Part shown: positions 1-64,000 of the stretch, piece after piece
Layout of the letters: each line of letters begins with the position of its first letter
Numbering within the stretch: position 1 is the stretch's first letter
From: a virus
Length of the DNA stretch: 64,000 nucleotides
Reading direction: 5' to 3' (one strand)
Virus record (IMG/VR): IMGVR_UViG_3300025769_012879
Span: 1-64,000 of that record
Notes under the pieces: model-generated
The model's database searches: none
Told to the model about the DNA's origin: nothing
Seen by the model: the letters and a program-made list of their open reading frames with translations, nothing else
Position numbers and translations under genes: made by a program

Positions 1-2
1 CA

Positions 3-164
3 CAGGCAAAAGAGTTGATTCCGCAAGTCCCCGATTTCAAACCGGATTTCGTCAAGTCGCTAAATGAGCGGATTGATTCAGGAATCCCACTGACGCCTAA
101 ACAGTTCAAATCATTGAAGAAAGTCGTCTGGTACTTGAAGAAACAGACCGAGCAAAACCACTAA
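3..164 (+). CDS. C-terminal fragment of an unknown protein
   Basis: An open frame enters from the left edge and stops at TAA 162-164, leaving 53 residues. The visible tail is lysine-rich and ends in a predicted helix (LKKVVWYLKKQTEQ). It contains 'LTPKQFKSLKKV', a pattern common in short phage proteins, but no family can be assigned. The next gene starts 17 nt downstream behind a strong AGGGGG ribosome-binding site, so both probably lie in one transcript. Confidence 0.55.
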   Translation, partial: QAKELIPQVPDFKPDFVKSLNERIDSGIPLTPKQFKSLKKVVWYLKKQTEQNH

Positions 165-181
165 TCATTTCAGGGGGTTAC

Positions 182-343
182 ATGACCATTCAGATTTCTA
201 ATGATATAGCACAACTTATTGTTATTGCTACGTTTTCTTTGCTTCTAGTGAAAGTCGTTTTATCTTCACTAGTTACAAGGAAACCCGCGAGACGGAAAAC
301 CACAAGAAAATCAACGAGTTCAAGCAATGGGAAAGAAACGTAA
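182..343 (+). CDS. Small single-pass membrane protein
   Basis: 53 aa. ATG 182 follows AGGGGGTTAC, a clear Shine-Dalgarno. Residues about 9-31 (IAQLIVIATFSLLLVKVV) form one hydrophobic helix, followed by a short, strongly basic tail rich in R, K, T and S. That gives an N-out/C-in topology by the positive-inside rule. No family is recognised. It overlaps the next gene by 17 nt in another frame. It is one of a string of tiny genes at this end of the window, as is usual for early phage accessory genes. Confidence 0.55.
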   Translation: MTIQISNDIAQLIVIATFSLLLVKVVLSSLVTRKPARRKTTRKSTSSSNGKET

Positions 344-479
344 GAAAAACAAGAAGTTACACAAGCACAGAAACCCCTACGCTCTAAGTCTTTGTTTTCA
401 CAAAGGAAAAGGGCATCACGGCGATAAACGCAAGAAAAACAATAAGTTAGCGTGTCGCAAAAAAGTTCAAGAAGATTGA
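327..479 (+). CDS. Small very basic Cys/His protein
   Basis: 50 aa. ATG 327 lies inside the end of the preceding gene, with a weak GA-rich upstream site. About a third of the residues are Lys or Arg. Cysteines 23 and 43 and several histidines (HKGKGHHGDK) could make a small zinc site. Charge suggests nucleic-acid binding, but this is only inference. It ends 10 nt before the next start, consistent with a polycistronic unit. Confidence 0.45.
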   Translation: MGKKRKKNKKLHKHRNPYALSLCFHKGKGHHGDKRKKNNKLACRKKVQED

Positions 480-489
480 GAGGTTACAG

Positions 490-693
490 ATGGAAGATTG
501 GTCGCGAGAAGATTTAGTTAATGAAATCAACTGGTTACGGGATGTGTCGGATAGGCGATTCAAGCGCAGTCAAGAAATGCGTAATCATATCCAGTACTTA
601 GAGCAGACGGCACGGGCAAGACTCGACACCATCGGCATAATGACTAAGGAAATCAATAGGTTACGAGAGTCTCTTGAGAAAACTCAACGATAA
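490..693 (+). CDS. Hypothetical helical protein, 67 aa
   Basis: ATG 490 follows GAGAGG. The protein is charged and almost wholly alpha-helical, with heptad-like spacing of L, I and R in its second half (ARLDTIGIMTKEINRLRESL), so a short coiled coil is likely. No catalytic motif is visible and no family is recognised. It sits in the run of tiny plus-strand genes at 0.2-1.5 kb. Confidence 0.55.
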   Translation: MEDWSREDLVNEINWLRDVSDRRFKRSQEMRNHIQYLEQTARARLDTIGIMTKEINRLRESLEKTQR

Positions 694-707
694 CAGGAGG
701 TTGAAGC

Positions 708-905
708 ATGACAGATAACCAGTGGGAATCAAACGAGATTTCAATGTGGGTCAATAATGATGAATCATTACACCAACTTGCACAACGAAGTGAGTCGTCT
801 AACGATTTCTTCGATGTGCTTGAAATGATTGGGGTTTCTCATCTTGGAGGTATCAAGATAACCCCTTGGAATGTAAGGGAAAGTTGGGAGGACGCAAATG
901 ACTAA
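708..905 (+). CDS. Hypothetical acidic protein, 65 aa
   Basis: ATG 708 follows an excellent AGGAGG site. The protein is acidic, with many Asn, Ser and Trp residues. It contains no membrane segment and no motif I recognise. It overlaps the next gene by 8 nt (ATGACTAA), which suggests translational coupling. Confidence 0.55.
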   Translation: MTDNQWESNEISMWVNNDESLHQLAQRSESSNDFFDVLEMIGVSHLGGIKITPWNVRESWEDAND

Positions 906-1206
906 TGATTTCGACCAGTTAACACACGCAGAGATGCGAGCGGTCTACAAGCAAAACCTTAAAGATTTTGAGAGGTTACAGCGCAAGACGCAAGTGCTTG
1001 AAATCCTTAATGAAATGGATGTACCGGACATGAGGAAAGACCTCAATAAAATCGGTAACTTACGTTGGTTGCAGCGTAACTTATTGATTCGAAACGGGAA
1101 TCATCCGAAGGCAGTGGAAGTAGTTGAAACCATTGCCAAAATGGCGAGAGAGAAAAATAAACAAAATCAACAGGTTATGAAACTACCTGTTATTTCGGAG
1201 GGTTAG
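898..1206 (+). CDS. Hypothetical helical protein, 102 aa
   Basis: ATG 898 sits within the end of the previous gene, preceded by GGGAGG. The product is soluble, mostly helical and charged, with a leucine-rich core (LQRKTQVLEILNEMDV). It has no recognised domain. The next very short gene starts 3 nt after its stop. Confidence 0.55.
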   Translation: MTNDFDQLTHAEMRAVYKQNLKDFERLQRKTQVLEILNEMDVPDMRKDLNKIGNLRWLQRNLLIRNGNHPKAVEVVETIAKMAREKNKQNQQVMKLPVISEG

Positions 1207-1208
1207 AG

Positions 1209-1301
1209 ATGGATGATTTTACAACTAAAGAGAAGTGTATCTTATTGATATTTGAAGGGATTTTTTGGATGTCTTTCCTTAGTGTTGTCGGAGGGTTATA
1301 A
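1209..1301 (+). CDS. 30-residue membrane peptide
   Basis: ATG 1209 is preceded by GGAGGGTTAG. The peptide has a charged N-terminus (MDDFTTKEK) and one hydrophobic stretch (CILLIFEGIFWMSFLSVVGG), so it is probably membrane-inserted. Its TAA overlaps the ATG of the next gene (TAATG, 1299-1303), a classic coupling arrangement. The clear ribosome site and the tight packing support it as real despite its size. Function unknown. Confidence 0.45.
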   Translation: MDDFTTKEKCILLIFEGIFWMSFLSVVGGL

Positions 1302-1483
1302 TGGAAATGATTAAACGTACCGGAATCATTAAGGTTTCTCAGAGTGGAATGGCGCAAGAAATAGTTATGCGTTATCAAGGACTTAGACTACAAAAGGTAG
1401 AAAGTGCTCAGATTCCACTAAGATACAAGAGGAATCATTATGTTAATATTTACAAGGACTTAAAGTCTATTGTAAAGAAATAA
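1301..1483 (+). CDS. Hypothetical basic protein, 60 aa
   Basis: ATG 1301 shares an A with the preceding stop and lies behind GGAGGG. The product is basic (about 10 Lys/Arg in the last 35 residues) and might be a small beta-rich nucleic-acid-binding protein. Nothing in it is diagnostic. It ends the first mini-gene run; about 210 nt of non-coding DNA follow. Confidence 0.5.
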   Translation: MEMIKRTGIIKVSQSGMAQEIVMRYQGLRLQKVESAQIPLRYKRNHYVNIYKDLKSIVKK

Positions 1484-1696
1484 AACAATATTCAGCACTT
1501 ACACTATATTGCCCTATAAACGCAGTAAAGTCGGTAGGTTAGGGTAGGCATAGGGTAAGTCCTTAAAAGCGTGTTATATTAAGGGGTTAAGCGTTTGGTA
1601 AGGTAAGGCGTAAGGGGTTGATATCATAATGATATATAGCACACCCATAATCCCTTAGATTATATAGTGTTATAAAGGCGCTAAGGAAACAAAGGA
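1484..1696. other. Non-coding stretch with short AGGG/GGTTA repeats
   Basis: There is no open frame with a ribosome site here. The stretch is unlike its surroundings. Variants of TAGGGTAGGCATAGGGTAAG and AAGGGGTTA recur about 1530-1615, and related words reappear inside the next gene and in the 1880-2182 gap. A perfect 15-nt inverted repeat lies at 1621-1635. It may be a promoter/operator region for the following small gene; no sigma-70 box could be fixed with confidence. Confidence 0.4.
1621..1635. promoter_or_regulatory. Perfect inverted repeat ATATCAT-a-ATGATAT
   Basis: Two 7-nt arms are separated by one base, 62 nt upstream of the ATG at 1697. The size and symmetry fit an operator for a dimeric repressor or a replication-protein site. 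There is no independent evidence of function, and AT-rich DNA produces such palindromes by chance at some rate. Confidence 0.3.
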
Positions 1697-1879
1697 ATGC
1701 TGCAAGTTATTATAATCATTGCGCTTTTGACTGCCTTATTTGCCTTATCATCCATAGGGTTAGGCATCATTAGGGCACTACTTGGGAAGGGTATAGACCT
1801 TTTCTTTTTTATTATCAAGGGGTTAGTGTGGTTGGTTTGCGTCCTTATTACCATTCCCATTGTTTTGGCGCTATTATAA
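1697..1879 (+). CDS. Small two-helix membrane protein, 60 aa
   Basis: ATG 1697 follows AAGGAAACAAAGGA. Nearly all residues are hydrophobic. Two predicted membrane helices (about 3-27 and 35-58) are linked by a short loop containing GKGIDL. The size suits a holin-like or superinfection-exclusion peptide, but nothing specific shows this. It stands alone between two non-coding stretches, so it probably has its own promoter. Confidence 0.5.
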   Translation: MLQVIIIIALLTALFALSSIGLGIIRALLGKGIDLFFFIIKGLVWLVCVLITIPIVLALL

Positions 1880-2182
1880 GCAACCTAACTACAAGGCGTA
1901 AAAGGGCGATTTTATTTAACTTTCTCTAGAGTGAGATAAAAAAATAAAAACGCCAACTTACGCAACACGTTAAGTTTGCTAACGGGTACCCCTACCCCCC
2001 CGTATCCTATAGCGTTTTGCCGGAATATACTTAACATAATGATAACAGTGTGTTATGATCGCGCTTAGGTACACGAACATATCGCCGGTATTTTTTGGAG
2101 ATTTGGGTTTTATTAGGGGAACTTAGGTATAACTTAGGCAAGTAAAGGGTCTATTTAATATATTAACCCTGGGGAAATACCG
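1880..2182 (+). other. 303-nt non-coding leader with inverted repeats
   Basis: No convincing gene is visible. The region holds a C-run (about 1989-1999), an inverted repeat ATAAC-agtgt-GTTAT (2042-2056), and a possible hairpin AGGGT...ACCCT (2146-2150 with 2166-2170) just before the GGGGA ribosome site. It also holds an 8-nt complementarity between CGGTATTT (2086-2093) and AAATACCG (2175-2182) that would pair the sequence between the ribosome site and the ATG with upstream RNA. This could be a structured 5' leader controlling the gene at 2183. There is no tRNA or known riboswitch signature. Confidence 0.35.
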
Positions 2183-2680
2183 ATGAAAATTACAAAAGAC
2201 TTATTACGCGAAATGATTAAAGAGGAACTCGTTGCTCTTAAAGAGGAAATGGGTCTTAAACCCGACCAATTGACACCCGAACAGCAAGCGCTTAGAAATA
2301 AAAAGGTAATGCAATTTTTAAGCGATCCTGCTGTTCATAAATTACAAAAAAAGTATGGAATATTTTTAAGTAAAGTGCCCTTAGGTGATGACTATAATAG
2401 TTATGATCTGCTTAGTTACTTTGGATTAGATGCTAAAGCAGTCCGTCAAAAGGATGTATCTGATGTAATGCCCAACCTTAAGAAATCAGGTGAAAACCTT
2501 TCAAATAAGGAATATAATAAGGCTCTTTATCAGTACGTTCGCACCAAAAAGATCGTTGATGGAATGAAAAATTCGCCTTTCTATGATCAGGAACTATCTG
2601 ATCTTCGCAAACAGCGTGCTGCTTTGTTAAAAATGCGCGCAAAAGATCCAACCCTTCCCGAACCTCCCCCTATTGGTTAA
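2183..2680 (+). CDS. Hypothetical protein with capsid-targeting-like N-terminus, 165 aa
   Basis: ATG 2183 follows GGGGA. The N-terminus (MKITKDLLREMIKEEL) is an amphipathic helix containing L-R-E (8-10) and I-K-E (12-14). Both fit the (L/I)-x-E recognition pattern of T4-type prohead proteases, and similar leaders occur on other proteins in this window. The rest is soluble, Lys-rich and mostly helical, ending in a Pro-rich tail (PTLPEPPPIG). No enzyme family is recognised. I infer, without proof, an internal head protein. A long hairpin follows the stop. Confidence 0.6.
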   Translation: MKITKDLLREMIKEELVALKEEMGLKPDQLTPEQQALRNKKVMQFLSDPAVHKLQKKYGIFLSKVPLGDDYNSYDLLSYFGLDAKAVRQKDVSDVMPNLKKSGENLSNKEYNKALYQYVRTKKIVDGMKNSPFYDQELSDLRKQRAALLKMRAKDPTLPEPPPIG

Positions 2681-2692
2681 TTGTTTTCTATG

Positions 2693-2726
2693 GTGGGGCG
2701 GCACTCACATTTCTGTGCTGTCTCAC
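2693..2726 (+). terminator. 12-bp hairpin after the 2183-2680 gene
   Basis: GTGGGGCGGCAC (2693-2704) pairs fully with GTGCTGTCTCAC (2715-2726) across a 10-nt loop, using nine Watson-Crick and three G-U pairs. The wobbles make it stable only in plus-strand RNA. It starts 12 nt after the stop and lies between convergent genes, so a terminator or 3' stabiliser is likely. No U-run follows, so it is not a textbook intrinsic terminator. Confidence 0.5.
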
Positions 2727-2794
2727 CTATAGCGTGACCTAACGCAAAAGAGAATATAATCAGGATGATAGTGCATAGATAAAGATCTATTCGT

Positions 2795-3178
2795 TTATAG
2801 GGCATTGTTGTCCTCCTGGGAATGGATAAGGTATTGGATTGCTGCTTCTAAGGATTTTATATTGTCTTTGAAATATCCTAGACCTAAGTTACAGTTATTA
2901 CATAATAAACCTCGGACTTTTCCGGTTGAATGACAATGGTCAACTTTCCAACCTCCAATACCTCGGGGTTCATCTGTCCCGCAAATTTTGCATTTATTAT
3001 TTTGGTTCTCGACCATGCGGTCATATTGGTCTGCGTCTATGCCATATTTGCGAAGTAGTTCTTTAGATTTTAATTCTTTCCTATTGAATTTATTATATAA
3101 TTTGCGTTGATTCTTTCTACGCTCTTTTCGGGCATCATACGCTTTGTCTAAATTTTCGCTATATTTGTTATTCGGCAT
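2795..3178 (-). CDS. Endonuclease VII-like HNH nuclease
   Basis: Recombination endonuclease VII family (T4 gp49 type): cuts branched DNA such as Holliday junctions before packaging. The 127-aa product has a basic N-terminus. It then has the family's zinc/HNH core: C63-x2-C66, V-D-H-C-H (79-83, with the catalytic DH), and C93-x2-C96 in 'LLCNNCN'. I chose ATG 3178; an upstream in-frame TTG at 3199 would add seven residues. No ribosome site is visible for ATG 3178, and a TATAAT box lies just upstream, so leaderless initiation is possible. T4 gp49 is 157 aa, so this is a compact version. It could equally be a free-standing homing-type nuclease. Confidence 0.85.
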   Translation of the reverse strand: MPNNKYSENLDKAYDARKERRKNQRKLYNKFNRKELKSKELLRKYGIDADQYDRMVENQNNKCKICGTDEPRGIGGWKVDHCHSTGKVRGLLCNNCNLGLGYFKDNIKSLEAAIQYLIHSQEDNNAL

Positions 3179-3184
3179 GATTAT

Positions 3185-3212
3185 ATTATACCGAACCAAA
3201 AAATTTTCTTAA
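3185..3212 (-). promoter_or_regulatory. Possible sigma-70-like promoter for the endonuclease VII gene
   Basis: On the minus strand, TTAAGA (3212-3207) and TATAAT (3190-3185) are 16 nt apart. Transcription would begin at or next to the ATG at 3178, implying a leaderless or nearly leaderless mRNA. The -35 box matches the consensus at only four of six positions. Confidence 0.3.
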
Positions 3213-3226
3213 TCCCAAAATCTCGC

Positions 3227-3245
3227 CCCGCAAAAAAATCGCGGG
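3227..3245. other. Hairpin CCCGC-n9-GCGGG
   Basis: A 5-bp GC stem (3227-3231 with 3241-3245) encloses an A-rich loop and is followed by AATATTTTT. It is one of very few GC-rich elements here. It lies in the divergent gap between the endonuclease gene and the gene at 3279. Its form is terminator-like for plus-strand RNA, but no plus-strand gene ends just upstream. It may instead be an operator or a boundary for read-through. Confidence 0.3.
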
Positions 3246-3267
3246 AATATTTTTCCAGATTTTGAAT

Positions 3268-3276
3268 CTATTTATT
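3268..3276 (+). promoter_or_regulatory. CTATTTATT motif, possible late promoter
   Basis: Copy of a recurring TATTTAT word found just upstream of several genes (also 8866, 10967, 44544, and imperfectly at 2151 and 11684). Here it ends only 2 nt before the ATG at 3279, and no ribosome site is visible. It could be the target of the gp55-like sigma factor encoded at 43840. T4's late box is TATAAATA, whose complement contains TATTTATA, so orientation is uncertain. Confidence 0.25.
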
Positions 3277-3278
3277 AC

Positions 3279-4739
3279 ATGGAAAAAATACTAAACGATT
3301 GGCGTTCTTATGTCAATGAACAAACTGAGGGTTTGTCAGATCTTCAAAAGCAGAGAGCATCTGAGTATGTTGCCTCCCTTGTCAAGTTTTTAATAGAGGC
3401 ATCAGAACCAAAACTTAAAGATGTGGTTTTTGAATTGATCACAAACTGGAATAAAAAACAAAGTCGCGGCGAATACGAGGGTCGTACTGACCATGTTATA
3501 CGTTCTAAGGGAAAAGCATTTATTAATAAAGCAGAATCTGCTGCGGACAAACTGCTTCAAACTGTTATTAATTTTGAGAAAAGAAATCAATTACCATCAC
3601 TATTAAATGGTTATAGAAAAATAACTGGATCATCTTTAACCGATGATCTTCAAAAAATTATTATTTTACCAATGTCAGTTGGCAAAAAAATTGAACAAAT
3701 TCTGAAGATTTTTGGTACGACCAAAAAAACACCCGCAGAACTAAAATCAAATAATTTATTTTTTCCCGGTATGCAAATTATTTTAAAACAACTTGCAAAA
3801 AGTTTTCTCAGAGAAGGTGCTCCACTTAATGTAAGAATGCTTGGTTTATACCTTTCTAAATTTAAAGGACCTTTTACAGAAAAAAACTTAACACAATCCG
3901 AAAAAGAATTTATTAAACAAATATGTTTATTTGAGATGAATTCGCGCTGGGTGGAGGATGTGCTGGGTAAAGCGTGGGGCGAGGTATGGGACAATACATT
4001 CTTTGGAGACGACTACTGGGCTAAACCGATTCGTCAGCGTGAAACTCCACAAAGGGATGCTGCGATTGCCGCTTTCAAGCGATCAGAGTCAAGGTCGGAA
4101 AAACAATATAAAAAATTTAAAAAAGGTGAACTTGGTCCAACTGCGATTATGCCAACACCATCAAGTTATGATGGAAACATGAGAGTGTATGGCAAATCAG
4201 GCAAGGCGGGCGATATCGCCACTTTAGAAACAACATCATTTAAAATTGGCGGCAAGGGCAAGAGTTATCGATCCTATACCAAGTATAAAAAACTGTTTTT
4301 TGGCGGTGGAACAACAAATATTGACAAAGGCAAAATTGTCGGTACTGTTGGGGAAGATACGGCAGATGCCCTTGGTACAGCACTGGGGCAATTTATATTT
4401 AAAGTTGACACTAAAAGTAAACAAATTCGTATTTTTGATAACTATGATTTTAATCAGGCAGATCGAGCAATGAACCTTGAAAAAGCTGGGGAGCGTGGTC
4501 AAAAATTTATGTCCACACCTTCAATTGAATTTGCAAAACACACCAAACACGCTTTGAAGAATCTTTTGAAAATTATAAAAAAGAATGAAAAATTTAATCT
4601 TTTTAATTTTATTGAAGATATGTCTACAATGGTTGCAATTGTAACTAAAAATTATAACGGTTACCCAGTTAGAATAACCTTAAAATATGATAACAACCCT
4701 TCAAAAGTTAAACCGGGTCTATGGAAAGGGTTTAGTTAA
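3279..4739 (+). CDS. Hypothetical protein with capsid-targeting-like N-terminus, 486 aa
   Basis: ATG 3279 lies directly after the CTATTTATT motif with no Shine-Dalgarno. The first 15 residues (MEKILNDWRSYVNEQ) closely resemble those of the kinase-like protein at 9258 (MKLILENWRNFLNEQ). Both place V/L-N-E at 12-14 followed by Q15, a candidate prohead-protease cut. Residues 20-230 are helical and Lys-rich; a central region (about 265-350) is Gly/Ser/Lys-rich with beta character. There is no recognised domain, signal peptide or membrane segment. The shared leader suggests an internal head or injected protein; that is inference. Confidence 0.65.
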   Translation: MEKILNDWRSYVNEQTEGLSDLQKQRASEYVASLVKFLIEASEPKLKDVVFELITNWNKKQSRGEYEGRTDHVIRSKGKAFINKAESAADKLLQTVINFEKRNQLPSLLNGYRKITGSSLTDDLQKIIILPMSVGKKIEQILKIFGTTKKTPAELKSNNLFFPGMQIILKQLAKSFLREGAPLNVRMLGLYLSKFKGPFTEKNLTQSEKEFIKQICLFEMNSRWVEDVLGKAWGEVWDNTFFGDDYWAKPIRQRETPQRDAAIAAFKRSESRSEKQYKKFKKGELGPTAIMPTPSSYDGNMRVYGKSGKAGDIATLETTSFKIGGKGKSYRSYTKYKKLFFGGGTTNIDKGKIVGTVGEDTADALGTALGQFIFKVDTKSKQIRIFDNYDFNQADRAMNLEKAGERGQKFMSTPSIEFAKHTKHALKNLLKIIKKNEKFNLFNFIEDMSTMVAIVTKNYNGYPVRITLKYDNNPSKVKPGLWKGFS

Positions 4740-4755
4740 ACTTTATAGATTACTA

Positions 4756-4778
4756 ATTACCCCGTACCTGGAGGTAAT
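4756..4778 (+). promoter_or_regulatory. Hairpin overlapping the ribosome site of the 4784 gene
   Basis: ATTACC (4756-4761) can pair with GGTAAT (4773-4778), with the Shine-Dalgarno TGGAGG (4769-4774) partly in the loop and partly in the 3' arm. Pairing would compete with ribosome binding, as in a translational control hairpin. The stem is only 6 bp, so the effect may be small. Confidence 0.3.
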
Positions 4779-4783
4779 CATTT

Positions 4784-5428
4784 ATGAAAACACATATAAC
4801 TGAATATGAAATGAAACTCGCAAACATTATGTCTGCGATTGAATATGATTTTCCCGACTTTAAAATCGTATCAAAAAAAGACTCTAAACTTATGAGGATC
4901 TTATCAAAGGTCCTCTTTTTTAATAAAAACTTTATGACCCGTTACATCACGGTTATTGGCAATACTGTATATGTCCCATCTAAGCAGTGGGTAAAAGATA
5001 ATCCTTATGCTGCTTTAGAAGTATTTTGTCATGAATGGGTTCACATGAAAGACAATAGAGAGTTAGGACCCTTATTTAAATTCCTGTATTTAACACCACA
5101 AATTTTTTCTTTGATGTCGCTGTTTTCATTGTGGTCTGGCAACCTTTGGTGGTTATTATGCCTTCTCTATCTTCTACCTATGCCCTCACTCGCTCGTTCT
5201 GAACTTGAGATGCGTGGATATGCTGTCAGCATGGCAGTCCGTTGGTGGGTCTTGGAAGAAAAACCTGATTATGAAAGAATCTCAAAATATTTTACTTCGT
5301 CAGCATATTACTGGATGTATCCTGTAAAGTCAGGAGTAATTCAAGATCTTGAAGAAAACTTTGAGAGAATTAAGCGAATGGAACTTCGCCCTCATGAAAA
5401 GCAGATTTTAGAGATTCTCGTTAATTAA
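4784..5428 (+). CDS. Membrane-anchored HExxH metallopeptidase-like protein
   Basis: 214 aa, start ATG 4784 with TGGAGG. The zinc-binding helix is CHEWVH (HExxH at about residues 83-87). It is followed by two hydrophobic segments (about 100-125 and 120-138) and then R-S-E-L-E-M-R-G-Y, whose glutamate can be the third zinc ligand. This order (HExxH, membrane hairpin, distal E) resembles small membrane-associated metalloproteases. The N-terminus (MKTHITEYE) contains I-T-E, another candidate head-protease site. The substrate is unknown. The gene ends in TTAATTAA, shared with the convergent lipoprotein gene. An inactive relative cannot be excluded. Confidence 0.6.
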   Translation: MKTHITEYEMKLANIMSAIEYDFPDFKIVSKKDSKLMRILSKVLFFNKNFMTRYITVIGNTVYVPSKQWVKDNPYAALEVFCHEWVHMKDNRELGPLFKFLYLTPQIFSLMSLFSLWSGNLWWLLCLLYLLPMPSLARSELEMRGYAVSMAVRWWVLEEKPDYERISKYFTSSAYYWMYPVKSGVIQDLEENFERIKRMELRPHEKQILEILVN

Positions 5429-7532
5429 GAATAATCGTCTTTCCTTTAGCACTCAGAGAAACAATCGTAGGTGAAACTTTGTTTTTACTCGCCTGCATAA
5501 AGACCTCGATTTGTAAAAATCTGCCTTTAACGCCCTGTAACTTATAAGGAAATTTATTTGGCGGGAAAGGTCCAATCTTTTTGGACCACTGTGTTGTTTC
5601 CATCAACTTTAAATCATCAGCGACTCTATAGCGGACATCAATAAAAGAATTTTCGGGGGTCACAAACTCAAGGTCTATTTGTTCCCATTCCGTAGTGGTT
5701 TTTGTTTCAGCAACAGTGCCACCCCAACCACCATAACCAAATGTGTGTTGGAAGTCTCCCTTTGGTGCTGTGTAGTTGTGTAGAGTGTACCCTGTCATGT
5801 CTGAATAGGTGTATGGACCTTTGCCTACGGAATACTCACCAACAACAGAGTTTTTAGTTGGGTCAATTTTTGTAGCAGAGGACTTTGACTGATTCACCGC
5901 CCAGACATAACCGTCGTAGTCCACAGCGATGCCCACAGGGTATCTACCACTGCCTAATGAGATGTGTTGCATTACAGTGAGAGTAACAACATTAATTTTT
6001 GCAACTGAAGAAGTTTGATCGAGAGCAACATAAACATGTCCGTCGTTGGAAGTTGCAATGCCACGACTTCTATTATTATGTTTAACAACCGCCCATTGTT
6101 TTGTTATTGGGTCATAGCGAGAAGATGAAGTTGTTGTGTCCGCTACCCAAATGCGACCAAACATATCTACATTGATGCCGTAGGGTGAACCACCACCCTT
6201 TCCTACATTCTGAACTGATTTGGTTTTTGGGTCAACTCGTAAGAGAGCAGAACATCCACGACCAGCAATCCAAATAATGCCCTTTTGATCAATAACAAGT
6301 CCATAAGGGTTGCAACCAATGTTTATTTGGTCTACTGATTGTCCAGCATTTGGTTCAAGTCTACGAAGTCGCTTGCTGTTCCAGAAACCAAACCAAGCGT
6401 GGTTGTCTTTATCAACTCCCGCTGCACGGGCAACGGTCTTACCGTCAGGGTTTACAATAAATTGAATGCATTCATCATTAGAAACAATGTTTTTACCTGA
6501 TGAGGTTTCAATGTTGCCGTTTCCGTTTTTATCTACACAATCTTTTTTATTTACTCTTATCTTCGCGACTGAACCGTCTCCACGACAACCTATCCAACAG
6601 TCACCGTTGAGGTCCACAGATGTGCGAGAAGGGTTAGAACAAATACTGTACCGACCTTCTTCGACACCTGTTTTAGTGTTTAGTTTTGAGACAGTGTTCT
6701 CAGAAGAGTTTGCAATCCAAATGTGGTTGAGGTTTACTGATGTTTTGCCAATGTCCAACTCTATGTAACCATTCGCATCTAACTTCAGACCCTTTTTATT
6801 TCCAAGGTCAAATGGTTTGCCATAGTCCGGTCCTATTTGTTGTTTAATGCAAGAAAGGTCGCAAGTTCCACAGGAAGAAAGGACTCCTTCATCAATAAGT
6901 CCATTGCAGTTATTATCCTTACTATCGCAGGACTCTGGTTGCGGTAACTTCTCACCAGTACACATTCCCCAATAACCTGATTTACAAAGTTGAATGCCTG
7001 CTTGGCAAATACCTTTTCCTATCCATTGGGGTTCACCTGAGTAGCAGTTTGCTGCCGTTGACTTACAAGGACACCCTTCCCAATTTTGTTTTGAGCAGTC
7101 AGGGCAAATAGCAGCAAAGTTTGGGTTGCTATCATCACAGTCGCCGCCTTTGTAGCAACCAAGACCATAACCATCGCCATCTTTATCTACACATGTCTGC
7201 CACATTCCAGTGTCAGGTAGACCACCCTTTGTATCAGGACCACCGATTGGAGGACCAGAGGAAGTGTCTTTCTTTGGAGGGTCTGGGAGAATAGTATCAA
7301 TCGTACCACCATCAATGAATTGAACATTTACATCAGGTGGAGGACCGAGAGCATCAACCGTACCAGTTGAATCTACTGGTAAGGAAGTTGTATCTTCAAC
7401 AACATCTTTTGGTAAAGTTATAATATCTGGTGTTGGAGTATAATATCCAGCATCAGCAAGTGTTATTGGTGTATAGGTTGGTGCTTTGGAGCACCCGCCA
7501 ATGATTAAAAAGATAAAAAATAATTTTCGCAT
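5421..7532 (-). CDS. Lipoprotein with MopE-type metal-binding and beta-propeller repeats
   Basis: 703 aa. A lipoprotein signal (FLIIGGC, Cys14) anchors it to a membrane. Residues 15-110 are a Pro/Thr/Asp-rich linker. Next comes a MopE-type Ca/metal motif (DKDGDGYG, then GGDCDDSNPN), and a Cys-rich segment with CDSKDNNCNGLIDEG. From about 250 to 570 there are repeats of the NHL/virginiamycin-B-lyase propeller type (e.g. GIAVDYDGYVWAV, GINVDMFGRIWVAD). The end is a beta-sandwich-like domain. Such architecture is typical of surface proteins in Myxococcota and relatives, and is odd in a phage. A binding or surface role seems likelier than lyase activity. It is probably host-derived. A ribosome-site hairpin precedes it. 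Confidence 0.8.
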   Translation of the reverse strand: MRKLFFIFLIIGGCSKAPTYTPITLADAGYYTPTPDIITLPKDVVEDTTSLPVDSTGTVDALGPPPDVNVQFIDGGTIDTILPDPPKKDTSSGPPIGGPDTKGGLPDTGMWQTCVDKDGDGYGLGCYKGGDCDDSNPNFAAICPDCSKQNWEGCPCKSTAANCYSGEPQWIGKGICQAGIQLCKSGYWGMCTGEKLPQPESCDSKDNNCNGLIDEGVLSSCGTCDLSCIKQQIGPDYGKPFDLGNKKGLKLDANGYIELDIGKTSVNLNHIWIANSSENTVSKLNTKTGVEEGRYSICSNPSRTSVDLNGDCWIGCRGDGSVAKIRVNKKDCVDKNGNGNIETSSGKNIVSNDECIQFIVNPDGKTVARAAGVDKDNHAWFGFWNSKRLRRLEPNAGQSVDQINIGCNPYGLVIDQKGIIWIAGRGCSALLRVDPKTKSVQNVGKGGGSPYGINVDMFGRIWVADTTTSSSRYDPITKQWAVVKHNNRSRGIATSNDGHVYVALDQTSSVAKINVVTLTVMQHISLGSGRYPVGIAVDYDGYVWAVNQSKSSATKIDPTKNSVVGEYSVGKGPYTYSDMTGYTLHNYTAPKGDFQHTFGYGGWGGTVAETKTTTEWEQIDLEFVTPENSFIDVRYRVADDLKLMETTQWSKKIGPFPPNKFPYKLQGVKGRFLQIEVFMQASKNKVSPTIVSLSAKGKTIILN

Positions 7533-7533
7533 A

Positions 7534-7552
7534 GTTGTACCTCAAGTACAAC
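7534..7552 (-). promoter_or_regulatory. Hairpin GTTGTAC-n5-GTACAAC over the ribosome site
   Basis: A perfect 7-bp stem with a 5-nt loop ends 1 nt before the ATG (7532) of the lipoprotein gene. On the minus-strand RNA the loop and start of the 3' arm read UUGAGGU, so the only Shine-Dalgarno (GAGG) is held in the hairpin. This suggests translational repression, or control by a protein, temperature or processing. The DNA palindrome could also be an operator. Confidence 0.5.
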
Positions 7553-7562
7553 CATTATAACA

Positions 7563-7916
7563 CTACTTCCAGAAAATTTGAATACCAACAAGTGTGAAAG
7601 CAAGTAAAGAACTTACAATATTTTTTGGAGTAAAAGCAGATTCGCCCATCAATATCCAGGTTAATATTGGAAAACTGACATAGGACAATCCAAATCCAAG
7701 TAGTCTAGACGCCCATGCAGATTCTAATCCAGCGTAAGACCATTTAGATCCCCACCAAAAAGCAAGAGAAACCGGTAGGGACCAAATAAGTGCTGTTATG
7801 AGAGGTTTGTCTTTCCACCAATCCCAAACAAACTGAGAGTTGTTTAGAAACCAAGCAAATACTTGTCCCAGTAAAAGCATCAGGGATCCAAGTATGATTA
7901 GTGTAGTTTTAGACAT
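7563..7916 (-). CDS. Four-helix inner-membrane protein, 117 aa
   Basis: ATG 7916 overlaps the stop of the upstream gene (7916-8578), so the two are coupled. Four hydrophobic segments (about 5-24, 38-55, 68-88, 95-115) with short loops resemble half of a DMT/SMR-type transporter, including GLSYVSFPILTWILMGES. No substrate can be named. It lies 30 nt upstream of the lipoprotein gene on the same strand; they may share a transcript. Similar small membrane proteins occur in large aquatic phages, from general knowledge. Confidence 0.6.
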   Translation of the reverse strand: MSKTTLIILGSLMLLLGQVFAWFLNNSQFVWDWWKDKPLITALIWSLPVSLAFWWGSKWSYAGLESAWASRLLGFGLSYVSFPILTWILMGESAFTPKNIVSSLLAFTLVGIQIFWK

Positions 7917-8578
7917 TACTTTTTCTTTTTTAAGCGTTGTGTCTTTTTCTTAGACGCTTCCTTTCTCTTTGTAGCATAATCATATGCTTTTTTCAAGCGC
8001 TTTTTTGTTTCAGGGTTCTTTGCATTACGATAAGCAGCACGAACTCGCTGATGTATGAGATTTATTATTTGAGATTGACGGGCATGATCTTTGGACTTAA
8101 AGTCAGATCTTGAGAGTGTATCTCTGATGTCTGAGACAGTTTTAAATTTTACTGGGACCGTATCTTTTGGATTCTCATCTGTGTAAAGGCGACGACTTGA
8201 ACCTTTTGGTTTTTTACCAGTGCCTTTAGCGGGTTCTTTCTTTTCGCCCATGTGTTTGAAGTATTGTACTTCACGTTCACGTTGACGAATTGCTTTTTTA
8301 GTTGTTTTACAACCCAATTTTCTACGTTTGCCTGTTTTTCGGTTCTTTTTCTTGGAGTATAGGCAGTATTTGTCACCAACTTTACGAATAATTTCTTCTA
8401 GTGGTTCTTCAATTTGCTCATTTTTATAATGACCACCACGTTTTTTACGCTTGCAGTATGCTTTCTGACTAAACCCTTTTGGATTTGAGCAATTTATTGA
8501 TTTTTTGTATTTTACAGACCAGCGTTTTTTCTTTTTGCCAGTTCTGGGTTTATTGTATTCAACAATTATGCGAATCAT
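7916..8578 (-). CDS. Very basic Cys-containing phage protein, 220 aa
   Basis: ATG 8578. About a third of residues are Lys or Arg. It contains the motif INCSNPKGFSQKAYC, which I recall as a recurrent signature in marine phage proteins of unknown role, and a second pair C...LGC further on. The C-terminal half is helical and basic (KKRLKKAYDYATKRKEAS). It is likely a DNA- or RNA-binding protein, possibly zinc-stabilised, or packaged with DNA. The gene is flanked by coupled or close minus-strand genes, suggesting an operon 8830 to 5421. Confidence 0.6.
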   Translation of the reverse strand: MIRIIVEYNKPRTGKKKKRWSVKYKKSINCSNPKGFSQKAYCKRKKRGGHYKNEQIEEPLEEIIRKVGDKYCLYSKKKNRKTGKRRKLGCKTTKKAIRQREREVQYFKHMGEKKEPAKGTGKKPKGSSRRLYTDENPKDTVPVKFKTVSDIRDTLSRSDFKSKDHARQSQIINLIHQRVRAAYRNAKNPETKKRLKKAYDYATKRKEASKKKTQRLKKKK

Positions 8579-8590
8579 ATAGTAAGTAGT

Positions 8591-8830
8591 CTAAGATGAC
8601 TTACTTTTTTCCCAACAATCTGGACAAACTAGCGCTTTTTTGTCACCATCTGCGACAACCATCCAAGACATTGCCATCTCTCTACTCTTTTTATCAAAGT
8701 CGCGATTGCAGAGTGAACAATTATCAGGTAAAAATATACTGCTTAACTTACTTTGAAGTTCTTTGTTAGCATCTTTCTCTTCTTTTAGATGTTTCTTTCT
8801 TTTAATTTTTCTTTTTAAGTTATTACTCAT
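8591..8830 (-). CDS. Small zinc-ribbon protein, 79 aa
   Basis: ATG 8830. A basic coiled N-terminus (NLKRKIKRKKHLKEEK) precedes a two-knuckle zinc site: C-S-L-C (38-41) and C-P-D-C (69-72). Between them lies 'MAMSWMVVADGDKKALV'. This is the shape of a treble-clef or ribbon domain that binds nucleic acid or protein. No ribosome site is obvious. It is the first gene of the minus-strand run that continues to 5421. Confidence 0.6.
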   Translation of the reverse strand: MSNNLKRKIKRKKHLKEEKDANKELQSKLSSIFLPDNCSLCNRDFDKKSREMAMSWMVVADGDKKALVCPDCWEKSKSS

Positions 8831-8865
8831 AATTTGATGGTAACATATTTTATATTCAGTATTAA

Positions 8866-8874
8866 CTATTTATT
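8866..8874 (+). promoter_or_regulatory. CTATTTATT motif, possible late promoter
   Basis: The motif lies in the divergent gap, 30 nt before the ATG at 8896 and followed by TTTAGTTGCGGAGA, which carries the ribosome site. It matches the copies at 3268 and 44544. It fits a promoter for the plus-strand unit at 8896-10427. Confidence 0.3.
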
Positions 8875-8895
8875 TTTAGTTGCGGAGAAATTAAC

Positions 8896-9252
8896 ATGAA
8901 AGTACGTTTTGTCATCAAAGAGCAGGAAGATACTTTGGTTCAACCACCAGAGGAAGTCACTTCTGGCAAGAATGAATTAAAAAATCAGATTGACTCAGAA
9001 CTATTAAATCTAAATCTTGATGATGTAGACACTCAACAATTAGAAAATTTACTAAATCAAATTAAAACAATGAAAGGTGAAGATGCAGCATCACTTGCAG
9101 AGAAGAAAAAGTTGACAAAATCTAAAATCAAAAAGAGAGATGAAATTGCCGATGCGATTTCTACTAAAGACATTGAGAAGCGATATGGTGTTGGCAAAAA
9201 GAAAGCAAAAGATATCAAATATGCAATTGCCACAAAGACAGCAATGAAGTAG
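8896..9252 (+). CDS. Hypothetical protein with capsid-targeting-like N-terminus, 118 aa
   Basis: ATG 8896 follows CGGAGA. The leader MKVRFVIKEQEDT contains I-K-E followed by Q, the same (I/L/V)-x-E|Q pattern as at 3279 and 9258. The remainder is charged and helical, ending with a basic stretch (KKRDEIADAISTK then KKKAKDIKYAIATK) that may contact DNA. No family is recognised. It sits 5 nt before the kinase-like gene and probably shares its expression. Confidence 0.6.
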   Translation: MKVRFVIKEQEDTLVQPPEEVTSGKNELKNQIDSELLNLNLDDVDTQQLENLLNQIKTMKGEDAASLAEKKKLTKSKIKKRDEIADAISTKDIEKRYGVGKKKAKDIKYAIATKTAMK

Positions 9253-9257
9253 AAAAA

Positions 9258-10193
9258 ATGAAACTAATACTTGAAAATTGGCGAAACTTTTTAAATGAGC
9301 AAGATGATGCAACAGTCCCAGCAAAACCAGGGGCAAAAAAAGCATTTTATGATGCTCCAACAGCAAAATTAGGTCCTAAAAAAGACGTTGAAGATCAAGA
9401 ATTGGACCCTATTGAACTTACGACTGACATAGAAAAAGAAAATGCGAAGCAAATTTTCTTATATTACTTGAAAGAGAGAAATGTTAGAGACATTTTTAAC
9501 TTAGGTACAATGCCAAAAGATCAAGAATTTAATAAAATGATGAAAGAACCAGCAAAGGTTAAAAAATTCATTGATCATATGGTTGCAAAAAACGATATTT
9601 TGAAAAAAAATAAGATTAAAGAGTTTTTAGGGGCAGGATCTTTTGGATTTGTTGTACTTTTAGATAACGATCATGCACTTAAAATTTATAGTGGTTCATT
9701 TGATCCAGAAAAAATCATCGACTTAGGTGCCAAAACTGACCGTGAGAGATATCAAACATCTCAAGAAAAGGCATTCGGTGGAGTTGGAGACATTACAGAC
9801 TTGCACATCTATGATGAAGGTGAGATTGAGTTACCAACAGACCGCACTTGGTACTATGCAGAGATGCCAGAGTTAGTAAAACTTAGTGATCATATCCGTT
9901 TTGTACATAAAGATAAGAACCCAGCGGAAGTTACCACTAAATTAGACCTTGAAATTACAAAGTTGAAGTATATTGCTCAAGATGATGTTGAAAATGAAAC
10001 TGAAAGTGACATTGAAAGTGTCATGAAGGAACACAATATTACTCTTTTGGACAAAAAGTTTGCAGCAAATCTTTTGGATCAGTTAAGAGACATGCTAAAA
10101 ACAAAAACTTTTGAACAAATTCAAGATGTTAGAGGAGCAAACATTGGAATCATGCGTGGAAAAGAAGAGATTCCAGTGATTTTTGACTACTAA
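9258..10193 (+). CDS. Protein-kinase-like protein with packaged-protein leader
   Basis: 311 aa. After a candidate capsid-targeting leader (MKLILENWRNFLNEQ, cut after E14) and a linker, residues 120-310 carry kinase-fold marks. These are a Gly-rich loop GAGSFG (125-130), A-L-K-I with the ATP lysine K142, a catalytic-loop-like D290-x4-N295 (DVRGAN), and I-F-D310 in the place of DFG. The protein ends one residue after that aspartate, so the activation segment and the rest of a normal C-lobe are missing. It may be a minimal or atypical kinase, or a pseudokinase. By analogy with T4 Alt it could be injected to modify host proteins; this is inference. Confidence 0.6.
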   Translation: MKLILENWRNFLNEQDDATVPAKPGAKKAFYDAPTAKLGPKKDVEDQELDPIELTTDIEKENAKQIFLYYLKERNVRDIFNLGTMPKDQEFNKMMKEPAKVKKFIDHMVAKNDILKKNKIKEFLGAGSFGFVVLLDNDHALKIYSGSFDPEKIIDLGAKTDRERYQTSQEKAFGGVGDITDLHIYDEGEIELPTDRTWYYAEMPELVKLSDHIRFVHKDKNPAEVTTKLDLEITKLKYIAQDDVENETESDIESVMKEHNITLLDKKFAANLLDQLRDMLKTKTFEQIQDVRGANIGIMRGKEEIPVIFDY

Positions 10194-10427
10194 ATGAGAA
10201 AATTATTACCATTTTTCATAGTTTTAGCAATTTCAATGCCTGTTTTTGGAAAATCAAAGGCAAAGTTCTATGATTTTAGTGACCAACTCATTGACGGCAA
10301 CATAAAAAAACCATCAACCATCTTTATGGAGTCTAGAGTTAGAGCAAAATTCGATAAATTGCTAAAATTGAAGAAATCTTTCATTCCAAGATTGCTAATG
10401 ACCGGAAAAAACCCAAATTTAAAGTAA
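10194..10427 (+). CDS. Small exported protein, 77 aa
   Basis: ATG 10194 directly follows the preceding stop (TAAATG). A clear Sec signal peptide (LLPFFIVLAISMPVFG, cleavage near residue 19-20) leads to a 57-residue basic mature part. That part contains FYDFSDQLIDGNIKKP and R-x-K-F-D-x-L-L-x-L-K-K-S-F. The pattern reminds me of short periplasmic proteins of Myxococcota, but I cannot verify it. Its location right behind a putative packaged kinase is unexplained. Confidence 0.55.
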   Translation: MRKLLPFFIVLAISMPVFGKSKAKFYDFSDQLIDGNIKKPSTIFMESRVRAKFDKLLKLKKSFIPRLLMTGKNPNLK

Positions 10428-10433
10428 AAATTC

Positions 10434-10730
10434 TTAGTGAACCGTCAAACTAACGTATTTTGACAGAAAATCTTCAATTGTAGCACTATCATCAATCCTT
10501 TGCTTGACTTCTTTCATTATTTCCAAGCACTCTATCGTGTTTAGATTGTCTGAATGGTCTTCTATGAGGTCAGATAACAGATTTATTGTCTCAATTACGT
10601 TGTTAGTGTAGAGAATGAGCATATCAAAGACGTGATCTTCTAAATGATGGTTCTCTATGAGTAGCATTTTGGCACGATTGCGACAGGATAAGGCAATCCC
10701 CAAAATTTTAAGTATATCTTTTAGTTCCAT
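10434..10730 (-). CDS. Hypothetical helical protein, 98 aa
   Basis: I start it at ATG 10730 (MELKDILKILGIAL). An in-frame TTG at 10766 would add 12 residues but has no ribosome site. The protein is acidic and all-helical, with Leu/Ile heptads (VIETINLLSDLIEDH), and is probably a small bundle or dimer. No family is recognised. It converges on the exported-protein gene with a 6-nt gap and no visible terminator. Confidence 0.5.
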   Translation of the reverse strand: MELKDILKILGIALSCRNRAKMLLIENHHLEDHVFDMLILYTNNVIETINLLSDLIEDHSDNLNTIECLEIMKEVKQRIDDSATIEDFLSKYVSLTVH

Positions 10731-10743
10731 AGAGTAGATTATA

Positions 10744-10950
10744 CTACTTTTTGGAAACTTTTTCAAATAATTCTAAAAATTGTTTGTCCAACTGACTTTT
10801 ATTGTTTGATTTTACGCTAAACTTGTAAGTCTGTTCAAACTTTTGCATGAATTGTGCTTTTCTTTTGTTATCTTTTTTCATGAATGCGCTTGAACTTATT
10901 GCGGATAAAATTATAATACTAAAAGAAAAAAGAACTAAAAAGTTTTTCAA
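10744..10950 (-). CDS. Small exported protein, 68 aa
   Basis: The start is TTG 10950, chosen because a strong GGGAGGG site lies 7-8 nt upstream on the minus strand. The N-terminus (LVLFSFSIIILSAISSSAF) is a Sec signal peptide; the mature part is only about 45 basic, helical residues (KAQFMQKFEQTYKFS). Function unknown. It is divergent from the lipoprotein protease at 10978 with a 27-nt gap that holds a TATAAATA box on this strand. Confidence 0.5.
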   Translation of the reverse strand: MKNFLVLFSFSIIILSAISSSAFMKKDNKRKAQFMQKFEQTYKFSVKSNNKSQLDKQFLELFEKVSKK

Positions 10951-10966
10951 AACTCAACCCTCCCAG

Positions 10967-10975
10967 GTATTTATA
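10967..10975. promoter_or_regulatory. TATTTATA/TATAAATA box in a divergent gap
   Basis: On the minus strand it reads TATAAATA (10975-10968), identical to the T4 late-promoter box, 18 nt upstream of the TTG at 10950. On the plus strand it reads GTATTTATA, matching the recurrent motif before plus-strand genes, and ends 2 nt before the ATG at 10978. It may serve either gene. Confidence 0.35.
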
Positions 10976-10977
10976 AT

Positions 10978-11682
10978 ATGAAGAAAATTATTGTTGTGCT
11001 AATTTTTCTAACTCTAAATAGTTGTTCGATGTCATCAATCCGCACAAAATCTGTTTTTTTTAGTGGGACTTTCTTAAAAATTGAAAAAAGTGTGACTGTT
11101 ACGGTCTGCAATCCTAAAAACCGAAGTCAATGCCTCACAAGAGTAATGGAATCAAGTGCATCATCTTTTTTGATTGGTCATAAAAAGAACAAATCATATA
11201 TTATGACTTCTGCTCACGTCTGCTTAACAGATTATGGTAAGTTGATGACACTTCCAGGTTTCCGAGCAGACGAAACTTTCTATGGTTTAACTGAGAAGAT
11301 GGAAAAGCATCTTTATTTTATTGAAGCAGTTGATAAAGAATCAGACCTTTGTATCGTATCAACTAAGCGTTTTAAAGGTAAACCATTTAAGATCGCAAGA
11401 AAGAACCCAAAAAGAGGTGAAAAGATTTACAATATTGCTGCGCCTCTTGGAGTGTTTGAGAAAGATTTAGTTCCTCTCTTCGAAGGATACTTTACAGGAC
11501 AGGCACATGATAGGACTGTTCTATCTTTACCAGCAACTGGTGGATCATCTGGTTCTCCAGTATTGAATGAAAATGGAAAAGTTATTGGAGTTGTCAGTGC
11601 CGTGGTGAGAAATTTTCATCACGTAGTCGTATCATCAACCTTAAAACAAATAAAAACAATCATAAAAAGTGTAAATAAATAA
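10978..11682 (+). CDS. Trypsin-like serine protease, lipoprotein
   Basis: 234 aa. The signal peptide ends in LTLNSC (Cys16), a plausible lipobox. The chymotrypsin/DegP-like fold shows the full triad: H80 in TSAHVC, D123 in ESDLCIV, and S191 in GGSSGSP. Two Cys pairs are possible. There is no PDZ domain, so it is not a full DegP. It would act in the periplasm or on the cell surface, cleaving unknown substrates, perhaps to protect the infected cell or alter receptors. A phage-encoded secreted lipoprotein protease is unusual, and transfer from a host is likely. No strong ribosome site precedes ATG 10978. Confidence 0.8.
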   Translation: MKKIIVVLIFLTLNSCSMSSIRTKSVFFSGTFLKIEKSVTVTVCNPKNRSQCLTRVMESSASSFLIGHKKNKSYIMTSAHVCLTDYGKLMTLPGFRADETFYGLTEKMEKHLYFIEAVDKESDLCIVSTKRFKGKPFKIARKNPKRGEKIYNIAAPLGVFEKDLVPLFEGYFTGQAHDRTVLSLPATGGSSGSPVLNENGKVIGVVSAVVRNFHHVVVSSTLKQIKTIIKSVNK

Positions 11683-11683
11683 A

Positions 11684-11690
11684 CTATTTA
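11684..11690 (+). promoter_or_regulatory. CTATTTA motif, possible promoter
   Basis: CTATTTACTTAGG is an imperfect copy of the recurrent motif, 23 nt before the ATG at 11707, in the 24-nt gap between the protease and Nudix genes. The trailing AGG may be the ribosome site. Confidence 0.25.
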
Positions 11691-11706
11691 CTTAGGTTGT
11701 GATATT

Positions 11707-12147
11707 ATGTCTGAAATGAATGAAGTAAAACATAAAAATGAGAATCCTAATCAAGCATCAATGGCAGTGATTGTTTCTCCAAAGGATGAGATTTTATTAC
11801 TTAAAAGACCAAGCAATCTGCGAGAAGAACACTTTCCAAATAAATGGTGTTTAGCGGGTGGTGGTGGTCTTGAGGGTGAGTCACCAATTGAGAATGTTAT
11901 TAGAGAAGTTTCAGAGGAAACCGGTATACAACTTGAATCCAATATGCTGCACTATTTATTAAATAAGCGAGATGGGGATAAGAATTATCATTTTTTCTAT
12001 GCAAGAACGGATCAGCAACCAAGTATTATGAATGTTTTAGATGAGCATGAAGAATTTAGGTGGATCAGAGCGGACGAAATTGAAGATTATGATATGATTA
12101 AAGACACTCACAGTATTATAAAAATGGCTTTACGGAATATAATGTAA
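11707..12147 (+). CDS. Nudix hydrolase
   Basis: 146 aa. A complete Nudix box G-x5-E-x7-REVSEETGI spans residues 52-74, preceded by the usual strand (AVIVSPKDEILLLKRP) and 'NKWCLAGGG'. The family hydrolyses nucleoside diphosphates linked to another moiety (oxidised NTPs, ADP-ribose, NAD, RNA caps); the substrate cannot be told. Its stop overlaps the ATG of the giant nucleotidyltransferase protein by one base (TAATG), so they are translationally coupled. That pairing, plus an NMNAT-like domain at 22.7 kb, makes nucleotide or NAD metabolism a reasonable guess. Confidence 0.88.
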   Translation: MSEMNEVKHKNENPNQASMAVIVSPKDEILLLKRPSNLREEHFPNKWCLAGGGGLEGESPIENVIREVSEETGIQLESNMLHYLLNKRDGDKNYHFFYARTDQQPSIMNVLDEHEEFRWIRADEIEDYDMIKDTHSIIKMALRNIM

Positions 12148-15100
12148 TGAAATTAACAGTAGCAACAGATGAATTAGATTTTGCTCAAAAATCAACTTTA
12201 AATAAGGATTTTTGGCAAGATGAAAAATTAAACCCAGAAGTTAGAAAGGTAATCCTTGCTATTGTTAAAAATTATCTACAATCAACAAATTTAGAAATCG
12301 ATATCGATGATGTTGATGAGATTGAATTTACAGGAAGTTTGGCGAACTATAATCACAATAAATTTAGTGATGTTGACATTCACTTACTCTTTGACTTTTC
12401 AAAGTTGGGAAAAGATCCAGATTTTATGCGCGAACTGCTTGTTGCAAAAGCAATTAACTGGAACGATAGACACAACGTAACAATTTTTGGTCATGAAGTT
12501 GAGTTGTATATCACTGATGCTGGCACTGATCATCATTCGACTGGTGTATACAGTATAAAAGATGATGAATGGTTGGTCAAACCCGTCAGAGATCCAAAGT
12601 TATCCGCAGAATTAAACTTAAATAAAGTAAAAGACAAAGCAGATAAAATTTCTAAAAACATTGACATGCTTGTCGTTAAAGATGAACTATCTTATGATGC
12701 ACTAGAAACGTTGAAAGATAAAATCAGAAAGATGCGCGAAGCAGGTTTGGAAACCGGCGGTGAATACTCCACAGAAAACTTGGCGTTTAAACTGCTCAGA
12801 AGGCGCGGAGAACTAAATACTCTCTATTCCCTTATGAACCAAGCACAAGATGCAGAACTCTCGTTAGACGAGGATATAGAGTGGTGGAAGAAGCGTCGTA
12901 GTTTGGATAATAAAAACTACCGCGAACTCATGGGTCACATCAACAAAAAAAGCAACTTTAAAAGAAAGTACGCTGGTAAAAATATTGGTTACCCAAAATC
13001 TGTTAGTCGTAAAAAAATATCAAAAATGGGTCCTCCATACGATGTAGACCCACCAATGAAACTACCAAAAAGTGGACCACCCGGTGTTGGAGCACTTGAA
13101 GAAGAGAATAATCTAACTGAAGATAAAATACCAAACAGTCTAAAAAGTGCATTTGACAAAATAAAAAATGCAACAATGAAATTCCAAGTATTAAAACCAG
13201 CAAAAGGAACATTAGGTTTTATTACTGCTGTTGGTTTTATACCAGGAAAAACTTATACTGCCACAATAACTGGGAACGATATTAATTTTCCAAAAACAGA
13301 AAAGTTTGCTATGACAAAAACTAAAGCAGAGTTTTTAAACGATCTTGAAACTAAAAATCAAGGTCAATTTTGCGATATCTTAAATTGTAAAACGTCAACA
13401 ATAACAACAGGTGGCAAAACACAAACTCTTGAAAAGTTTATAGCAAGCGTTATGACTCCTCAAGTGAAACCGGCAGTAAAAAAACAGCAGGTAAAAAAAT
13501 CTGATCCACTTTATGATAAACCTGGGGTTTATAATGTTTTAGGAAGTGGTGAACCAGGACAGATATCACAGAGTAACATAAAAAGAATTCTAACCAACCT
13601 GTTGAAATATCGTCGTGTTGGTGACTTAATAAGACTATCTTTTAGAGATATTGATGACACCAGCGGTGGAGGACAAAATAAGTGTTTGAAACCCCACTCA
13701 TTCACAGTTAGATATTCAGATCCACAAAAGGAAGAGTACACTCTAAGTTTAGATCAAAAAAGTTACAAAAATATTGTACACCCAGACAACATGATCAATG
13801 GTCAATATCTTGTAGATATTGAACCTTGCCTGCCAAATCAAAGTGAGAACTTTAAACTAAACGTTGTTCAATTATATAACTTTATTAAAAATTATTTAGT
13901 TGCAGGTCAGTTATCAAAAATCGATGTATATCTTGAAGATGAAGATCTTGCTCCCGGCGCAACAAAAGTTTCTTATATTGGCAGAGAAGAGCAGGAAAAG
14001 ATTGATAAACAAGTCGCTGTACAAAGGCAGAGAGAAATCGAAGCGTGGAAATTGGACCCTGTAAACGTAAAGAAAAGTAAGTTTAGAAGAAAAATTGAAA
14101 AAACCAAAGCAGTTGTATTTATTACCCCAGTCTATAATGACACGTCTTTCTTTATCAACTATTCAAATGCATTGTCAACTGGTATGAAGACTATTGAGAA
14201 AGTCTATAAAGATGTTGAACAGGACAAATTGAGCGATGCGCTTAAAGATGGTTTAGCAGGAGTGTTTAACGCATTTTCACAAAATATTATTTTCCCAGAA
14301 AATGGTAAAAATGGCATGATTAAAATTTTATCTGCCACAAATAGTGCAACTATAAAAACACAATCAGTGGCAAGTTCGATTGCTGGTGTTGTTAGGGAAC
14401 CCGCAGTAAACTTACTCATGAATTATATTAATGAAAATATAAAATGGGAAAAGTATGCAGCAGTAAAATATCCAAATTTTGATCCAAACAACCCACCTGA
14501 AGATAAATTTTCTCTAAAATATATTGAATGGGCAGCAACGAAGGCAAAATATGAAGCGTCAAAGTTGGCATTTGAAGAGTTTAAAAAGTCACTTCTAACC
14601 AGAAAGTCAATAGCATCACTTGTAAAAAGACTTTTGACGAATAGAAAAACTTTGACACTTCCACTTAACGAGATGCTCAGACTAATAGATGTTCAATCAG
14701 ATTATGATGTATGCAAAATGTTTGATTGCAAAAAAACAATTATTAGATCACGATTTGTAAAAGGAACAGAAGGGGTTATCAAACCAAAAGATACTAAAAC
14801 AACTGGCGTTGTACAAGGGACAATGACTTTAGAGAAGTTCTTAGAGTTGGATGACGATGCAATTGCACCTGCTGCAATAGTCAAAGCAAAAGTTAAACAA
14901 AAGACTGACGTTCAAAAGCAAACGACCGAACCACAGAAAAAAGAACCAGAAGTTACCGTATCTGCTACTGGTTATATTCGTGTCGCAACAGAACAATACA
15001 CAAAATTTGACCAAGGCAAATTAAAAGAGGGCAATCCAAAGGCATGGAAATTAATTGCTGAACTTTGGCGAGTTGGAGCAAAAGATCGAAAAATATATCT

Positions 15101-15896
15101 TAATACCCTTAGTGGAATGGAATATGGATTTATCACGACAGGTCTAGAAGTTGACGGGAAAATTTTAAATCAAAGAGAAATTATTCAAAAATTTGGACGT
15201 GATAAAGCGGCAACAGGGACCGGAGGCGTTGTTTTGCCATCAAGCGTCATGACAAAGAAAAACATTGAAAAATTCTATAAAAAATATGAAAAAGATTTGC
15301 CATACGAAAAAGAACAATATATAGAAGTATTTAAAGGTAATGATTATACTTGTAGCAGTTATTGGTCTTCTGCATTTATAAATTACTGTATGCGTGGAGA
15401 TTCCGACTTTCAAACACTATTAAGAAAAAGTCCAATTAAAAATCGTGGCAATCATAAATCTTATTGGCACGCTGGAGCAGAAAACGTTGTCAGACTTGTG
15501 AAAAAATATAAAGAAGAAATAGATGCAGGTAAAAGTGAGAGTGATGCAATTAAAAGTGCCATTGAGGAAGTGAAATTGTTTGGTAAATGGATATTTTTAC
15601 GCCCAAATGTTGCAGAAAAAATTAAATTTAAAGAAGGCAACACCATCGGAAAAGTTGGCGATATTGTTATGGTGACTATGAGTGGAAGCATGAGAAGACT
15701 TCACGGCGACATAAAGATAGATCCAAATACAAGAGTTGGTGGTAATGTTCGCGATACGGTTTATGGTAAAACGCGAAACATAAATGTTGGTGGAGTAGTA
15801 ACCAAAAACGAAGAAGCACTAAGAAGTGCAATAGAACTATTTAAAACAGAGTACAACTCAAATATTCAAAGTTTTAAAAGGGCAAATTACAAATAA
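12147..15896 (+). CDS. Giant protein: nucleotidyltransferase + DUF2272-like peptidase
   Basis: 1249 aa. Residues about 45-125 form a nucleotidyltransferase-fold domain: F-T-G-S (61-64), S-D-V-D-I-H (74-79) and a later acidic strand V-E-L-Y. Residues 165-290 are helical. Candidate head-protease sites L-E-E (317-319) and L-T-E (323-325) mark a linker. A repeated segment follows, with 'FCDILNCKTSTI' near 410 and 'VCKMFDCKKTII' near 860. The last 260 residues look like DUF2272 (NlpC/CHAP-like): YTCSSYWSSAFINYCMRG with Cys about 1069, then GDIV and LHGDIK with His about 1186. It is probably a virion-packaged 'polyvalent' protein; the peptidase may open the cell wall. Confidence 0.6.
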   Translation: MKLTVATDELDFAQKSTLNKDFWQDEKLNPEVRKVILAIVKNYLQSTNLEIDIDDVDEIEFTGSLANYNHNKFSDVDIHLLFDFSKLGKDPDFMRELLVAKAINWNDRHNVTIFGHEVELYITDAGTDHHSTGVYSIKDDEWLVKPVRDPKLSAELNLNKVKDKADKISKNIDMLVVKDELSYDALETLKDKIRKMREAGLETGGEYSTENLAFKLLRRRGELNTLYSLMNQAQDAELSLDEDIEWWKKRRSLDNKNYRELMGHINKKSNFKRKYAGKNIGYPKSVSRKKISKMGPPYDVDPPMKLPKSGPPGVGALEEENNLTEDKIPNSLKSAFDKIKNATMKFQVLKPAKGTLGFITAVGFIPGKTYTATITGNDINFPKTEKFAMTKTKAEFLNDLETKNQGQFCDILNCKTSTITTGGKTQTLEKFIASVMTPQVKPAVKKQQVKKSDPLYDKPGVYNVLGSGEPGQISQSNIKRILTNLLKYRRVGDLIRLSFRDIDDTSGGGQNKCLKPHSFTVRYSDPQKEEYTLSLDQKSYKNIVHPDNMINGQYLVDIEPCLPNQSENFKLNVVQLYNFIKNYLVAGQLSKIDVYLEDEDLAPGATKVSYIGREEQEKIDKQVAVQRQREIEAWKLDPVNVKKSKFRRKIEKTKAVVFITPVYNDTSFFINYSNALSTGMKTIEKVYKDVEQDKLSDALKDGLAGVFNAFSQNIIFPENGKNGMIKILSATNSATIKTQSVASSIAGVVREPAVNLLMNYINENIKWEKYAAVKYPNFDPNNPPEDKFSLKYIEWAATKAKYEASKLAFEEFKKSLLTRKSIASLVKRLLTNRKTLTLPLNEMLRLIDVQSDYDVCKMFDCKKTIIRSRFVKGTEGVIKPKDTKTTGVVQGTMTLEKFLELDDDAIAPAAIVKAKVKQKTDVQKQTTEPQKKEPEVTVSATGYIRVATEQYTKFDQGKLKEGNPKAWKLIAELWRVGAKDRKIYLNTLSGMEYGFITTGLEVDGKILNQREIIQKFGRDKAATGTGGVVLPSSVMTKKNIEKFYKKYEKDLPYEKEQYIEVFKGNDYTCSSYWSSAFINYCMRGDSDFQTLLRKSPIKNRGNHKSYWHAGAENVVRLVKKYKEEIDAGKSESDAIKSAIEEVKLFGKWIFLRPNVAEKIKFKEGNTIGKVGDIVMVTMSGSMRRLHGDIKIDPNTRVGGNVRDTVYGKTRNINVGGVVTKNEEALRSAIELFKTEYNSNIQSFKRANYK

Positions 15897-15916
15897 GGGT
15901 AGCAAGAGGAAAAGAA

Positions 15917-18900
15917 ATGCACGAAATTAAAAATTTTTCAACCAAGTCTTTAAAAAGAGATCTTCTAGAAGAATTTCTCAATTACATGAACGAAGAGTTA
16001 TCAATAGATCAACCTTACTCTCTCTACTTTGTTGATGATAAAGAAAATGCCTCTGAAGCACTTGGCAAGACTGCCATGTATAACCCTTCTACAAACTCAG
16101 TTTACATTTATGTTACGAATAGGCACCCAAAAGACATTATGCGTTCTATTGCTCATGAGTTGGTTCACCACAAGCAAAATTGCAGCGGTGAATTACAAAA
16201 TATGTCATTTGAAAAAGCAGAAACTGATGCTAATGCTGGCGGTTTTTTTCTTAGAAAGTTTGAAGATGGTAGAAAGAAGATGGAAGAGCAGAAAGTACAA
16301 TTAAATGTTGGTGCTCGCAAACGTAAAGATATTATAGCAGATTATGAGGACGGCGACCTACCACAACTTAAAATTACAACTGCTAAACAACAAAAAGCAA
16401 TATTAAACACAAATTCGGATAGCAAAACTGGAAAATGTGAAACAGGGTATGAGAAAAGAAAAATAGGTGGTAGGAACCTAGTTTTTCAAAATAAAGAGAT
16501 CTGCCTTCCAAAAGAATTGAATAAAGAATTCCCAGTGGGGAATTTTTCAGGTGTTCTAGCAACAAATAAAGACGTGGCACTTATGGTCAAGGATGTTCAA
16601 AAAAATGGTGCTAACAGTATCTTTTTAACAGATTTGGTTCCTGATTCACTAACTAATGCGATACTTTCATTTGAGATTATAAAGAAGGATCTTGAAGTCG
16701 TTAAAGGATTAAAAACACCCGGTGAAGATTATATACCAAAAAGATCTAAATTCAAAAAAGATCTGAAAAATTATGAAAAAGAAGTTAAAAAGTTTGTAGA
16801 ACTTCAAAAAGACAAAATTGGTGCTAAACCACCAGAATTTCCTAAATCAGATATACAATTGTACACAAAAAGTCAATTGGAGGCGGCAACCAGACTCTAT
16901 TATTTAAACAGGGATGGGGTTTTATTAATTCCAGGTAGAACTATAAGAAGTACAGATATAATTGGCAAAAAATTTGAAGATTGGATATTTGGCGCTGATG
17001 TAAATAACTTTGGACGTGTATATAAAGTAAATCCAGAGCAACTTGAATTATATAGAAGAAAAATTAAACCCAGTGAAAAAAAACTGGAAAGTATAATGGG
17101 CGTTGAAGCAGCAGGAGCACAAGTTATAAAATGGGGCGGCAAAGATAGAAAATATGACCCATTGCTAAAAATTCAAGACGGACTAGATTTGGTCGGATTA
17201 AGTGTAGATCCCTACGGCGTTGGTGTCGCAGCAGATTTTATTAATGGTCTTATATATTTTGAAAAATGGGTTCTATATGATAAACCCCCGTTCGTAAAAA
17301 TTCCATTGCCAGATGCTTTAAAAGAATATACAAGTGTTTTTGGTGCGGAAAATATTTATCTACCATCAGAGAACTGGTGGATGTCTATGGTGTCTTTTGC
17401 TGGTGTTACTGTATTTGGAGACACTGCAAAAATAACTAGAGGACCTCTGGTTAGTTATGTTAGAGCAATGGAGAGATCCGTATCGGCATTGAAAGGAATG
17501 ACAGGTCGTACCTCAAGCACACTTTATTTAAAAACTTTTCAAAGAATGATGGATTTGCTTCAAACTATTTGGTTGCCAATCAAAGATGTTCTGCTTTCTT
17601 TAATCAGCGGAAAGAAACGCGAGTTCGCTGAGTCTTTTTTGGGTCTAATAATGTCACGCCCTATTGCTAAAAAAGTTGCAAAAGAATTATTTGGGGACGG
17701 TAAATTGCCCGATTGGTTTAAAAAAATTGATGATGGAATGACTGAAGTAATTAAGTCATCACGAAAATTTGTATTAACTGTTGCCAAAAGAAAGACTGCG
17801 ATTAAAGAAGCGATAAATACAGTTACTGCGGAGTACGCAAAAGAAATTACTAGCAAACTAGTATCAACACTTGGAGTCGATGAGATTGCCGGTGTTCTTG
17901 CAAAAAAACTACAGCAAGACTTTGATATTGGTCTTATTGATCAATTATATGATGCTGCTGGTAACTTAATTTGGACAAAGATACCTAGAGATTTAGATAA
18001 AATTGCTGACCCCGTTCTTAGAACAAAATTAAATAATATGAATAAAACTCAGTTGGCGAATTGGGCGAAGGAGTCTTTCAAAGATGCGGCAGAGAGTGTA
18101 TCAAAGGAAATAGCAGAAGGGATTAGAAAGAGTCCAGAATTCGCCAGGAAGTTTAGTAATCAAGTTTTTGATTTGGTGAACTCATCTAAATTTAGAGAAG
18201 AACTTTTTAAGAAATACAGCAAAGAAATTTTAATAAAGTTAGAGCAATTCGAGGCGGCAGGATTGCCAGTTACAGAGTCAATTATCAGACTTGAAGTTCA
18301 AAGGGTTGTTACAAAAGCGGGCAGCGAAGATCTTGCAGGTCTTGTTACTGGTTCTATTCCATTTATAGAGGAAGAATTTGCTCGCGTTGCTGCAAAGCGA
18401 ATTGGTGGTGAAGCGGCAGCGGAGGCGGGTCTCGCTATTAGAGCAGGGTGGTATAGCAAATTCATGAGAATGGTAAAAGCATTCATTGCTAAAAACGTTT
18501 TTGTGACCCAGGGTATTGGAGGTATCCTTTATAAGAAACTATTCAATAGCATGAAAGATGAATTTTTAAAAGTTTTCAAGGCAACAACATACGAAAATTT
18601 GAAATTCGGACCTAAAATAGTGAGACCACTCTGGGGTCTTGCGGTAACTTACTTTAAACTGCTATTATTTCTTGCTGCTGGTAAGACGAATACGTTCTTG
18701 CACATTTACGCTAGATATTATAGACCTATTTGTGGTGAACGAGACTTTGTAAAATATTTCAACAATATTGTTATTCCTGCCATTGCGGTAATATGGAAAG
18801 CGGCGCTAACACCAATGTCCGCTACATATGACTATCTTGCTGGTACCCCACCTAAAAATCCCGGTCCAGTGTTTTATAAGCAGACTTTATTTGAAACCTT

Positions 18901-19552
18901 TAAAATGTTTATTACACCTGAGACTGGTGAAATTCAAATTAATTTTGGGACAGGGACATCTGGTTTTGTAAAAACGCTAGAGTGTAAAAGATTTTCCAAG
19001 ATTAAAAAGAGTGAAGTTGGTAAATCCTCCGATGCACAAACTAGAATAAAACTCAAAAAAGTATATTTTGATCACGCCAAAAACGTCACAGATAGATTAA
19101 ATGCTTTAATAAAGGAAGATGAAAGATTAACCAAACAGTTTATAGAAAATACAATCAATCAAGCAACTACAGACGAAGTTAAGGATCAAAATGACGCCAA
19201 TACAAGTGTAGCATCTGATGCTGCTCAAGCAACAGCAAAACAAAAATCCGATGCTGCCGAACGTGAAAGGCAAAGAAATAAAGAACAAAAAGAATTACGC
19301 GATCGACTTCGTGCGGCACGACAAGGTAGGAAAACTGGGTTTAAGGAACCCCCTAAAAGTTCAACGCCTGCTGCTAAACCTGCAACAACGCCTACTACTA
19401 AACCTGCAACAACAGCACCCGCTGCTAGACCAGCACCACCGACATCCCCAGGTGACAGTCAGATGACAGGCGAGTCTAAAAATCTTTCTGATTATCGAAA
19501 AGATATATTAGAAGAAAGATTAGAAAAACTTATAATAGGATTTACTAAATGA
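15917..19552 (+). CDS. Giant protein with N-terminal HExxH metallopeptidase domain
   Basis: 1211 aa, ATG 15917 with AGAGGA. The leader ends L-N-Y-M-N-E-E (candidate cut after E26). Residues 35-120 are a zincin: S-I-A-H-E-L-V-H-H (HExxH 80-84) with E99 or E102 as possible third ligand. K-M-E-E-Q (121-125) follows, another possible processing site. The long remainder is helical and Lys-rich. It has hydrophobic stretches around residues 905-965 (GLAVTYFKLLLFLAAG, IVIPAIAVIWKAAL) that could enter membranes. It ends in a low-complexity tail of T-T-K-P-A-T repeats and a final helix. It may be an ejected or internal virion protein. Confidence 0.6.
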   Translation: MHEIKNFSTKSLKRDLLEEFLNYMNEELSIDQPYSLYFVDDKENASEALGKTAMYNPSTNSVYIYVTNRHPKDIMRSIAHELVHHKQNCSGELQNMSFEKAETDANAGGFFLRKFEDGRKKMEEQKVQLNVGARKRKDIIADYEDGDLPQLKITTAKQQKAILNTNSDSKTGKCETGYEKRKIGGRNLVFQNKEICLPKELNKEFPVGNFSGVLATNKDVALMVKDVQKNGANSIFLTDLVPDSLTNAILSFEIIKKDLEVVKGLKTPGEDYIPKRSKFKKDLKNYEKEVKKFVELQKDKIGAKPPEFPKSDIQLYTKSQLEAATRLYYLNRDGVLLIPGRTIRSTDIIGKKFEDWIFGADVNNFGRVYKVNPEQLELYRRKIKPSEKKLESIMGVEAAGAQVIKWGGKDRKYDPLLKIQDGLDLVGLSVDPYGVGVAADFINGLIYFEKWVLYDKPPFVKIPLPDALKEYTSVFGAENIYLPSENWWMSMVSFAGVTVFGDTAKITRGPLVSYVRAMERSVSALKGMTGRTSSTLYLKTFQRMMDLLQTIWLPIKDVLLSLISGKKREFAESFLGLIMSRPIAKKVAKELFGDGKLPDWFKKIDDGMTEVIKSSRKFVLTVAKRKTAIKEAINTVTAEYAKEITSKLVSTLGVDEIAGVLAKKLQQDFDIGLIDQLYDAAGNLIWTKIPRDLDKIADPVLRTKLNNMNKTQLANWAKESFKDAAESVSKEIAEGIRKSPEFARKFSNQVFDLVNSSKFREELFKKYSKEILIKLEQFEAAGLPVTESIIRLEVQRVVTKAGSEDLAGLVTGSIPFIEEEFARVAAKRIGGEAAAEAGLAIRAGWYSKFMRMVKAFIAKNVFVTQGIGGILYKKLFNSMKDEFLKVFKATTYENLKFGPKIVRPLWGLAVTYFKLLLFLAAGKTNTFLHIYARYYRPICGERDFVKYFNNIVIPAIAVIWKAALTPMSATYDYLAGTPPKNPGPVFYKQTLFETFKMFITPETGEIQINFGTGTSGFVKTLECKRFSKIKKSEVGKSSDAQTRIKLKKVYFDHAKNVTDRLNALIKEDERLTKQFIENTINQATTDEVKDQNDANTSVASDAAQATAKQKSDAAERERQRNKEQKELRDRLRAARQGRKTGFKEPPKSSTPAAKPATTPTTKPATTAPAARPAPPTSPGDSQMTGESKNLSDYRKDILEERLEKLIIGFTK

Positions 19553-19743
19553 GTTTAAATAGAAACGATGTAAAGACAGAAATTTATCGCCTACTTGAAC
19601 TTGGTACAATCACTGATGACCAAGCAAATCAAATTTTTGATAAATCGTATGAAAATCAACAAAACAATAGTGATGTAATGCTAAATATAAGTGACACTGC
19701 TGCTGAGTGGGTTCAACAAAAAATAACAGAGTTAGGATTTTAA
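19549..19743 (+). CDS. Hypothetical protein, 64 aa
   Basis: ATG 19549 overlaps the preceding stop (ATGA). The protein is soluble, helical and acidic, with alternating short helices (EIYRLLELGTITDDQANQIF). 'LLELGTITDDQANQIF' resembles a SHOCT-like or EF-hand-like helical hairpin, but the match is weak. The next gene starts 3 nt after its stop, so it belongs to the same unit. Confidence 0.5.
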   Translation: MSLNRNDVKTEIYRLLELGTITDDQANQIFDKSYENQQNNSDVMLNISDTAAEWVQQKITELGF

Positions 19744-19746
19744 TAA

Positions 19747-20733
19747 ATGGCAACTGCTGCATTAGACGCATATTATCTTTATCGTAAAACTACCGACACT
19801 GGTAGAGTAGCATTATCAAGTCCTACAACCTTGTTTGCTTCTGGTGTTGACTCAAGCATTAGTGCTTTAACCAATATTGGTTTTACATTTAATTTTAATA
19901 ATACTGACTATACTCAGTTTGCTGCTTGTACAGATGGTTATATCCAACTTGGTGCTGCGGATACTGCTGATTTTACAAACGATTTAATCCAGGTTGATAC
20001 AAGAACTATTCTTTGCCCATGGTGGGACGATTTAAAGACTATGGGTAATGGTCTTCGCTATGAATTACAAGGTACTTCACCAAATAGAAAACTTGTTGTT
20101 GACTTTGATTCTCAGATTTTTTGGAATGATAGTGATCCAAACTTAAAATTTCAAGTCATCCTTTACGAGACAACGAACAGAATTGAATTTAGATATGATG
20201 ATCCTGCATCATCAAGTGGGGCATCAAGCAGTGCTTCTGTTGGTGCAAAAATAACAATCACCAGCAATGCTGGCACTGATGCTGATGGCAAGTTTAGAGA
20301 CTTTGTTGGTTCTACAGTTTCACCTTATGATGTAGAAAACAACTCCAATGGTGGATGGTCTCAAGTCATGCGTGATGGTGCTGTTGTTAAGATTCCAAAC
20401 AACACACAAGTTGGTACAGAAGGAAGAGATTTTCCTGGTGATCCTGATAACGATCAGCAAGGCGAACAATACTACTTCCTATTCTCGCCTGACGAAGAAG
20501 GCGGCGGTGGCGGCGGCGGTGACACCGATGGTGATGAAGGTGCAAAATTTAATGTTAATCCAGAAGGGTCATTTGACGGTCCTTTAATCACACGATTTAG
20601 TGCAGTAAATACAAATTACAATAAAACGGGTGGAGTTGAACAAATTCCTTTTTCCCTACAACAACCAGGACCTTTTTCATTAAAGTTTAGAGGCACAGCA
20701 TTTAAAATAACATCAGGAGACTCAAATGAATAA
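19747..20733 (+). CDS. Beta-sandwich surface protein with poly-Gly linker
   Basis: 328 aa. Residues 5-225 look like an all-beta lectin/adhesin-type domain: 'IGFTFNFNNTDYTQFAACTDGYIQLG', split here as IGFTFNFNN and TDGYIQLG, is a pattern seen in extracellular beta-sandwich proteins. A run of seven glycines (about 254-260) in an acidic linker joins it to a short C-terminal strand-rich tail. No signal peptide is present, so it is more likely a virion decoration or fibre protein than an exported one. It overlaps the next gene by 8 nt. Confidence 0.5.
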   Translation: MATAALDAYYLYRKTTDTGRVALSSPTTLFASGVDSSISALTNIGFTFNFNNTDYTQFAACTDGYIQLGAADTADFTNDLIQVDTRTILCPWWDDLKTMGNGLRYELQGTSPNRKLVVDFDSQIFWNDSDPNLKFQVILYETTNRIEFRYDDPASSSGASSSASVGAKITITSNAGTDADGKFRDFVGSTVSPYDVENNSNGGWSQVMRDGAVVKIPNNTQVGTEGRDFPGDPDNDQQGEQYYFLFSPDEEGGGGGGGDTDGDEGAKFNVNPEGSFDGPLITRFSAVNTNYNKTGGVEQIPFSLQQPGPFSLKFRGTAFKITSGDSNE

Positions 20734-23700
20734 AATCCTAAATGAAGGCGGCAATATTTTTAAAGGTGCTGAAGGTGGATCAGAAACCATTCGTATTAAG
20801 CGTGAAGATGTTGACCCTACTCTTGAATGGTTAGAAGGTATTTTAGGTATTGATCTTGTTAATTTTAAGTTGGGAACAACCGGTAGAAAAGAAACATCTG
20901 GTGATTTAGATATTGCTATTGATAAGGATAAGGTATCAAAAGACGATCTTATCAAAAAGTTATTAGCATGGGTAAATGAAAATCATCCCGAACTTGACCT
21001 AGCAAATTCTGATGAAAAAGAGATGAAACAAAAGGTTCGTCAATGGATTGCAAAATCAGGTACATCAGTTCACTTCAAAACACCAATTCGTGGTGATGAA
21101 GCAAATGGTTTTGTTCAGACAGACCTTATGTTTGGTAACCCAGATTTCATGCTTTGGGCAGTCAAAGGCGAGATGGGACCAAGCGAGTATCGTGGTGGGG
21201 ATAGACAGAACTTAATTAATGCCATTGCAACGCAGCGTGGTTACGCCTGGAGCGCTTTCTTTGGTCTAAAGGATAGAGAGTCTGGCGAAAGGACAAACGA
21301 CCCGCAGGAGGTCGTAGACAAGGTTCTAGGACCAGGACATAAACCTGAAGACTTTGACAGTATTTACACACTATTTGATATTATTGCTGATAAAGAGAAA
21401 TATCCCGACGATGTTTATGAGGCAATACGCGAAAAAGCAGGTTTTGAGTTTCCACACCGTGATGAGACTTTAGACGAGGCAAAGAAAATTGAACCTCGTA
21501 TTCAACATGCTGAAGATTTAATTTTCTTTGAAGGCAGTGAAGGCGCTATGCGTGCTCTTGACGCTCTTGAAAAGATGAATGATCCCGAAGGTCGCCCAGA
21601 GACATCTCTAAAATGGGACGGTTCACCAGCAGTTATTTTTGGTCGTGATGCAGATGGTAAATTTATTTTTACTGATAAGAGTGGGTTTGGTGTAAAGTCA
21701 TATAAAGGCAAGGTCGAATCTGAACAGGAAATGGAAGACATGTACCGTGCTCGTTCAGAGCGTGCGGCTAAAAAGATGGGTGTTGATCCAGAAGGTGTTT
21801 TCCAGAAAAGATATTCAAAGATTACTCCTATGATGCAGAAAGCATTTAGGTTAGCAGAAAAATCAGTTGATCCTGACCACAGAGGATACTTCTTTGGTGA
21901 GGTTCTTTACTTCGATAAACCAAAGGTTGAAGACGGCAAGTTTGTTTTCAAACCAAATATGGTAAAGTATAAGGTTGCAACTGACTCAGAAATTGGTAAA
22001 AAGATTGCAAATTCAGATGTTGGTATTGTTTTGCACCTAAAGAAAGACGTTGAAACTCTTGAAAATCAACCACTTGATTTTGAAGGTATGACGCCAGATT
22101 CAGATATTCTTTTCTTTGGTAAGACATTTATTGAAAAACCAGTTGGTGTTGACGATACAGAAGTTGCTGAAATAAAACAAATGGTTTCTACAAATTCTCA
22201 AGCAATTGATGGATTTTTCAACGCTGAAAAATTACGCAAGTTTGCTATTTCTGATTTACCAAATCTATTTTACACTTATCTCAACAGTAAGGTTGATACT
22301 GGATTAGAAAACTTGGGTGGTGATTTTATTGAGTGGATGAACAGTAAAGATAGAATCTCATCACAAAAGAAAGAAAATGTAGCAAACTACATTAATGATA
22401 ATAAAGATACTTTTGATATTATTTGGCAAATTGTTTCTAGAACTATGAAAGTTAAAGATGACGTTATTGCCAATATTGATTCACAGGGTGGGTTGGAATT
22501 TAGTCAATCACTCGGTGATGAAGAAGTAGGTGAGGGTTATGTCCTTTCCGATGAAGGCAAATTAATCAAGTTGGTTGATCGCTCTAAATTTACAAGAGCA
22601 AATCGTTCAGTTGTTAGAGAACAAGAGGAACTTGATCCCGACTATGAGGATGATCTCGCAGGTCAGATTGCTGATATCGCAGACGTTGAAACACACGTCT
22701 TTATTCCTGGTGGATTTAAACCACCACACAAAGGACACCTTTCACTACTTCTTCAGGCAATTGATAAATACCCTGATGCCATTGTTCATATTACAAGTGG
22801 TCCAACAAAGCGAACTGCTGGTGATTTAGAGATCAGCGCTGAACAAGCAAAACAAGTTTGGGAAAAATATATTGAAAAATATGGAATTAGTAATGAAGTA
22901 GAACTTGACTATTTTGATCGTTTTGCCACAAACAGAAAGAAAAAAGATGGATCTGTAATAACTTCATCAAGTCCATTCCTTAGAATTGGTCTTAGAATGG
23001 AAAATGAATTAGATCCAAATTCAAAGGTTGTCGCTGTATCTTCAGAAGATGAGCATATCAATTTTGTAAAAAATGCAGCAACTTATCTAAATGATAAGAA
23101 AGAAAAGAATTTCACTTTTGAACCATTAAAAGCAGAAAAAATTGAAGTTGAACCTGGAGTTAAATTCTCTGCTACTCAAATGCGTAAAGCAATTAGTGAA
23201 GGTGATTTCGATACATTCAAAGCATTCATGCCAGAAAAACTTTCTGATGATGATGCAAAAGAAATATTTGAAATGCTTGGGGGTGTTATGGGTGAGGCAT
23301 CCGTCGCTGCAAATATCGGGGGTTATTCGCTCCCTTTTGGATCGGATGAAAATCAAAACGAACAAACTATTTATAGGGAGCAGTTACGTCAAGTAATCAG
23401 ACATTTAATTACCAAAGAGAGAGATGAAATGTTAAGTGAAGAAAAACAATTAAGACAACTTATTAGACAAATTATTAAAGAAAATGATACTCCAACTAAA
23501 TCTACTGGATTAAATAAATTAATTCAAGCATTGAAGATTATTCTTCCAACTGTAGAGAATGGTTATAAATCTTTAACTACTGATAAGGAACAAAGAGACT
23601 CATTTAAGCAGCACTATCTCAAAGCAATCATTGATACTCTCTCACCACAAGATGCTATTCGTGATGCGTCTGGTGGCGAAGCATCTGCCATGCTAGGTGG

Positions 23701-24202
23701 TTCTGCACTTGAAGAACAAGAAGAGATTGAGGTGAATGTAACTGATGACGTCGCAGATCCAGCAGATTTAAGTGCCGATATCGAAGAGACAGAACCAGAA
23801 GACGTTACTCAGATTAAAAGAGATGCTGGTGTAACATTAAAAGATATTGAAGGTAAGAAAACTGATATTCCATTACCACAGATTCCTGGTTTAGATGAAA
23901 CTGGTAGAGATGAATCAGTTGATGTATATAAAAAGACTGTTGATGCTATTACTAGAAACTACAGAACTCTACATAATGAAAGTGATAGAAAAGAATTTAA
24001 AGAATATCTTGTAACTAATTTATTACTTTACTTTGATAAGTTTGAAAATGATATTGCTCCTGAGTTAAATCCTGTTACTACACCTGAGTATGAGAAACAG
24101 AAAGCAGAAAAAGCACAGTTCACTTCACAGGGTGCAGAAACAGTATCTGAAGAAATTAAGAAAGCAATAAGAGAAACATTAAAGAATAGTTTATTTGGAT
24201 GA
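20726..24202 (+). CDS. Trifunctional protein: nucleotidyltransferase, KxDG ligase-like, NMNAT-like
   Basis: 1158 aa. The leader M-N-K-I-L-N-E-G has L-N-E at 5-7. Domain 1 (about 25-140) is a nucleotidyltransferase with GTTGRK and SGDLDI (50-63). Domain 2 (about 255-480) has the ligase/capping motif K296-W-D-G with later motifs Y-F-F-G-E-V and M-V-K-Y-K. Domain 3 (about 655-850) is a cytidylyltransferase/NMNAT fold: GGFKPPHKGH (662-671), and F-S-A-T-Q-M-R (814-820) in place of the usual ISSTxxR. Candidate protease sites separate the parts: V-V-R-E|Q (632), I-I-K-E|N (919), L-E-E|Q (997). The C-terminal 240 residues are acidic and helical. Nucleic-acid repair, RNA capping or NAD restoration are possible roles. 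Confidence 0.7.
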   Translation: MNKILNEGGNIFKGAEGGSETIRIKREDVDPTLEWLEGILGIDLVNFKLGTTGRKETSGDLDIAIDKDKVSKDDLIKKLLAWVNENHPELDLANSDEKEMKQKVRQWIAKSGTSVHFKTPIRGDEANGFVQTDLMFGNPDFMLWAVKGEMGPSEYRGGDRQNLINAIATQRGYAWSAFFGLKDRESGERTNDPQEVVDKVLGPGHKPEDFDSIYTLFDIIADKEKYPDDVYEAIREKAGFEFPHRDETLDEAKKIEPRIQHAEDLIFFEGSEGAMRALDALEKMNDPEGRPETSLKWDGSPAVIFGRDADGKFIFTDKSGFGVKSYKGKVESEQEMEDMYRARSERAAKKMGVDPEGVFQKRYSKITPMMQKAFRLAEKSVDPDHRGYFFGEVLYFDKPKVEDGKFVFKPNMVKYKVATDSEIGKKIANSDVGIVLHLKKDVETLENQPLDFEGMTPDSDILFFGKTFIEKPVGVDDTEVAEIKQMVSTNSQAIDGFFNAEKLRKFAISDLPNLFYTYLNSKVDTGLENLGGDFIEWMNSKDRISSQKKENVANYINDNKDTFDIIWQIVSRTMKVKDDVIANIDSQGGLEFSQSLGDEEVGEGYVLSDEGKLIKLVDRSKFTRANRSVVREQEELDPDYEDDLAGQIADIADVETHVFIPGGFKPPHKGHLSLLLQAIDKYPDAIVHITSGPTKRTAGDLEISAEQAKQVWEKYIEKYGISNEVELDYFDRFATNRKKKDGSVITSSSPFLRIGLRMENELDPNSKVVAVSSEDEHINFVKNAATYLNDKKEKNFTFEPLKAEKIEVEPGVKFSATQMRKAISEGDFDTFKAFMPEKLSDDDAKEIFEMLGGVMGEASVAANIGGYSLPFGSDENQNEQTIYREQLRQVIRHLITKERDEMLSEEKQLRQLIRQIIKENDTPTKSTGLNKLIQALKIILPTVENGYKSLTTDKEQRDSFKQHYLKAIIDTLSPQDAIRDASGGEASAMLGGSALEEQEEIEVNVTDDVADPADLSADIEETEPEDVTQIKRDAGVTLKDIEGKKTDIPLPQIPGLDETGRDESVDVYKKTVDAITRNYRTLHNESDRKEFKEYLVTNLLLYFDKFENDIAPELNPVTTPEYEKQKAEKAQFTSQGAETVSEEIKKAIRETLKNSLFG

Positions 24203-24567
24203 GAAAGAACTTAAAGAAGAACTACTCTATAAAAAAGAAACTCAGATTAGAAAATAAAATAGATGAAGACTTTGAGGTGAGATTGAACAATCTTACCTTA
24301 GAAGATATTATTGCATTAAAGTTAGAGTTGTCAAGTAAAAATTATAAAGGTAAGTTCTATGGTCTTCAGTTATACAAATACATTCAAGACATAGCAAGAG
24401 ATGCAGTAGTTAAGTTTGCTATTGCAGCAACAAACTCAAAAATCAAAGCATCTTATTTATTAGGAATTTCTTATAAACAGTTAAAATATTTACAAAATGG
24501 TTATGACTACGAAGCGTACTTCGATACTACCCACTTAACAGATAAACCTTATGATGATACAATTTAG
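24199..24567 (+). CDS. Fis-like helix-turn-helix protein, 122 aa
   Basis: ATG 24199 overlaps the preceding TGA. The C-terminal half has a Fis/NtrC-type helix-turn-helix: 'AIAATNSKIKASYLLGISYKQLKYL' (given as SKIKASYLLGI and SYKQLKYLQ), about residues 76-100. The basic N-terminus (MRKNLKKNYSIKKKLRLE) may also touch DNA. It may be a phage transcription regulator or chromatin-shaping protein. Binding sites are unknown. Confidence in the HTH is moderate because only the recognition-helix pattern is clear. Confidence 0.6.
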   Translation: MRKNLKKNYSIKKKLRLENKIDEDFEVRLNNLTLEDIIALKLELSSKNYKGKFYGLQLYKYIQDIARDAVVKFAIAATNSKIKASYLLGISYKQLKYLQNGYDYEAYFDTTHLTDKPYDDTI

Positions 24568-24569
24568 TC

Positions 24570-24881
24570 ATGAAGATTTCAGAACTGGTTGTAGGAGAGT
24601 TCTATATTATAAAACCAACTACCAAAAAGCAGGTAGTAATAAATAAAGATAGTTTAAAGTTATCTTCTTTTTCACCAGTCTATAAAGAAAATAAAGTTTA
24701 TAAGGATTCTCTTTTCATCTATGTTGGTCAGAAAACAGTTCAGGTAGAAAAAAGACTTGACAGTAAGAAAAGAAATGTTTATACTTATAAACCACACATG
24801 ATGCACTGTGTGAAGACTGGTGAAACATTTAAAATAACCAGTTATTATATTCAAACATATTTTGTAAAGCCAAAGAAATAG
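24570..24881 (+). CDS. Hypothetical small beta protein, 103 aa
   Basis: ATG 24570, two bases after the preceding stop. The opening 'KISELVVGEFYIIKP' and the strand-rich pattern resemble an SH3-like barrel. Lys is abundant (over 20%). There are no catalytic residues or cysteine pairs suggesting a zinc site. It may bind nucleic acid. It is followed 9 nt later by another basic small gene. Confidence 0.5.
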   Translation: MKISELVVGEFYIIKPTTKKQVVINKDSLKLSSFSPVYKENKVYKDSLFIYVGQKTVQVEKRLDSKKRNVYTYKPHMMHCVKTGETFKITSYYIQTYFVKPKK

Positions 24882-24890
24882 GAGGGTGCT

Positions 24891-25124
24891 ATGGAGGCAA
24901 ATGGTTTGTTCGGACGACCTTGGAAGGTAGCAGGTCGTTTCGATACTTTTGAGGCAGCAGATAGGAAGCGAAAGCAACTGTCCTCAGAAAAAAATTTACA
25001 AGTAAAAGTAAAAAAGCAGTTGAAGGGTTTTGTAGTTAAGACCCGTTCTACAGTGGTTGAACCACAAGTAGAAGAAAAAAAGTCCCGTAAAAAGCAACGG
25101 AAGGAGAAGACAAGTGATCGCTGA
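24891..25124 (+). CDS. Small basic SPOR/double-psi-like protein, 77 aa
   Basis: ATG 24891 follows AGGAGGGTGCT, a strong site. The core (PWKVAGRFDTFEAADRKRKQL ... VKVKKQLKGFVVKTR) has the beta-alpha-beta rhythm of small SPOR-like folds and is basic throughout; the tail is highly charged (KKSRKKQRKEK). No catalytic motif is seen. It overlaps the GTG start of the purine gene by 11 nt. Confidence 0.5.
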   Translation: MEANGLFGRPWKVAGRFDTFEAADRKRKQLSSEKNLQVKVKKQLKGFVVKTRSTVVEPQVEEKKSRKKQRKEKTSDR

Positions 25125-26124
25125 TGTAGTCGTTGGTCTTCAGTATGGTGATGAAGGCAAGGGAAAGGTCACTCACCATCTTTGCAAAACAGGAGGATAC
25201 ACACACGTCCTTCGCTTCAACGGTGGTTGTAATGCAGGTCACACAATCTACCATGAAGGTAAGAAGTTTGTGACTCATCATATTCCAGCGGGTGTCTTTT
25301 TTGGAATCAAAAGCATTATTGGAAACGGTTGTGTACTTGATCCAAAACAATTTTTTAAAGAGTTAGAAGAGTTGAAGGCAGGTGGAATTGACACAGAGGG
25401 TCTGATTTATATTGCTAAGAATTGTCATGTAATCACCAATAATCATAAGGAAGAGGATGGCAAGGACAGTACAATTGGGACTACAAAGCGTGGTAACGGT
25501 CCTGCTTATCGAGACAAGTATTCCAGAGATGGATTCTTAGCACAGGATATTCCAGAGTTGCGACCATATCTAATCGATCTACATGATGAGTTTTGGAATC
25601 ATGGTGAAGTAAAAATTCTTTGTGAGGGTGCTCAAGGTTTCGGTCTTGATATTGATTGGGGCGACTATCCATTTGTCACTTCCAGTCACTGTCTAACGTC
25701 CTCAGTCATGCTAAATGCAATTCCACACTACGCTATTCGTGATGTATGGGGTGTGGCAAAGGCATATGAGACCTACGTTGGTGCTAAGAAGTTCCAACCA
25801 CCACACAACAAGGTGTTTGATCATATTCAAGAGGTCGGACAAGAGTTTGGAGCAACAACTGGTAGAGTGAGGCAATGTAACTGGATTGATTTGCCTTTTT
25901 TAAAGCGATCAGTTCAATTAAATGCTGTAAATAAAATTGTCTTTAACAAGATGGATGTTATGAGGCAAGTCGGAAATTGGAGTCTGAAAAACAACGATGG
26001 ACAGTCTGAGTATTATGAATACTTTTCAAGTGAGAACGAGTTTACTCATAGAATTGAAGAGTACCTATCAAATGCGGTAAAAGATTTAGAAATTTATTTT
26101 TCAGATAATCCACATAAAATTTAG
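25114..26124 (+). CDS. Short adenylosuccinate synthetase (PurA/PurZ family)
   Basis: 336 aa, GTG start with GGAGAAG upstream. PurA couples IMP and aspartate using GTP; phage PurZ uses dGMP to make the precursor of 2-aminoadenine DNA. Visible motifs are GLQYGDEGKGK (8-18, catalytic Asp13 kept), NAGHT (catalytic His43), IGTTKRGNGPAY (IMP-loop equivalent), T-T-G-R-V-R-Q-C (aspartate loop) and N-K-M-D (guanine specificity). PurA is about 430 aa; the length here matches PurZ. Known S-2L/phiVC8 PurZ lack the Asp13 equivalent, so this is either a compact PurA or a PurZ0-type enzyme that keeps Asp. GGHNAGHT of PurA reads GGCNAGHT. No dATPase, MazZ or DpoZ gene is in the window. Confidence 0.88.
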   Translation: MIADVVVGLQYGDEGKGKVTHHLCKTGGYTHVLRFNGGCNAGHTIYHEGKKFVTHHIPAGVFFGIKSIIGNGCVLDPKQFFKELEELKAGGIDTEGLIYIAKNCHVITNNHKEEDGKDSTIGTTKRGNGPAYRDKYSRDGFLAQDIPELRPYLIDLHDEFWNHGEVKILCEGAQGFGLDIDWGDYPFVTSSHCLTSSVMLNAIPHYAIRDVWGVAKAYETYVGAKKFQPPHNKVFDHIQEVGQEFGATTGRVRQCNWIDLPFLKRSVQLNAVNKIVFNKMDVMRQVGNWSLKNNDGQSEYYEYFSSENEFTHRIEEYLSNAVKDLEIYFSDNPHKI

Positions 26125-26132
26125 GAGATATT

Positions 26133-26348
26133 ATGACAGATAAATATTATAAATTTCATTTTAAGAATGATAGAGTCAGCAAGGTTAAAAGTTATGATGT
26201 TGAGAATCTAGATCAGTTCTCTGATGCTTTAAAGTTTGCTTATGATGCGCTTGATAATCTAAATGAAGTAGAAGGTGGATACAGAATCGTTGGGATTTAT
26301 GAAATTCTTTATCCGCACAACTTACAAAATCCCGATAACTTAAACTAA
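26133..26348 (+). CDS. Hypothetical protein, 71 aa
   Basis: ATG 26133 after AGGAGATATT. Small soluble alpha/beta protein (KYYKFHFKNDRVSKVKSYDV then a helix DALKFAYDALDNL). No motif is recognised. It lies between the purine and ClpP-like genes on one strand with gaps of 8 and 17 nt, so it is co-transcribed with them. Confidence 0.5.
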   Translation: MTDKYYKFHFKNDRVSKVKSYDVENLDQFSDALKFAYDALDNLNEVEGGYRIVGIYEILYPHNLQNPDNLN

Positions 26349-26365
26349 TTACAAAAGGAAACAAA

Positions 26366-27031
26366 ATGACAAGATATTATTGGTGCGACGATAAAACCAA
26401 AGAGAAAATCGAAGAAGAATCTCAAGATGACGGTGGAGTATCACCAATCATTCTAATGGGTGGACCTGATGGACCACCACCAGCCATGGACTGTATTGAC
26501 GTCTCTGACAACGTAATCATGTTTTATGGTGATGTCAGCGAAAAGAATGCAAAGGTTCTAAATAAGGCAATTAGAATGATAGACAAGGACCTACAAGTTT
26601 TCAAGGTCAAATATGATGCAGATCCACCACCAATTAAGTTACACATCAGTTCTTACGGTGGATCTGTTTTTGCAGGACTTTCAACAGTAGATGTAATTCT
26701 GAATTGTAAAACACCAGTTCACACTTACATTGATGGATCAGCCGCCTCAGCAGCAACTCTAATCAGCGTTGCCGGAGATAAGAGATTCATTTACGAGCAT
26801 TCACACATGCTTATCCACCAACTTTCCTCTTCTATGTGGGGCAAGTTTGAGGACTTCAAGGATGAGATGGAAAACCTCGACATGCTTATGACTAAGATCA
26901 AGAAGATCTACAAAGAAAAAACAAGTATGTCAATGAGGCAGATCACAGAAATACTTAAAAGAGACAAGTGGTTTGATGCTGAAAAGTGTGTTGAACTTGG
27001 ACTTGTCGATGAGATTGTAGAAAATGGCTAA
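26366..27031 (+). CDS. ClpP-like serine protease
   Basis: 221 aa, ATG 26366 with AAAAGGA. The ClpP/crotonase fold is evident: S-S-Y-G-G-S (oxyanion strand, 95-100), nucleophile S128 in GSAAS, His151 in L-I-H-Q, and Asp200 in K-R-D before the typical A-x-x-C-V-E-L-G-L-V-D-E-I end. In cells ClpP degrades unfolded substrates with ClpA/X/C. A phage copy may form a tetradecamer with the host unfoldase, or act alone in head maturation or host takeover. The 45-residue N-terminal extension with a PDGPPP stretch replaces the usual short loop. It overlaps PhoH by 8 nt. Confidence 0.85.
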   Translation: MTRYYWCDDKTKEKIEEESQDDGGVSPIILMGGPDGPPPAMDCIDVSDNVIMFYGDVSEKNAKVLNKAIRMIDKDLQVFKVKYDADPPPIKLHISSYGGSVFAGLSTVDVILNCKTPVHTYIDGSAASAATLISVAGDKRFIYEHSHMLIHQLSSSMWGKFEDFKDEMENLDMLMTKIKKIYKEKTSMSMRQITEILKRDKWFDAEKCVELGLVDEIVENG

Positions 27032-28340
27032 AAAAACTTATGTTTTAGATACAAATGTTTATCTTTCTGACCCAACTGCTTTTAAAAACTTTGGAAGAAA
27101 CGATGTTGTTATTCCATTAAAGGTTCTTGAAGAGATCGATAAGCATAAGAAGAGACAGGACGGTGTGGGGGCTAATGCTCGCCACACCATTCGTCTTTTG
27201 GACGAGTATCGTGGAAAGGGATCTCTTGAAAAGGGGGTCCGTATTGAGAAGGGTAAGGGTCTGCTCAGAGCAAGAATCTCTGATATCAATGCTCTCCCAG
27301 CAGAGTCAAATAAAAAAGATCCAGACAACATTATTCTTGCCTGTGCTTTGAACGAAGTAAATGATGGTAAAAGAGTAGTTGTTGTTTCCCGCGACATTAA
27401 CCTCAGAGTGCGCTGTGACGCCCTTGGAATCCCTTGTGAGGGGTATGACATAAACCAAGTCGTAAATGACCGCAGCGAACTATACACGGGGTTTGAGAGG
27501 CATTTGGTAGATGACCAAACAATCGATCATTTTTACCAAGGTGAAAAAATCTTTGTGGATAAAGAAGAAAAGTTGTTATTACCTAATCAGTTTGTTATGT
27601 TGATCTCTAATTCTAATGAGAAGAAAACTGCCTTGGCAAGATTCTTAGCATACAACAAGCCTCTTGTAAAGGCAGGGATCCACAAACATGGAGTCTGGGA
27701 CATCACACCAAGAAACAAAGAGCAATCTTTTGCCATTGATCTCTTATTGGACCCAAGTATTCCTATTGTATCCCTCATTGGTGCCGCTGGTTGCGGTAAA
27801 ACTCTATTGGCTGTGGCTGCTGGATTGGAACAAGTTTTAGACGAGGGTTCACAAGAACCAATCTATAATAAACTTGTAGTGTCCAGACCAATTATGCCTA
27901 TGGGTAGAGACATTGGTTACTTGCCAGGAACCATGGAAGAGAAGATGGCACCTTGGTTAGCACCTGTTCAAGATAACTTAAAGTTTTTGATGGGTAATGA
28001 TAAAGTATTGCTTGAAATGTATGCGGAAAAAGGTATTATTGAGATTGAGGCGCTCACTTATATTCGTGGTCGTTCAATTGCAAATGCTTTTATCATCATT
28101 GATGAGGCACAGAACTTATCAGTTCACGAGTTAAAAACAATTATTACTCGTGTTGGTGAGGGTACAAAGATTGTCCTCACAGGTGATATTGAGCAGATCG
28201 ATACCGTATACTTGGACGCAACAAGCAACGGTCTATCCTACGCTGTTGAGAAGTTCAAGGAGCACGATCTCGCAGGTCACGTTTCACTACAGAAGGGTGA
28301 GAGATCAAAGGTCGCGACATTAGCAGCAAAGGTGTTATAA
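27024..28340 (+). CDS. phoH: PIN-domain PhoH-like ATPase
   Basis: 438 aa. The N-terminal PIN RNase domain has acidic residues in V-L-D-T-N (8-12), E-E-I-D and D-P-D-N, then V-S-R-D. The PhoH ATPase domain has Walker A GAAGCGKT (253-260) and Walker B F-I-I-I-D-E-A-Q (about 356-363), then L-T-G-D-I-E-Q. PhoH2 proteins of this layout are RNA helicase/RNases in bacteria, and phoH is a common marine phage gene. A role in phosphate-stress response of the host or RNA turnover is usually proposed but not settled. The ATG lies inside the end of the ClpP gene (8-nt overlap), indicating coupled expression. Confidence 0.92.
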   Translation: MAKKTYVLDTNVYLSDPTAFKNFGRNDVVIPLKVLEEIDKHKKRQDGVGANARHTIRLLDEYRGKGSLEKGVRIEKGKGLLRARISDINALPAESNKKDPDNIILACALNEVNDGKRVVVVSRDINLRVRCDALGIPCEGYDINQVVNDRSELYTGFERHLVDDQTIDHFYQGEKIFVDKEEKLLLPNQFVMLISNSNEKKTALARFLAYNKPLVKAGIHKHGVWDITPRNKEQSFAIDLLLDPSIPIVSLIGAAGCGKTLLAVAAGLEQVLDEGSQEPIYNKLVVSRPIMPMGRDIGYLPGTMEEKMAPWLAPVQDNLKFLMGNDKVLLEMYAEKGIIEIEALTYIRGRSIANAFIIIDEAQNLSVHELKTIITRVGEGTKIVLTGDIEQIDTVYLDATSNGLSYAVEKFKEHDLAGHVSLQKGERSKVATLAAKVL

Positions 28341-28588
28341 TGAATTTAAAGGAATATATGATCGACTATGTTGGAAACAAGCACAACCCTGAAAATGATG
28401 ATGTTACAGTCGATATGGTTGTAGAAACTTTGGCAGAGGAGTTTCCTGAGTTTCTACTTATGGTTGCAGAGGAGAACTATATCAGAGGGTATGAACAAGC
28501 ACTCGATGATGTTAATAGTGTAAAACAAAAGTATGGACAGCAAGCAGCAGTACATAAGAAGAAGAGCAAAAAGCGCAAAAATAAATAA
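28340..28588 (+). CDS. Hypothetical protein, 82 aa
   Basis: ATG 28340 shares its A with the PhoH stop (TAATG). The first 65 residues are acidic and helical (VDMVVETLAEEFPEFLLMV); the last 15 are very basic (AVHKKKSKKRKNK). This bipolar charge suits an adaptor or a nucleic-acid-bound protein. No family is recognised. It overlaps the next gene by 56 nt. Confidence 0.5.
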   Translation: MNLKEYMIDYVGNKHNPENDDVTVDMVVETLAEEFPEFLLMVAEENYIRGYEQALDDVNSVKQKYGQQAAVHKKKSKKRKNK

Positions 28589-29180
28589 TGGTTTTACTAT
28601 AAACGGCGTCAAAGTTCAAGTTGGTGAGAAACCTAACTTTGATGTTGAAAAGTTTCTGAAAAATAAATTTAGTAAGTTACCTAACAATTTAGTAAATTGC
28701 GTCAATAAAATTATTTTTGGTGGATTTCACCTTAGTCCTGAGTATATTGGTAAATCTGTAAATGATGTTATATACTTAAGCAATAAATCTAATGAAGAAG
28801 ATCTCTTTTCTGATCTTATCCACGAGTTGGCACACGCTTTTATTAGAAAGAACCATAAACAAGTTTTTGGTGATGGCAAACTTAAAAAAGAATTTCTATC
28901 TAAAAGAAATAAGTTATATCACAAAATGAGATCAAGTGGGATAAATTTGCCACCTCATCAGTATTTTGAAAATCCAAATTTTGATAGAAAATTTGATGGG
29001 TATTTGAATAGAGCGGTGGGATATGATCTTCTTAGTCAGTTAATCTCTGGTATATTTCCAACTTGTTATAGCGTTAGTTCTTTGGATGAATACTTTTCAG
29101 TTGGTCTTGAATTACTATTTACTGGTAAGGGCAGGATGCTTGAGGACTGTCCTGTATTGAGAGAGAAGGTGTCATTATGA
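28533..29180 (+). CDS. Metallopeptidase-like protein with HELAH motif
   Basis: Up to 215 aa. A zincin helix D-L-I-H-E-L-A-H-A-F lies at about 93-102, and a downstream S-L-D-E-Y-F-S-V-G-L-E offers the third glutamate. The domain resembles SprT/anthrax-toxin-LF-type zincins in size. The start is uncertain: ATG 28533 gives a 56-nt overlap with the previous gene and has no good ribosome site. No alternative ATG, GTG or TTG precedes the conserved part closely. It is the third HExxH protein in this window. Its target is unknown; head proteins or host proteins are both possible. Confidence 0.6.
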   Translation: MDSKQQYIRRRAKSAKINNGFTINGVKVQVGEKPNFDVEKFLKNKFSKLPNNLVNCVNKIIFGGFHLSPEYIGKSVNDVIYLSNKSNEEDLFSDLIHELAHAFIRKNHKQVFGDGKLKKEFLSKRNKLYHKMRSSGINLPPHQYFENPNFDRKFDGYLNRAVGYDLLSQLISGIFPTCYSVSSLDEYFSVGLELLFTGKGRMLEDCPVLREKVSL

Positions 29181-29431
29181 GAAAACCAAGAGTTCTTTTT
29201 GAACAAGCACTAACAGAAAAAATGCAGCGTTTGCGAAATAAAGTAGCAGCAAAACAAAAAGAAAAGCAAAAACGTAAAGAAGACGAGAAGAAGAAAGGAT
29301 TTGAAAAATTTTACAAGATGAGTTATAATGAACTACGTCAAGAGGCAAGAGATTTAGAAATATCCACTTGGCGTAAGACAAAAGAGGATTTAATTGAAGA
29401 ACTCATCCGAGAATACAAAAGATTACATTAG
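29177..29431 (+). CDS. SAP-domain protein, 84 aa
   Basis: ATG 29177 overlaps the preceding TGA. A basic coiled coil (about 10-48: KQKEKQKRKEDEKKK) precedes a SAP motif, MSYNELRQEARDLEIS then KTKEDLIEELI (about 48-80), a DNA-binding helix-extended-helix. It may recruit a nuclease or recombination factor to DNA. Its end overlaps the start of the Cas4/RecB-type nuclease by 38 nt, which supports a joint role. Confidence 0.65.
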   Translation: MRKPRVLFEQALTEKMQRLRNKVAAKQKEKQKRKEDEKKKGFEKFYKMSYNELRQEARDLEISTWRKTKEDLIEELIREYKRLH

Positions 29432-30170
29432 TTACTCACGCTACAAGATGTTTAGTGAGTGCGGTTGGCGATACCGCTTAGTTTACAAAGACAAGATTCC
29501 ATATTACTCCAGCAATGAGTACACAGCGTTTGGTACAGCAATCCACGCTACTTGTGAGAATGTCCTCTTTGGAAATGAGAACGCAAAACCAGAAGAATAT
29601 TTTGTTGAGCAGTTTACAAACGAGCGCAAAGAGGTTGAGAAACCAGATGACGTTCTAGCGGAGCAGATGCTCTCACAAGGCAAGACAATACTCCCACAGG
29701 TACAAGGAGCAGTTAAGAGCGTCTTTGGCGATTACAAGGTATTCTCAGTCGAAGAAGAACTATTACAACCTATCAGAGATGACCTTGATTTCAAGGGATA
29801 TATCGATATGGTTCTAAAAACACCTGATGGCAAGTACCACATTTTAGATTGGAAAACTTGTTCATGGGGTTGGAACGCTCAAAAGAAATCTGATAAACTC
29901 ATGACTTATCAGTTAACGCTATACAAAAAATATTTCTGTGAAAAACACGACATTGATCCAAGTATGGTTGAGACATACTTTGGTTTATTGAAGAGAACCC
30001 CAAAGAAAAACAACGTTGAGATCTTTCGTGTAACAAGTGGCAACAAAAAAACTGAAAATGCCCTTAAATCATTAAATAATTTTATCTATAATACTGACAA
30101 GAATATGTTTTTCAAGAACAGACTCTCTTGCAAATACTGTTCTTTCTATAAAACAGAACATTGTAGGTAA
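29394..30170 (+). CDS. Cas4/RecB-type PD-(D/E)XK exonuclease
   Basis: 258 aa from TTG 29394, chosen because AGAGG lies 5-6 nt before it; the conserved YISYSRYKMFSECGW follows at once. Nuclease residues are H in A-I-H-A-T-C-E-N, D in G-Y-I-D-M-V, and the I-L-D-W-K triad. Cys23 with C246, C249 and C257 matches the four-cysteine Fe-S site of Cas4, AddB and Dna2. The family resects DNA ends, so a role in recombination or replication is likely. No CRISPR genes are near, so it is not part of an adaptation module. The SAP gene just upstream probably assists. Confidence 0.82.
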   Translation: MKNSSENTKDYISYSRYKMFSECGWRYRLVYKDKIPYYSSNEYTAFGTAIHATCENVLFGNENAKPEEYFVEQFTNERKEVEKPDDVLAEQMLSQGKTILPQVQGAVKSVFGDYKVFSVEEELLQPIRDDLDFKGYIDMVLKTPDGKYHILDWKTCSWGWNAQKKSDKLMTYQLTLYKKYFCEKHDIDPSMVETYFGLLKRTPKKNNVEIFRVTSGNKKTENALKSLNNFIYNTDKNMFFKNRLSCKYCSFYKTEHCR

Positions 30171-30175
30171 AATTA

Positions 30176-31447
30176 ATGGAAGAAAAAAGAATTAAAGTGC
30201 TCACTCTTGGTGATATGCCTTTGAGCACATCTGGAGTTGGCAATCAATCAAGATATGTTATAGAGGCGCTTCTGAAGAGTGGAAAATTTGAAGTTTTCTC
30301 TCTTGGTGGTGCTATGAAACACCCACAATATCAATTGATAAAGACAGAAGAATGGGGCGATTTGTGGAGAATTTTGCCGGTAGATCAGTTTGGAACAAAA
30401 GAAATTGTTCGTTCGGTAATTTGGAGAGAAAAACCAGATATTCTTTGGTTTATGACTGATCCTCGTTTTTGGGGTTGGTTGTGGGAAATGGATAACGAAA
30501 TTCGCACTAATGTCCCTATGGTTTATTATCACGTTTGGGATAACTATCCATATCCAAAATTTAATAAGAGATTTTATGAAAGTAATGATGTTATCGCTAC
30601 AATTTCTAAGTTAACTGATGACATTGTTAGAACAGTTGCCCCTGATGTAGAGGCAAAATATATTCCACATGCAGTAGATACAGAGACATTCAAAAAATTA
30701 TCAGATGAGGACATTCAGACTTTAAGAAAGAAGAATACAGACATCAACGGTGAAAGTTTAGATGAAAAGTTTATTGTACTATTCAATAGTAGGAATGCCA
30801 GAAGAAAACACAGTGGTACGCTAATTTTTTGGTTTAAAGAATTCTTAGAAAGGATTGGCGAAGATAAAGCGGTTCTTCTAATGCATACTGAACCAAAAGA
30901 TCCAAATGGTCCTGATTTAACTCAAATAATTGAAGATTTAGAACTCAACAAAGGGCAAGTTTTATTCTCTAGAGAGAAAGTAAGCGATAAAGAAATGGCG
31001 TCCATGTATAATTTAGCAGACGTAACGGTCAACATTTCAGATGCTGAAGGATTTGGTTTGTCGTGCCTTGAATCGCTCTCTTGTGGAACCCCTGTGGTCG
31101 GTGTTAGAACAGGAGGACTGCAAGACCAACTAACTAACGGTGAAGAGGTTTATGGTAAAATGATTGAACCATGTTCTCAGCAGATTGTTGGTTCACAATT
31201 AGTTCCATACGTTATGGAAGACAGAATAAACAAGCAAGACTTTATAAATGCTCTGTACGACATGTATTTTGCAGGAAAAGAAGGCAGGGAAGAGATTGGT
31301 GCAAAGGGAAGAGAGCATGTTATGAAAAATTTCAATTTTGAAAAGTTTAACGATTCATGGGTAAAGTTAATGACATCAACGCACGAAAAACATGGTTCTT
31401 GGAAAAATAGAAAAAATCGTCAAAATTGGAGAAGTGAATCACTATGA
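30176..31447 (+). CDS. GT-B glycosyltransferase, family 4-like
   Basis: 423 aa, ATG 30176. Two Rossmann halves are visible. The N-terminal part has S-G-V-G-N-Q-S-R-Y (donor-side loop), and the C-terminal part has E-G-F-G-L-S-C-L-E-S-L-S-C-G-T-P, the E-x7-E motif of retaining GT4 enzymes binding the nucleotide sugar. 'NSRNARRKHSG' marks the domain start. Donor and acceptor are unknown. It is the first gene of a plus-strand run of glycosyltransferase and sugar genes ending about 42.8 kb. It overlaps the next one by 4 nt. Confidence 0.85.
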   Translation: MEEKRIKVLTLGDMPLSTSGVGNQSRYVIEALLKSGKFEVFSLGGAMKHPQYQLIKTEEWGDLWRILPVDQFGTKEIVRSVIWREKPDILWFMTDPRFWGWLWEMDNEIRTNVPMVYYHVWDNYPYPKFNKRFYESNDVIATISKLTDDIVRTVAPDVEAKYIPHAVDTETFKKLSDEDIQTLRKKNTDINGESLDEKFIVLFNSRNARRKHSGTLIFWFKEFLERIGEDKAVLLMHTEPKDPNGPDLTQIIEDLELNKGQVLFSREKVSDKEMASMYNLADVTVNISDAEGFGLSCLESLSCGTPVVGVRTGGLQDQLTNGEEVYGKMIEPCSQQIVGSQLVPYVMEDRINKQDFINALYDMYFAGKEGREEIGAKGREHVMKNFNFEKFNDSWVKLMTSTHEKHGSWKNRKNRQNWRSESL

Positions 31448-32736
31448 AAAAGAAAGTATTGTTAGTTGGACCAGTATTAACACAATCGGGGTATGGAGAA
31501 CATGCTAGAATGGTTTATCGATCTTTAAAAAGTCGTCCGGATATTTTTGAGATATTTGTAAATCCTGTAAATTGGGGATCAACTAGTTGGACTTCAGAAG
31601 ACAGCGAAGAGCGAAAAGAAATTGATGAAATTATTAATAAAACATTTGAGCACATGCAAAAACAATTGCCTTTTGATGCAACTATCATGGTAACAATCCC
31701 GATTGAATGGAAGCAATATCGATCTGCTCCAATCAACATCGGCGTTTGTGCAGGCATTGAATCAAACATGGTATCGCCGCACTGGTTAGATGCAGCGAAT
31801 AGTTTTGTAGATAAGGTGATTGTCCCATCTGATTTTTCAAAAAGAACGTTCACAGACGGAGAGTGGGGCGCTAAAGATCCTAACGGAAATGAGGTTAAGT
31901 TAATATGCAACACAGGAGTTGAAGTAGTTCATTATCCAGTAGAAGAAGAATATTTGAACCCTTCTGACTGTTTGCACGAGAGTTTTAAGTTCAAATATGA
32001 TTTTAACTTTTTATGCGTTGCACAGTGGGGACCTAGAAAGAATATAGAAAACACAATAAGGTATTTTGTAGAAGAGTTCAAGGATGAGGAAGTTGGTCTT
32101 GTCTTGAAAGTTTCAATCAAGGATGGTTCAACAATAGATTTTTACGAAGCAAAAAAGAGACTGACAGCACTTTTAAGTTCATATCCTGATAGAAAATGCG
32201 ATGTTAACTTAATTCATGGATATATGAGCAAGGAAGAGTTAAGTTCTCTCTACACTCATCCACAAATCAAAGCAATGATTAACTTTGGTCACGGAGAAGG
32301 TTATGGTTTGCCATTATTTGAAGCAGCAGCAGTCGGACTTCCAGTAATTACTCATGATTGGGGTGGGCAAAAAGACTTTCTATACGCACCAAAGAAGGAT
32401 AAGAAGGGTAAAGAAAAGATTAAACCACATTTCAGCAAAATCTCTTATGATTTAAATCCAATTCAAAAAGAAGCAGTCTGGGATGGTGTTTTGCAACCTG
32501 AAACAAAATGGGCGTTTCCTCACTGGGGATCGTGTCGTATTGCCATGAGACAGTGCTTTGAAAACTACGGACTCTTCTCTGGACAAGCAAAGAAGTTGAA
32601 GAAGTGGGTGGTCAAAACTTTCACTAAAGAGAGTATAGAAAAAGAGTTTATTGAAAAGTCTTTAGGGGATTATTTTATCCTGAACGATATTCACGATGAA
32701 ATCGATGATATGATAAGTGGATTAATGGATGATTAA
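31444..32736 (+). CDS. GT-B glycosyltransferase, family 4-like
   Basis: 430 aa. ATG 31444 overlaps the previous stop (ATGA). N-terminal half: G-P-V-L-T-Q-S-G-Y-G-E-H-A-R. C-terminal half: Q-W-G-P-R-K-N, then G-H-G-E-G-Y-G-L-P-L-F-E-A-A-A-V-G-L-P-V with the E-x7-E motif. An extra loop of about 20 residues (KKDKKGKEKIKPH) follows. It is probably a retaining transferase adding the second sugar of the same glycan as its neighbour. Acceptor unknown. It overlaps the next gene by 8 nt. Confidence 0.83.
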   Translation: MKKKVLLVGPVLTQSGYGEHARMVYRSLKSRPDIFEIFVNPVNWGSTSWTSEDSEERKEIDEIINKTFEHMQKQLPFDATIMVTIPIEWKQYRSAPINIGVCAGIESNMVSPHWLDAANSFVDKVIVPSDFSKRTFTDGEWGAKDPNGNEVKLICNTGVEVVHYPVEEEYLNPSDCLHESFKFKYDFNFLCVAQWGPRKNIENTIRYFVEEFKDEEVGLVLKVSIKDGSTIDFYEAKKRLTALLSSYPDRKCDVNLIHGYMSKEELSSLYTHPQIKAMINFGHGEGYGLPLFEAAAVGLPVITHDWGGQKDFLYAPKKDKKGKEKIKPHFSKISYDLNPIQKEAVWDGVLQPETKWAFPHWGSCRIAMRQCFENYGLFSGQAKKLKKWVVKTFTKESIEKEFIEKSLGDYFILNDIHDEIDDMISGLMDD

Positions 32737-35164
32737 AAAAATAATATTTGTCTCAGATTTTTTCACTGAACAATTGACTGGAGGCGCGGAATTAACTTTT
32801 GAGGCGCTGATTGAATCATGTATATTTTCACATATAAAAGTGAATTCGAAGCAGTTAACAAAAACTTTTATTAATGACAATAAAGACAATTATTGGATTT
32901 TTGGAAATACTCATACTTTAAATGATGAGTTGTTGTTTTATATTAGTAAAAATTTAAATTATTCAACAATACAGTTTGATTACAAGTTTTGTAAGTATCG
33001 ACTACCAGAACTTCACGAGGAGAAGGGAGAAAATCCTTGTGATTGTAGTTCAAGTCGCCACGGTAAGATTTATTCAATCTTTTTAGCAAAATCTAACTCT
33101 ATTTGGTGGATGTCTAAAGAACAAAGAGATATTCACTTTTCCCACTTTCCTTATTTAGAAAAAACAGAAAATCATGTTTTAAGTTCCGTTTTTTCAGATA
33201 GTAACTTAAAGTTTTTTGAAGAGCATGAAAAGCAAGATAAAAATAATAAATACATTATTTTAAACTCAAATTCATGGGTCAAGGGAGTTCAAAAATCAAT
33301 AGAATATGCCGAGAAGAACAAACTTGACTATGATCTAGTTGAAAAGTTAACACATGATCAACTTTTAAGGACTTTAAGTGAATATAGTGGTTTGATATTT
33401 TTACCACAAGGGAAAGATACCTGTCCTCGTATAACAATTGAAGCAAAATTACTTGACTGTGAATTGATATTAAATGATAATGTCCAACACAAGGACGAAG
33501 AATGGTTTGAGAATAAAGATAAAATTATCGAGCATCTTAAAGAAAGTAAGAAACTATTTTGGAAGTATTTTGAAGATTTGTTTTTGAATAGTCTTGAAGG
33601 AGACGAAGATATACATTTCAAATTGGTTGTGACTTGTAGAAATGCGGAAGATACAATTGTTAAAACTATTAATAGTATTAAGGAACAAACATACTCAAAC
33701 TTTGAGTGCATTATTTCAGATGATTACTCAACTGATAAAACCTGCTCAATAATTGAAAGAGAAATTGACGGTGACAGTAGATTTAAGTTGGTTAAAAATG
33801 ATAAACAATCATTTCCTTGTAAAAATACTGAGATAGCAATTGACTCTTCTACAGATATAAAAGACGATGACGTAATATTTGTTCTTGGTGGTGATGATTG
33901 GTTACCAAGTAGAATAGTCTTGAGCAGACTTGCGTATCACTACAAATTAAATGATTGTTGGTGTACTTATGGTTCCTGGTGGACACAGAACAAAGAAATG
34001 ACTCCTTTTTATATGCAACAGTACAGAGCAGACATTGTAAAATTAAATCTCTTTAGAAGTTCTCCCTGGGTAGCATCTTCTCCAAGAACATTCAAATATT
34101 TCTTATGGGATAAGATTGACAAAGAGGATCTTACGGATGTTGATGGGGAATACTATAAGTGTGCAACAGATTTTGCCTACTTCATACCAATATTGGAAAT
34201 GGCAGGAAATAGAAGTTTGTACATAAACGATATTTTGTACACATATAATCGTGAAACACCAATGAATATGGATAAAATATATCCTGGCAAACAGCACGAA
34301 AATGAATTAAAGATAAGAAAAAGAAAGAGGTACTCACCGTTAAACTCTAACTATCCAAACTGGAGTATCGCTTGCATATCTTATAATGATGCTAAATACT
34401 TGCAAGGGTTTTTGAACTCCTGTTTAGGTCAAGAAGGTCTCAAAGACATATTTGTTGTTGACCATAGAAGTGATGATAATACCCATGATGTTTTAGAGAG
34501 AATGAAAGATAAGTGCTCTGAGCATGGTATAGAACTAAACTCAGTAAGATGTGAACAAGATTTTAGTGCCAACTTTACTATGGCAGATTTAAGACTGATG
34601 AGTGTGAAGGGGTGTAAACAAGAACTTGTTTCTATACAAGATGCAGATAACCTGCTTGGTCCAAACATGCCAGAACTTGTTAGAGCAGCGTCAATAGTTT
34701 TGAATAAAGACCGTAAAAAATATCTCTTCGGTGTATCATATCCAGTGCCCGTCGTTTATGACGGGATAGAGATTCACAACAAAAAAGTTGTTAATCATGG
34801 TCGATGCATCATGCATAACCCAATACCAAGAATTTTATTAAAAAGTCGCACTGATTGCTATCAAGACGGAAGATATTATAGATTCAAAGACATTCATGCT
34901 CCAAACGGAGAAAATGATAGTTTGGTAGTTAGGATGCCATACGCTGCAAGCACAAACATTTCTTTGAGTTTTAGAGATAAAGAGAGGCAAAAGTTAAGAA
35001 GTGTGATGGGTGATTATTTTGAGAAATCAACAAGTGGAGAAGTTGATAAAGGTTATTTAGATAGTTTTAAAGATGGTGATCTCGGCAAGGGAGAAGTGTT
35101 TGATATTGACGGCATGGAAAACCCAATATTCTCAATTGTTGATGAGGAATATAATTGTCAATGA
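32729..35164 (+). CDS. Three-domain glycosyltransferase (GT-B-like plus two GT2)
   Basis: 811 aa. Residues 1-270 resemble a GT-B-type domain: D-F-F-T-E-Q-L-T-G-G-A-E at the N-terminus and D-T-C-P-R-I-T-I-E-A-K near 235. A GT-A/GT2 domain spans about 290-420, with V-T-C-R-N-A-E-D, S-D-D-Y-S-T-D and the metal motif G-G-D-D-W. A second GT2-like domain (about 545-720) has A-C-I-S-Y-N-D-A-K and V-D-H-R-S-D-D-N and Q-D-A-D-N. One polypeptide could add two or three sugars in order, as in bacterial capsule polymerases. There are no membrane segments. It overlaps the next gene by 4 nt. Confidence 0.75.
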   Translation: MIKKIIFVSDFFTEQLTGGAELTFEALIESCIFSHIKVNSKQLTKTFINDNKDNYWIFGNTHTLNDELLFYISKNLNYSTIQFDYKFCKYRLPELHEEKGENPCDCSSSRHGKIYSIFLAKSNSIWWMSKEQRDIHFSHFPYLEKTENHVLSSVFSDSNLKFFEEHEKQDKNNKYIILNSNSWVKGVQKSIEYAEKNKLDYDLVEKLTHDQLLRTLSEYSGLIFLPQGKDTCPRITIEAKLLDCELILNDNVQHKDEEWFENKDKIIEHLKESKKLFWKYFEDLFLNSLEGDEDIHFKLVVTCRNAEDTIVKTINSIKEQTYSNFECIISDDYSTDKTCSIIEREIDGDSRFKLVKNDKQSFPCKNTEIAIDSSTDIKDDDVIFVLGGDDWLPSRIVLSRLAYHYKLNDCWCTYGSWWTQNKEMTPFYMQQYRADIVKLNLFRSSPWVASSPRTFKYFLWDKIDKEDLTDVDGEYYKCATDFAYFIPILEMAGNRSLYINDILYTYNRETPMNMDKIYPGKQHENELKIRKRKRYSPLNSNYPNWSIACISYNDAKYLQGFLNSCLGQEGLKDIFVVDHRSDDNTHDVLERMKDKCSEHGIELNSVRCEQDFSANFTMADLRLMSVKGCKQELVSIQDADNLLGPNMPELVRAASIVLNKDRKKYLFGVSYPVPVVYDGIEIHNKKVVNHGRCIMHNPIPRILLKSRTDCYQDGRYYRFKDIHAPNGENDSLVVRMPYAASTNISLSFRDKERQKLRSVMGDYFEKSTSGEVDKGYLDSFKDGDLGKGEVFDIDGMENPIFSIVDEEYNCQ

Positions 35165-36261
35165 AAAAGAAGGTGTGTTTTATAGCAGCAAACGATTATG
35201 CTAATTGTTTAACTGAGTGGCGCAATTGCTTGAATACATATTCAGACAAATATGAGGCAAAAATAATTTGCTTTCATAAGCACACTTTTAAATACAGTTC
35301 TCAGCATGATTGGGATATTGACGGTTCTACATCTGAAGATTTAGAGTCCGCTAAGAATTGGTTGCTACAAAGTGATATAGTGATTGTCGCAGAAGAAATT
35401 GGCGTACATTGTAATAGAGGCGTTGCGGAAGAATATTCGAATAAAGGAGAAATTTCAAATATTGATGAATATAGGAGCAGCACTTTACTTAAGATTGATA
35501 ATTTGTTTCAAATTGAACTTTATGGAAAAGATAAACCGAAAAAAATGATCAATTTTCACTCTGGAAGCGTCTATAGGAGACAGTATAAACCCCTCAACTA
35601 TTTTAGTTTTGAATATCAAAAAACCTTTTATGGTCCAGATCTCTATAGATTGGGACCTAACAAGGAAAAAGATAGAGTTGTTTACTGCACTTATGTTTCT
35701 GGTCTTTCTTCAAGTCAAACTAAAAAAATGATTGATGAAAAGTTTAACAAAGAAAAAATAATAATTTCTCACACACCATCAAATGTTAAAAATAAGGGCA
35801 CTAAGTCTATAAATAGAGTTGTTAATAGGGTGTTAAAAAATATAAAAAATCCTGACAGATTTGAGTATGTTGTAAGAACTGGTGTATCTCATGATGAGAT
35901 AATTGATCTAAAAAAGAATTCTCACATTTGTATAGGTGAGTTTACAGATCAATCTTTTGATATTGGTGGATTTGGTGTTAGTACGATTGAAAGTGCTGCT
36001 TATGGAAATGTCTGTCTTGCATCAACTTACAACATAACAGAGGACGCTGTTAATAAAGCAAATGAGGGAGTTGGCAGCAAACAAATGAAAATTGTTGATA
36101 TTGGAAACACTGAATCTTATTTTGAAAAAGTTCTTACAAGAATTTTATCTCTTGAAACAGATAAAATTAAAAAACTTGCAAATGTGACGTATAATTGGTA
36201 TGAGGAATACTTGTCACCAATGTCTGTGTGCAAGAAATTAGAATATGAGTTTGAAAACTAA
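35161..36261 (+). CDS. GT-B-like glycosyltransferase
   Basis: 366 aa; ATG 35161 overlaps the previous stop (ATGA), preferred over TTG 35155. The N-terminal Rossmann half starts M-K-K-K-V-C-F-I-A-A-N-D-Y. The C-terminal half contains G-G-F-G-V-S-T-I-E-S-A-A-Y-G-N-V, an E-x7-like motif as in GT4 enzymes, so I place it in the GT-B superfamily with less certainty than its neighbours. It is the last transferase before the HisH gene and overlaps it by 17 nt. Confidence 0.65.
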   Translation: MKKKVCFIAANDYANCLTEWRNCLNTYSDKYEAKIICFHKHTFKYSSQHDWDIDGSTSEDLESAKNWLLQSDIVIVAEEIGVHCNRGVAEEYSNKGEISNIDEYRSSTLLKIDNLFQIELYGKDKPKKMINFHSGSVYRRQYKPLNYFSFEYQKTFYGPDLYRLGPNKEKDRVVYCTYVSGLSSSQTKKMIDEKFNKEKIIISHTPSNVKNKGTKSINRVVNRVLKNIKNPDRFEYVVRTGVSHDEIIDLKKNSHICIGEFTDQSFDIGGFGVSTIESAAYGNVCLASTYNITEDAVNKANEGVGSKQMKIVDIGNTESYFEKVLTRILSLETDKIKKLANVTYNWYEEYLSPMSVCKKLEYEFEN

Positions 36262-36874
36262 AATAGGTATAGTTGATTATGGATTGGGTAACGTTGGATC
36301 CATACAGAACATGCTTAAAAAGATTGGATATCATGATGTTTGCGTTGTAAAAAGTAAAAATGATTTCAATAAAGTTTCAAAATTAATTTTACCCGGCGTT
36401 GGTGCTTTTGATACAGCAATGAAAAAAATCCAAGATAGTTTTGGAATTGAGTATCTAAAAGATCAGATTATAAATAAAAAACAATCAACTCTTGGCATAT
36501 GTCTAGGTATGCAAGTTTTGGCAAACGATAGCGAAGAAGGTTGTTTGAAAGGACTTGAACTTATAGATTGTTCTGTCAAAAAGATAATTGTTGAAGAAGG
36601 GACAAATTTAAAAATTCCACACATGGGTTGGAATTATGTAAAAACAGAAAAAGAAAATCTATTAATGAGTGGATTGGAAAACAAAGATTACTATTTTGTT
36701 CATTCCTATTATGTTGATTGTCATAATCAAGAAAATGTCTTAATGACAACAAATTACCATAAGGACTTTGCTTCTGTGATATCCCGTGATAATATTTACG
36801 GTGTTCAATTTCACCCTGAAAAAAGTCATAAGCATGGTATGAAATTACTGAAAAACTTTGTTGAACTATGCTGA
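36245..36874 (+). CDS. hisH: HisH-like glutaminase for acetamidino-sugar synthesis
   Basis: 209 aa class-I glutamine amidotransferase: D-Y-G-L-G-N (11-16), oxyanion loop P-G-V-G-A-F, nucleophile Cys86 in G-I-C-L-G-M-Q, and His190/Glu192 in F-H-P-E. It frees ammonia from glutamine and passes it through HisF. In histidine synthesis this pair makes IGP. Next to WbpG it instead supplies ammonia for turning an N-acetyl group into an acetamidino group, as P. aeruginosa HisH2 does for B-band O-antigen. No other his genes are present. The start at ATG 36245 overlaps the transferase by 17 nt; TTG 36251 is an alternative. Confidence 0.88.
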   Translation: MSLKTKIGIVDYGLGNVGSIQNMLKKIGYHDVCVVKSKNDFNKVSKLILPGVGAFDTAMKKIQDSFGIEYLKDQIINKKQSTLGICLGMQVLANDSEEGCLKGLELIDCSVKKIIVEEGTNLKIPHMGWNYVKTEKENLLMSGLENKDYYFVHSYYVDCHNQENVLMTTNYHKDFASVISRDNIYGVQFHPEKSHKHGMKLLKNFVELC

Positions 36875-37638
36875 GAAAAAGAATAATACCATGTCTTTTA
36901 ATGCTGGATGGCAATTTAGTAAAGACGAGAAAATTTAAAGAACCAAAATATGTTGGCGATCCAATAAATGCTGTAACCATCTTCAATGATAAAGAGTTGG
37001 ATGAGATTATCTTACTAGATATTGGTTGTTCAAAAAATAATACTGAAATAAACTACGATATTCTTGAAAAGGTTGTTAAAGAATGCTTTATCCCTCTAAC
37101 CTATGGCGGTGGAGTGCAAACTATAGACCAGATGAAAAAAATCTTTTCTTTGGGAGTAGAGAAAATAGTAGTAAACAATTCAGCAATAAACAATCCTAAA
37201 CTTTTAAAAGAAGCAGTTAAAATGTTTGGATCACAGAGTATAATAGCAGGAGTTGATGTTAAGAAAAGTTTTTTTAAGAAAAACAAGATCTTTTCACACG
37301 TAAGCGGAAAAACCTTAAATAAACCGTTAGAGAAATATTTTATCGAATTGCAAGAAATTGGAGTTGGTGAAGTGTTTTTAAACTCTGTTGACGGAGATGG
37401 GACCTGGGAGGGTTACGATGTCAGTACCAACAAAGCAATATCAAAACTTTTAAATGTGCCAATTATTGCTTGCGGAGGCGCGGGAAACCATAAACATATT
37501 CATTCTCTGTTTAATAGTACAGATGTTATGGCAGCAGCGCTTGGAAGTATGGCAGTTTATCAAAAGAAAGATTTTGGCGTTTTAATAAATTTTCCGCTAA
37601 AAAAAGAAAGAGAGAGAATTTTATATGAAAGAGTGTAA
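36868..37638 (+). CDS. hisF: HisF-like synthase subunit (HisF2 type)
   Basis: 256 aa (beta/alpha)8 barrel. R-I-I-P-C-L-L-M-L-D-G, G-D-P-I-N-A-V, T-Y-G-G-G-V, A-G-V-D-V-K, N-S-V-D-G-D-G-T and A-C-G-G-A-G are the phosphate- and ammonia-channel strands of the family. True HisF has catalytic Asp11 in C-L-D; here it is Leu, while the second aspartate (V-D-V-K) is kept. This loss fits the HisF2 subgroup that only delivers ammonia to WbpG. It overlaps hisH by 7 nt and wbpG by 14 nt, so the three proteins are made together. Confidence 0.86.
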   Translation: MLRKRIIPCLLMLDGNLVKTRKFKEPKYVGDPINAVTIFNDKELDEIILLDIGCSKNNTEINYDILEKVVKECFIPLTYGGGVQTIDQMKKIFSLGVEKIVVNNSAINNPKLLKEAVKMFGSQSIIAGVDVKKSFFKKNKIFSHVSGKTLNKPLEKYFIELQEIGVGEVFLNSVDGDGTWEGYDVSTNKAISKLLNVPIIACGGAGNHKHIHSLFNSTDVMAAALGSMAVYQKKDFGVLINFPLKKERERILYERV

Positions 37639-38758
37639 TATATGTCTATATAACGACGATGCGATACCACACATCGATTTTGATGAGAATGGGGTGTGCA
37701 ATTATTGCAAGCAGCATGAAACAATGTCAGTAGAGTTTCCCATTGGGGAATCTGGTGATCAAAAACTAAATGACATTATTCAGCAGATAAAAGAAGATGG
37801 TAAAACAAAGCAATACGACGTTGTTGTTGGGTTTAGCGGTGGATGTGATTCTTCTTACCTACTAGACTTGGCAGTTAAGCATGGGTTGAGACCATTAGCA
37901 GTTCATTATGACAACACATGGAACTCTAAGATTGCAGTTGAAAATATTTACAAACTAACAAAAAAACTAAATGTAGACTTATATACACACGTTGTCGACA
38001 CAAAAGAACACAATTTGGTTTATAGGTCTCTATTGAACGCATCAGTTCCAGATATTGATAGTCACAATGATATGGGGTTACAAACAACTTTGTATCTAGC
38101 GGCAGAGAAATATAACATTAAATACATTTGGCAGGGTCACGCTTTTAGAACTGAGGGGATTACCCCGCATGGATGGACCTATATTGATGCAAAGTACGTT
38201 CAGAGCGTCCACACAGCGAATGGTGGCAAGAAAATCAAGACAATACCATTAATGTGGTTGCACAAATGGTTTAAATGGATGCTATACAATAAAATAAAAA
38301 GAATAAGACCTCTCTATTATATTGATTATAAGAAGCAGGAAGTTAAGAAATATCTAAAAGAGAAGTATGATTGGGAATGGTATGGTGGTCATCATATGGA
38401 GAATAAGACTGCATACTTTGTAAACAACTATTGGTTGCCTAATAAGTTTAAAATAGACACTAGAATTGTAGAGTTATCAGCACAGATTAGATCGGGACAC
38501 ATGACAAAACAGGAAGCAAAGGAAGTTTTGTCAGAAAAAATGACATACGATGACAGTTTGACAGATGAGGTTAAAAGTCGTTTAGGGTTGACAGATGAAG
38601 AGTTTGGTGTTATAATGAGGAACCCTAATAAAAGTTTCAAAGATTTTAAAAACTACAAAAAGACTTTTGAAAATTTAAGATGGGTTTTTTGGTTACTATA
38701 CAAAACAAACTTTGTACCAAAAAGTTTTTACGATAAATACACAAAAAAATATGATTAA
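37625..38758 (+). CDS. wbpG: N-acetyl sugar amidotransferase (WbpG/PseA-like)
   Basis: 377 aa. Zinc knuckle C4-x2-C7 and C25-x2-C28, then the ATP-pyrophosphatase P-loop G-F-S-G-G-C-D-S-S (69-77). The enzyme activates the N-acetyl carbonyl with ATP, and ammonia from HisH/HisF replaces the oxygen, giving an acetamidino group. In P. aeruginosa the set WbpG-HisH2-HisF2 does this on a 2,3-diacetamido uronic acid; PseA acts on pseudaminic acid. The conserved middle (QGHAFRTEGITPHGW) is also typical. ATG 37625 starts inside hisF. Confidence 0.9.
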   Translation: MKECNICLYNDDAIPHIDFDENGVCNYCKQHETMSVEFPIGESGDQKLNDIIQQIKEDGKTKQYDVVVGFSGGCDSSYLLDLAVKHGLRPLAVHYDNTWNSKIAVENIYKLTKKLNVDLYTHVVDTKEHNLVYRSLLNASVPDIDSHNDMGLQTTLYLAAEKYNIKYIWQGHAFRTEGITPHGWTYIDAKYVQSVHTANGGKKIKTIPLMWLHKWFKWMLYNKIKRIRPLYYIDYKKQEVKKYLKEKYDWEWYGGHHMENKTAYFVNNYWLPNKFKIDTRIVELSAQIRSGHMTKQEAKEVLSEKMTYDDSLTDEVKSRLGLTDEEFGVIMRNPNKSFKDFKNYKKTFENLRWVFWLLYKTNFVPKSFYDKYTKKYD

Positions 38759-39401
38759 AAAAGTTATTATACTCGGAACAGGTGGAAATTGCCTGGATAT
38801 ATTAGACACAATCAACGATATTAATGAAAAAGAAAAGAAATATGAATGTGTCGGTTTTTTAGACGACAATGAAAGCATGTGGGGCAAAACCTTAATGGGT
38901 AAAAAAGTTTTAGGTCCGCTCAAACTTGCTAAAGATTATGATGATTGCTTTTTTGTAAATGGAATAGGGAGCGATAGAACCTTTCTGTTTAAAAAGAAGA
39001 TTATCGATTCAACTGGTGTAACACTAGATAAGTTTGAAACAATTATTCATCCCACTGCAAGTGTTTCTAGGACTGCAAAACTTGGTAATGGAGTTGTTGT
39101 ATTTCAAAATGTTACAATTACCACAAATGTGGAGGTGGGTAATCATGTTATTATTTTACCCAATTCAATAGTAAGTCACGACTCAATAGTTGGTGATTAT
39201 TGTTGTATAACTGGCGGTGTTGCTATTTCTGGAATGGTTAAGATAGGAGAGTTCTGCTATGTTGGTACTGGCAGTTCAATTAGAAATGGTGTGACAGTAG
39301 GTAAGAACAGTTTGATAGGCATGGGAGGCGTAGTTACAAAAGATATTGAGTCTGAATCAGTTGTTTACGGAGCACCCGCAAAATTTATTAGGAAAACATG
39401 A
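38751..39401 (+). CDS. PglD/NeuD-like sugar N/O-acetyltransferase
   Basis: 216 aa from ATG 38751, which overlaps the preceding stop by 8 nt; TTG 38712 is less likely. An N-terminal Rossmann-like nucleotide-sugar domain (V-I-I-L-G-T-G-G-N) is followed by a left-handed beta helix of hexapeptide repeats (e.g. LGNGVVVF, VGNHVIIL, IGEFCYVG). It ends with the acetyl-CoA region G-A-P-A-K-F-I. PglD and NeuD relatives acetylate amino sugars or sialic acids. The exact substrate is unknown; an amino group on the sugar made by the neighbours is plausible. Confidence 0.82.
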   Translation: MIKKVIILGTGGNCLDILDTINDINEKEKKYECVGFLDDNESMWGKTLMGKKVLGPLKLAKDYDDCFFVNGIGSDRTFLFKKKIIDSTGVTLDKFETIIHPTASVSRTAKLGNGVVVFQNVTITTNVEVGNHVIILPNSIVSHDSIVGDYCCITGGVAISGMVKIGEFCYVGTGSSIRNGVTVGKNSLIGMGGVVTKDIESESVVYGAPAKFIRKT

Positions 39402-40366
39402 AGAGAATTTTAAAAGATAAAAACATTTTAGTTACAGGCGGCGCTGGTTTTATTGGCGGTTCTTTGGTTAGAAAACTACAATCAGATAACAATGTTGTAG
39501 TATACGATAATCTTTTTCACGAAAGATTAGATTTTTCGGAAATAAAGAACTCAATTAAGTTTGTAAAAGGTGACATCTTGGACTATGATTTACTAGAAAG
39601 TGTCATACGAGAAAATAAAATAAATGTTGTTGTTCATGCTGCCGCGATTGCAGGTATAGACACGGTTACTAAAAACCCTGTTAATACAATGGAGGTTAAC
39701 GCAATTGGCACATTTAATGTCTTGAGGGCATGTACCGCAAACATGGAAAACATCGAGCAGGTTCTTGAGTTTTCAACTTCTGAGGTCTTTGGTCCAACCG
39801 CCTACAAGACAACAGAGAAAGATAAGACTGTAACTTGTGCTACTGGTGATGCACGTTGGATATATGCCGTTAGTAAACTGGCAGGAGAACACATGTCTAG
39901 TTGTTATCACAAGCAATACAACTTACCAGTAACCACTGTGCGACCATTTAATGTTTATGGTCCAGGTCAGGTTGGCGACAGCGCAATGCGAACATTTGTT
40001 TTAAACGCCTTAAGTGATAAGGATATAACAATACATGGTGATGGATCTCAAATAAGAGCATGGTGCTATATTGACGACTTTATTGACTGCATTATGAAGT
40101 GTCTGAGCGATGATAGCGCAATAGGTGAATGTTTTAACATAGGAGACTCAAAGTCCGTAGTTACAATATTTCACTTGGCAAAAATGATAAAAAGATTAGC
40201 GAAGTCTAATTCAGAAATTAAATTTGTATCTGCAAATCAGGCAGATGTTTCCTTGAGAATTCCTAGTGTAGAAAAAGCAAAAAATGTTTTAGGATTTGAA
40301 GCGGCAGTAGGAATTGAAGAAGGGATTGAAAAAACAATCGAATATTTTAGAGGTAAAAATGATTAA
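39398..40366 (+). CDS. NAD-dependent nucleotide-sugar epimerase/dehydratase
   Basis: 322 aa extended SDR. T-G-G-A-G-F-I-G (13-20) binds NAD; S-T-S-E-V-F-G and Y-A-V-S-K form the catalytic triad; R-P-F-N-V-Y-G-P and R-x-W-C-Y-I-D-D bind the sugar. It could be a C4/C5 epimerase, a 4,6-dehydratase, or a UXS/ArnA-like decarboxylase ('ARWIYAVSKLAGEH' resembles the last). It does not look like WbpI, the non-SDR 2-epimerase. ATG 39398 overlaps the preceding stop (ATGA). Confidence 0.83.
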   Translation: MKRILKDKNILVTGGAGFIGGSLVRKLQSDNNVVVYDNLFHERLDFSEIKNSIKFVKGDILDYDLLESVIRENKINVVVHAAAIAGIDTVTKNPVNTMEVNAIGTFNVLRACTANMENIEQVLEFSTSEVFGPTAYKTTEKDKTVTCATGDARWIYAVSKLAGEHMSSCYHKQYNLPVTTVRPFNVYGPGQVGDSAMRTFVLNALSDKDITIHGDGSQIRAWCYIDDFIDCIMKCLSDDSAIGECFNIGDSKSVVTIFHLAKMIKRLAKSNSEIKFVSANQADVSLRIPSVEKAKNVLGFEAAVGIEEGIEKTIEYFRGKND

Positions 40367-41462
40367 GTTTTTTGATTACACAAGAGTGTTAAAACCACAT
40401 AAAGAAGAGATTTATGAAAGAATGGATCGGATATTTGACGATGGAATATTCATTCTAGGAGGTCAAGTAAAGGAGTTCGAAGATAAGTTCGCGGAATATA
40501 CTGGAGCAAAGCACGCTGTAGGTGTTTCAAGCGGCACAGACGCCCTGCTAACGATCTTTATGGCACTAGACCTAGAACCAGGGGATGAGGTCATAGTAAC
40601 GCCATATACGTTTGTGGCGTCGATTACATCTATTGTTAGGGCGGGATTGAAACCAGTATTTGTTGACGTTGAAAAAGACTCTTATCATCCCACAGTTGAT
40701 TCAATTATTGAAAAGTGGACTGATAAAACAAAAGCAGTTTTGTACGTGCATTTGTTTGGAGAGGCGATTGACTTAGATAAGTTAAAAAAGCACTGTGAAC
40801 AAAATGATGCATTCTTAATTGAAGACTGTGCTCAATCTTTTGGATCAAAATACAGTGATGGAAAAAGTGTTGGCACCATCGGAGATGCTGGAGCATTTAG
40901 TTTCTTTCCAGCAAAAAACTTAGGGTGCTTGGGCGATGGGGGAATGGTCATAACTTCAAATGATGCCTTGCATGAAAAAGTATCAATGATTCGAAAGCAT
41001 GGGTCTAAAAAGAGGTATTACCACGAAATTTTGGGTGGTAACTTTCGCCTGGATACAATTCAAGCAGCAGCATTGAATGTTCTCTTGCCACAGATAGATA
41101 CTTGGGTTTCTAAAAGAAAAGATAACGCCAATTATTATTTAAAAAATATAAGAAATAACAATATAATAGGGTTACCGGAAGACTATCCAGGTAATTCATG
41201 GAATCAGTTTGTAATTCGAACCAAGTTTAGAGATGAGTTGCAGAAGCATCTAAAAGAGAACGGCGTTCAAACTTTTATATACTGGGAATTGGGATGTCAC
41301 AAGCAAGAAGTCTTTAAAGACGAAGACTTTTCTAAGGTGCAAATGAACAACACAGATGAGATTTGTGATCAAGTATTGGCGTTGCCAGTTTATCCAATGT
41401 TGAAAGAAGAAGAGCGTAAAAAGGTTGTAGAGTTAATTAACTCTTTTAAGGTAGGAGAATAA
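40359..41462 (+). CDS. wbpE: DegT-family sugar aminotransferase (WbpE-like)
   Basis: 367 aa from ATG 40359, preceded by AGAGGT; an in-frame TTG at 40314 is unlikely. PLP-dependent fold I: S-S-G-T-D-A-L (57-63), E-D-C-A-Q-S-F-G (155-162), and the internal-aldimine Lys186 in F-F-P-A-K-N-L-G. WbpE puts an amino group on C3 of the 3-keto uronic sugar made by WbpB, using glutamate. Other family members act at C4, so the position is inferred from the WbpB and WbpD-like neighbours. Confidence 0.87.
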   Translation: MIKFFDYTRVLKPHKEEIYERMDRIFDDGIFILGGQVKEFEDKFAEYTGAKHAVGVSSGTDALLTIFMALDLEPGDEVIVTPYTFVASITSIVRAGLKPVFVDVEKDSYHPTVDSIIEKWTDKTKAVLYVHLFGEAIDLDKLKKHCEQNDAFLIEDCAQSFGSKYSDGKSVGTIGDAGAFSFFPAKNLGCLGDGGMVITSNDALHEKVSMIRKHGSKKRYYHEILGGNFRLDTIQAAALNVLLPQIDTWVSKRKDNANYYLKNIRNNNIIGLPEDYPGNSWNQFVIRTKFRDELQKHLKENGVQTFIYWELGCHKQEVFKDEDFSKVQMNNTDEICDQVLALPVYPMLKEEERKKVVELINSFKVGE

Positions 41463-41463
41463 A

Positions 41464-41856
41464 ATGATACATGAGACAGCAAATTTGTATGATTCTTGTA
41501 CTATAGGAGATAATACAAAAATCGGTGCATTTTCAGAAATAGGAAAAGATGTAAAGATTGGAGATAATTGTTCAATTGGTTACGGTGTATTTATACCAGA
41601 GAACGTAATTCTAGAAGATGGTGTTTTTATAGGTCCTGGTACTGTATTTACAAATGATAAATACGCCCCATCAAGAGGGAAGTGGAGAGATGATCCCCCA
41701 ACAGTTGTGAAGGCGGGGGCAACAATAGGCGCAAATTGCACGATTCTACCTAGTTTAACCATTGGTGAGGGTGCTAGAGTTGGCGCTGGTTCTGTAGTCA
41801 CAAGAGACGTTGAGCAGGGATCCATTGTTTTTGGAAATCCTGCTAAAAAGAGATAA
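41464..41856 (+). CDS. wbpD: Hexapeptide N-acetyltransferase (WbpD-like)
   Basis: 130 aa of left-handed beta-helix repeats (IGDNTKIGAFSEIG, VKIGDNCSIGYG). 'FIGPGTVFTNDKYAPSRG' and V-K-A-G-A-T-I-G-A-N-C-T-I follow, the signature of WbpD/FdtC-like acetyltransferases. Likely reaction: acetyl-CoA to the 3-amino group made by the WbpE-like enzyme. It is shorter than WbpD (about 190 aa). It starts two bases after the aminotransferase stop, behind GTAGGAG. Confidence 0.85.
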   Translation: MIHETANLYDSCTIGDNTKIGAFSEIGKDVKIGDNCSIGYGVFIPENVILEDGVFIGPGTVFTNDKYAPSRGKWRDDPPTVVKAGATIGANCTILPSLTIGEGARVGAGSVVTRDVEQGSIVFGNPAKKR

Positions 41857-41886
41857 AACAAATTAAAATTATTTAAGGAGACATAA

Positions 41887-42795
41887 GTGAAAAATTTTGG
41901 TCTAATTGGTGCAGCGGGATATATTGCACCAAGACACATGCAAGCAATTAAAGAAACAGGAAACAATTTGAAGGTAGCGTTAGATCCATCTGATTCTGTT
42001 GGAATTATGGATTCATACTTTCCAGACGCTTCTTTTTTTACAGAGACGGAAAGATTTGATAGACACATAGACAAGTTAAAGCATAAGGGTCAAGGATTAG
42101 ATTACATATCTGTTTGCTCACCCAATTATCTTCACGATTCTCATGTCCGTCTTGGGTTGAGGGCAGGTTGTGATGTGATTTGTGAAAAACCACTGGTTTT
42201 AAACCCCAAAAACATTGACTATCTCAAGATTCTAGAGGAGCAGACTGGTAAAAAAATTAATAACATTTTACAATTAAGACACCACTATATCATAAAAGAG
42301 TTGAAAAATAGTGTTGAAAACTCTCCAAAAGATAAGATTTATGATTTTGATTTGACATACATTACTTCTCGTGGGTTGTGGTACCACCACTCTTGGAAGG
42401 GAGATGAAAGTAAGTCTGGTGGACTTGTAACTAACATTGGTGTTCACTTTTTTGATATGCTTATGTGGATTTTTGGAGGTGTTGAGGAGAACATTGTCCA
42501 TGAGAGAAACAAAAGCGCTGTTAGCGGAACTCTTAGACTTGAAAGAGCAAATGTAAGATGGTTTTTAAGTTGCGACTACAATAGATTACCACAGGAAGTC
42601 AAGGACAAGGGACAAAGGACCTTTAGGAATATTTCTATAGACGGAAACGAAATGGAATTCAGTAAGGGATTTACAGATTTACATATTAAAAGTTATCAAG
42701 AAATTTTGAATGGAAATGGTTTTAGGATTGAAGAAGTCAAACCGTCAATTCAATTGGTATATGATATTGCAAAATCAGAACTAGTGGAGGTATAA
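41887..42795 (+). CDS. wbpB: UDP-sugar 3-oxidoreductase (WbpB-like, Gfo/Idh/MocA)
   Basis: 302 aa, GTG start 41887 behind AAGGAG. 'NFGLIGAAGYIAPRHM' (NAD binding), S-V-C-S-P-N-Y-L-H, C-E-K-P-L-V, I-L-Q-L-R-H-H and 'LTYITSRGLWYHHSWKGD' match what I recall of P. aeruginosa WbpB almost word for word. WbpB oxidises C3 of UDP-GlcNAcA with NAD, and works as a pair with WbpE, recycling cofactor through 2-oxoglutarate. Its substrate must come from a UDP-GlcNAc 6-dehydrogenase (WbpA type), not seen here and perhaps supplied by the host. Confidence 0.9.
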   Translation: MKNFGLIGAAGYIAPRHMQAIKETGNNLKVALDPSDSVGIMDSYFPDASFFTETERFDRHIDKLKHKGQGLDYISVCSPNYLHDSHVRLGLRAGCDVICEKPLVLNPKNIDYLKILEEQTGKKINNILQLRHHYIIKELKNSVENSPKDKIYDFDLTYITSRGLWYHHSWKGDESKSGGLVTNIGVHFFDMLMWIFGGVEENIVHERNKSAVSGTLRLERANVRWFLSCDYNRLPQEVKDKGQRTFRNISIDGNEMEFSKGFTDLHIKSYQEILNGNGFRIEEVKPSIQLVYDIAKSELVEV

Positions 42796-42796
42796 A

Positions 42797-42979
42797 ATGA
42801 TTTTATCTGATCAAGCGTTAGGTGCAGTAATGATGGCACTACAGAAATCTTTACTAGAACAATCAGACATTGTTCCAGTTTTAAAGAGTTTTAATTTTAC
42901 AGCAGATGGAGAGGAGTTAACAGTTGACAACCCACCATCATTCAAGTTGGACGAGTTTGATGATGCAGAAGATAGTTGA
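42797..42979 (+). CDS. Small conserved phage protein, 60 aa
   Basis: ATG 42797 after GGAGGTATAAA. The opening (MILSDQALGAVMMALQKSLLEQSDIVPVL, quoted in part) resembles a short protein I recall from T4-related marine phages, with no known role. It has a helix followed by an acidic C-terminus (DEFDDAEDS). Its conservation outside sugar operons suggests that the core phage genome resumes here. It overlaps the cupin gene by 20 nt. Confidence 0.6.
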   Translation: MILSDQALGAVMMALQKSLLEQSDIVPVLKSFNFTADGEELTVDNPPSFKLDEFDDAEDS

Positions 42980-43319
42980 GAAACCTTGGGGGCATGAAAA
43001 GATTATCGTTCATACTGACAAGTATGTTATGAAAAAACTGTTCATTAAAGCAGGTCAGCGATTGTCTAGGCAGTTTCATGTCCAGAAAGACGAAACAGTA
43101 TATGTTTGCCAGGGAATGCTTCTTCTAGATTTGTCAAGAAATGATAATGAGAGTAATATTGTGAAACTGAAAGAGGGTAAGTCTTGGAGAATTACACCAA
43201 ATACAATTCACAGATTTACTGCACCAGAGAATCAAGATGTTGTACTATATGAGGTCTCAACACCAGAATTAGACGATGTTGTACGCCTTTCAGACGATTA
43301 TGGGAGAGCAGGTGCCTAA
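42960..43319 (+). CDS. Cupin protein, sugar-phosphate isomerase-like
   Basis: 119 aa from ATG 42960. Single cupin barrel: K-P-W-G-H-E, G-Q-R-L-S-R-Q-F-H and H-x-Q-K-D-E (first metal motif), later P-N-T-I-H-R-F and E-V-S-T-P-E-L-D-D-V-V-R-L-S-D-D-Y-G-R. This end is typical of ManC/PMI type II C-terminal domains and stand-alone relatives. It could isomerise a sugar phosphate, or be a regulatory sugar-binding cupin. It lies at the edge of the sugar operon, so a glycan role fits, but a general phage role cannot be excluded. Confidence 0.75.
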   Translation: MMQKIVEKPWGHEKIIVHTDKYVMKKLFIKAGQRLSRQFHVQKDETVYVCQGMLLLDLSRNDNESNIVKLKEGKSWRITPNTIHRFTAPENQDVVLYEVSTPELDDVVRLSDDYGRAGA

Positions 43320-43578
43320 GTATCATTATAAATGTAACAGTTGTACGAGAGAGTGGTGGGAGTGGTTACCCGTTTCCGAATCAAATAGAAAGGTATGCCC
43401 TCATTGTCAGGGACCACCCCCACAAAAAATTCCCACTGGATTCACGGTGATCGGAGGGAAAGTTGAAGAAAAAAAAGATTCCAAAGAAAATGTAGTATCT
43501 CATATTGAAGAAAATAGAGAAATTCTTAAAAAAATGAGAGAACAAGCAAAAACCAAGGATGTGTTTGAAAATGATTGA
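43312..43578 (+). CDS. FmdB-like zinc-ribbon protein
   Basis: 88 aa, start taken as GTG 43312 because the family starts M-P-x-Y-x-Y-x-C (here V/M-P-K-Y-H-Y-K-C) and GGGAGAG lies just upstream. Zinc ribbon C-N-S-C then C-P-H-C within the first 40 residues, followed by a charged coiled tail (HIEENREILKKMREQ). FmdB-type ribbons are often transcription- or translation-related and occur in many phages. An ATG at 43300 is an alternative. It overlaps the cupin gene by 8 nt. Confidence 0.75.
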   Translation: MPKYHYKCNSCTREWWEWLPVSESNRKVCPHCQGPPPQKIPTGFTVIGGKVEEKKDSKENVVSHIEENREILKKMREQAKTKDVFEND

Positions 43579-43843
43579 AAGTTTAGCAATAATAGGGACA
43601 ATAATCTTTATTGGTCTTTTTTTCGGGTCTGTTTGGTTCAATGTGTTTTTAATAAGAAAACTTTTGTACTTCAATGAAAATTTTGATCAGATTGATCTAT
43701 CGGTGGATAGTTTTACAAAACACCTAGAGGAGTTGTATGATTTGCCGATGTTTTATGGCGATGAGAATTTAGAAAAATTATTAGAGCATTCAAGAGAGTT
43801 AAGAAGAGATTTAGAAGAGTTTAAGAGCAAATATTCACAATGA
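43571..43843 (+). CDS. Small membrane protein with coiled-coil tail
   Basis: 90 aa from ATG 43571, which overlaps the previous TGA by 8 nt. One N-terminal membrane helix (LAIIGTIIFIGLFFGSVWF) is followed by a cytoplasmic acidic helical tail (LEKLLEHSRELRRDLEEF). No family is recognised. It could anchor an assembly or be a rim-like lysis factor. It overlaps the sigma-factor gene by 4 nt. Confidence 0.55.
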   Translation: MIESLAIIGTIIFIGLFFGSVWFNVFLIRKLLYFNENFDQIDLSVDSFTKHLEELYDLPMFYGDENLEKLLEHSRELRRDLEEFKSKYSQ

Positions 43844-44529
43844 GAAAAAGAAAAAAGAGAACAAAAAATTTATATTTTACTAAGATACATGAAGAAGCGA
43901 TAGTGCAATACGCAAGATCAACAAACTTGGCAGAAAAAACAAAACTATACGCGACATTAATACAACCAGCATTTAATGAACTTGTAGATAAGATTGTTTA
44001 CACATATAAGTTTAACAATCTTCCAAATATTGATTATTTAAAGGATGATTGTAAGGTTTGGTTGACAACAATCTTGGATAAGTATAATCCAGATAGAGGG
44101 TCTAAGGCATTCTCATATTTCAGCGTAATCACCAAGAACTGGTTCATCCATAAGGTAAAAAAGAACGCTCAGGCAGCAAAGAGAGAGATTCCCATGGAAG
44201 ACGTCCTAAAGACTTCTCAGAGTGAATTTATTGTAGTTGACAACCCCTACGAGAGAGACCGTGAGAAAAGAGAGTTTTGGGAGTCGCTCACATTGTTTGT
44301 GAAGAGTTTGGAAAAGAACACCTCGGTAATTAAAAACGAAAATGATCGTAAAGTCATATCTTCAATTGAATATATGCTTGAAAACATGGATAAATTAGAA
44401 ATTTTAAATAAAAAAGCAATTTATTTATACTTGCGTGAAATGACAGGGTTGACAACAAAGCAATTAGCACCAACACTTAGAAAGGTTAAGGTAGAATACA
44501 GGCATTTCATTACAAAATGGAATAACTAA
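43840..44529 (+). CDS. gp55-like late sigma factor
   Basis: 229 aa. Sigma-70 family region 2-like segment: 'VWLTTILDKYNPDRGSKAFSYFSVITKNWFIHKVKK' (Y-N-P-D-R-G-S-K-A-F-S-Y-F-S is the hallmark of T4 gp55 and its distant phage relatives). A C-terminal helical part (LREMTGLTTKQLAPTLRKVKVEYRHF) may be the clamp-binding or region-4 remnant. It would direct host RNA polymerase to late promoters. The CTATTTATT word before 44567, 8896 and other genes is the best candidate site. The next genes encode tail parts, so it sits at the head of the late region. Confidence 0.82.
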   Translation: MRKRKKRTKNLYFTKIHEEAIVQYARSTNLAEKTKLYATLIQPAFNELVDKIVYTYKFNNLPNIDYLKDDCKVWLTTILDKYNPDRGSKAFSYFSVITKNWFIHKVKKNAQAAKREIPMEDVLKTSQSEFIVVDNPYERDREKREFWESLTLFVKSLEKNTSVIKNENDRKVISSIEYMLENMDKLEILNKKAIYLYLREMTGLTTKQLAPTLRKVKVEYRHFITKWNN

Positions 44530-44543
44530 ATTTAAAGTTATTT

Positions 44544-44552
44544 CTATTTATT
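44544..44552 (+). promoter_or_regulatory. CTATTTATT motif, possible late promoter of tail operon
   Basis: The motif lies in a 37-nt gap, 23 nt before ATG 44567, followed by TTTGAGGTG which is the ribosome site. It is identical over 9 nt to the copies at 3268 and 8866. Its place between the sigma gene and the tail genes makes a late promoter the simplest reading. Confidence 0.35.
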
Positions 44553-44566
44553 TTTGAGGTGTTTTC

Positions 44567-44881
44567 ATGAATAAAGAAAAACTTATAGAAGAAGCGCTAA
44601 ATAACATTCGTAATGATAGAAGCACTACAGAGAACCTATTAGTAGATCTACAGCAAGAAATAAACCAAAATCAGGTTGAAAATGTAAAAGCGGGCATAGT
44701 GGCAGCAAAGTATGTTGAAACACTTCAACGTTCAAATGAACAACTTGTAAAGGTTCTTCATTTAATTCAAAAAGCAGAACAGCAAAATGGCAGTATTGAA
44801 CTATCTGACAATGAAAAAGATAATCTCTTTGAGTTGATTCAAGGGGAAATGAACGAACGAGCAGCAGGTGATGAAGGGTGA
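44567..44881 (+). CDS. Hypothetical coiled-coil protein, 104 aa
   Basis: ATG 44567 after GAGGTG. All-helical, acidic, with regular heptads (LVDLQQEINQNQVENVK then YVETLQRSNEQLVKVL). First gene of the tail block. It could be a small chaperone or a structural connector. No family is recognised. Its TGA overlaps the GTG start of the next gene. Confidence 0.55.
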   Translation: MNKEKLIEEALNNIRNDRSTTENLLVDLQQEINQNQVENVKAGIVAAKYVETLQRSNEQLVKVLHLIQKAEQQNGSIELSDNEKDNLFELIQGEMNERAAGDEG

Positions 44882-45435
44882 AGTCTTATCAGAAATATAA
44901 AGTAGAAGACCGCGCCTTGGTAACTTCTGCTATGAGAGGAAAAATAATAAGTCCAGGCGTTGTGATTCAGCACACTCTCAATAATTTGGTGCATTCAGAA
45001 AAGTCTGAACAGGAAATATTCCCAGTTGCGGTCCCTTTAAGAAAGGTTGTGTACATCACAGGTGGTAAGGTTGATCCAAACCTCAGTAGATACTTTCTTA
45101 GTTACGAAAACAACACAGACGATTATGTTTTAATGTTTGTTGAAATCCCAGGGATTAGTTTGCCATATGGCAATTTTTTTAACAAAGAAATTTCAAAAGA
45201 AGAATTTGAAGACTCTCTTATACCAATTTACGTCAAAAAAGAGCACATAAAAGAAATACCAGAGATTGGATCTATAGTGCTGGTGAAATACGAGGATCCA
45301 TCAGATCCTCTAACAGCAGAATATAATGGATTGCCTAGCAAAGATATTAGTGATGGTTTTTACAACACATATCAAAAACCAACATCGGCACAGTCATCAT
45401 TTCCAAGTGGGGCACCAACAGGAGATGCAACATGA
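44878..45435 (+). CDS. Putative baseplate/tail protein, 185 aa
   Basis: GTG start 44878, overlapping the previous TGA (GTGA). Beta-rich protein without cysteines. Two segments look like OB-type strands (KVVYITGGKVD and GSIVLVKYEDPSD, 'VGSIVLVKY'-like). The tail is Ser/Pro/Thr-rich. An OB-fold hub or spike-associated subunit is possible, given its place before baseplate genes, but this is weak. It overlaps the next gene by 4 nt. Confidence 0.5.
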   Translation: MKSYQKYKVEDRALVTSAMRGKIISPGVVIQHTLNNLVHSEKSEQEIFPVAVPLRKVVYITGGKVDPNLSRYFLSYENNTDDYVLMFVEIPGISLPYGNFFNKEISKEEFEDSLIPIYVKKEHIKEIPEIGSIVLVKYEDPSDPLTAEYNGLPSKDISDGFYNTYQKPTSAQSSFPSGAPTGDAT

Positions 45436-46460
45436 CAATCAATGGATCAGTTTTAGAAAGAATTAATGAAGAACTTGAGGAACAAAGAAAAGTTATTGCT
45501 GAGGTTTCAAAAGGTAACACTTCAGCAGCATTAAGAAAAAACTTACAAAAACCAGACTTTACTGAAAATTCTGTCCTCGGAGGAGTTGTCAATCCTGGTG
45601 AGGCAGATTCAGTAATCGCACAATTACAAGACGCAAGATATGGAACACCTTTTACTGGCAAGGGAAAGGGTGGTGATTTTTCTAATAAAATTGTAATTGG
45701 TGTTGGATTTTTAAATGAACAAAAAACAGATGGAGATGTAATAGATCTGTCAGATCCAAACTTAAGATATGGTGCTGGAATAACAATCTATCAAAGAACT
45801 GATGTTGGAAAACCAAATACATTTTTAAGAGATATTGGAGGCGAATCGGGATCTAATACTGAAGAAAGGCAAAAACGCACAGAAAGAATGGCAACCACAC
45901 CAACGCCACAAAAGGCAATCTCTCTTCTGGACATGACTGGTGATGTTGTTCAAATAAAAGGTCGACAACAAGTTAACATAATCTCAGGTTATGATTTTTC
46001 AATACCAAACTATGGAACAAGTAAAGACGAAAGAAGCAACACTGATTATTTGGGTGTAAATCTTATTGGTGGTGGCAACCCATCAGATGAGGAGTTGCGA
46101 AATACTTCAGGCGAGTTTGGTTTACAATCAATACCAAAGGGTGAAAATTTACAAGAAGCGTTGCAACAAATAGGAAATAGAATCAATGAAAATGCTAAAA
46201 TACTAGGTAAAGTTATTAGAGGTTTGGCGATTCTAGAATCGACGTTACTTGCTCACACGCATGTTGTTCAGGCTGGTCCATTTCCAGGTATTGCACCACC
46301 CAGTATTGATTTTGCTATAGGCAGTAGTGTTAGAATCCCCGCTTTGATTAAAACAGCGCTTTCAAGTTTGACGCAAGTTTACAATTCAACTGCTCAGAAG
46401 GTCAACATGTCTGTTGTCTCAAAGGGGCATATTAACAGTAGGTGGAATAAAACGAACTAA
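45432..46460 (+). CDS. Putative tail hub/spike-related protein, 342 aa
   Basis: ATG 45432 overlaps the previous stop. The N-terminus is helical (VLERINEELEEQRKVIAEV), the middle beta-rich and Gly/Asp-rich. A region 'LLAHTHVVQAGPFPGIAPP' near 275-290 resembles the His-containing turn seen at spike or hub C-termini. I cannot assign a T4 gene number. Context (directly before wedge genes) supports a tail role. Confidence 0.5.
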   Translation: MTINGSVLERINEELEEQRKVIAEVSKGNTSAALRKNLQKPDFTENSVLGGVVNPGEADSVIAQLQDARYGTPFTGKGKGGDFSNKIVIGVGFLNEQKTDGDVIDLSDPNLRYGAGITIYQRTDVGKPNTFLRDIGGESGSNTEERQKRTERMATTPTPQKAISLLDMTGDVVQIKGRQQVNIISGYDFSIPNYGTSKDERSNTDYLGVNLIGGGNPSDEELRNTSGEFGLQSIPKGENLQEALQQIGNRINENAKILGKVIRGLAILESTLLAHTHVVQAGPFPGIAPPSIDFAIGSSVRIPALIKTALSSLTQVYNSTAQKVNMSVVSKGHINSRWNKTN

Positions 46461-46461
46461 G

Positions 46462-48255
46462 ATGGCAACTAAACAAGAAGAAGCAAAAAAAGTAGCGGTA
46501 ACTGACGGTGGTGTAACACCACAAACAACAGCAGGTTGGGTAATTTCTACACAAGAAATAATTACACAACTTGATACGGGTGCAACTCAAATTGCAAATT
46601 TGACAAATCAGTTAAATGCAACACTGTCACAACTTGCTGGATTGGACTTAAATGGAAAGTGTAAGGGCGCGACGATTCCTACTACAGAGGGTGGGGATAC
46701 TTCTTTCTCAAGCGCAGCAAAAGGTTGTAACCCTTTCAGAGAAGATATTGAATCTCTTGGTGACGATCCTAGCGCAGCAGAAGTAACTGCTTTAGTTTTA
46801 AAAGTTATTGCCAAACTCACAGGACCGTCCAGGTTCCCAGCGTGCGTGTCAGAACAATACACCAAAATTTTAAGCATCATACCAGTTGAGTTTTATTTAC
46901 TTCTTTTACTAAAAAAACTTGTTGAAAATAGTTTAATAACTGTCGAAGAGATAGAAACTGTGGGTGCATGTAAAAATGTCCCAGGGTTAACTAAAAAGGT
47001 TAAGAACTTAGACTTCTCAATACCACAAGTACAAATTCCTACATTGCCGACACTGCCATATATTAATATTCCAGACCTGTATGACATTCTAATAAATTTA
47101 ATTTTAGAGGGCATCTGTTTTGGTTTGTGTACTGCTATAACACCGCTAATACAAAAATTAGCAGAAGCGGTGCAAGAATCAAATCAAAATGTTTTAGAGT
47201 CACTCTTCCCAGTAACAGAATCAGAGAGTCAACCTTTAAAGAAGGTACCAGTTGGTCAGTTCTTAAATGATGCTGTATTGACTGAAATAAAATCATTTGT
47301 TAATAAAAACATACCAAATCCTGATGACATCTCAAAAGAACAAATAAAAAATTACATTATTAATGTTCAATCAGATGACTCAATTACACAAGAACAATTT
47401 TTATTTTTATTATTGGGTAAACTTGACTGTGGAGTTGTTGAGAAGGTTCAAAAAATCCCTGAAACTATAAAAGTTTTTGATTTAGATAGTGAAAATAAAG
47501 TTTTAGGGTTCTTCTCTTTTGTTGGTAGCGTAATAAACATGTTAAGTTTTGCCAATTCATCAAAAACTGGTATTTGTGATCCAGATCCTTGTGAAATTAA
47601 TCCAGATACAGTACAAGGTATAAGTGACATATGTTCTCTATTTGCAGATCCAACCGCAAATATTTCAGCAAATGATCTGTTAAATGAGTCAGGTGTTTCA
47701 AACTTTATTTCTGATAATTTAAAAGAACTTTTTGATAATATTGCAAAATTAAATAAAACTTATAATCCAGTTATTGGACTTGAAGGCACAACCGATGACC
47801 CAGCAGAGGCAGCGAAACAGAGAGATAACATACAATCACAGTCATATATTAAAAAATACAGTGATTTTATTCTAAACTTTAATGAGATTTTAATCGTTTC
47901 ATATGATAATGTAAGTCAAACCACAGATTTTGAAAGAACAACTATAAGAGATGTAGTTTTTAAAATTAGAGACAAGTATTATCTTGAAACATTCCCATTC
48001 GCTCGCGTTTATGCGCTTAAGGAGTTACAAGGTCAGCAAAAATTGATTTCATCAGATGATTTTACTGGTAATAACGGCATAACAAATATTGGTTTGTCAC
48101 CAAAATCAGATTTTAAATATAATGGATATTCTAGATTTTCTAGTCAGCAAATAAAGAACAAACTAAATGCTTTATCCGAAGATCTCGATATAAAAATAGA
48201 AGAGACTAATTCTGACATGGAAGACTTTTTGCTTCTGAAGGCAGAATACTTATAA
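46462..48255 (+). CDS. Structural protein of the tail/baseplate block, 597 aa
   Basis: Start taken at ATG 46462, one base after the preceding TAA; an in-frame ATG at 46414 would overlap 47 nt. The protein mixes hydrophobic helices (FYLLLLLKKLVE, ILINLILEGICFGLC) with acidic loops. It has about ten cysteines, unusual for a virion protein and perhaps metal- or disulfide-forming. The hydrophobic central region might be a membrane-interacting part. No family is recognised. The next gene follows after 18 nt. Confidence 0.55.
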   Translation: MATKQEEAKKVAVTDGGVTPQTTAGWVISTQEIITQLDTGATQIANLTNQLNATLSQLAGLDLNGKCKGATIPTTEGGDTSFSSAAKGCNPFREDIESLGDDPSAAEVTALVLKVIAKLTGPSRFPACVSEQYTKILSIIPVEFYLLLLLKKLVENSLITVEEIETVGACKNVPGLTKKVKNLDFSIPQVQIPTLPTLPYINIPDLYDILINLILEGICFGLCTAITPLIQKLAEAVQESNQNVLESLFPVTESESQPLKKVPVGQFLNDAVLTEIKSFVNKNIPNPDDISKEQIKNYIINVQSDDSITQEQFLFLLLGKLDCGVVEKVQKIPETIKVFDLDSENKVLGFFSFVGSVINMLSFANSSKTGICDPDPCEINPDTVQGISDICSLFADPTANISANDLLNESGVSNFISDNLKELFDNIAKLNKTYNPVIGLEGTTDDPAEAAKQRDNIQSQSYIKKYSDFILNFNEILIVSYDNVSQTTDFERTTIRDVVFKIRDKYYLETFPFARVYALKELQGQQKLISSDDFTGNNGITNIGLSPKSDFKYNGYSRFSSQQIKNKLNALSEDLDIKIEETNSDMEDFLLLKAEYL

Positions 48256-48273
48256 CTAAAGGCGTTGATATAG

Positions 48274-49455
48274 ATGATAGGTTTTAAACAGTATACAATA
48301 GCAGCATTAGAATACTTGATTGGTGAAAGAATGAGAAATTATTTTCTCTTTTACTATGGTCCAAGAATTCTTTTATATGTTGAAAATAGAGATTTTTTTT
48401 ACAAAGGCGATAACTTAATAACTGTAGAAGAGGGCGCACAGAAAACTTATGATCTTTACAGAAACAATACAAAAGTTTTATACCCTGAAGATACAAGTTT
48501 TGATTTTGGTACCATAAGTGAGAGCACGCTGCCTTATTATGAATTTGCAGCAGATTACTTAAAACAGAATGGCAGAGTTGCAACAATAACACCGCCTGAC
48601 CCTAGCGTGAGCATAACACCTCTTAGAGAACTATTTTTTCAACAATTATATAAATTTAAGTTGCAAATTAGTTTAGATATTACTGCACTTTCTGTAGATC
48701 AGCGCACTGTTATAAAAGACTTTTTAGATTATTTAAAAACACCTACTGAAAGTTCTCAAAAAATAGCACTAGATGAGAGCGAATATGATTTGCAACTTAG
48801 AACGCTATTAAACGGTTCTAATTTTTCAGTATTTAAGTTTTTTAAATTTCAAAATGACGTAGGTCAAGATTCAGGACCTTGTTGTGCTTTTGCGGATAAA
48901 ATGCCATTGCAACCAAGCGTTGAAGGATCGCAAGACCCGCTTGAACTAGAACCAAGCAGGGCGCTTGTTTCATTTTCGGCGTCTACTACAGAATTAGATA
49001 AGAAACTGGCAAGAATTATAAAGGCATGTGCGGGGTTTGGAACTGATGAGAAGGCAATTAAAGATACAGTTAAAAACATGAGTCAAGCGGAAAAGTGTTA
49101 TGTTTGTAAAAGGAAGAAAGAGTTTAAAGGTCCAAGATCCATTCTTGCAGAGATTGAGAGCGAGTTGAGTGGTACTACACTTTTATTTGTTTATGATGCC
49201 TTAAATTGTAAACAATTCGGATGGAGTAAAAAAGAAGGAAATGTTAAAGGATCAACAATTGCACAAGGATCTGCTGCGGCATCAAAGTGTAAAAAACCTT
49301 TTGAAGAGCAGAATGTTGACAAAGGTGATTTTTCAAATATTGCAGATGTTGCAGACAGTAAAAAGTTCTACAGAAACATTGCCTTGAGGAACGCGGTGAA
49401 TAATACGAATGATATTATAGATCAGAACCTAATTAGTGTAATAGACGGAGAGTAA
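48274..49455 (+). CDS. Structural protein of the baseplate block, 393 aa
   Basis: ATG 48274, weak ribosome site. The N-terminal 120 residues are aromatic and strand-rich (RNYFLFYYGPRILLYVE). The C-terminal half has a Cys-containing segment (CYVCKRKKEFKGPRS, about 270-284) and two further cysteines. It ends 3 nt before the gp25-like gene. By position it could be a wedge component, but no sequence feature proves it. Confidence 0.5.
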   Translation: MIGFKQYTIAALEYLIGERMRNYFLFYYGPRILLYVENRDFFYKGDNLITVEEGAQKTYDLYRNNTKVLYPEDTSFDFGTISESTLPYYEFAADYLKQNGRVATITPPDPSVSITPLRELFFQQLYKFKLQISLDITALSVDQRTVIKDFLDYLKTPTESSQKIALDESEYDLQLRTLLNGSNFSVFKFFKFQNDVGQDSGPCCAFADKMPLQPSVEGSQDPLELEPSRALVSFSASTTELDKKLARIIKACAGFGTDEKAIKDTVKNMSQAEKCYVCKRKKEFKGPRSILAEIESELSGTTLLFVYDALNCKQFGWSKKEGNVKGSTIAQGSAAASKCKKPFEEQNVDKGDFSNIADVADSKKFYRNIALRNAVNNTNDIIDQNLISVIDGE

Positions 49456-49458
49456 AAA

Positions 49459-49839
49459 ATGCCAGTAGGTATATCAGCAAAACTTCCACTTGCATACACA
49501 AAGGTCGACGGACCATATCTTTTAACAAAAGATTTGCAAGAAAATGCAAGACAGAATTTAAAAAATTTAATTTTTACAATTCCTGGTGAAAGAATTATGA
49601 ATACTGATTTTGGCGTTGGGTTTAGTTCTTTATTGTTTGAGAATTACAACCAACAAATGATTGAGGGGTTGAAGGAAAGACTATTTACACAGGTGGATAG
49701 ATATCTACCATTTATAAATATTTTAAATGTAATTACTAGAATAGAGGAAAACACTGCTTATTTGAGAGTTGAATATTACATACCAAACATTGCAGTTTCT
49801 GATACTTTGGAACTTGACGTTAAAAATAATTTTGAGTAG
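49459..49839 (+). CDS. gp25-like baseplate wedge subunit
   Basis: 126 aa (T4 gp25: 132). The family signature is clear: 'ENARQNLKNLIFTIPGERIMNTDFGVGFSSLLFENY', with G-E-R-I-M-N-x-D-F-G-x-G near residues 38-49. gp25 joins the sheath initiation end to the wedge (gp6-gp7-gp53) and holds the first sheath ring in the baseplate. Some relatives were named lysozyme-like, but the T4 homologue is structural. The gp6-like gene follows 8 nt later, the usual order. Confidence 0.9.
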   Translation: MPVGISAKLPLAYTKVDGPYLLTKDLQENARQNLKNLIFTIPGERIMNTDFGVGFSSLLFENYNQQMIEGLKERLFTQVDRYLPFINILNVITRIEENTAYLRVEYYIPNIAVSDTLELDVKNNFE

Positions 49840-49847
49840 GGAAAGAG

Positions 49848-51641
49848 ATGCCAAATAAAAAAGTAAAACCAGTAAAATATGCCAGCAAAAACTTTGAAGA
49901 AATAAAGCAACAGTTGGTGACATATGCAAAAACTTATTATCCTGATACATACAAGGATTTTAATCAGGCGTCTTTTGGTTCTTTAATGCTTGACACAGTT
50001 GCCTACATAGGTGACATGCTTTCGTTTTATATCGATTATCAATCAAACGAATCTTTTATTGATAGCGCAATAGAAACTCAGAATCTTTTAAAGTTAGCAA
50101 AGCAATTTGGATATAAAAACCCTGCTTCTTTTTCATCAGCAGGCAAATGCGCCTTTTATGTTCAGGTCCCTGCCAATACTGATGGAACACAAAATTTCGA
50201 TTTAATTCCTACTCTTAAAGAGGGAACAACTCTTTCAAGTAACACCGGAACATCATTTACACTTACATCAGATGTAGACTTCACAAAAACAGATACAGAA
50301 ATTGTTGTTGCAGCAGAAGTTGAAGGAGTTCCAACAATATATGCCTATAAGTCTTACGGCGATGTTTTATCTGGTATTATAGAGACTGAGATATTGGAAG
50401 TCACCCAATACGAAAAGTTTTTAAAATTAACTTTGGATGCAGATGAGATAACTGAAATTATTTCTGTAGTGGATAAAGAGGGTAATGAGTATTATGAGGT
50501 TCCCTATCTTTCTCACAATGTAATTCTACAACCAATAAGAAATCCAAATATTGAAGGCGGCGAAGATGCCCCATATATTTTAAGAGAGAAATTGTCATCT
50601 AGAAGATTCATAGTTGACGTTGATGAGAACGGTAAAACCTCCTTACAGTTTGGATATGGTTCAGAAGACAGCATAAAAGAAGATGATTACCCTGATCCAT
50701 CTAGAACTTCATTGCAGAGGTATGCCAGAACATATTATTCAGACGATAGTTTTGATCCAAATGTTTTATTGGAAAATGATAAGTTTGGTGTCGTACCACC
50801 TGTTGGTGGATTAAGTGTAACTTTTAGACGCAACAATGGTGATTCTGTTAATGTGCCAGTAAATTCTGTAGATTCTGTTGATGAACCACAATTATCTTTT
50901 AACACTGATAGTCCTCCCTCTTCTGAGAATCTTTCTTTTATCAGATCATCACTTGATGTTGATAACGAAGAAGCAATATTGGGGAATGTCGCAGATGTTA
51001 CCCAGGAAGAAATTAGAATCAGAGCATTAAACGCCTATTCTTTGCAGAATAGAGCAGTGACTCAACAAGATTACATTAGTTTAATATATCGAATGCCAGC
51101 AAAGTTTGGCGCTATTAAAAGAGCAAATATCGTTCAGGACAAGGATTCATTTAAAAGAAACTTAAACTTGTACGTCATATCTGAGGATATAGATGGAAAT
51201 CTAACAACAACACCATCAACAGTCAAAGAGAATTTGAAGGTTTGGTTGAATCAATATAAAATGATTAATGACACAATCGATATTTTAGATGGGTATGTGG
51301 TAAATTATTTTGTAGAATACAAAGTTTTGGGCGCATTAGATTACTCACAGTCAGAAGTTTTAAACCAGTGTAATGACGCAATAAAGCAGTTGTTGGCAAC
51401 TCAATCTTTGTTTGGGCAACCATTTTACATTTCTGACATCTATAAAGTATTAAATGATCTTGATTCTGTTATTGACACTCAAGATGTGCAAATTAAACAA
51501 AGATTTGGTGAAAATTATAGTCCATTTGCTTTTGATATCAACGGTGCAACAACTGACGATGGCAGATTTATCATTGTACCAGAAAATGCAATTATGGAAT
51601 TAAAATCACCAGATGAAAATATTATTGGAGTGGTAGTCTAA
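49848..51641 (+). CDS. gp6-like baseplate wedge protein
   Basis: 597 aa (T4 gp6: 660). The N-terminal 60-110 segment (LMLDTVAYIGDMLSFYIDYQ then 'NESFIDSAIETQNLLKLAKQFGY', in parts) is characteristic of gp6. A baseplate-J-like core follows: 'RAVTQQDYISLIYRMP' and 'GAIKRANIVQ'. gp6 forms the iris ring that drives baseplate opening on host contact. ATG 49848 after GGGAAAGAG. Its stop shares a base with the start of the next gene. Confidence 0.9.
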   Translation: MPNKKVKPVKYASKNFEEIKQQLVTYAKTYYPDTYKDFNQASFGSLMLDTVAYIGDMLSFYIDYQSNESFIDSAIETQNLLKLAKQFGYKNPASFSSAGKCAFYVQVPANTDGTQNFDLIPTLKEGTTLSSNTGTSFTLTSDVDFTKTDTEIVVAAEVEGVPTIYAYKSYGDVLSGIIETEILEVTQYEKFLKLTLDADEITEIISVVDKEGNEYYEVPYLSHNVILQPIRNPNIEGGEDAPYILREKLSSRRFIVDVDENGKTSLQFGYGSEDSIKEDDYPDPSRTSLQRYARTYYSDDSFDPNVLLENDKFGVVPPVGGLSVTFRRNNGDSVNVPVNSVDSVDEPQLSFNTDSPPSSENLSFIRSSLDVDNEEAILGNVADVTQEEIRIRALNAYSLQNRAVTQQDYISLIYRMPAKFGAIKRANIVQDKDSFKRNLNLYVISEDIDGNLTTTPSTVKENLKVWLNQYKMINDTIDILDGYVVNYFVEYKVLGALDYSQSEVLNQCNDAIKQLLATQSLFGQPFYISDIYKVLNDLDSVIDTQDVQIKQRFGENYSPFAFDINGATTDDGRFIIVPENAIMELKSPDENIIGVVV

Positions 51642-53116
51642 TGGCAATCAGAAGATTTAAAGCAACAAAAGATAATACCATCACTAACGCGTTTAAAGCG
51701 AACCTTACTACTCGTGGTACTGGTTCAAACATGGGTGAATCAGATATTCTAGAAGTTTTTAGTATATATGCACAAGCAAACACCGCTTCTAGTGAGTTAT
51801 CAAGAGTTTTAATTGAGTTTGACATCAACGCTTTGTCAGCATCAAGAGACAGTGGCAATATCCCAGATTCTGGATCTGTTGATTTTTACTTAAGAATGTT
51901 TAATGCTGAACATTCTTCAACCACCCCAACAAACTATACTCTTACAGTCGCAGCAATCTCACAGTCATGGACAGAAGGAATTGGTCTTGATATGGATGAT
52001 TACTCTGATCCTGGCGCTTCAAACTGGATTGATGCAAGTTCCACTACTACATGGACCATTCAAGGTGGTGATTACCTTACTGGAACATTGGATACCGTTT
52101 CAACACAAGTATTCCCCACAGGTATCGAAGATTTACAGGTTGATGTAACTCATCAAGTTGAAGAGTGGTTAAATAACAATACTGCTAGTTATGGATTTGG
52201 CGTATTTTTAACATCATCTTTAGAAGAGGCAGCAACTTCATACTACACAAAGAAATTCTTTGCAAGAGATAGTCAATACTTTTTGAAGCGACCCGTTATT
52301 GAAGCAAGGTGGAACGACAACAGAGGCGATGATGCTGCTAATTTCTATTTGAGTTCATCTAGAGTTCCAGCAGCAGATAACTTAAATAAACTATACCTTT
52401 ACAACTATGTTAGAGGTCAGTTGCAAAATATACCAGGAGTTGGAACTGGAGATATTTTATTGAGTGTTTACTCTGGTTCTAATTCTGTTTTAGATACATC
52501 AAAGATAGGACTTCCTGTTGGCGGCGGTGTTGTTGCCAATGGGGATAGAAACATTACGGGTAGTTATGTTTCAACAGGTATTTATTCAGCAGAGTTTGCC
52601 TACACAAGTTCAGGTATAACTGAAATATATCCAGTTTGGCACAGCGGATCAACAGAATACTTAACTGCATCAGCAGTTACAGTGAATACTTTTGAGACAC
52701 AAACACCCTACCCTATAAATTCTTATAAAACAAGTATTACGAACCTACAGTCTGAATATGGATCATCTGACGTTGCTCACTTTAGAGTGTTTGTACAAAA
52801 CAAAAACTTTGAAGCAACTGTTTATACTATTGCATCAACAGCAGTTGAACCAACAATTGTAGAGAAAATGTATTACAAGGTTCAAAGATTTGTTGATGAG
52901 CAGGTAGTAATTGATTACGGCACTGGGTCTGGAAATGCAAGTTATTCACAACTTTCTTATGATTCTGCTGGAAATTATTTTGATTTGGATATGAGCGTCT
53001 TCGAACCAGATTTTTCATATCAAATTAGTTTTTTAATTAATGACGCAGGTAATTACTATGAACTAAAAGATAAATTTAAATTTAGAGTAATTGACGAAAA
53101 CGACCTACCGGGTTAA
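51641..53116 (+). CDS. Baseplate-associated protein with DNRLRE-like beta-sandwich
   Basis: 491 aa, ATG 51641 overlapping the previous stop (TAATG). The N-terminal 210 residues resemble DNRLRE/CBM96-type carbohydrate-binding sandwiches: F-K-A-T-K-D-N-T-I-T-N-A, 'DILEVFSIY', and 'SRVLIEFDINAL' then 'VTHQVEEWLNNN'. The rest is strand-rich and Ser/Thr-rich with no motif. A receptor- or glycan-binding appendage joined to the wedge is the likeliest role. Confidence 0.6.
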   Translation: MAIRRFKATKDNTITNAFKANLTTRGTGSNMGESDILEVFSIYAQANTASSELSRVLIEFDINALSASRDSGNIPDSGSVDFYLRMFNAEHSSTTPTNYTLTVAAISQSWTEGIGLDMDDYSDPGASNWIDASSTTTWTIQGGDYLTGTLDTVSTQVFPTGIEDLQVDVTHQVEEWLNNNTASYGFGVFLTSSLEEAATSYYTKKFFARDSQYFLKRPVIEARWNDNRGDDAANFYLSSSRVPAADNLNKLYLYNYVRGQLQNIPGVGTGDILLSVYSGSNSVLDTSKIGLPVGGGVVANGDRNITGSYVSTGIYSAEFAYTSSGITEIYPVWHSGSTEYLTASAVTVNTFETQTPYPINSYKTSITNLQSEYGSSDVAHFRVFVQNKNFEATVYTIASTAVEPTIVEKMYYKVQRFVDEQVVIDYGTGSGNASYSQLSYDSAGNYFDLDMSVFEPDFSYQISFLINDAGNYYELKDKFKFRVIDENDLPG

Positions 53117-53148
53117 TAAAAATCTAATAGCAAAATAATTATAAAGAC

Positions 53149-56100
53149 ATGGGTACAAAAAGTTTTTTTAACAAGCAGAAGTCACAAGAAGTAAAAGTTC
53201 GCGGACAAGAAAAATCAACAATCGCAGATATCAGAGATGATATTGAATCTGAAGATTATGTAAAAGAACATACAATAGATAAGTTAAACTTTTTACCTGA
53301 GTTGGACTTTGAAGATCCCAAAAATTTTGTAAAATACGGATCTGCAAAAGATTACTATGTTGATTTAGTTGATAGCGTTGTTCAATCATATCCATATGAT
53401 GGATCTCTCGCAGAAAAATTAAATTATCGAAATGGATTGGTTGCAATTCAAAAACACGAGTTTGATAAAAACTATCCAAGGTTTGTTGGTTATGCAAACT
53501 TTGGAGATGAAAGTTACTCTGCTGTTCTTGGAACTCCATTCACAGTAGGCGACATAACTTTTACTTTTGGTCAGAACGTAACAGATCATTACGTTATAAC
53601 AGACAACTACTCTAAAAATCTTGTATATAATTCTACTTCAAGTCAGGTTGGCAGTATTGAACTTAACTTTTCTGAAGGAGTAACGGTAGAATTTTGGATG
53701 AAAAAGGAATTTTTTCCTGATCCTAGTGAAACACAGAATGAGGTTATTTTCTCTATTAGTAACGAGAGAACCGCAACTGACCTATTTCAAATTACAACTG
53801 ATGTAACTGGATCGGGTAAAGAGAAATTATATGCAACTTTTTCAAAGACAACTTCTTATGAACCAGAGTTCGTATACGAATTTGACACCGGCATTTCACA
53901 ATCCAATGGTCTTGGTTTGGCAGATGGCAACTGGCACCATTATGCGTTTGCCTTCTCTACCAGTTCAACTGGATATGTTGGAGAGTTTTACGTTGACGGT
54001 CGATTTAGGGAAAAGAAGTTTTACACGCATCCAAGTCCACAATTCAATTTGACGGGTACTCTTGATGCCACAGTCGCCGCCTCATCTCACTATACATATT
54101 TGGGGGACGGTTCGCTTCTTGGTTCTATTGACGAAGTTCGTCTTTGGAAAACCGCAAGAAACGCCAAAGAAATTGGCGTAAATTACTTTTTTGATGTCGG
54201 CGGCGGCGGCAATACCGACACAACAAAAGTTAATGACAACAATCCATTAGGATTATCGCTATATTATAAGTTTAATGAGAGCAACACAGGTGATTCTAAT
54301 GTTGATAGTGTTGTATTGGATTATTCTGGGCGTTTAACAGATGGAGTCTGGGTTGGATACAATACCACCTCAAGAACTTCGGGATCTGCAATAATTGAAT
54401 CAGGTACCACTAGAGAAGTTGGTGAACCAATTATATATTCAACTCACCCAGATGTTGTTACATACAAAGCAGATAAAATAACTTCTGGTTCATTGTATGA
54501 CGCTGAAAACATTGGCAGCATGTACGACATGCTACCACAGTGGATAAGCGACGACGATGCCGCCAACGGTCTTCTAATTCGTAAGATGATGCAGATTATG
54601 TCTAGTTACCTAGACACGCTTCACGCGCAAATTACGGCGATTTCACAACTACAAGATGGATCTTATGTTAGTGGGTCAAATGCCAAACCAAATCCATTCT
54701 CAAAAAGAAATCTGATTTCTTATGGATTTGACATCCCAGATGTGTTTATTGACCCAGGCGTTATTGAAGAAATATACTTTAAAGACGAGAAAAGAGTTTA
54801 TGAAGAAAAATTATATAATCTAAAAAACTTAATTTTTCAAAACATATTTAACAACTTAAATTACATTAATAAATCTAAAGGTACAGAGAAGTCATTTAGA
54901 AACTTGTTCCGCTGCTTTGGAGTTGACAATGAACTTGTTCGTTTGAACATGTATGCAGATGGTCAAGAATATGAATTAAAAGAGAACTATGTAGCGTCAC
55001 AAGCAAAAAGAAACATTATTGATTTGTCCGGTTACAACGATGGAAATAGTAGATCATCAGTAATCTACACATTCGCAGATCCATCTAAAAGCACCGATGA
55101 GACAGGTGATAGTGGATACATCCCATCCTCATCAAACGTTTATATTCCATTGACTTTTGAAAACCAGTTTCAATTTCCTAAGTTTGTAGATTTTCCTGAC
55201 AATTATTTGGACAAATTATCAAAAGTTTCATTGTTCGGTGTACACAGCGCCAGTAGTGACACTACAAGCACAACTATCCCAACGGGCGATTTGAACTTTA
55301 AGGTATATGCAGAGACAAATACAAACAATAAAACACAATTTGTCTTAGAGACCAATATTGGAACTGTTACTGAATTAACATCTTCATTCTACGAGGATGT
55401 TTATGACAACACCAATTGGACTTTCGCTGTTAGAACAAAACCAAGAGAATATCCTTTTGCTCAACATGTAACAGCATCAGATGTATTCGATTTAGAATTT
55501 TACGGTGTAAATTATGTTTCAGGGTATAAATTACATGAATTTACTGCTTCGGCAGAGGTGAATTTAAACGACGACATAGGACAATTTATAACAGGGTCCA
55601 ACAAGAGATTGTATGTTGGAGCAGATAGGGAGAACATTACAGGGTCTCTAAACTATAAATCAAATACAAGGTTGGTATCATCACGCGTTTGGTTTGATTA
55701 CCTTGAAGATCAAGAACTTAGAAACCATGCAAAAGACGTTACAAATTACGGTAGAGAGTATCCATATCAAAATTCATTCATATTTGAAAATGGAGAGTCA
55801 GAAAGTTATGTTCCAAGAATTAGCACTTTGGCACTTCACTGGAATTTTGAAAATATTACAGGTTCTGACTCAAGCGGCAAGTTCTTAATTCAAGATACCA
55901 CATCTGGATCAAGTTATGAACTCGATTCAAGGTTTGCAGGTGGAGAATACTCTAGATATGTTGGTCCAAACTACAGCGGACAAGGTTCAGAATTTTCTAC
56001 TAACTCAACAGACGTTGTAGATTTTCTATTTGTTGATACAGCAGAACAACAGTTGCCAGAAAACTTATATAGTTCTGATTTAATTGAGATTAGGCAAGGG

Positions 56101-59100
56101 GATGACAGTATCTTTAAAAAGGATAGTCGTCCAAGCAAATACTATTTTGCAGTTGAGACAAGTTTATATGATTCAATATCACATGACATTCTTGGATTCT
56201 TTGCTTCTATTAACGACTTTAATAGTCTTATTGGAGCACCTGAAAATGCATATCGACCAAACTACAAAAACTTAGAAAAACTAAGACAATTGTTTTTTGA
56301 AAACGTAACAAATGAACCTGATTTAGAAAAGTTTGTAAATCTTTACAAATGGATGGATGGTGCATTAGACAGTGTTATTAGCAACTTAATACCTGCTTCT
56401 GCAAAAACATCAGACCAAGTTAGAAACATAGTTGAAAGTCACATACTAGAAAGAAGTAAATATATAAGAAAATACTTATCAGTTTTGGAATACACTATTC
56501 CATTTAACGCCAATTTAAACAATAATAGCAACGTTCTATTGCCAACTAATGAAGGTGTGACAAGTATACAGATTAATCCACCTTCAGGTGCTCCTCTTGT
56601 CAGCACAATTAAATCTGTGTCTTCAATGACAAACTATGTTGACTCAGAAATTATAGGAAATACATCTCCAAAATATAAACAAGGATTACAACCTGGAAAC
56701 AAAACGTTTAAGGACAAAACAAGTTTTGCTACAAGTGCTGAACTTAGTACGCCAACAGCGCAGACTAAAGATTCACCATCTCAAATTGTTAGTTCTAAAG
56801 ACTTATCATCGCCATTGCCAGGAACCTTTTTTGGATCACCTCTCGATCAGGGTACAAAGCAGTTATGGTTCTTAAATAAAGCAGAAAGAAACCCAGGCGG
56901 TCTTTTATCAACTGGTGTTGAATCTGTTGATGCTGCAAGAGTTCAGCAACAATATAACAATTATCAGGTTTTAACTGGTTCTAGACAACCCGTTTACACA
57001 TTTAGAGCAAATGCTAGTAAACCAATATCACAAAATACAACATATGGTGGCGAAAATAAAAAGTCTTACTTTGCTAGTTCTTTCAATGGTACTAATGACG
57101 AAACTAAAGATGGATTAGATATTGAAGTCCTTAAAACCGTTCTGAACCGTGATGATCAACCTTACTATGACTATGTTGACTCTTTAGATCGAACTTTTGG
57201 TGGGCATAGAATGCCACCAACAAAAATAACAAATCTATCAAATTCACAGAATTTGAATGGTCAAAATTATTTGCCGTTTAACATAATCAGTGCATCAACT
57301 GCGGTGAATGCTTGGCAAGAAGAATTATTTACAGAAGGTCACGAGATTGATATTGTTTCATCTCACCAAGATTACGTTGTAGATGGTGGATCGCTACAGG
57401 GACCATTTACCAAGGATCATGCTGGTGGGTGGATGTATCGACACAATGCGCCACTTTTAACATCTTCACACCTGAGAAAAGAAGGTTATACCTTCATGCC
57501 AATAAACTCTACAAACCTAAGAGTTTTAAGTCCAAGATATTACAATTCAGGCGGTAGTCCAGTATACAATTCAGCGCGACCATATGGTGCCCTTTTAAGA
57601 GAAGAAGTGGCACAAAGACCAGTGGTAATAAAAAATATAAGTGGGTCAAACTATTTTCACGATTACCAGATAGTGCAAACAGCAGGTAGAAAAGAAAATA
57701 ACAGATATTATGTAAAGTCCAATGGATACACTGGAACAGTAAACAGTGTAAGTGATATTGGATATGACGAAGCAGGAGTCTTCATCTACAAAGATTTCAC
57801 TGTTTTAAACAGAGATACAACAGGAAGTAACACCTTTGTAATTGTAAACAGGTTTAGTGCTCCAGGCGGTCCAGAAGTTAGTTCATTCTCTTTCTTGGAT
57901 GTTGAGGCAGCAGAATATTCAGTTTATAACAATCTCAACTATAGAAACTTAGTAGTTAGAATTGAAAACAATAAGTTGTTGACAAGACACACATTGACAG
58001 GTGGTTATGATTCAGTTCTTTTACAACCAACAGCATCTTTTTACAAACCTCAAAGAAATGGTGTGTACACTGTATCCTCTTCATTGACAACAGTTGAACC
58101 AGTATTTGATAACTCTTACGTTAATTACTCAATCCCAAGAACAGATGTTCAATACGCTTGGGTAGCAAGTTCTTGGATTGCGAGAAAAACAGGTTATCCC
58201 AATGAAGCAACACTAACTTCTGATTCTGGACTCTTAACTGCAAGCGGAATAAATAATCTCGGTGGCAACGAAAGCGACTTTGATTACAACATAACTTCTA
58301 GTGATTACTCACCAGTTTATGGTTTCAGATTTTCCGAAAACATAAGAAACATAGATAAGAGTCACGCTCAGTTTGAAATTAATAGCAACAATGAATCAGT
58401 GCCATTTAATGGAGTAAACTTTATAATTGTAGGTGATGTAGATACCGACAATAATCTCTTTACCACTTCATCAACAACTGAAGGTAATTATTTATCAAGA
58501 GCAACATTTGACTCATCAACATCACCATTAGTTTTGAATGCATTCTTATTGTCAGAAAATGGTCCATATCAATATCCAACATTCAAACAAATTAGAACTG
58601 CTGATCACAGGGTTGCTAGAAAGTTAAGAAAAGAGAATATATACGTCAGCAATAGAGACAAATACATTCTTGGCAACACCAAAGTGTTGAAGAACGGTGA
58701 AAAGTATACTATTAATCAGACTCCAGTCACAAACAAATACAAACCAGTTGTTCAATACATAGATGATACAACTGGTACAATAAAGTACGAGTTTGGTAAT
58801 GATTTAAATTACTTTGCAACAACCTATATCTCATCAGCAAATGAGAACGTGAATTACAATTTTGAATTTAACGTACCAAGAAATGACATCTTAGATACTG
58901 ACTTTTACAAGTTTAGTCAAAAATATAAGATTGTAAGATACAAAGAAGTAAATTACCCAAAAAATGAAAACCAATACAAGAATGAATCAAGAAATCGAAT
59001 AAACTACTTGTCTTTCTGGGTAAGTGATGACATTGAAAACAGAATTGATAATTCTTTTGTCAACTCTCAGGGATACACAATTAGTGGTTCAGAATGGTCA

Positions 59101-61983
59101 ATGGACGTTAGTCCATCTGGATCAGGAGAGGAAGAGAAGTCCGGTGAATTAATGAGAAACACTGGATCTACTGGTGTTGGCACTGTAGCATTTGGCGAGG
59201 TAAATGCAAGATATGCATTCAACTTGGGTGAGTGTAGACCTAAAAACTTAGTTCAATCTCAAGCAGGTACTGGTGCCTTCTACACAACTTATGAAGACTT
59301 TTCAGCAGATACGAGATTGATTGGTCAAGACGAGACCATAGTTCCAGAGTTTACTATATCTGATTACATAGATACAGTTGTAAACGAGTATCAGGGCAAC
59401 TTCTTAAATGAGGATATCTACGGATACACACTAACTGGTAGTGAGGATTTGCATGGTAATCATTTTGCTGAAAGATTTTTAAAGACCGAAAAAATAGATT
59501 ACTTGAAAGAGTTAAAAGAGTTTTATGGCGAACCAACAGCAATCAGGTTAAGTTTTGACGCAACAAAGAAATTGTTGCCAAGAACTGGATTTTATCCACA
59601 ACAGAGAGTTGTGGAACTAGCACAACAGTTCTCGTCTTCTTATAAAGACTCTACAATTACCATTGGAGCAACAAACTATACCAACCCAACCGGCGGCGGT
59701 GGTGAAGAAACATGGTCAACTGCATTGTTGCCATTTTGGGCACCAGGAGTTGGTCTCAACTCCATTAAATCAGGTTTTGCAGTAGAATTTCCTTATAAGT
59801 CTACTGGCACTGCGGATCCAATTGCTGGAGTTGAAGAAAGGTTTGATGCAGCAGCACCATTTGAATCAATTTTAAGTCCTAGCGAGTATGTTGAATTAGT
59901 TTATCACATAGCAAATAGTGGAACAGCAGAACTACAAAGCACCGCGTCAGTCAATAAAACAGACGGGGTTTACGAGATGATGTCACACAACTTCTTTGCA
60001 GAGGTTCCAGACTTCTTCTTAGAAGACCTTGCTTCATTTAGATCTGCACCTGCTGCTACTTGGCAGTTTGAAGGACCTTTATCTTCTAGCACTGATGGCG
60101 TTAAGAAGTTTGCTATGGACATTTATATTGAAGATCCAGTCGATTTCTTAATGTACGGTGGTGGAGATGCATTTGGACCTTTCCCATACAACAACCATGC
60201 CCCACCTGGATATTATTGGAACTCTTCTGGTGTCATTCCCGCTGAATATTGTGAGTTCTTAACAAATACGGGTGCAAATCGTTCTGGATATACAAGAGCA
60301 AAAATTGTTTTTGATCCAACAAACCTTCTTTCTACTGATGGAAGGTTGGGTAAAACATCTTTCTCATTGCAAGATATTGTTGCTAACTCTACAATAGAAC
60401 ATACAAACTTCTTAGTAGAAAGAGACGGTGTGTCACCAGCAGATACCACATTTATGACTCTATCTGCAAGTTTGGACATGTTTGTTCAGGGCGAAGAAAA
60501 CAGATGGATAATTAGAAGTAAGTGGGAGTGTCCAGTTCTGAACTTTGCTGATGCTACCGCAGAAACAGATGGTTCTGAAACTGCTGTTAAAGGCATGTGG
60601 CACCAGTATGGAGAATTAGCAGGTTCTAATGCAAGAAAAAGATTGAATGTTAGGGTTGACGATTCAGAATATATTAATAGTACAGCAACTGGGTCCTTGG
60701 CAGAAGCGGTTGGTTTTGACAAAAAGTCTATTGCGTTTGGTAAAATAAAACCAAAGAAGGTTGTAGAGGAAGCAATTTGTGCAATTCCTTACTATGTTGA
60801 CTGCGACACTGGTGAAGAAAAATTCTTTGAAATTCCAATGAACATTTTTGAAAACAGATATTCATTGGTAAGAAGAAATTCAGTAACAGTTGATTCAATT
60901 TCAGATATGATCAGAAAGATGGACAAGTATGTTTTACCCCCACCATACGATTTTGTCCACATCCGTGACAGTAAAAACTCTGCTTTGAATAGTAAGGAAG
61001 ACTTTTTACCTGCAAGACCACCTTTCTCTATTTACTTTTTTGAATTCAATAGTGAATTGAGTAGACAAGATCTTGCAAATATTTGGCAAGGTGTAATGCC
61101 ATCAATCGCGACATCAGCAGAGAAGCAGAAGGTAGTTTTAGAGCACCCAATTGTTGATGGCGAGTTATTATCACCAACAATCTTTAGATACAACAAGTTG
61201 ACAGGCATACCTAACGACATTAAGTGGAAGATTTTTAAAGTCAAGAAAAGAGCAGCATACGATTATTACAGAATGTTGCAGGATAAAACAGACTCCCCAA
61301 CTTACAAGAGGTTGGGCGTAGATAGATTCTCTTTCAATTACCCATACGATCAATTCAGTTTGGTAGAACTTGGAAAAATGGATGTTGAGTTTGAAGTATT
61401 AAATGATGCTCCAAGTAGAATAAAAGAAATTTCTGGAGGTGGATACGTCAGACCCGAAGAGGCAATTGTAAGGTCTGCTGGCATTGGACAACCAGTTCAA
61501 GTGAGAACTTCAACAACTCAACAAGAAACTACAGCAGATAGAGAAGTTCAGAGAATAGCGGAGACAGTGGATAGAGAGGTTCAGACGATCCAGAGAGAAG
61601 CGGAAAGTGTACCAAGTACAATAGATCCTTTTGTACCTACTATCCAGACAACTTCCACAGCGCCTGAACCAACAATAGAACCCTTTGTTCCAAGTTTGCA
61701 AGCATCGTTAACAGCAGGAACACCAACAGTTGAGACATTTATACCTAGTGTTGACAGGGGTGATGTGACAGTAACCACAAGCACTGTAAACGAATCAGGA
61801 ACAATTACGACAGGAGATCCACAACTAGCGCAGACATCAATTTCAGTACCTACTTGTACAGAAGATGATAAATCTGAGTATGACGCACTACAAATACTCG
61901 TCAGTGATGTGGGTTTTGCAGCACTTCCCAGAGAACAGCAACTTAGATTCAATGAGTTAGCGCAGAAATGCCCCAGAAACTAA
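53149..61983 (+). CDS. 2944-aa tail/baseplate protein with LamG domain
   Basis: The longest gene here. ATG 53149, no clear ribosome site. A LamG/concanavalin-type jelly roll lies at about 160-350: 'VEFWMKKEF', 'GNWHHYAFAF', 'GEFYVDGR', 'GSIDEVRLWK'. Then come segments that recur in marine phage structural proteins: 'MLPQWISDDDAANG' and 'KGTEKSFRNLFRCFGVD' (about 580). The long middle is beta-rich, Asn/Ser/Tyr-rich. The end has a coiled patch (DREVQRI, DREVQTI), three T-I/V-D/E-P/T-F-V/I-P repeats (about nt 61615-61755), and a last helical domain. It replaces T4 gp7-type wedge or fibre parts by position. It probably binds glycans on the host. Confidence 0.78.
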   Translation: MGTKSFFNKQKSQEVKVRGQEKSTIADIRDDIESEDYVKEHTIDKLNFLPELDFEDPKNFVKYGSAKDYYVDLVDSVVQSYPYDGSLAEKLNYRNGLVAIQKHEFDKNYPRFVGYANFGDESYSAVLGTPFTVGDITFTFGQNVTDHYVITDNYSKNLVYNSTSSQVGSIELNFSEGVTVEFWMKKEFFPDPSETQNEVIFSISNERTATDLFQITTDVTGSGKEKLYATFSKTTSYEPEFVYEFDTGISQSNGLGLADGNWHHYAFAFSTSSTGYVGEFYVDGRFREKKFYTHPSPQFNLTGTLDATVAASSHYTYLGDGSLLGSIDEVRLWKTARNAKEIGVNYFFDVGGGGNTDTTKVNDNNPLGLSLYYKFNESNTGDSNVDSVVLDYSGRLTDGVWVGYNTTSRTSGSAIIESGTTREVGEPIIYSTHPDVVTYKADKITSGSLYDAENIGSMYDMLPQWISDDDAANGLLIRKMMQIMSSYLDTLHAQITAISQLQDGSYVSGSNAKPNPFSKRNLISYGFDIPDVFIDPGVIEEIYFKDEKRVYEEKLYNLKNLIFQNIFNNLNYINKSKGTEKSFRNLFRCFGVDNELVRLNMYADGQEYELKENYVASQAKRNIIDLSGYNDGNSRSSVIYTFADPSKSTDETGDSGYIPSSSNVYIPLTFENQFQFPKFVDFPDNYLDKLSKVSLFGVHSASSDTTSTTIPTGDLNFKVYAETNTNNKTQFVLETNIGTVTELTSSFYEDVYDNTNWTFAVRTKPREYPFAQHVTASDVFDLEFYGVNYVSGYKLHEFTASAEVNLNDDIGQFITGSNKRLYVGADRENITGSLNYKSNTRLVSSRVWFDYLEDQELRNHAKDVTNYGREYPYQNSFIFENGESESYVPRISTLALHWNFENITGSDSSGKFLIQDTTSGSSYELDSRFAGGEYSRYVGPNYSGQGSEFSTNSTDVVDFLFVDTAEQQLPENLYSSDLIEIRQGDDSIFKKDSRPSKYYFAVETSLYDSISHDILGFFASINDFNSLIGAPENAYRPNYKNLEKLRQLFFENVTNEPDLEKFVNLYKWMDGALDSVISNLIPASAKTSDQVRNIVESHILERSKYIRKYLSVLEYTIPFNANLNNNSNVLLPTNEGVTSIQINPPSGAPLVSTIKSVSSMTNYVDSEIIGNTSPKYKQGLQPGNKTFKDKTSFATSAELSTPTAQTKDSPSQIVSSKDLSSPLPGTFFGSPLDQGTKQLWFLNKAERNPGGLLSTGVESVDAARVQQQYNNYQVLTGSRQPVYTFRANASKPISQNTTYGGENKKSYFASSFNGTNDETKDGLDIEVLKTVLNRDDQPYYDYVDSLDRTFGGHRMPPTKITNLSNSQNLNGQNYLPFNIISASTAVNAWQEELFTEGHEIDIVSSHQDYVVDGGSLQGPFTKDHAGGWMYRHNAPLLTSSHLRKEGYTFMPINSTNLRVLSPRYYNSGGSPVYNSARPYGALLREEVAQRPVVIKNISGSNYFHDYQIVQTAGRKENNRYYVKSNGYTGTVNSVSDIGYDEAGVFIYKDFTVLNRDTTGSNTFVIVNRFSAPGGPEVSSFSFLDVEAAEYSVYNNLNYRNLVVRIENNKLLTRHTLTGGYDSVLLQPTASFYKPQRNGVYTVSSSLTTVEPVFDNSYVNYSIPRTDVQYAWVASSWIARKTGYPNEATLTSDSGLLTASGINNLGGNESDFDYNITSSDYSPVYGFRFSENIRNIDKSHAQFEINSNNESVPFNGVNFIIVGDVDTDNNLFTTSSTTEGNYLSRATFDSSTSPLVLNAFLLSENGPYQYPTFKQIRTADHRVARKLRKENIYVSNRDKYILGNTKVLKNGEKYTINQTPVTNKYKPVVQYIDDTTGTIKYEFGNDLNYFATTYISSANENVNYNFEFNVPRNDILDTDFYKFSQKYKIVRYKEVNYPKNENQYKNESRNRINYLSFWVSDDIENRIDNSFVNSQGYTISGSEWSMDVSPSGSGEEEKSGELMRNTGSTGVGTVAFGEVNARYAFNLGECRPKNLVQSQAGTGAFYTTYEDFSADTRLIGQDETIVPEFTISDYIDTVVNEYQGNFLNEDIYGYTLTGSEDLHGNHFAERFLKTEKIDYLKELKEFYGEPTAIRLSFDATKKLLPRTGFYPQQRVVELAQQFSSSYKDSTITIGATNYTNPTGGGGEETWSTALLPFWAPGVGLNSIKSGFAVEFPYKSTGTADPIAGVEERFDAAAPFESILSPSEYVELVYHIANSGTAELQSTASVNKTDGVYEMMSHNFFAEVPDFFLEDLASFRSAPAATWQFEGPLSSSTDGVKKFAMDIYIEDPVDFLMYGGGDAFGPFPYNNHAPPGYYWNSSGVIPAEYCEFLTNTGANRSGYTRAKIVFDPTNLLSTDGRLGKTSFSLQDIVANSTIEHTNFLVERDGVSPADTTFMTLSASLDMFVQGEENRWIIRSKWECPVLNFADATAETDGSETAVKGMWHQYGELAGSNARKRLNVRVDDSEYINSTATGSLAEAVGFDKKSIAFGKIKPKKVVEEAICAIPYYVDCDTGEEKFFEIPMNIFENRYSLVRRNSVTVDSISDMIRKMDKYVLPPPYDFVHIRDSKNSALNSKEDFLPARPPFSIYFFEFNSELSRQDLANIWQGVMPSIATSAEKQKVVLEHPIVDGELLSPTIFRYNKLTGIPNDIKWKIFKVKKRAAYDYYRMLQDKTDSPTYKRLGVDRFSFNYPYDQFSLVELGKMDVEFEVLNDAPSRIKEISGGGYVRPEEAIVRSAGIGQPVQVRTSTTQQETTADREVQRIAETVDREVQTIQREAESVPSTIDPFVPTIQTTSTAPEPTIEPFVPSLQASLTAGTPTVETFIPSVDRGDVTVTTSTVNESGTITTGDPQLAQTSISVPTCTEDDKSEYDALQILVSDVGFAALPREQQLRFNELAQKCPRN

Positions 61984-62005
61984 TTACTGATAGAGAGAGT
62001 ATTGA

Positions 62006-62884
62006 ATGACGTTTTTTAATAAAAAAGAGGAAGTAGTTGAGTTGAAACTGACTAGGGTTGGGCGAGAAAAACTCTCTCAAGGAAAGTTTGCTCCAACACA
62101 CTATGAATTTTTAGATGAAGACGTATTGTATGATAAGTACAACTATATCTCAGGTTCATACGAAGAGCAGAATGAAATAAAAAAAAGAATTAAAGAAAAT
62201 ATATCTTTAAGATACCCAACTGCTAAACAGGGAGCAATCTCATCTAAAGGCACAAAATCAATAGAAAATAAGTTAATAGAGAGTTTGGGAACTTTCATAC
62301 CTTATTCAAATTTAAAACCCGCTTGGGATTTAAAAGCAATAGACGGAACAATCTTCACTGGATCTGGTGAGATTGAATATACTTCACTAGAGGCGCGAAG
62401 AGAGGGAACTGTTAACCCTTCTTATGAGAAAATACCGCAGTTAGATTTAGTATGTGATTATAACTACAACATCTTTATTTTATTTGATAAAAATAATACA
62501 AAAAAGAATAAAGATTTCTATGCTGCTGTGGACGAAAATCCATTTATTACAATTAACGACTTATTGAAGGAGGATGAATTTGACGCATTTATGCTTTTCA
62601 AAAAGGGGTTTAACGATTTTACGATGACAGTCGAAGAGGATAACGTTTTAAAAGAAAAAGAAATGTTTACCTTGGAAGTTTATGAATACAAATATTCTAA
62701 TGAATTTCAAAAAATAGAGTTAGAAAAACTTTACTTTGATTCAGAGGACATAGATGAGACCTCTGTGCAATGGTATTTTGACATTTCAACTGATGGTGCA
62801 GTAGAACCAGCAAGAGAAGGTTTTACATTTGTTAATGAAAAAGTTGAAGTTGAAGGACCAGATGATGAGTGCGAGGACGTTTAA
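62006..62884 (+). CDS. Virion structural protein, 292 aa
   Basis: ATG 62006, weak ribosome site. The N-terminus 'VVELKLTRVGREKLSQGKF' followed by 'YEFLDEDVLYD' resembles a family I recall next to giant tail proteins in marine phages, of unknown function. The protein is acidic and ends in an acidic tail (EGPDDECEDV). By context it is a tail component. The next gene begins 14 nt after its stop. Confidence 0.6.
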   Translation: MTFFNKKEEVVELKLTRVGREKLSQGKFAPTHYEFLDEDVLYDKYNYISGSYEEQNEIKKRIKENISLRYPTAKQGAISSKGTKSIENKLIESLGTFIPYSNLKPAWDLKAIDGTIFTGSGEIEYTSLEARREGTVNPSYEKIPQLDLVCDYNYNIFILFDKNNTKKNKDFYAAVDENPFITINDLLKEDEFDAFMLFKKGFNDFTMTVEEDNVLKEKEMFTLEVYEYKYSNEFQKIELEKLYFDSEDIDETSVQWYFDISTDGAVEPAREGFTFVNEKVEVEGPDDECEDV

Positions 62885-62898
62885 AGAGGTTATCTAAT

Positions 62899-64000
62899 AT
62901 GGCAATTTTAACAAAAGATTCACTCATAGAAAGTCAAATCCCAGGTCAGAAATTATATCCTTTTGGGTCTGATCCTGATTTATCTGCGGTTTTAGCACAA
63001 AATTTTTTATTAAGTGGTCAAAAAATCATCTTTGATTTAAAGGTTGATAAGGATTTTTCTGCTGACTATGACTCATTTAGAATTGTAAACTTGAGTTCAA
63101 AAAGTATTGCAAAATTAAAAGAAGAAAATTTTCCATTTAATTTAGGTGACGAAACATTTGATATATTGTTTAATGAGAAAGACAATTCAAGAGATTACGT
63201 TTTAAAAGATTTAAATAAGATAGAGTTAGACTATGGTAGTGACAGTACAGGAAGAGTTTTAGTAGTCTTTGTTAACGAACCAAAGAGATTGTCAGAGATA
63301 TTTTTACTTTCATTTAGTTTAGAAGATGTTCAAATAGCAACTAAGAAAATAGTTAAGCAAAAAATTAAAGTTAAGAAAGGTAATGATTTCTTCTTTAAAG
63401 AACTAAAAAAGAATACGTTAGTCTCCAATCTTTTATTTTCCTACTCTAAGGATAAAGATTTAAGTGGGTTGTTCTGTGTTGATAGGAAAGCAGTCGCAGA
63501 AAAATATGCCGCTTTCCCAAATTTAATAAAAGAAGCAGATTTGAAAATTTTTGATGAGTTTTTATACAAAATCAAATTTAAGTTTAGAAAGTACGATAAC
63601 TCTAAAAATGGTTATTCAATTGCCAATAACAGAGATATTAATGTAGATGAGATTCTACCAGTAGAGAATCTTATCGTAAAAAATTCAAATTATATGCGGT
63701 TTTATAACTTTAAACAAAAGTTTCACGATTCTGTATCAAATTATCAAGGTTCAATCAAATTGTTTGTTAATGATGTTAGTATAAGAATTGCTAAGAATAA
63801 ACTTGTTAATTTACAAAAGAATAAAAAGCAAATAGATCCAGAAACTTTAAAAACTTTTATTGATGAGGTTTACGGTAAAAAGATTCCAAGATACCTAATG
63901 AGGTATAGACTAAACATAAATAATCTCTCAATAGAGCAGTTAAAGAAACTAGTTTTGCTTTTGGAAGACGAAATAACTTTAAAAATAGATATTGCATCTG
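62899..64000 (+). CDS. Virion structural protein, cut off at the window end
   Basis: ATG 62899 after AAAGAGGT; 367 codons remain open to the window edge. The visible part is Lys/Phe/Asp-rich with mixed strands and helices; a middle section (KIVKQKIKVKKGNDFFFKELKK) is basic. 'GQKLYPFGSDPDLSAVLAQNFLLSGQKI' near the start is not a motif I know. The role is unknown; context says tail or baseplate. Confidence 0.65.
   Translation, partial: MAILTKDSLIESQIPGQKLYPFGSDPDLSAVLAQNFLLSGQKIIFDLKVDKDFSADYDSFRIVNLSSKSIAKLKEENFPFNLGDETFDILFNEKDNSRDYVLKDLNKIELDYGSDSTGRVLVVFVNEPKRLSEIFLLSFSLEDVQIATKKIVKQKIKVKKGNDFFFKELKKNTLVSNLLFSYSKDKDLSGLFCVDRKAVAEKYAAFPNLIKEADLKIFDEFLYKIKFKFRKYDNSKNGYSIANNRDINVDEILPVENLIVKNSNYMRFYNFKQKFHDSVSNYQGSIKLFVNDVSIRIAKNKLVNLQKNKKQIDPETLKTFIDEVYGKKIPRYLMRYRLNINNLSIEQLKKLVLLLEDEITLKIDIAS

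What the first reader, a model, noticed from the sequence alone, without database searches (positions are those of the whole stretch)
2183..24202. Shared N-terminal leader and (I/L/V/M)-x-E|Q sites: a set of packaged, head-protease-cleaved proteins
Seen in sequence: MKITKDLLREMIKE|E (2183), MEKILNDWRSYVNE|Q (3279), MKTHITE|Y (4784), MKVRFVIKE|Q (8896), MKLILENWRNFLNE|Q (9258), a leader ending L-N-Y-M-N-E|E (15917) and MNKILNE|G (20726). Three leaders place the Glu at residue 14. Similar sites lie between domains: L-E-E|E at 319 and L-T-E|D at 325 of the 12147 protein; M-E-E|Q at 124 of the 15917 protein; V-R-E|Q at 632, I-K-E|N at 919 and L-E-E|Q at 997 of the 20726 protein. T4 internal proteins and Alt carry a capsid-targeting leader cleaved by gp21 after (L/I)-x-E. 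I infer packaging, proteolysis and injection of enzymes with the DNA.
Basis: partly seen in the sequence, partly recalled or inferred. Interest (0 to 1): 0.82.

Follow-up and report, generated by a model that had tools for sequence, protein, structure and literature searches.

The report
Capsid-packaging leader tags on phage proteins
Uncultured marine phages put one of two short, interchangeable start-peptides on dozens of unrelated proteins, most likely a tag that sends each protein into the new virus head, where the head protease cuts it off, so that the proteins can be injected into the next host with the DNA.

Summary
The core of the finding holds, but the list needs correcting. The window lies in a 141 kb phage record with an S77 (T4 gp21-type) prohead protease. 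Two 14-residue leaders are real and far beyond chance: class A (MKLLxENWRxFLxE|) on 3279, 9258 and, outside the window, 76903; class B (MKITKxxLKxIIKE|E) on 2183 and, outside, 133792. At least 98 unrelated passenger families carry leader A. Conservation stops at Glu14; when Glu14 is missing, an L-x-E nearby is usually kept (26/38 versus 16% background). A and B swap on homologous proteins. Leader genes adjoin the protease in relatives. Cultured cyanophage cytidylyltransferases, found in virions, start with T4-type leaders; the related domain here follows V-R-E|Q632.

Corrections: the 15917 'leader' is a helix of the zincin domain; 4784 is unsupported; 8896 and 20726 are short, plausible sites. 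The bare [ILVM]-x-E tripeptide barely exceeds chance; only some internal sites (319/325, 124, 632) gain from conservation at domain joints.

Packaging, cleavage and injection are inferred, not shown. I rate it a new variant of the T4 capsid-targeting sequence; I found no description of it.

The parts
2183..2224 (+). class B leader MKITKDLLREMIKE| (Glu14) of the 165-aa protein 2183-2680
3279..3320 (+). class A leader MEKILNDWRSYVNE| (Glu14) of the 486-aa protein 3279-4739 (function unknown)
   Evidence: profile 8.7 bits, above all 32,200 shuffles; no Pfam or PHROG match and no distant homolog in the fetched loci
9258..9299 (+). class A leader MKLILENWRNFLNE| (Glu14)
   Evidence: profile 40.5 bits; leader kept in homologs MKLLLENWRKFVNE|Q and MKILFENWRKFLKE|E
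9300..10193 (+). passenger of the 9258 leader: protein-kinase-like domain (GxGSFGxVV loop, K142, D290-x4-N295, terminal D310)
   Evidence: motifs invariant in the 3-sequence alignment; a leader-A protein of another phage matches Pkinase; no Pfam hit for this protein itself, and the structure model was too poor to use
8896..8922 (+). short T4/cyanophage-type leader MKVRFVIKE| (plausible)
   Evidence: ortholog MKLRVVIKE|A in G017; resembles MRFLDFIKE|A of cyanophage P-TIM40; not supported by the class A/B profiles
20726..20746 (+). short leader MNKILNE| before the conserved mature start GGNIFKG (plausible)
   Evidence: homologs have MKFQARWRRFLTE|GGNVFKG (class A-like) and MIITTERLKQIIKEEVSQYIVE|GGNIFKG (class B-like) before the same GGN start; ortholog MNKILKE|GG
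13095..13121 (+). possible cleavage sites L-E-E|E (res. 319) and L-T-E|D (res. 325), after the nucleotidyltransferase-like domain of the 12147 protein
   Evidence: ortholog keeps L-E-E|E and L-N-E|A while flanking residues change
16280..16288 (+). possible cleavage site M-E-E|Q (res. 124), after the zincin domain of the 15917 protein
   Evidence: ortholog has L-Q-E|A at the same joint and clear similarity ends there; the zincin lies in a separate gene in many relatives
22613..22621 (+). possible cleavage site V-R-E|Q (res. 632), between DUF6267 and the cytidylyltransferase-like domain of the 20726 protein
   Evidence: kept in ortholog; the two domains are separate genes in cyanophages, the second with its own leader MRFLDFIKE|A / MRFRQFIIE|A
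23366..23482 (+). two class-B-like internal helices (QLRQVIRHLITKE, KQLRQLIRQIIKE|N, res. 881-919)
   Evidence: the two best class B windows of 40,170 internal windows in the genome; this stretch is the N-terminus of a separate gene in most relatives
23708..23716 (+). possible cleavage site L-E-E|Q (res. 997) of the 20726 protein (weak)
   Evidence: kept in an 82%-identical ortholog only

Best explanation
The N-terminal leaders are capsid-targeting sequences of the T4 kind, lengthened and standardised into two families. Class A is M-K-L-L-x-E-N-W-R-x-F/Y-L-x-E|; class B is M-K-I-T-K-x-x-L-K-x-I-I-K-E|E. The leader, an amphipathic helix, binds the prohead core during head assembly and draws the attached protein into the head (inferred). 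The S77 prohead protease then cuts after the Glu of (L/I/V/M)-x-E and frees the protein inside the head (inferred from the T4 precedent), and the protein enters the next host with the DNA (inferred). Shown here: the leaders exist, are modular, end sharply at the Glu, are interchangeable between classes, keep an L-x-E site when spacing shifts, occur on proteins of the head gene cluster, and sit in phages that encode an S77 protease.
For: S77 protease at 85,006-85,620 of the record (E 8e-36), in the same cluster as the major head protein (PHROG 138), whose propeptide contains LLRE|A; relatives have LLRE|A or LLKE|A. Conservation falls from 1.96 bits at residue 14 to 0.41 at 15 and about 0.15 beyond, in proteins that do not match the scan pattern. 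Of 38 leaders without Glu14, 26 keep [LIVM]-x-E at 13-20, background 16%. 236 passengers fall in 98 unrelated clusters. A-to-B leader swap on a homologous passenger that is closely similar after the leader, and A-like, B-like and short leaders before the same GGN(I/V)FKG start. Genes beside the protease carry the leaders in G002, G007, G020 and G023, and a related one in G004. S77 in 6/6 class A records of 150 kb or more and 14/14 class B records of 105 kb or more, excluding G042's neighbour sizes below that. T4 IPII/IPIII start MKTYQEFIAE|A and cyanophage cytidylyltransferases MRFLDFIKE|A, MRFRQFIIE|A, MITFHVFITE|A; the S-SZBM1 one was found by LC-MS in CsCl-purified virions (PMC9146016) and a citidylyltransferase in S-SM1 virions (PMC3037559).
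Against: No proteomics for any phage with class A or B leaders. Class A and B have no close match in 50,697 named phages, so the link to T4 rests on the positions of aromatic, aliphatic and Glu residues, not on alignable homology. S77 is common in large T4-like phages (own knowledge) and I did not measure its base rate, so co-occurrence alone is weak. A ClpP-like protease that just reaches the NCBIfam cut-off for ClpP-related head maturation proteases lies at 26,366-27,031 in the window, and ClpP relatives occur in 16 of 19 large records. Synonymous codons are also conserved in leader A, which a purely protein-level signal does not require.
Confidence: 0.8

Rival explanations
1. The leader sends proteins to the phage head, but a different enzyme (the ClpP-like protease at 26,366-27,031) removes it, or it is not removed.
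For: A ClpP-related protease lies near the cargo genes and just reaches the NCBIfam model for ClpP-related head maturation proteases; ClpP relatives occur in 16 of 19 large leader-bearing records.
Against: It is missing from 3 of 19 records, all of which have S77, and in this record it is not in the head cluster. S77/gp21 enzymes cut after Glu at (L/I)-x-E (PMC9026906), as the leader ends predict. The L-x-E is kept when spacing shifts, which argues for cleavage.
Confidence: 0.07
2. The leader is a localisation tag for something other than the head, such as the membrane, a replication compartment or a tail part.
For: Short amphipathic N-terminal helices can serve many targeting roles; packaging has not been measured.
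Against: Leaders occur on genes flanking the prohead protease; a cytidylyltransferase related to a domain of the 20726 protein is virion-associated in cyanophages and carries a T4-type head leader; the cleavage-like boundary follows the T4 rule.
Confidence: 0.07
3. The conserved stretch is a nucleotide element (translation start region or recombination site), and the peptide is a by-product.
For: Leader A codons are much less varied than the same codons in gene bodies (L5 CTT 109/115, E6 GAA 230/238), which fits recent copying of a DNA module.
Against: Class B encodes a different peptide with different DNA yet replaces A on homologous proteins; residues W8, F/Y11, L12 and E14 stay conserved although codons at several positions vary, and L-x-E is kept when the leader is lengthened.
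Confidence: 0.04
4. Chance: the first reader collected frequent [ILVM]-x-E tripeptides.
For: For the tripeptide alone the excess is small (62 versus 50 expected); this explains 4784 and several internal sites.
Against: The 14-residue leaders exceed all shuffles and the permuted-pattern scans found nothing.
Confidence: 0.02

Closest known systems
T4 capsid-targeting sequence of internal proteins IPI-III (MKTYQEFIAE|A), with Alt
   Same: N-terminal, starts M-K, aromatic at P7 and P4, aliphatic at P3, Glu at P1, passengers unrelated, S77 protease in the genome; T4 mutagenesis places targeting at residues 4 and 7 and processing at 8 and 10 (PMC9026906)
   Different: 14 residues instead of 10; fixed W-R and E-N positions (A) or a Lys-rich helix (B); no close match in named phages; far more cargo families and tandem arrays
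Cyanophage virion-associated cytidylyltransferase / NMNAT-like proteins (S-SZBM1, S-SM1, S-SCSM1)
   Same: related to the cytidylyltransferase-like domain of the 20726 protein; cytidylyltransferases of S-SZBM1, S-WAM1, P-TIM40 and P-RSM6 carry a T4-type leader ending F-I-x-E|A
   Different: separate gene in cyanophages; here fused behind DUF6267 with V-R-E|Q at the joint
Polyvalent proteins (Iyer et al. 2017, PMC5512222)
   Same: large multidomain phage proteins predicted to be packaged and injected; metallopeptidase, ADP-ribosyltransferase, NUDIX, GNAT and ParB domains recur
   Different: a common protease-cleaved leader did not turn up in my term search of that paper; here most cargo is single-domain with its own leader
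phiKZ / SPN3US cleaved head and ejection proteins
   Same: many head proteins cut after Glu by a gp21-like protease
   Different: per PMC9026906 the phiKZ cleavage motif is S/A-x-E with no other evident requirement and propeptide regions hold several sites; no shared 14-residue leader in the passages read

Membership tests
T4-type capsid-targeting sequence (CTS) | N-terminal position | tested here: met
   153 of 156 class A and 168 of 172 class B motif matches lie at a protein start; the fetching scan was anchored on ATG, so this is partly by construction
T4-type capsid-targeting sequence (CTS) | ends at (L/I)-x-E, the prohead protease site | tested here: met
   114 of 116 leaders with Glu14 have I/L/V/M at 12; 26 of 38 without it keep L-x-E nearby against 16% background
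T4-type capsid-targeting sequence (CTS) | same leader on unrelated proteins | tested here: met
   98 passenger clusters
T4-type capsid-targeting sequence (CTS) | an S77 prohead protease in the genome | tested here: met
T4-type capsid-targeting sequence (CTS) | sequence homology to MKTYQEFIAE | tested here: inconclusive
   positions of aromatic, aliphatic and Glu residues agree, too short for a homology test; the T4 CTS query finds 533 records, class A/B queries only weak matches or none
T4-type capsid-targeting sequence (CTS) | protein found inside the head, leader removed | not testable with these tools
   needs virion proteomics
S77 prohead protease (gp21) | Pfam PF03420 above its cut-off and location in the head cluster | tested here: met
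   119.7 bits against 27; same cluster as the major head protein
Polyvalent proteins | several conflict-type domains in one polypeptide | tested here: met
   20726: DUF6267 and cytidylyltransferase-like domains by profile, other domains by homology only; 15917: HELVHH zincin motif plus unknown domains
Protein kinase (9258 passenger) | Gly-rich loop, Lys, catalytic Asp/Asn, terminal Asp | tested here: met
   motifs invariant in 3 sequences
Protein kinase (9258 passenger) | profile or fold match | tested here: inconclusive
   no Pfam match; model pLDDT 41

The most novel reading that the evidence does not exclude
Two undescribed, interchangeable capsid-targeting leader families label the injected protein repertoire of a large group of uncultivated marine phages, so that the injected proteins can be read from sequence alone, and new cargo is recruited by placing the leader in front of any gene.
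Probability: 0.7. Interest if true: 0.85.

Novelty: new variant of a known kind. Interest (0 to 1): 0.75.

Why it matters
Which phage proteins enter the host with the DNA is known for only a few model phages. If these leaders are packaging tags, the injected repertoire of many uncultivated phages can be listed from sequence. The cargo seen here includes kinase-like, NUDIX, GNAT, DNA methylase, zeta-toxin-like, DnaJ, HNH, ParB and ADP-ribosyltransferase-like proteins, which are plausible first-minute tools for host takeover and counter-defence. A 14-residue tag that sits on many unrelated proteins could also be useful for loading chosen proteins into phage heads in the laboratory.

Tried and rejected
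Tripeptide counting as the test: rejected, weak. 15917 N-terminal leader: rejected after homologs showed a domain helix with the Glu replaced. Upstream promoter motif shared by leader genes: no strong motif found; TATAAATA 0% versus 1.2% in other genes. AlphaFold model of the 9258 protein: mean pLDDT 41, not used. tblastn of 9258 in named phages: no match. Pfam/PHROG for 3279: nothing. Literature search for the leader strings: 0 papers. Pattern A in the bacterial and archaeal genome collection: 1 hit, on a contig with several class A and B leader genes, probably a phage contig in a marine MAG. L053/G031 is the same phage (about 100% identical) and was not counted as an independent relative. 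The base rate of S77 in large phages without the leaders was not measured.
Full report
Where the window lies. The window is bases 1-64,000 of a 141,045-base virus record. The record encodes a Peptidase_S77 (T4 gp21 family) prohead protease at 85,006-85,620 (PF03420, E 8e-36; PHROG 207 head maturation protease), in one cluster with a scaffold-like protein (88,370) and the major head protein (89,396; PHROG 138). The head protein has a T4-like propeptide with K-E-L-L-R-E|A; four relatives have L-L-R-E|A or L-L-K-E|A at the same place.

Check of the observation. All quoted N-termini are there. The bare [ILVM]-x-E tripeptide is not a good test: 62 of 161 proteins have it with Glu at 5-27 against 50 in shuffles. 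The leaders themselves are another matter. They fall into two families. Class A is M-K-L-I/L-x-E-N-W-R-x-F/Y-L-x-E: 3279, 9258 and, outside the window, 76903 (with Met4 as start the Glu is again at 14). Class B is M-K-I/L-T-K-x-x-L-R/K-x-I/M-I-K-E-E: 2183 and, outside the window, 133792. With profiles built from other phages, these five score above all 32,200 shuffled N-termini. Caveat: the class A set includes one record (L053) that is the same phage as the window, so the 9258 score is slightly inflated; its homologs in two other phages keep the leader.

Scale. The same codons in permuted order gave 0 and 0. Of 156 class A motif matches in the fetched loci 153 are at a protein start, and 168 of 172 for class B; the loci were fetched with an ATG-anchored pattern, so this fraction is partly by construction. 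Many contigs carry several in a row; the relative G023 has an array of class A genes at 112-121 kb and class B genes at 141-144 kb. In the bacterial and archaeal genome collection pattern A occurs once, on a contig with several class A and B leader genes, which looks like a phage contig in a marine MAG. In 50,697 named phages tblastn found only weak matches for A and none for B, while the T4 leader finds 533 records.

Why it looks like a cleaved leader. In leader A proteins that do not match the scan pattern, information per residue is 1.96 bits at Glu14, 0.41 at 15 and about 0.15 from 17 on. Of 38 such proteins without Glu14, 26 have [ILVM]-x-E ending at 13-20 (for example FLLTE|, YLLTE|, INLLNE|), against 16% in background spans: the site is kept when the spacing is not. 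The passengers are unrelated: 236 fall into 98 BLAST clusters and include NUDIX, AAA, DnaJ, zeta-toxin, kinase, GNAT, DNA methylase, HNH, ParB, HAD and ART-PolyVal matches. The two classes replace each other on homologous passengers: MKLILENWNNFVNE|EGELEEAMAKNIKAEKLPNGF against MKITKQRLKEIIKE|ELEEALAKDIRVEKLPNGF, closely similar to the end. The homologs of 20726 carry MKFQARWRRFLTE|, MIITTERLKQIIKEEVSQYIVE| or MNKIL(N/K)E| before the same GGN(I/V)FKG start. Other homologs of leader-bearing proteins lack the leader and begin in the domain.

Link to the head. In relatives the genes directly beside the S77 protease carry the leaders: MKNEEFKIINERWDRYLKE|E (G007), MKITKLRLRRIIKE|E (G023), MKLSREDLERMIKE|E (G002), MKLTRTKLKQIIKE|E (G020); G004 has a related ..VATWRTFLNE|G. 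S77 is present in all 6 class A records of 150 kb or more and in 16 of 17 class B records tested, the exception being a 90.6 kb record. T4 IPII and IPIII start MKTYQEFIAE|A and cyanophage cytidylyltransferases start MRFLDFIKE|A (P-TIM40), MRFRQFIIE|A (S-SZBM1, S-WAM1), MITFHVFITE|A (P-RSM6); two shorter cyanophage homologs lack the extension. The S-SZBM1 enzyme was detected by LC-MS in CsCl-purified virions (PMC9146016), a citidylyltransferase in S-SM1 virions (PMC3037559), and kinases and NMNAT-like proteins in other cyanophage virions (PMC10665884); the last authors note that contamination is not excluded. A cytidylyltransferase-like domain is part of the 20726 protein here. Aromatic residues at P7 and P4, an aliphatic at P3 and Glu at P1 are shared by the T4 leader and class A, and T4 mutagenesis assigned targeting to residues 4 and 7 and processing to 8 and 10 (PMC9026906).

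The large proteins. 20726 is a fusion of parts that are separate genes in other phages: DUF6267 and cytidylyltransferase in cyanophages, and the C-domain in most relatives. V-R-E|Q632 lies between the first two. M-E-E|Q124 of 15917 (L-Q-E|A in the ortholog) ends the zincin, which lies in a gene of its own in many relatives, and L-E-E|E319 / L-T-E|D325 of 12147 (L-E-E|E / L-N-E|A in the ortholog) follow the nucleotidyltransferase-like domain. These are credible cleavage sites. Site 997 is supported only by an 82%-identical ortholog. The 15917 'leader' is rejected: it is the first helix of the zincin domain, with Asp in the ortholog and Arg/Lys in other homologs at the Glu position. 4784 is unsupported.

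What is shown and what is inferred. Shown: existence, modularity, sharp boundary at Glu, site conservation, interchangeability, genomic link to the head protease. Inferred: binding to the prohead core, entry into the head, cleavage by S77, injection. A ClpP-like protease in the window (26,366-27,031) is a minor rival for the cutting step. Reduced synonymous variation in leader A is unexplained and may reflect recent copying of the DNA module.

Novelty. The principle is that of T4 internal proteins. The two long leader families, their interchangeability and their spread over about a hundred cargo families in uncultivated marine phages I did not find described (the paper library is open-access only). 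I rate it a new variant of a known kind.

Noticed in passing
leader-A genes in L007-L125 and elsewhere: Leader A codons are unusually conserved at synonymous sites (L5 CTT 109/115, E6 GAA 230/238), suggesting recent copying of a DNA module or a nucleotide-level role.
   Followed up: partly
record G000 88,370-89,392; G020 131,672-132,094; G004 123,980-125,050: The scaffold-like protein and genes beside the protease in relatives share a C-terminal motif like D-R-M-Q-I-L-A-G-I, possibly a second tag for prohead core proteins.
   Followed up: no
window 26366-27031: ClpP-like serine protease that just reaches the NCBIfam model for ClpP-related head maturation proteases; relatives in 16 of 19 large leader-bearing records.
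   Followed up: partly
window 25114-26124: Adenylosuccinate synthase homolog; matches PurA models better than the PurZ model, all below the curated cut-offs.
   Followed up: partly
window 30176-42795: Run of genes that look like glycosyltransferases and sugar-nucleotide biosynthesis genes, judged from N-termini only.
   Followed up: no
L335 1906-2439 and window 7916-8578 (minus strand): A leader-A protein on a MAG contig resembles the lysine-rich window protein, which itself lacks the leader.
   Followed up: no
L325 4795-6168 (S-SZBM1_139), L097: A virion-detected cyanophage protein and a leader-A protein share a similar Cys-Trp-x-Gly-Tyr...Pro-x-Cys stretch.
   Followed up: partly
record G000 137,739-139,313 and 135,239-136,246: GroEL-like and IMP-dehydrogenase-like genes, judged from N-termini only.
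   Followed up: no
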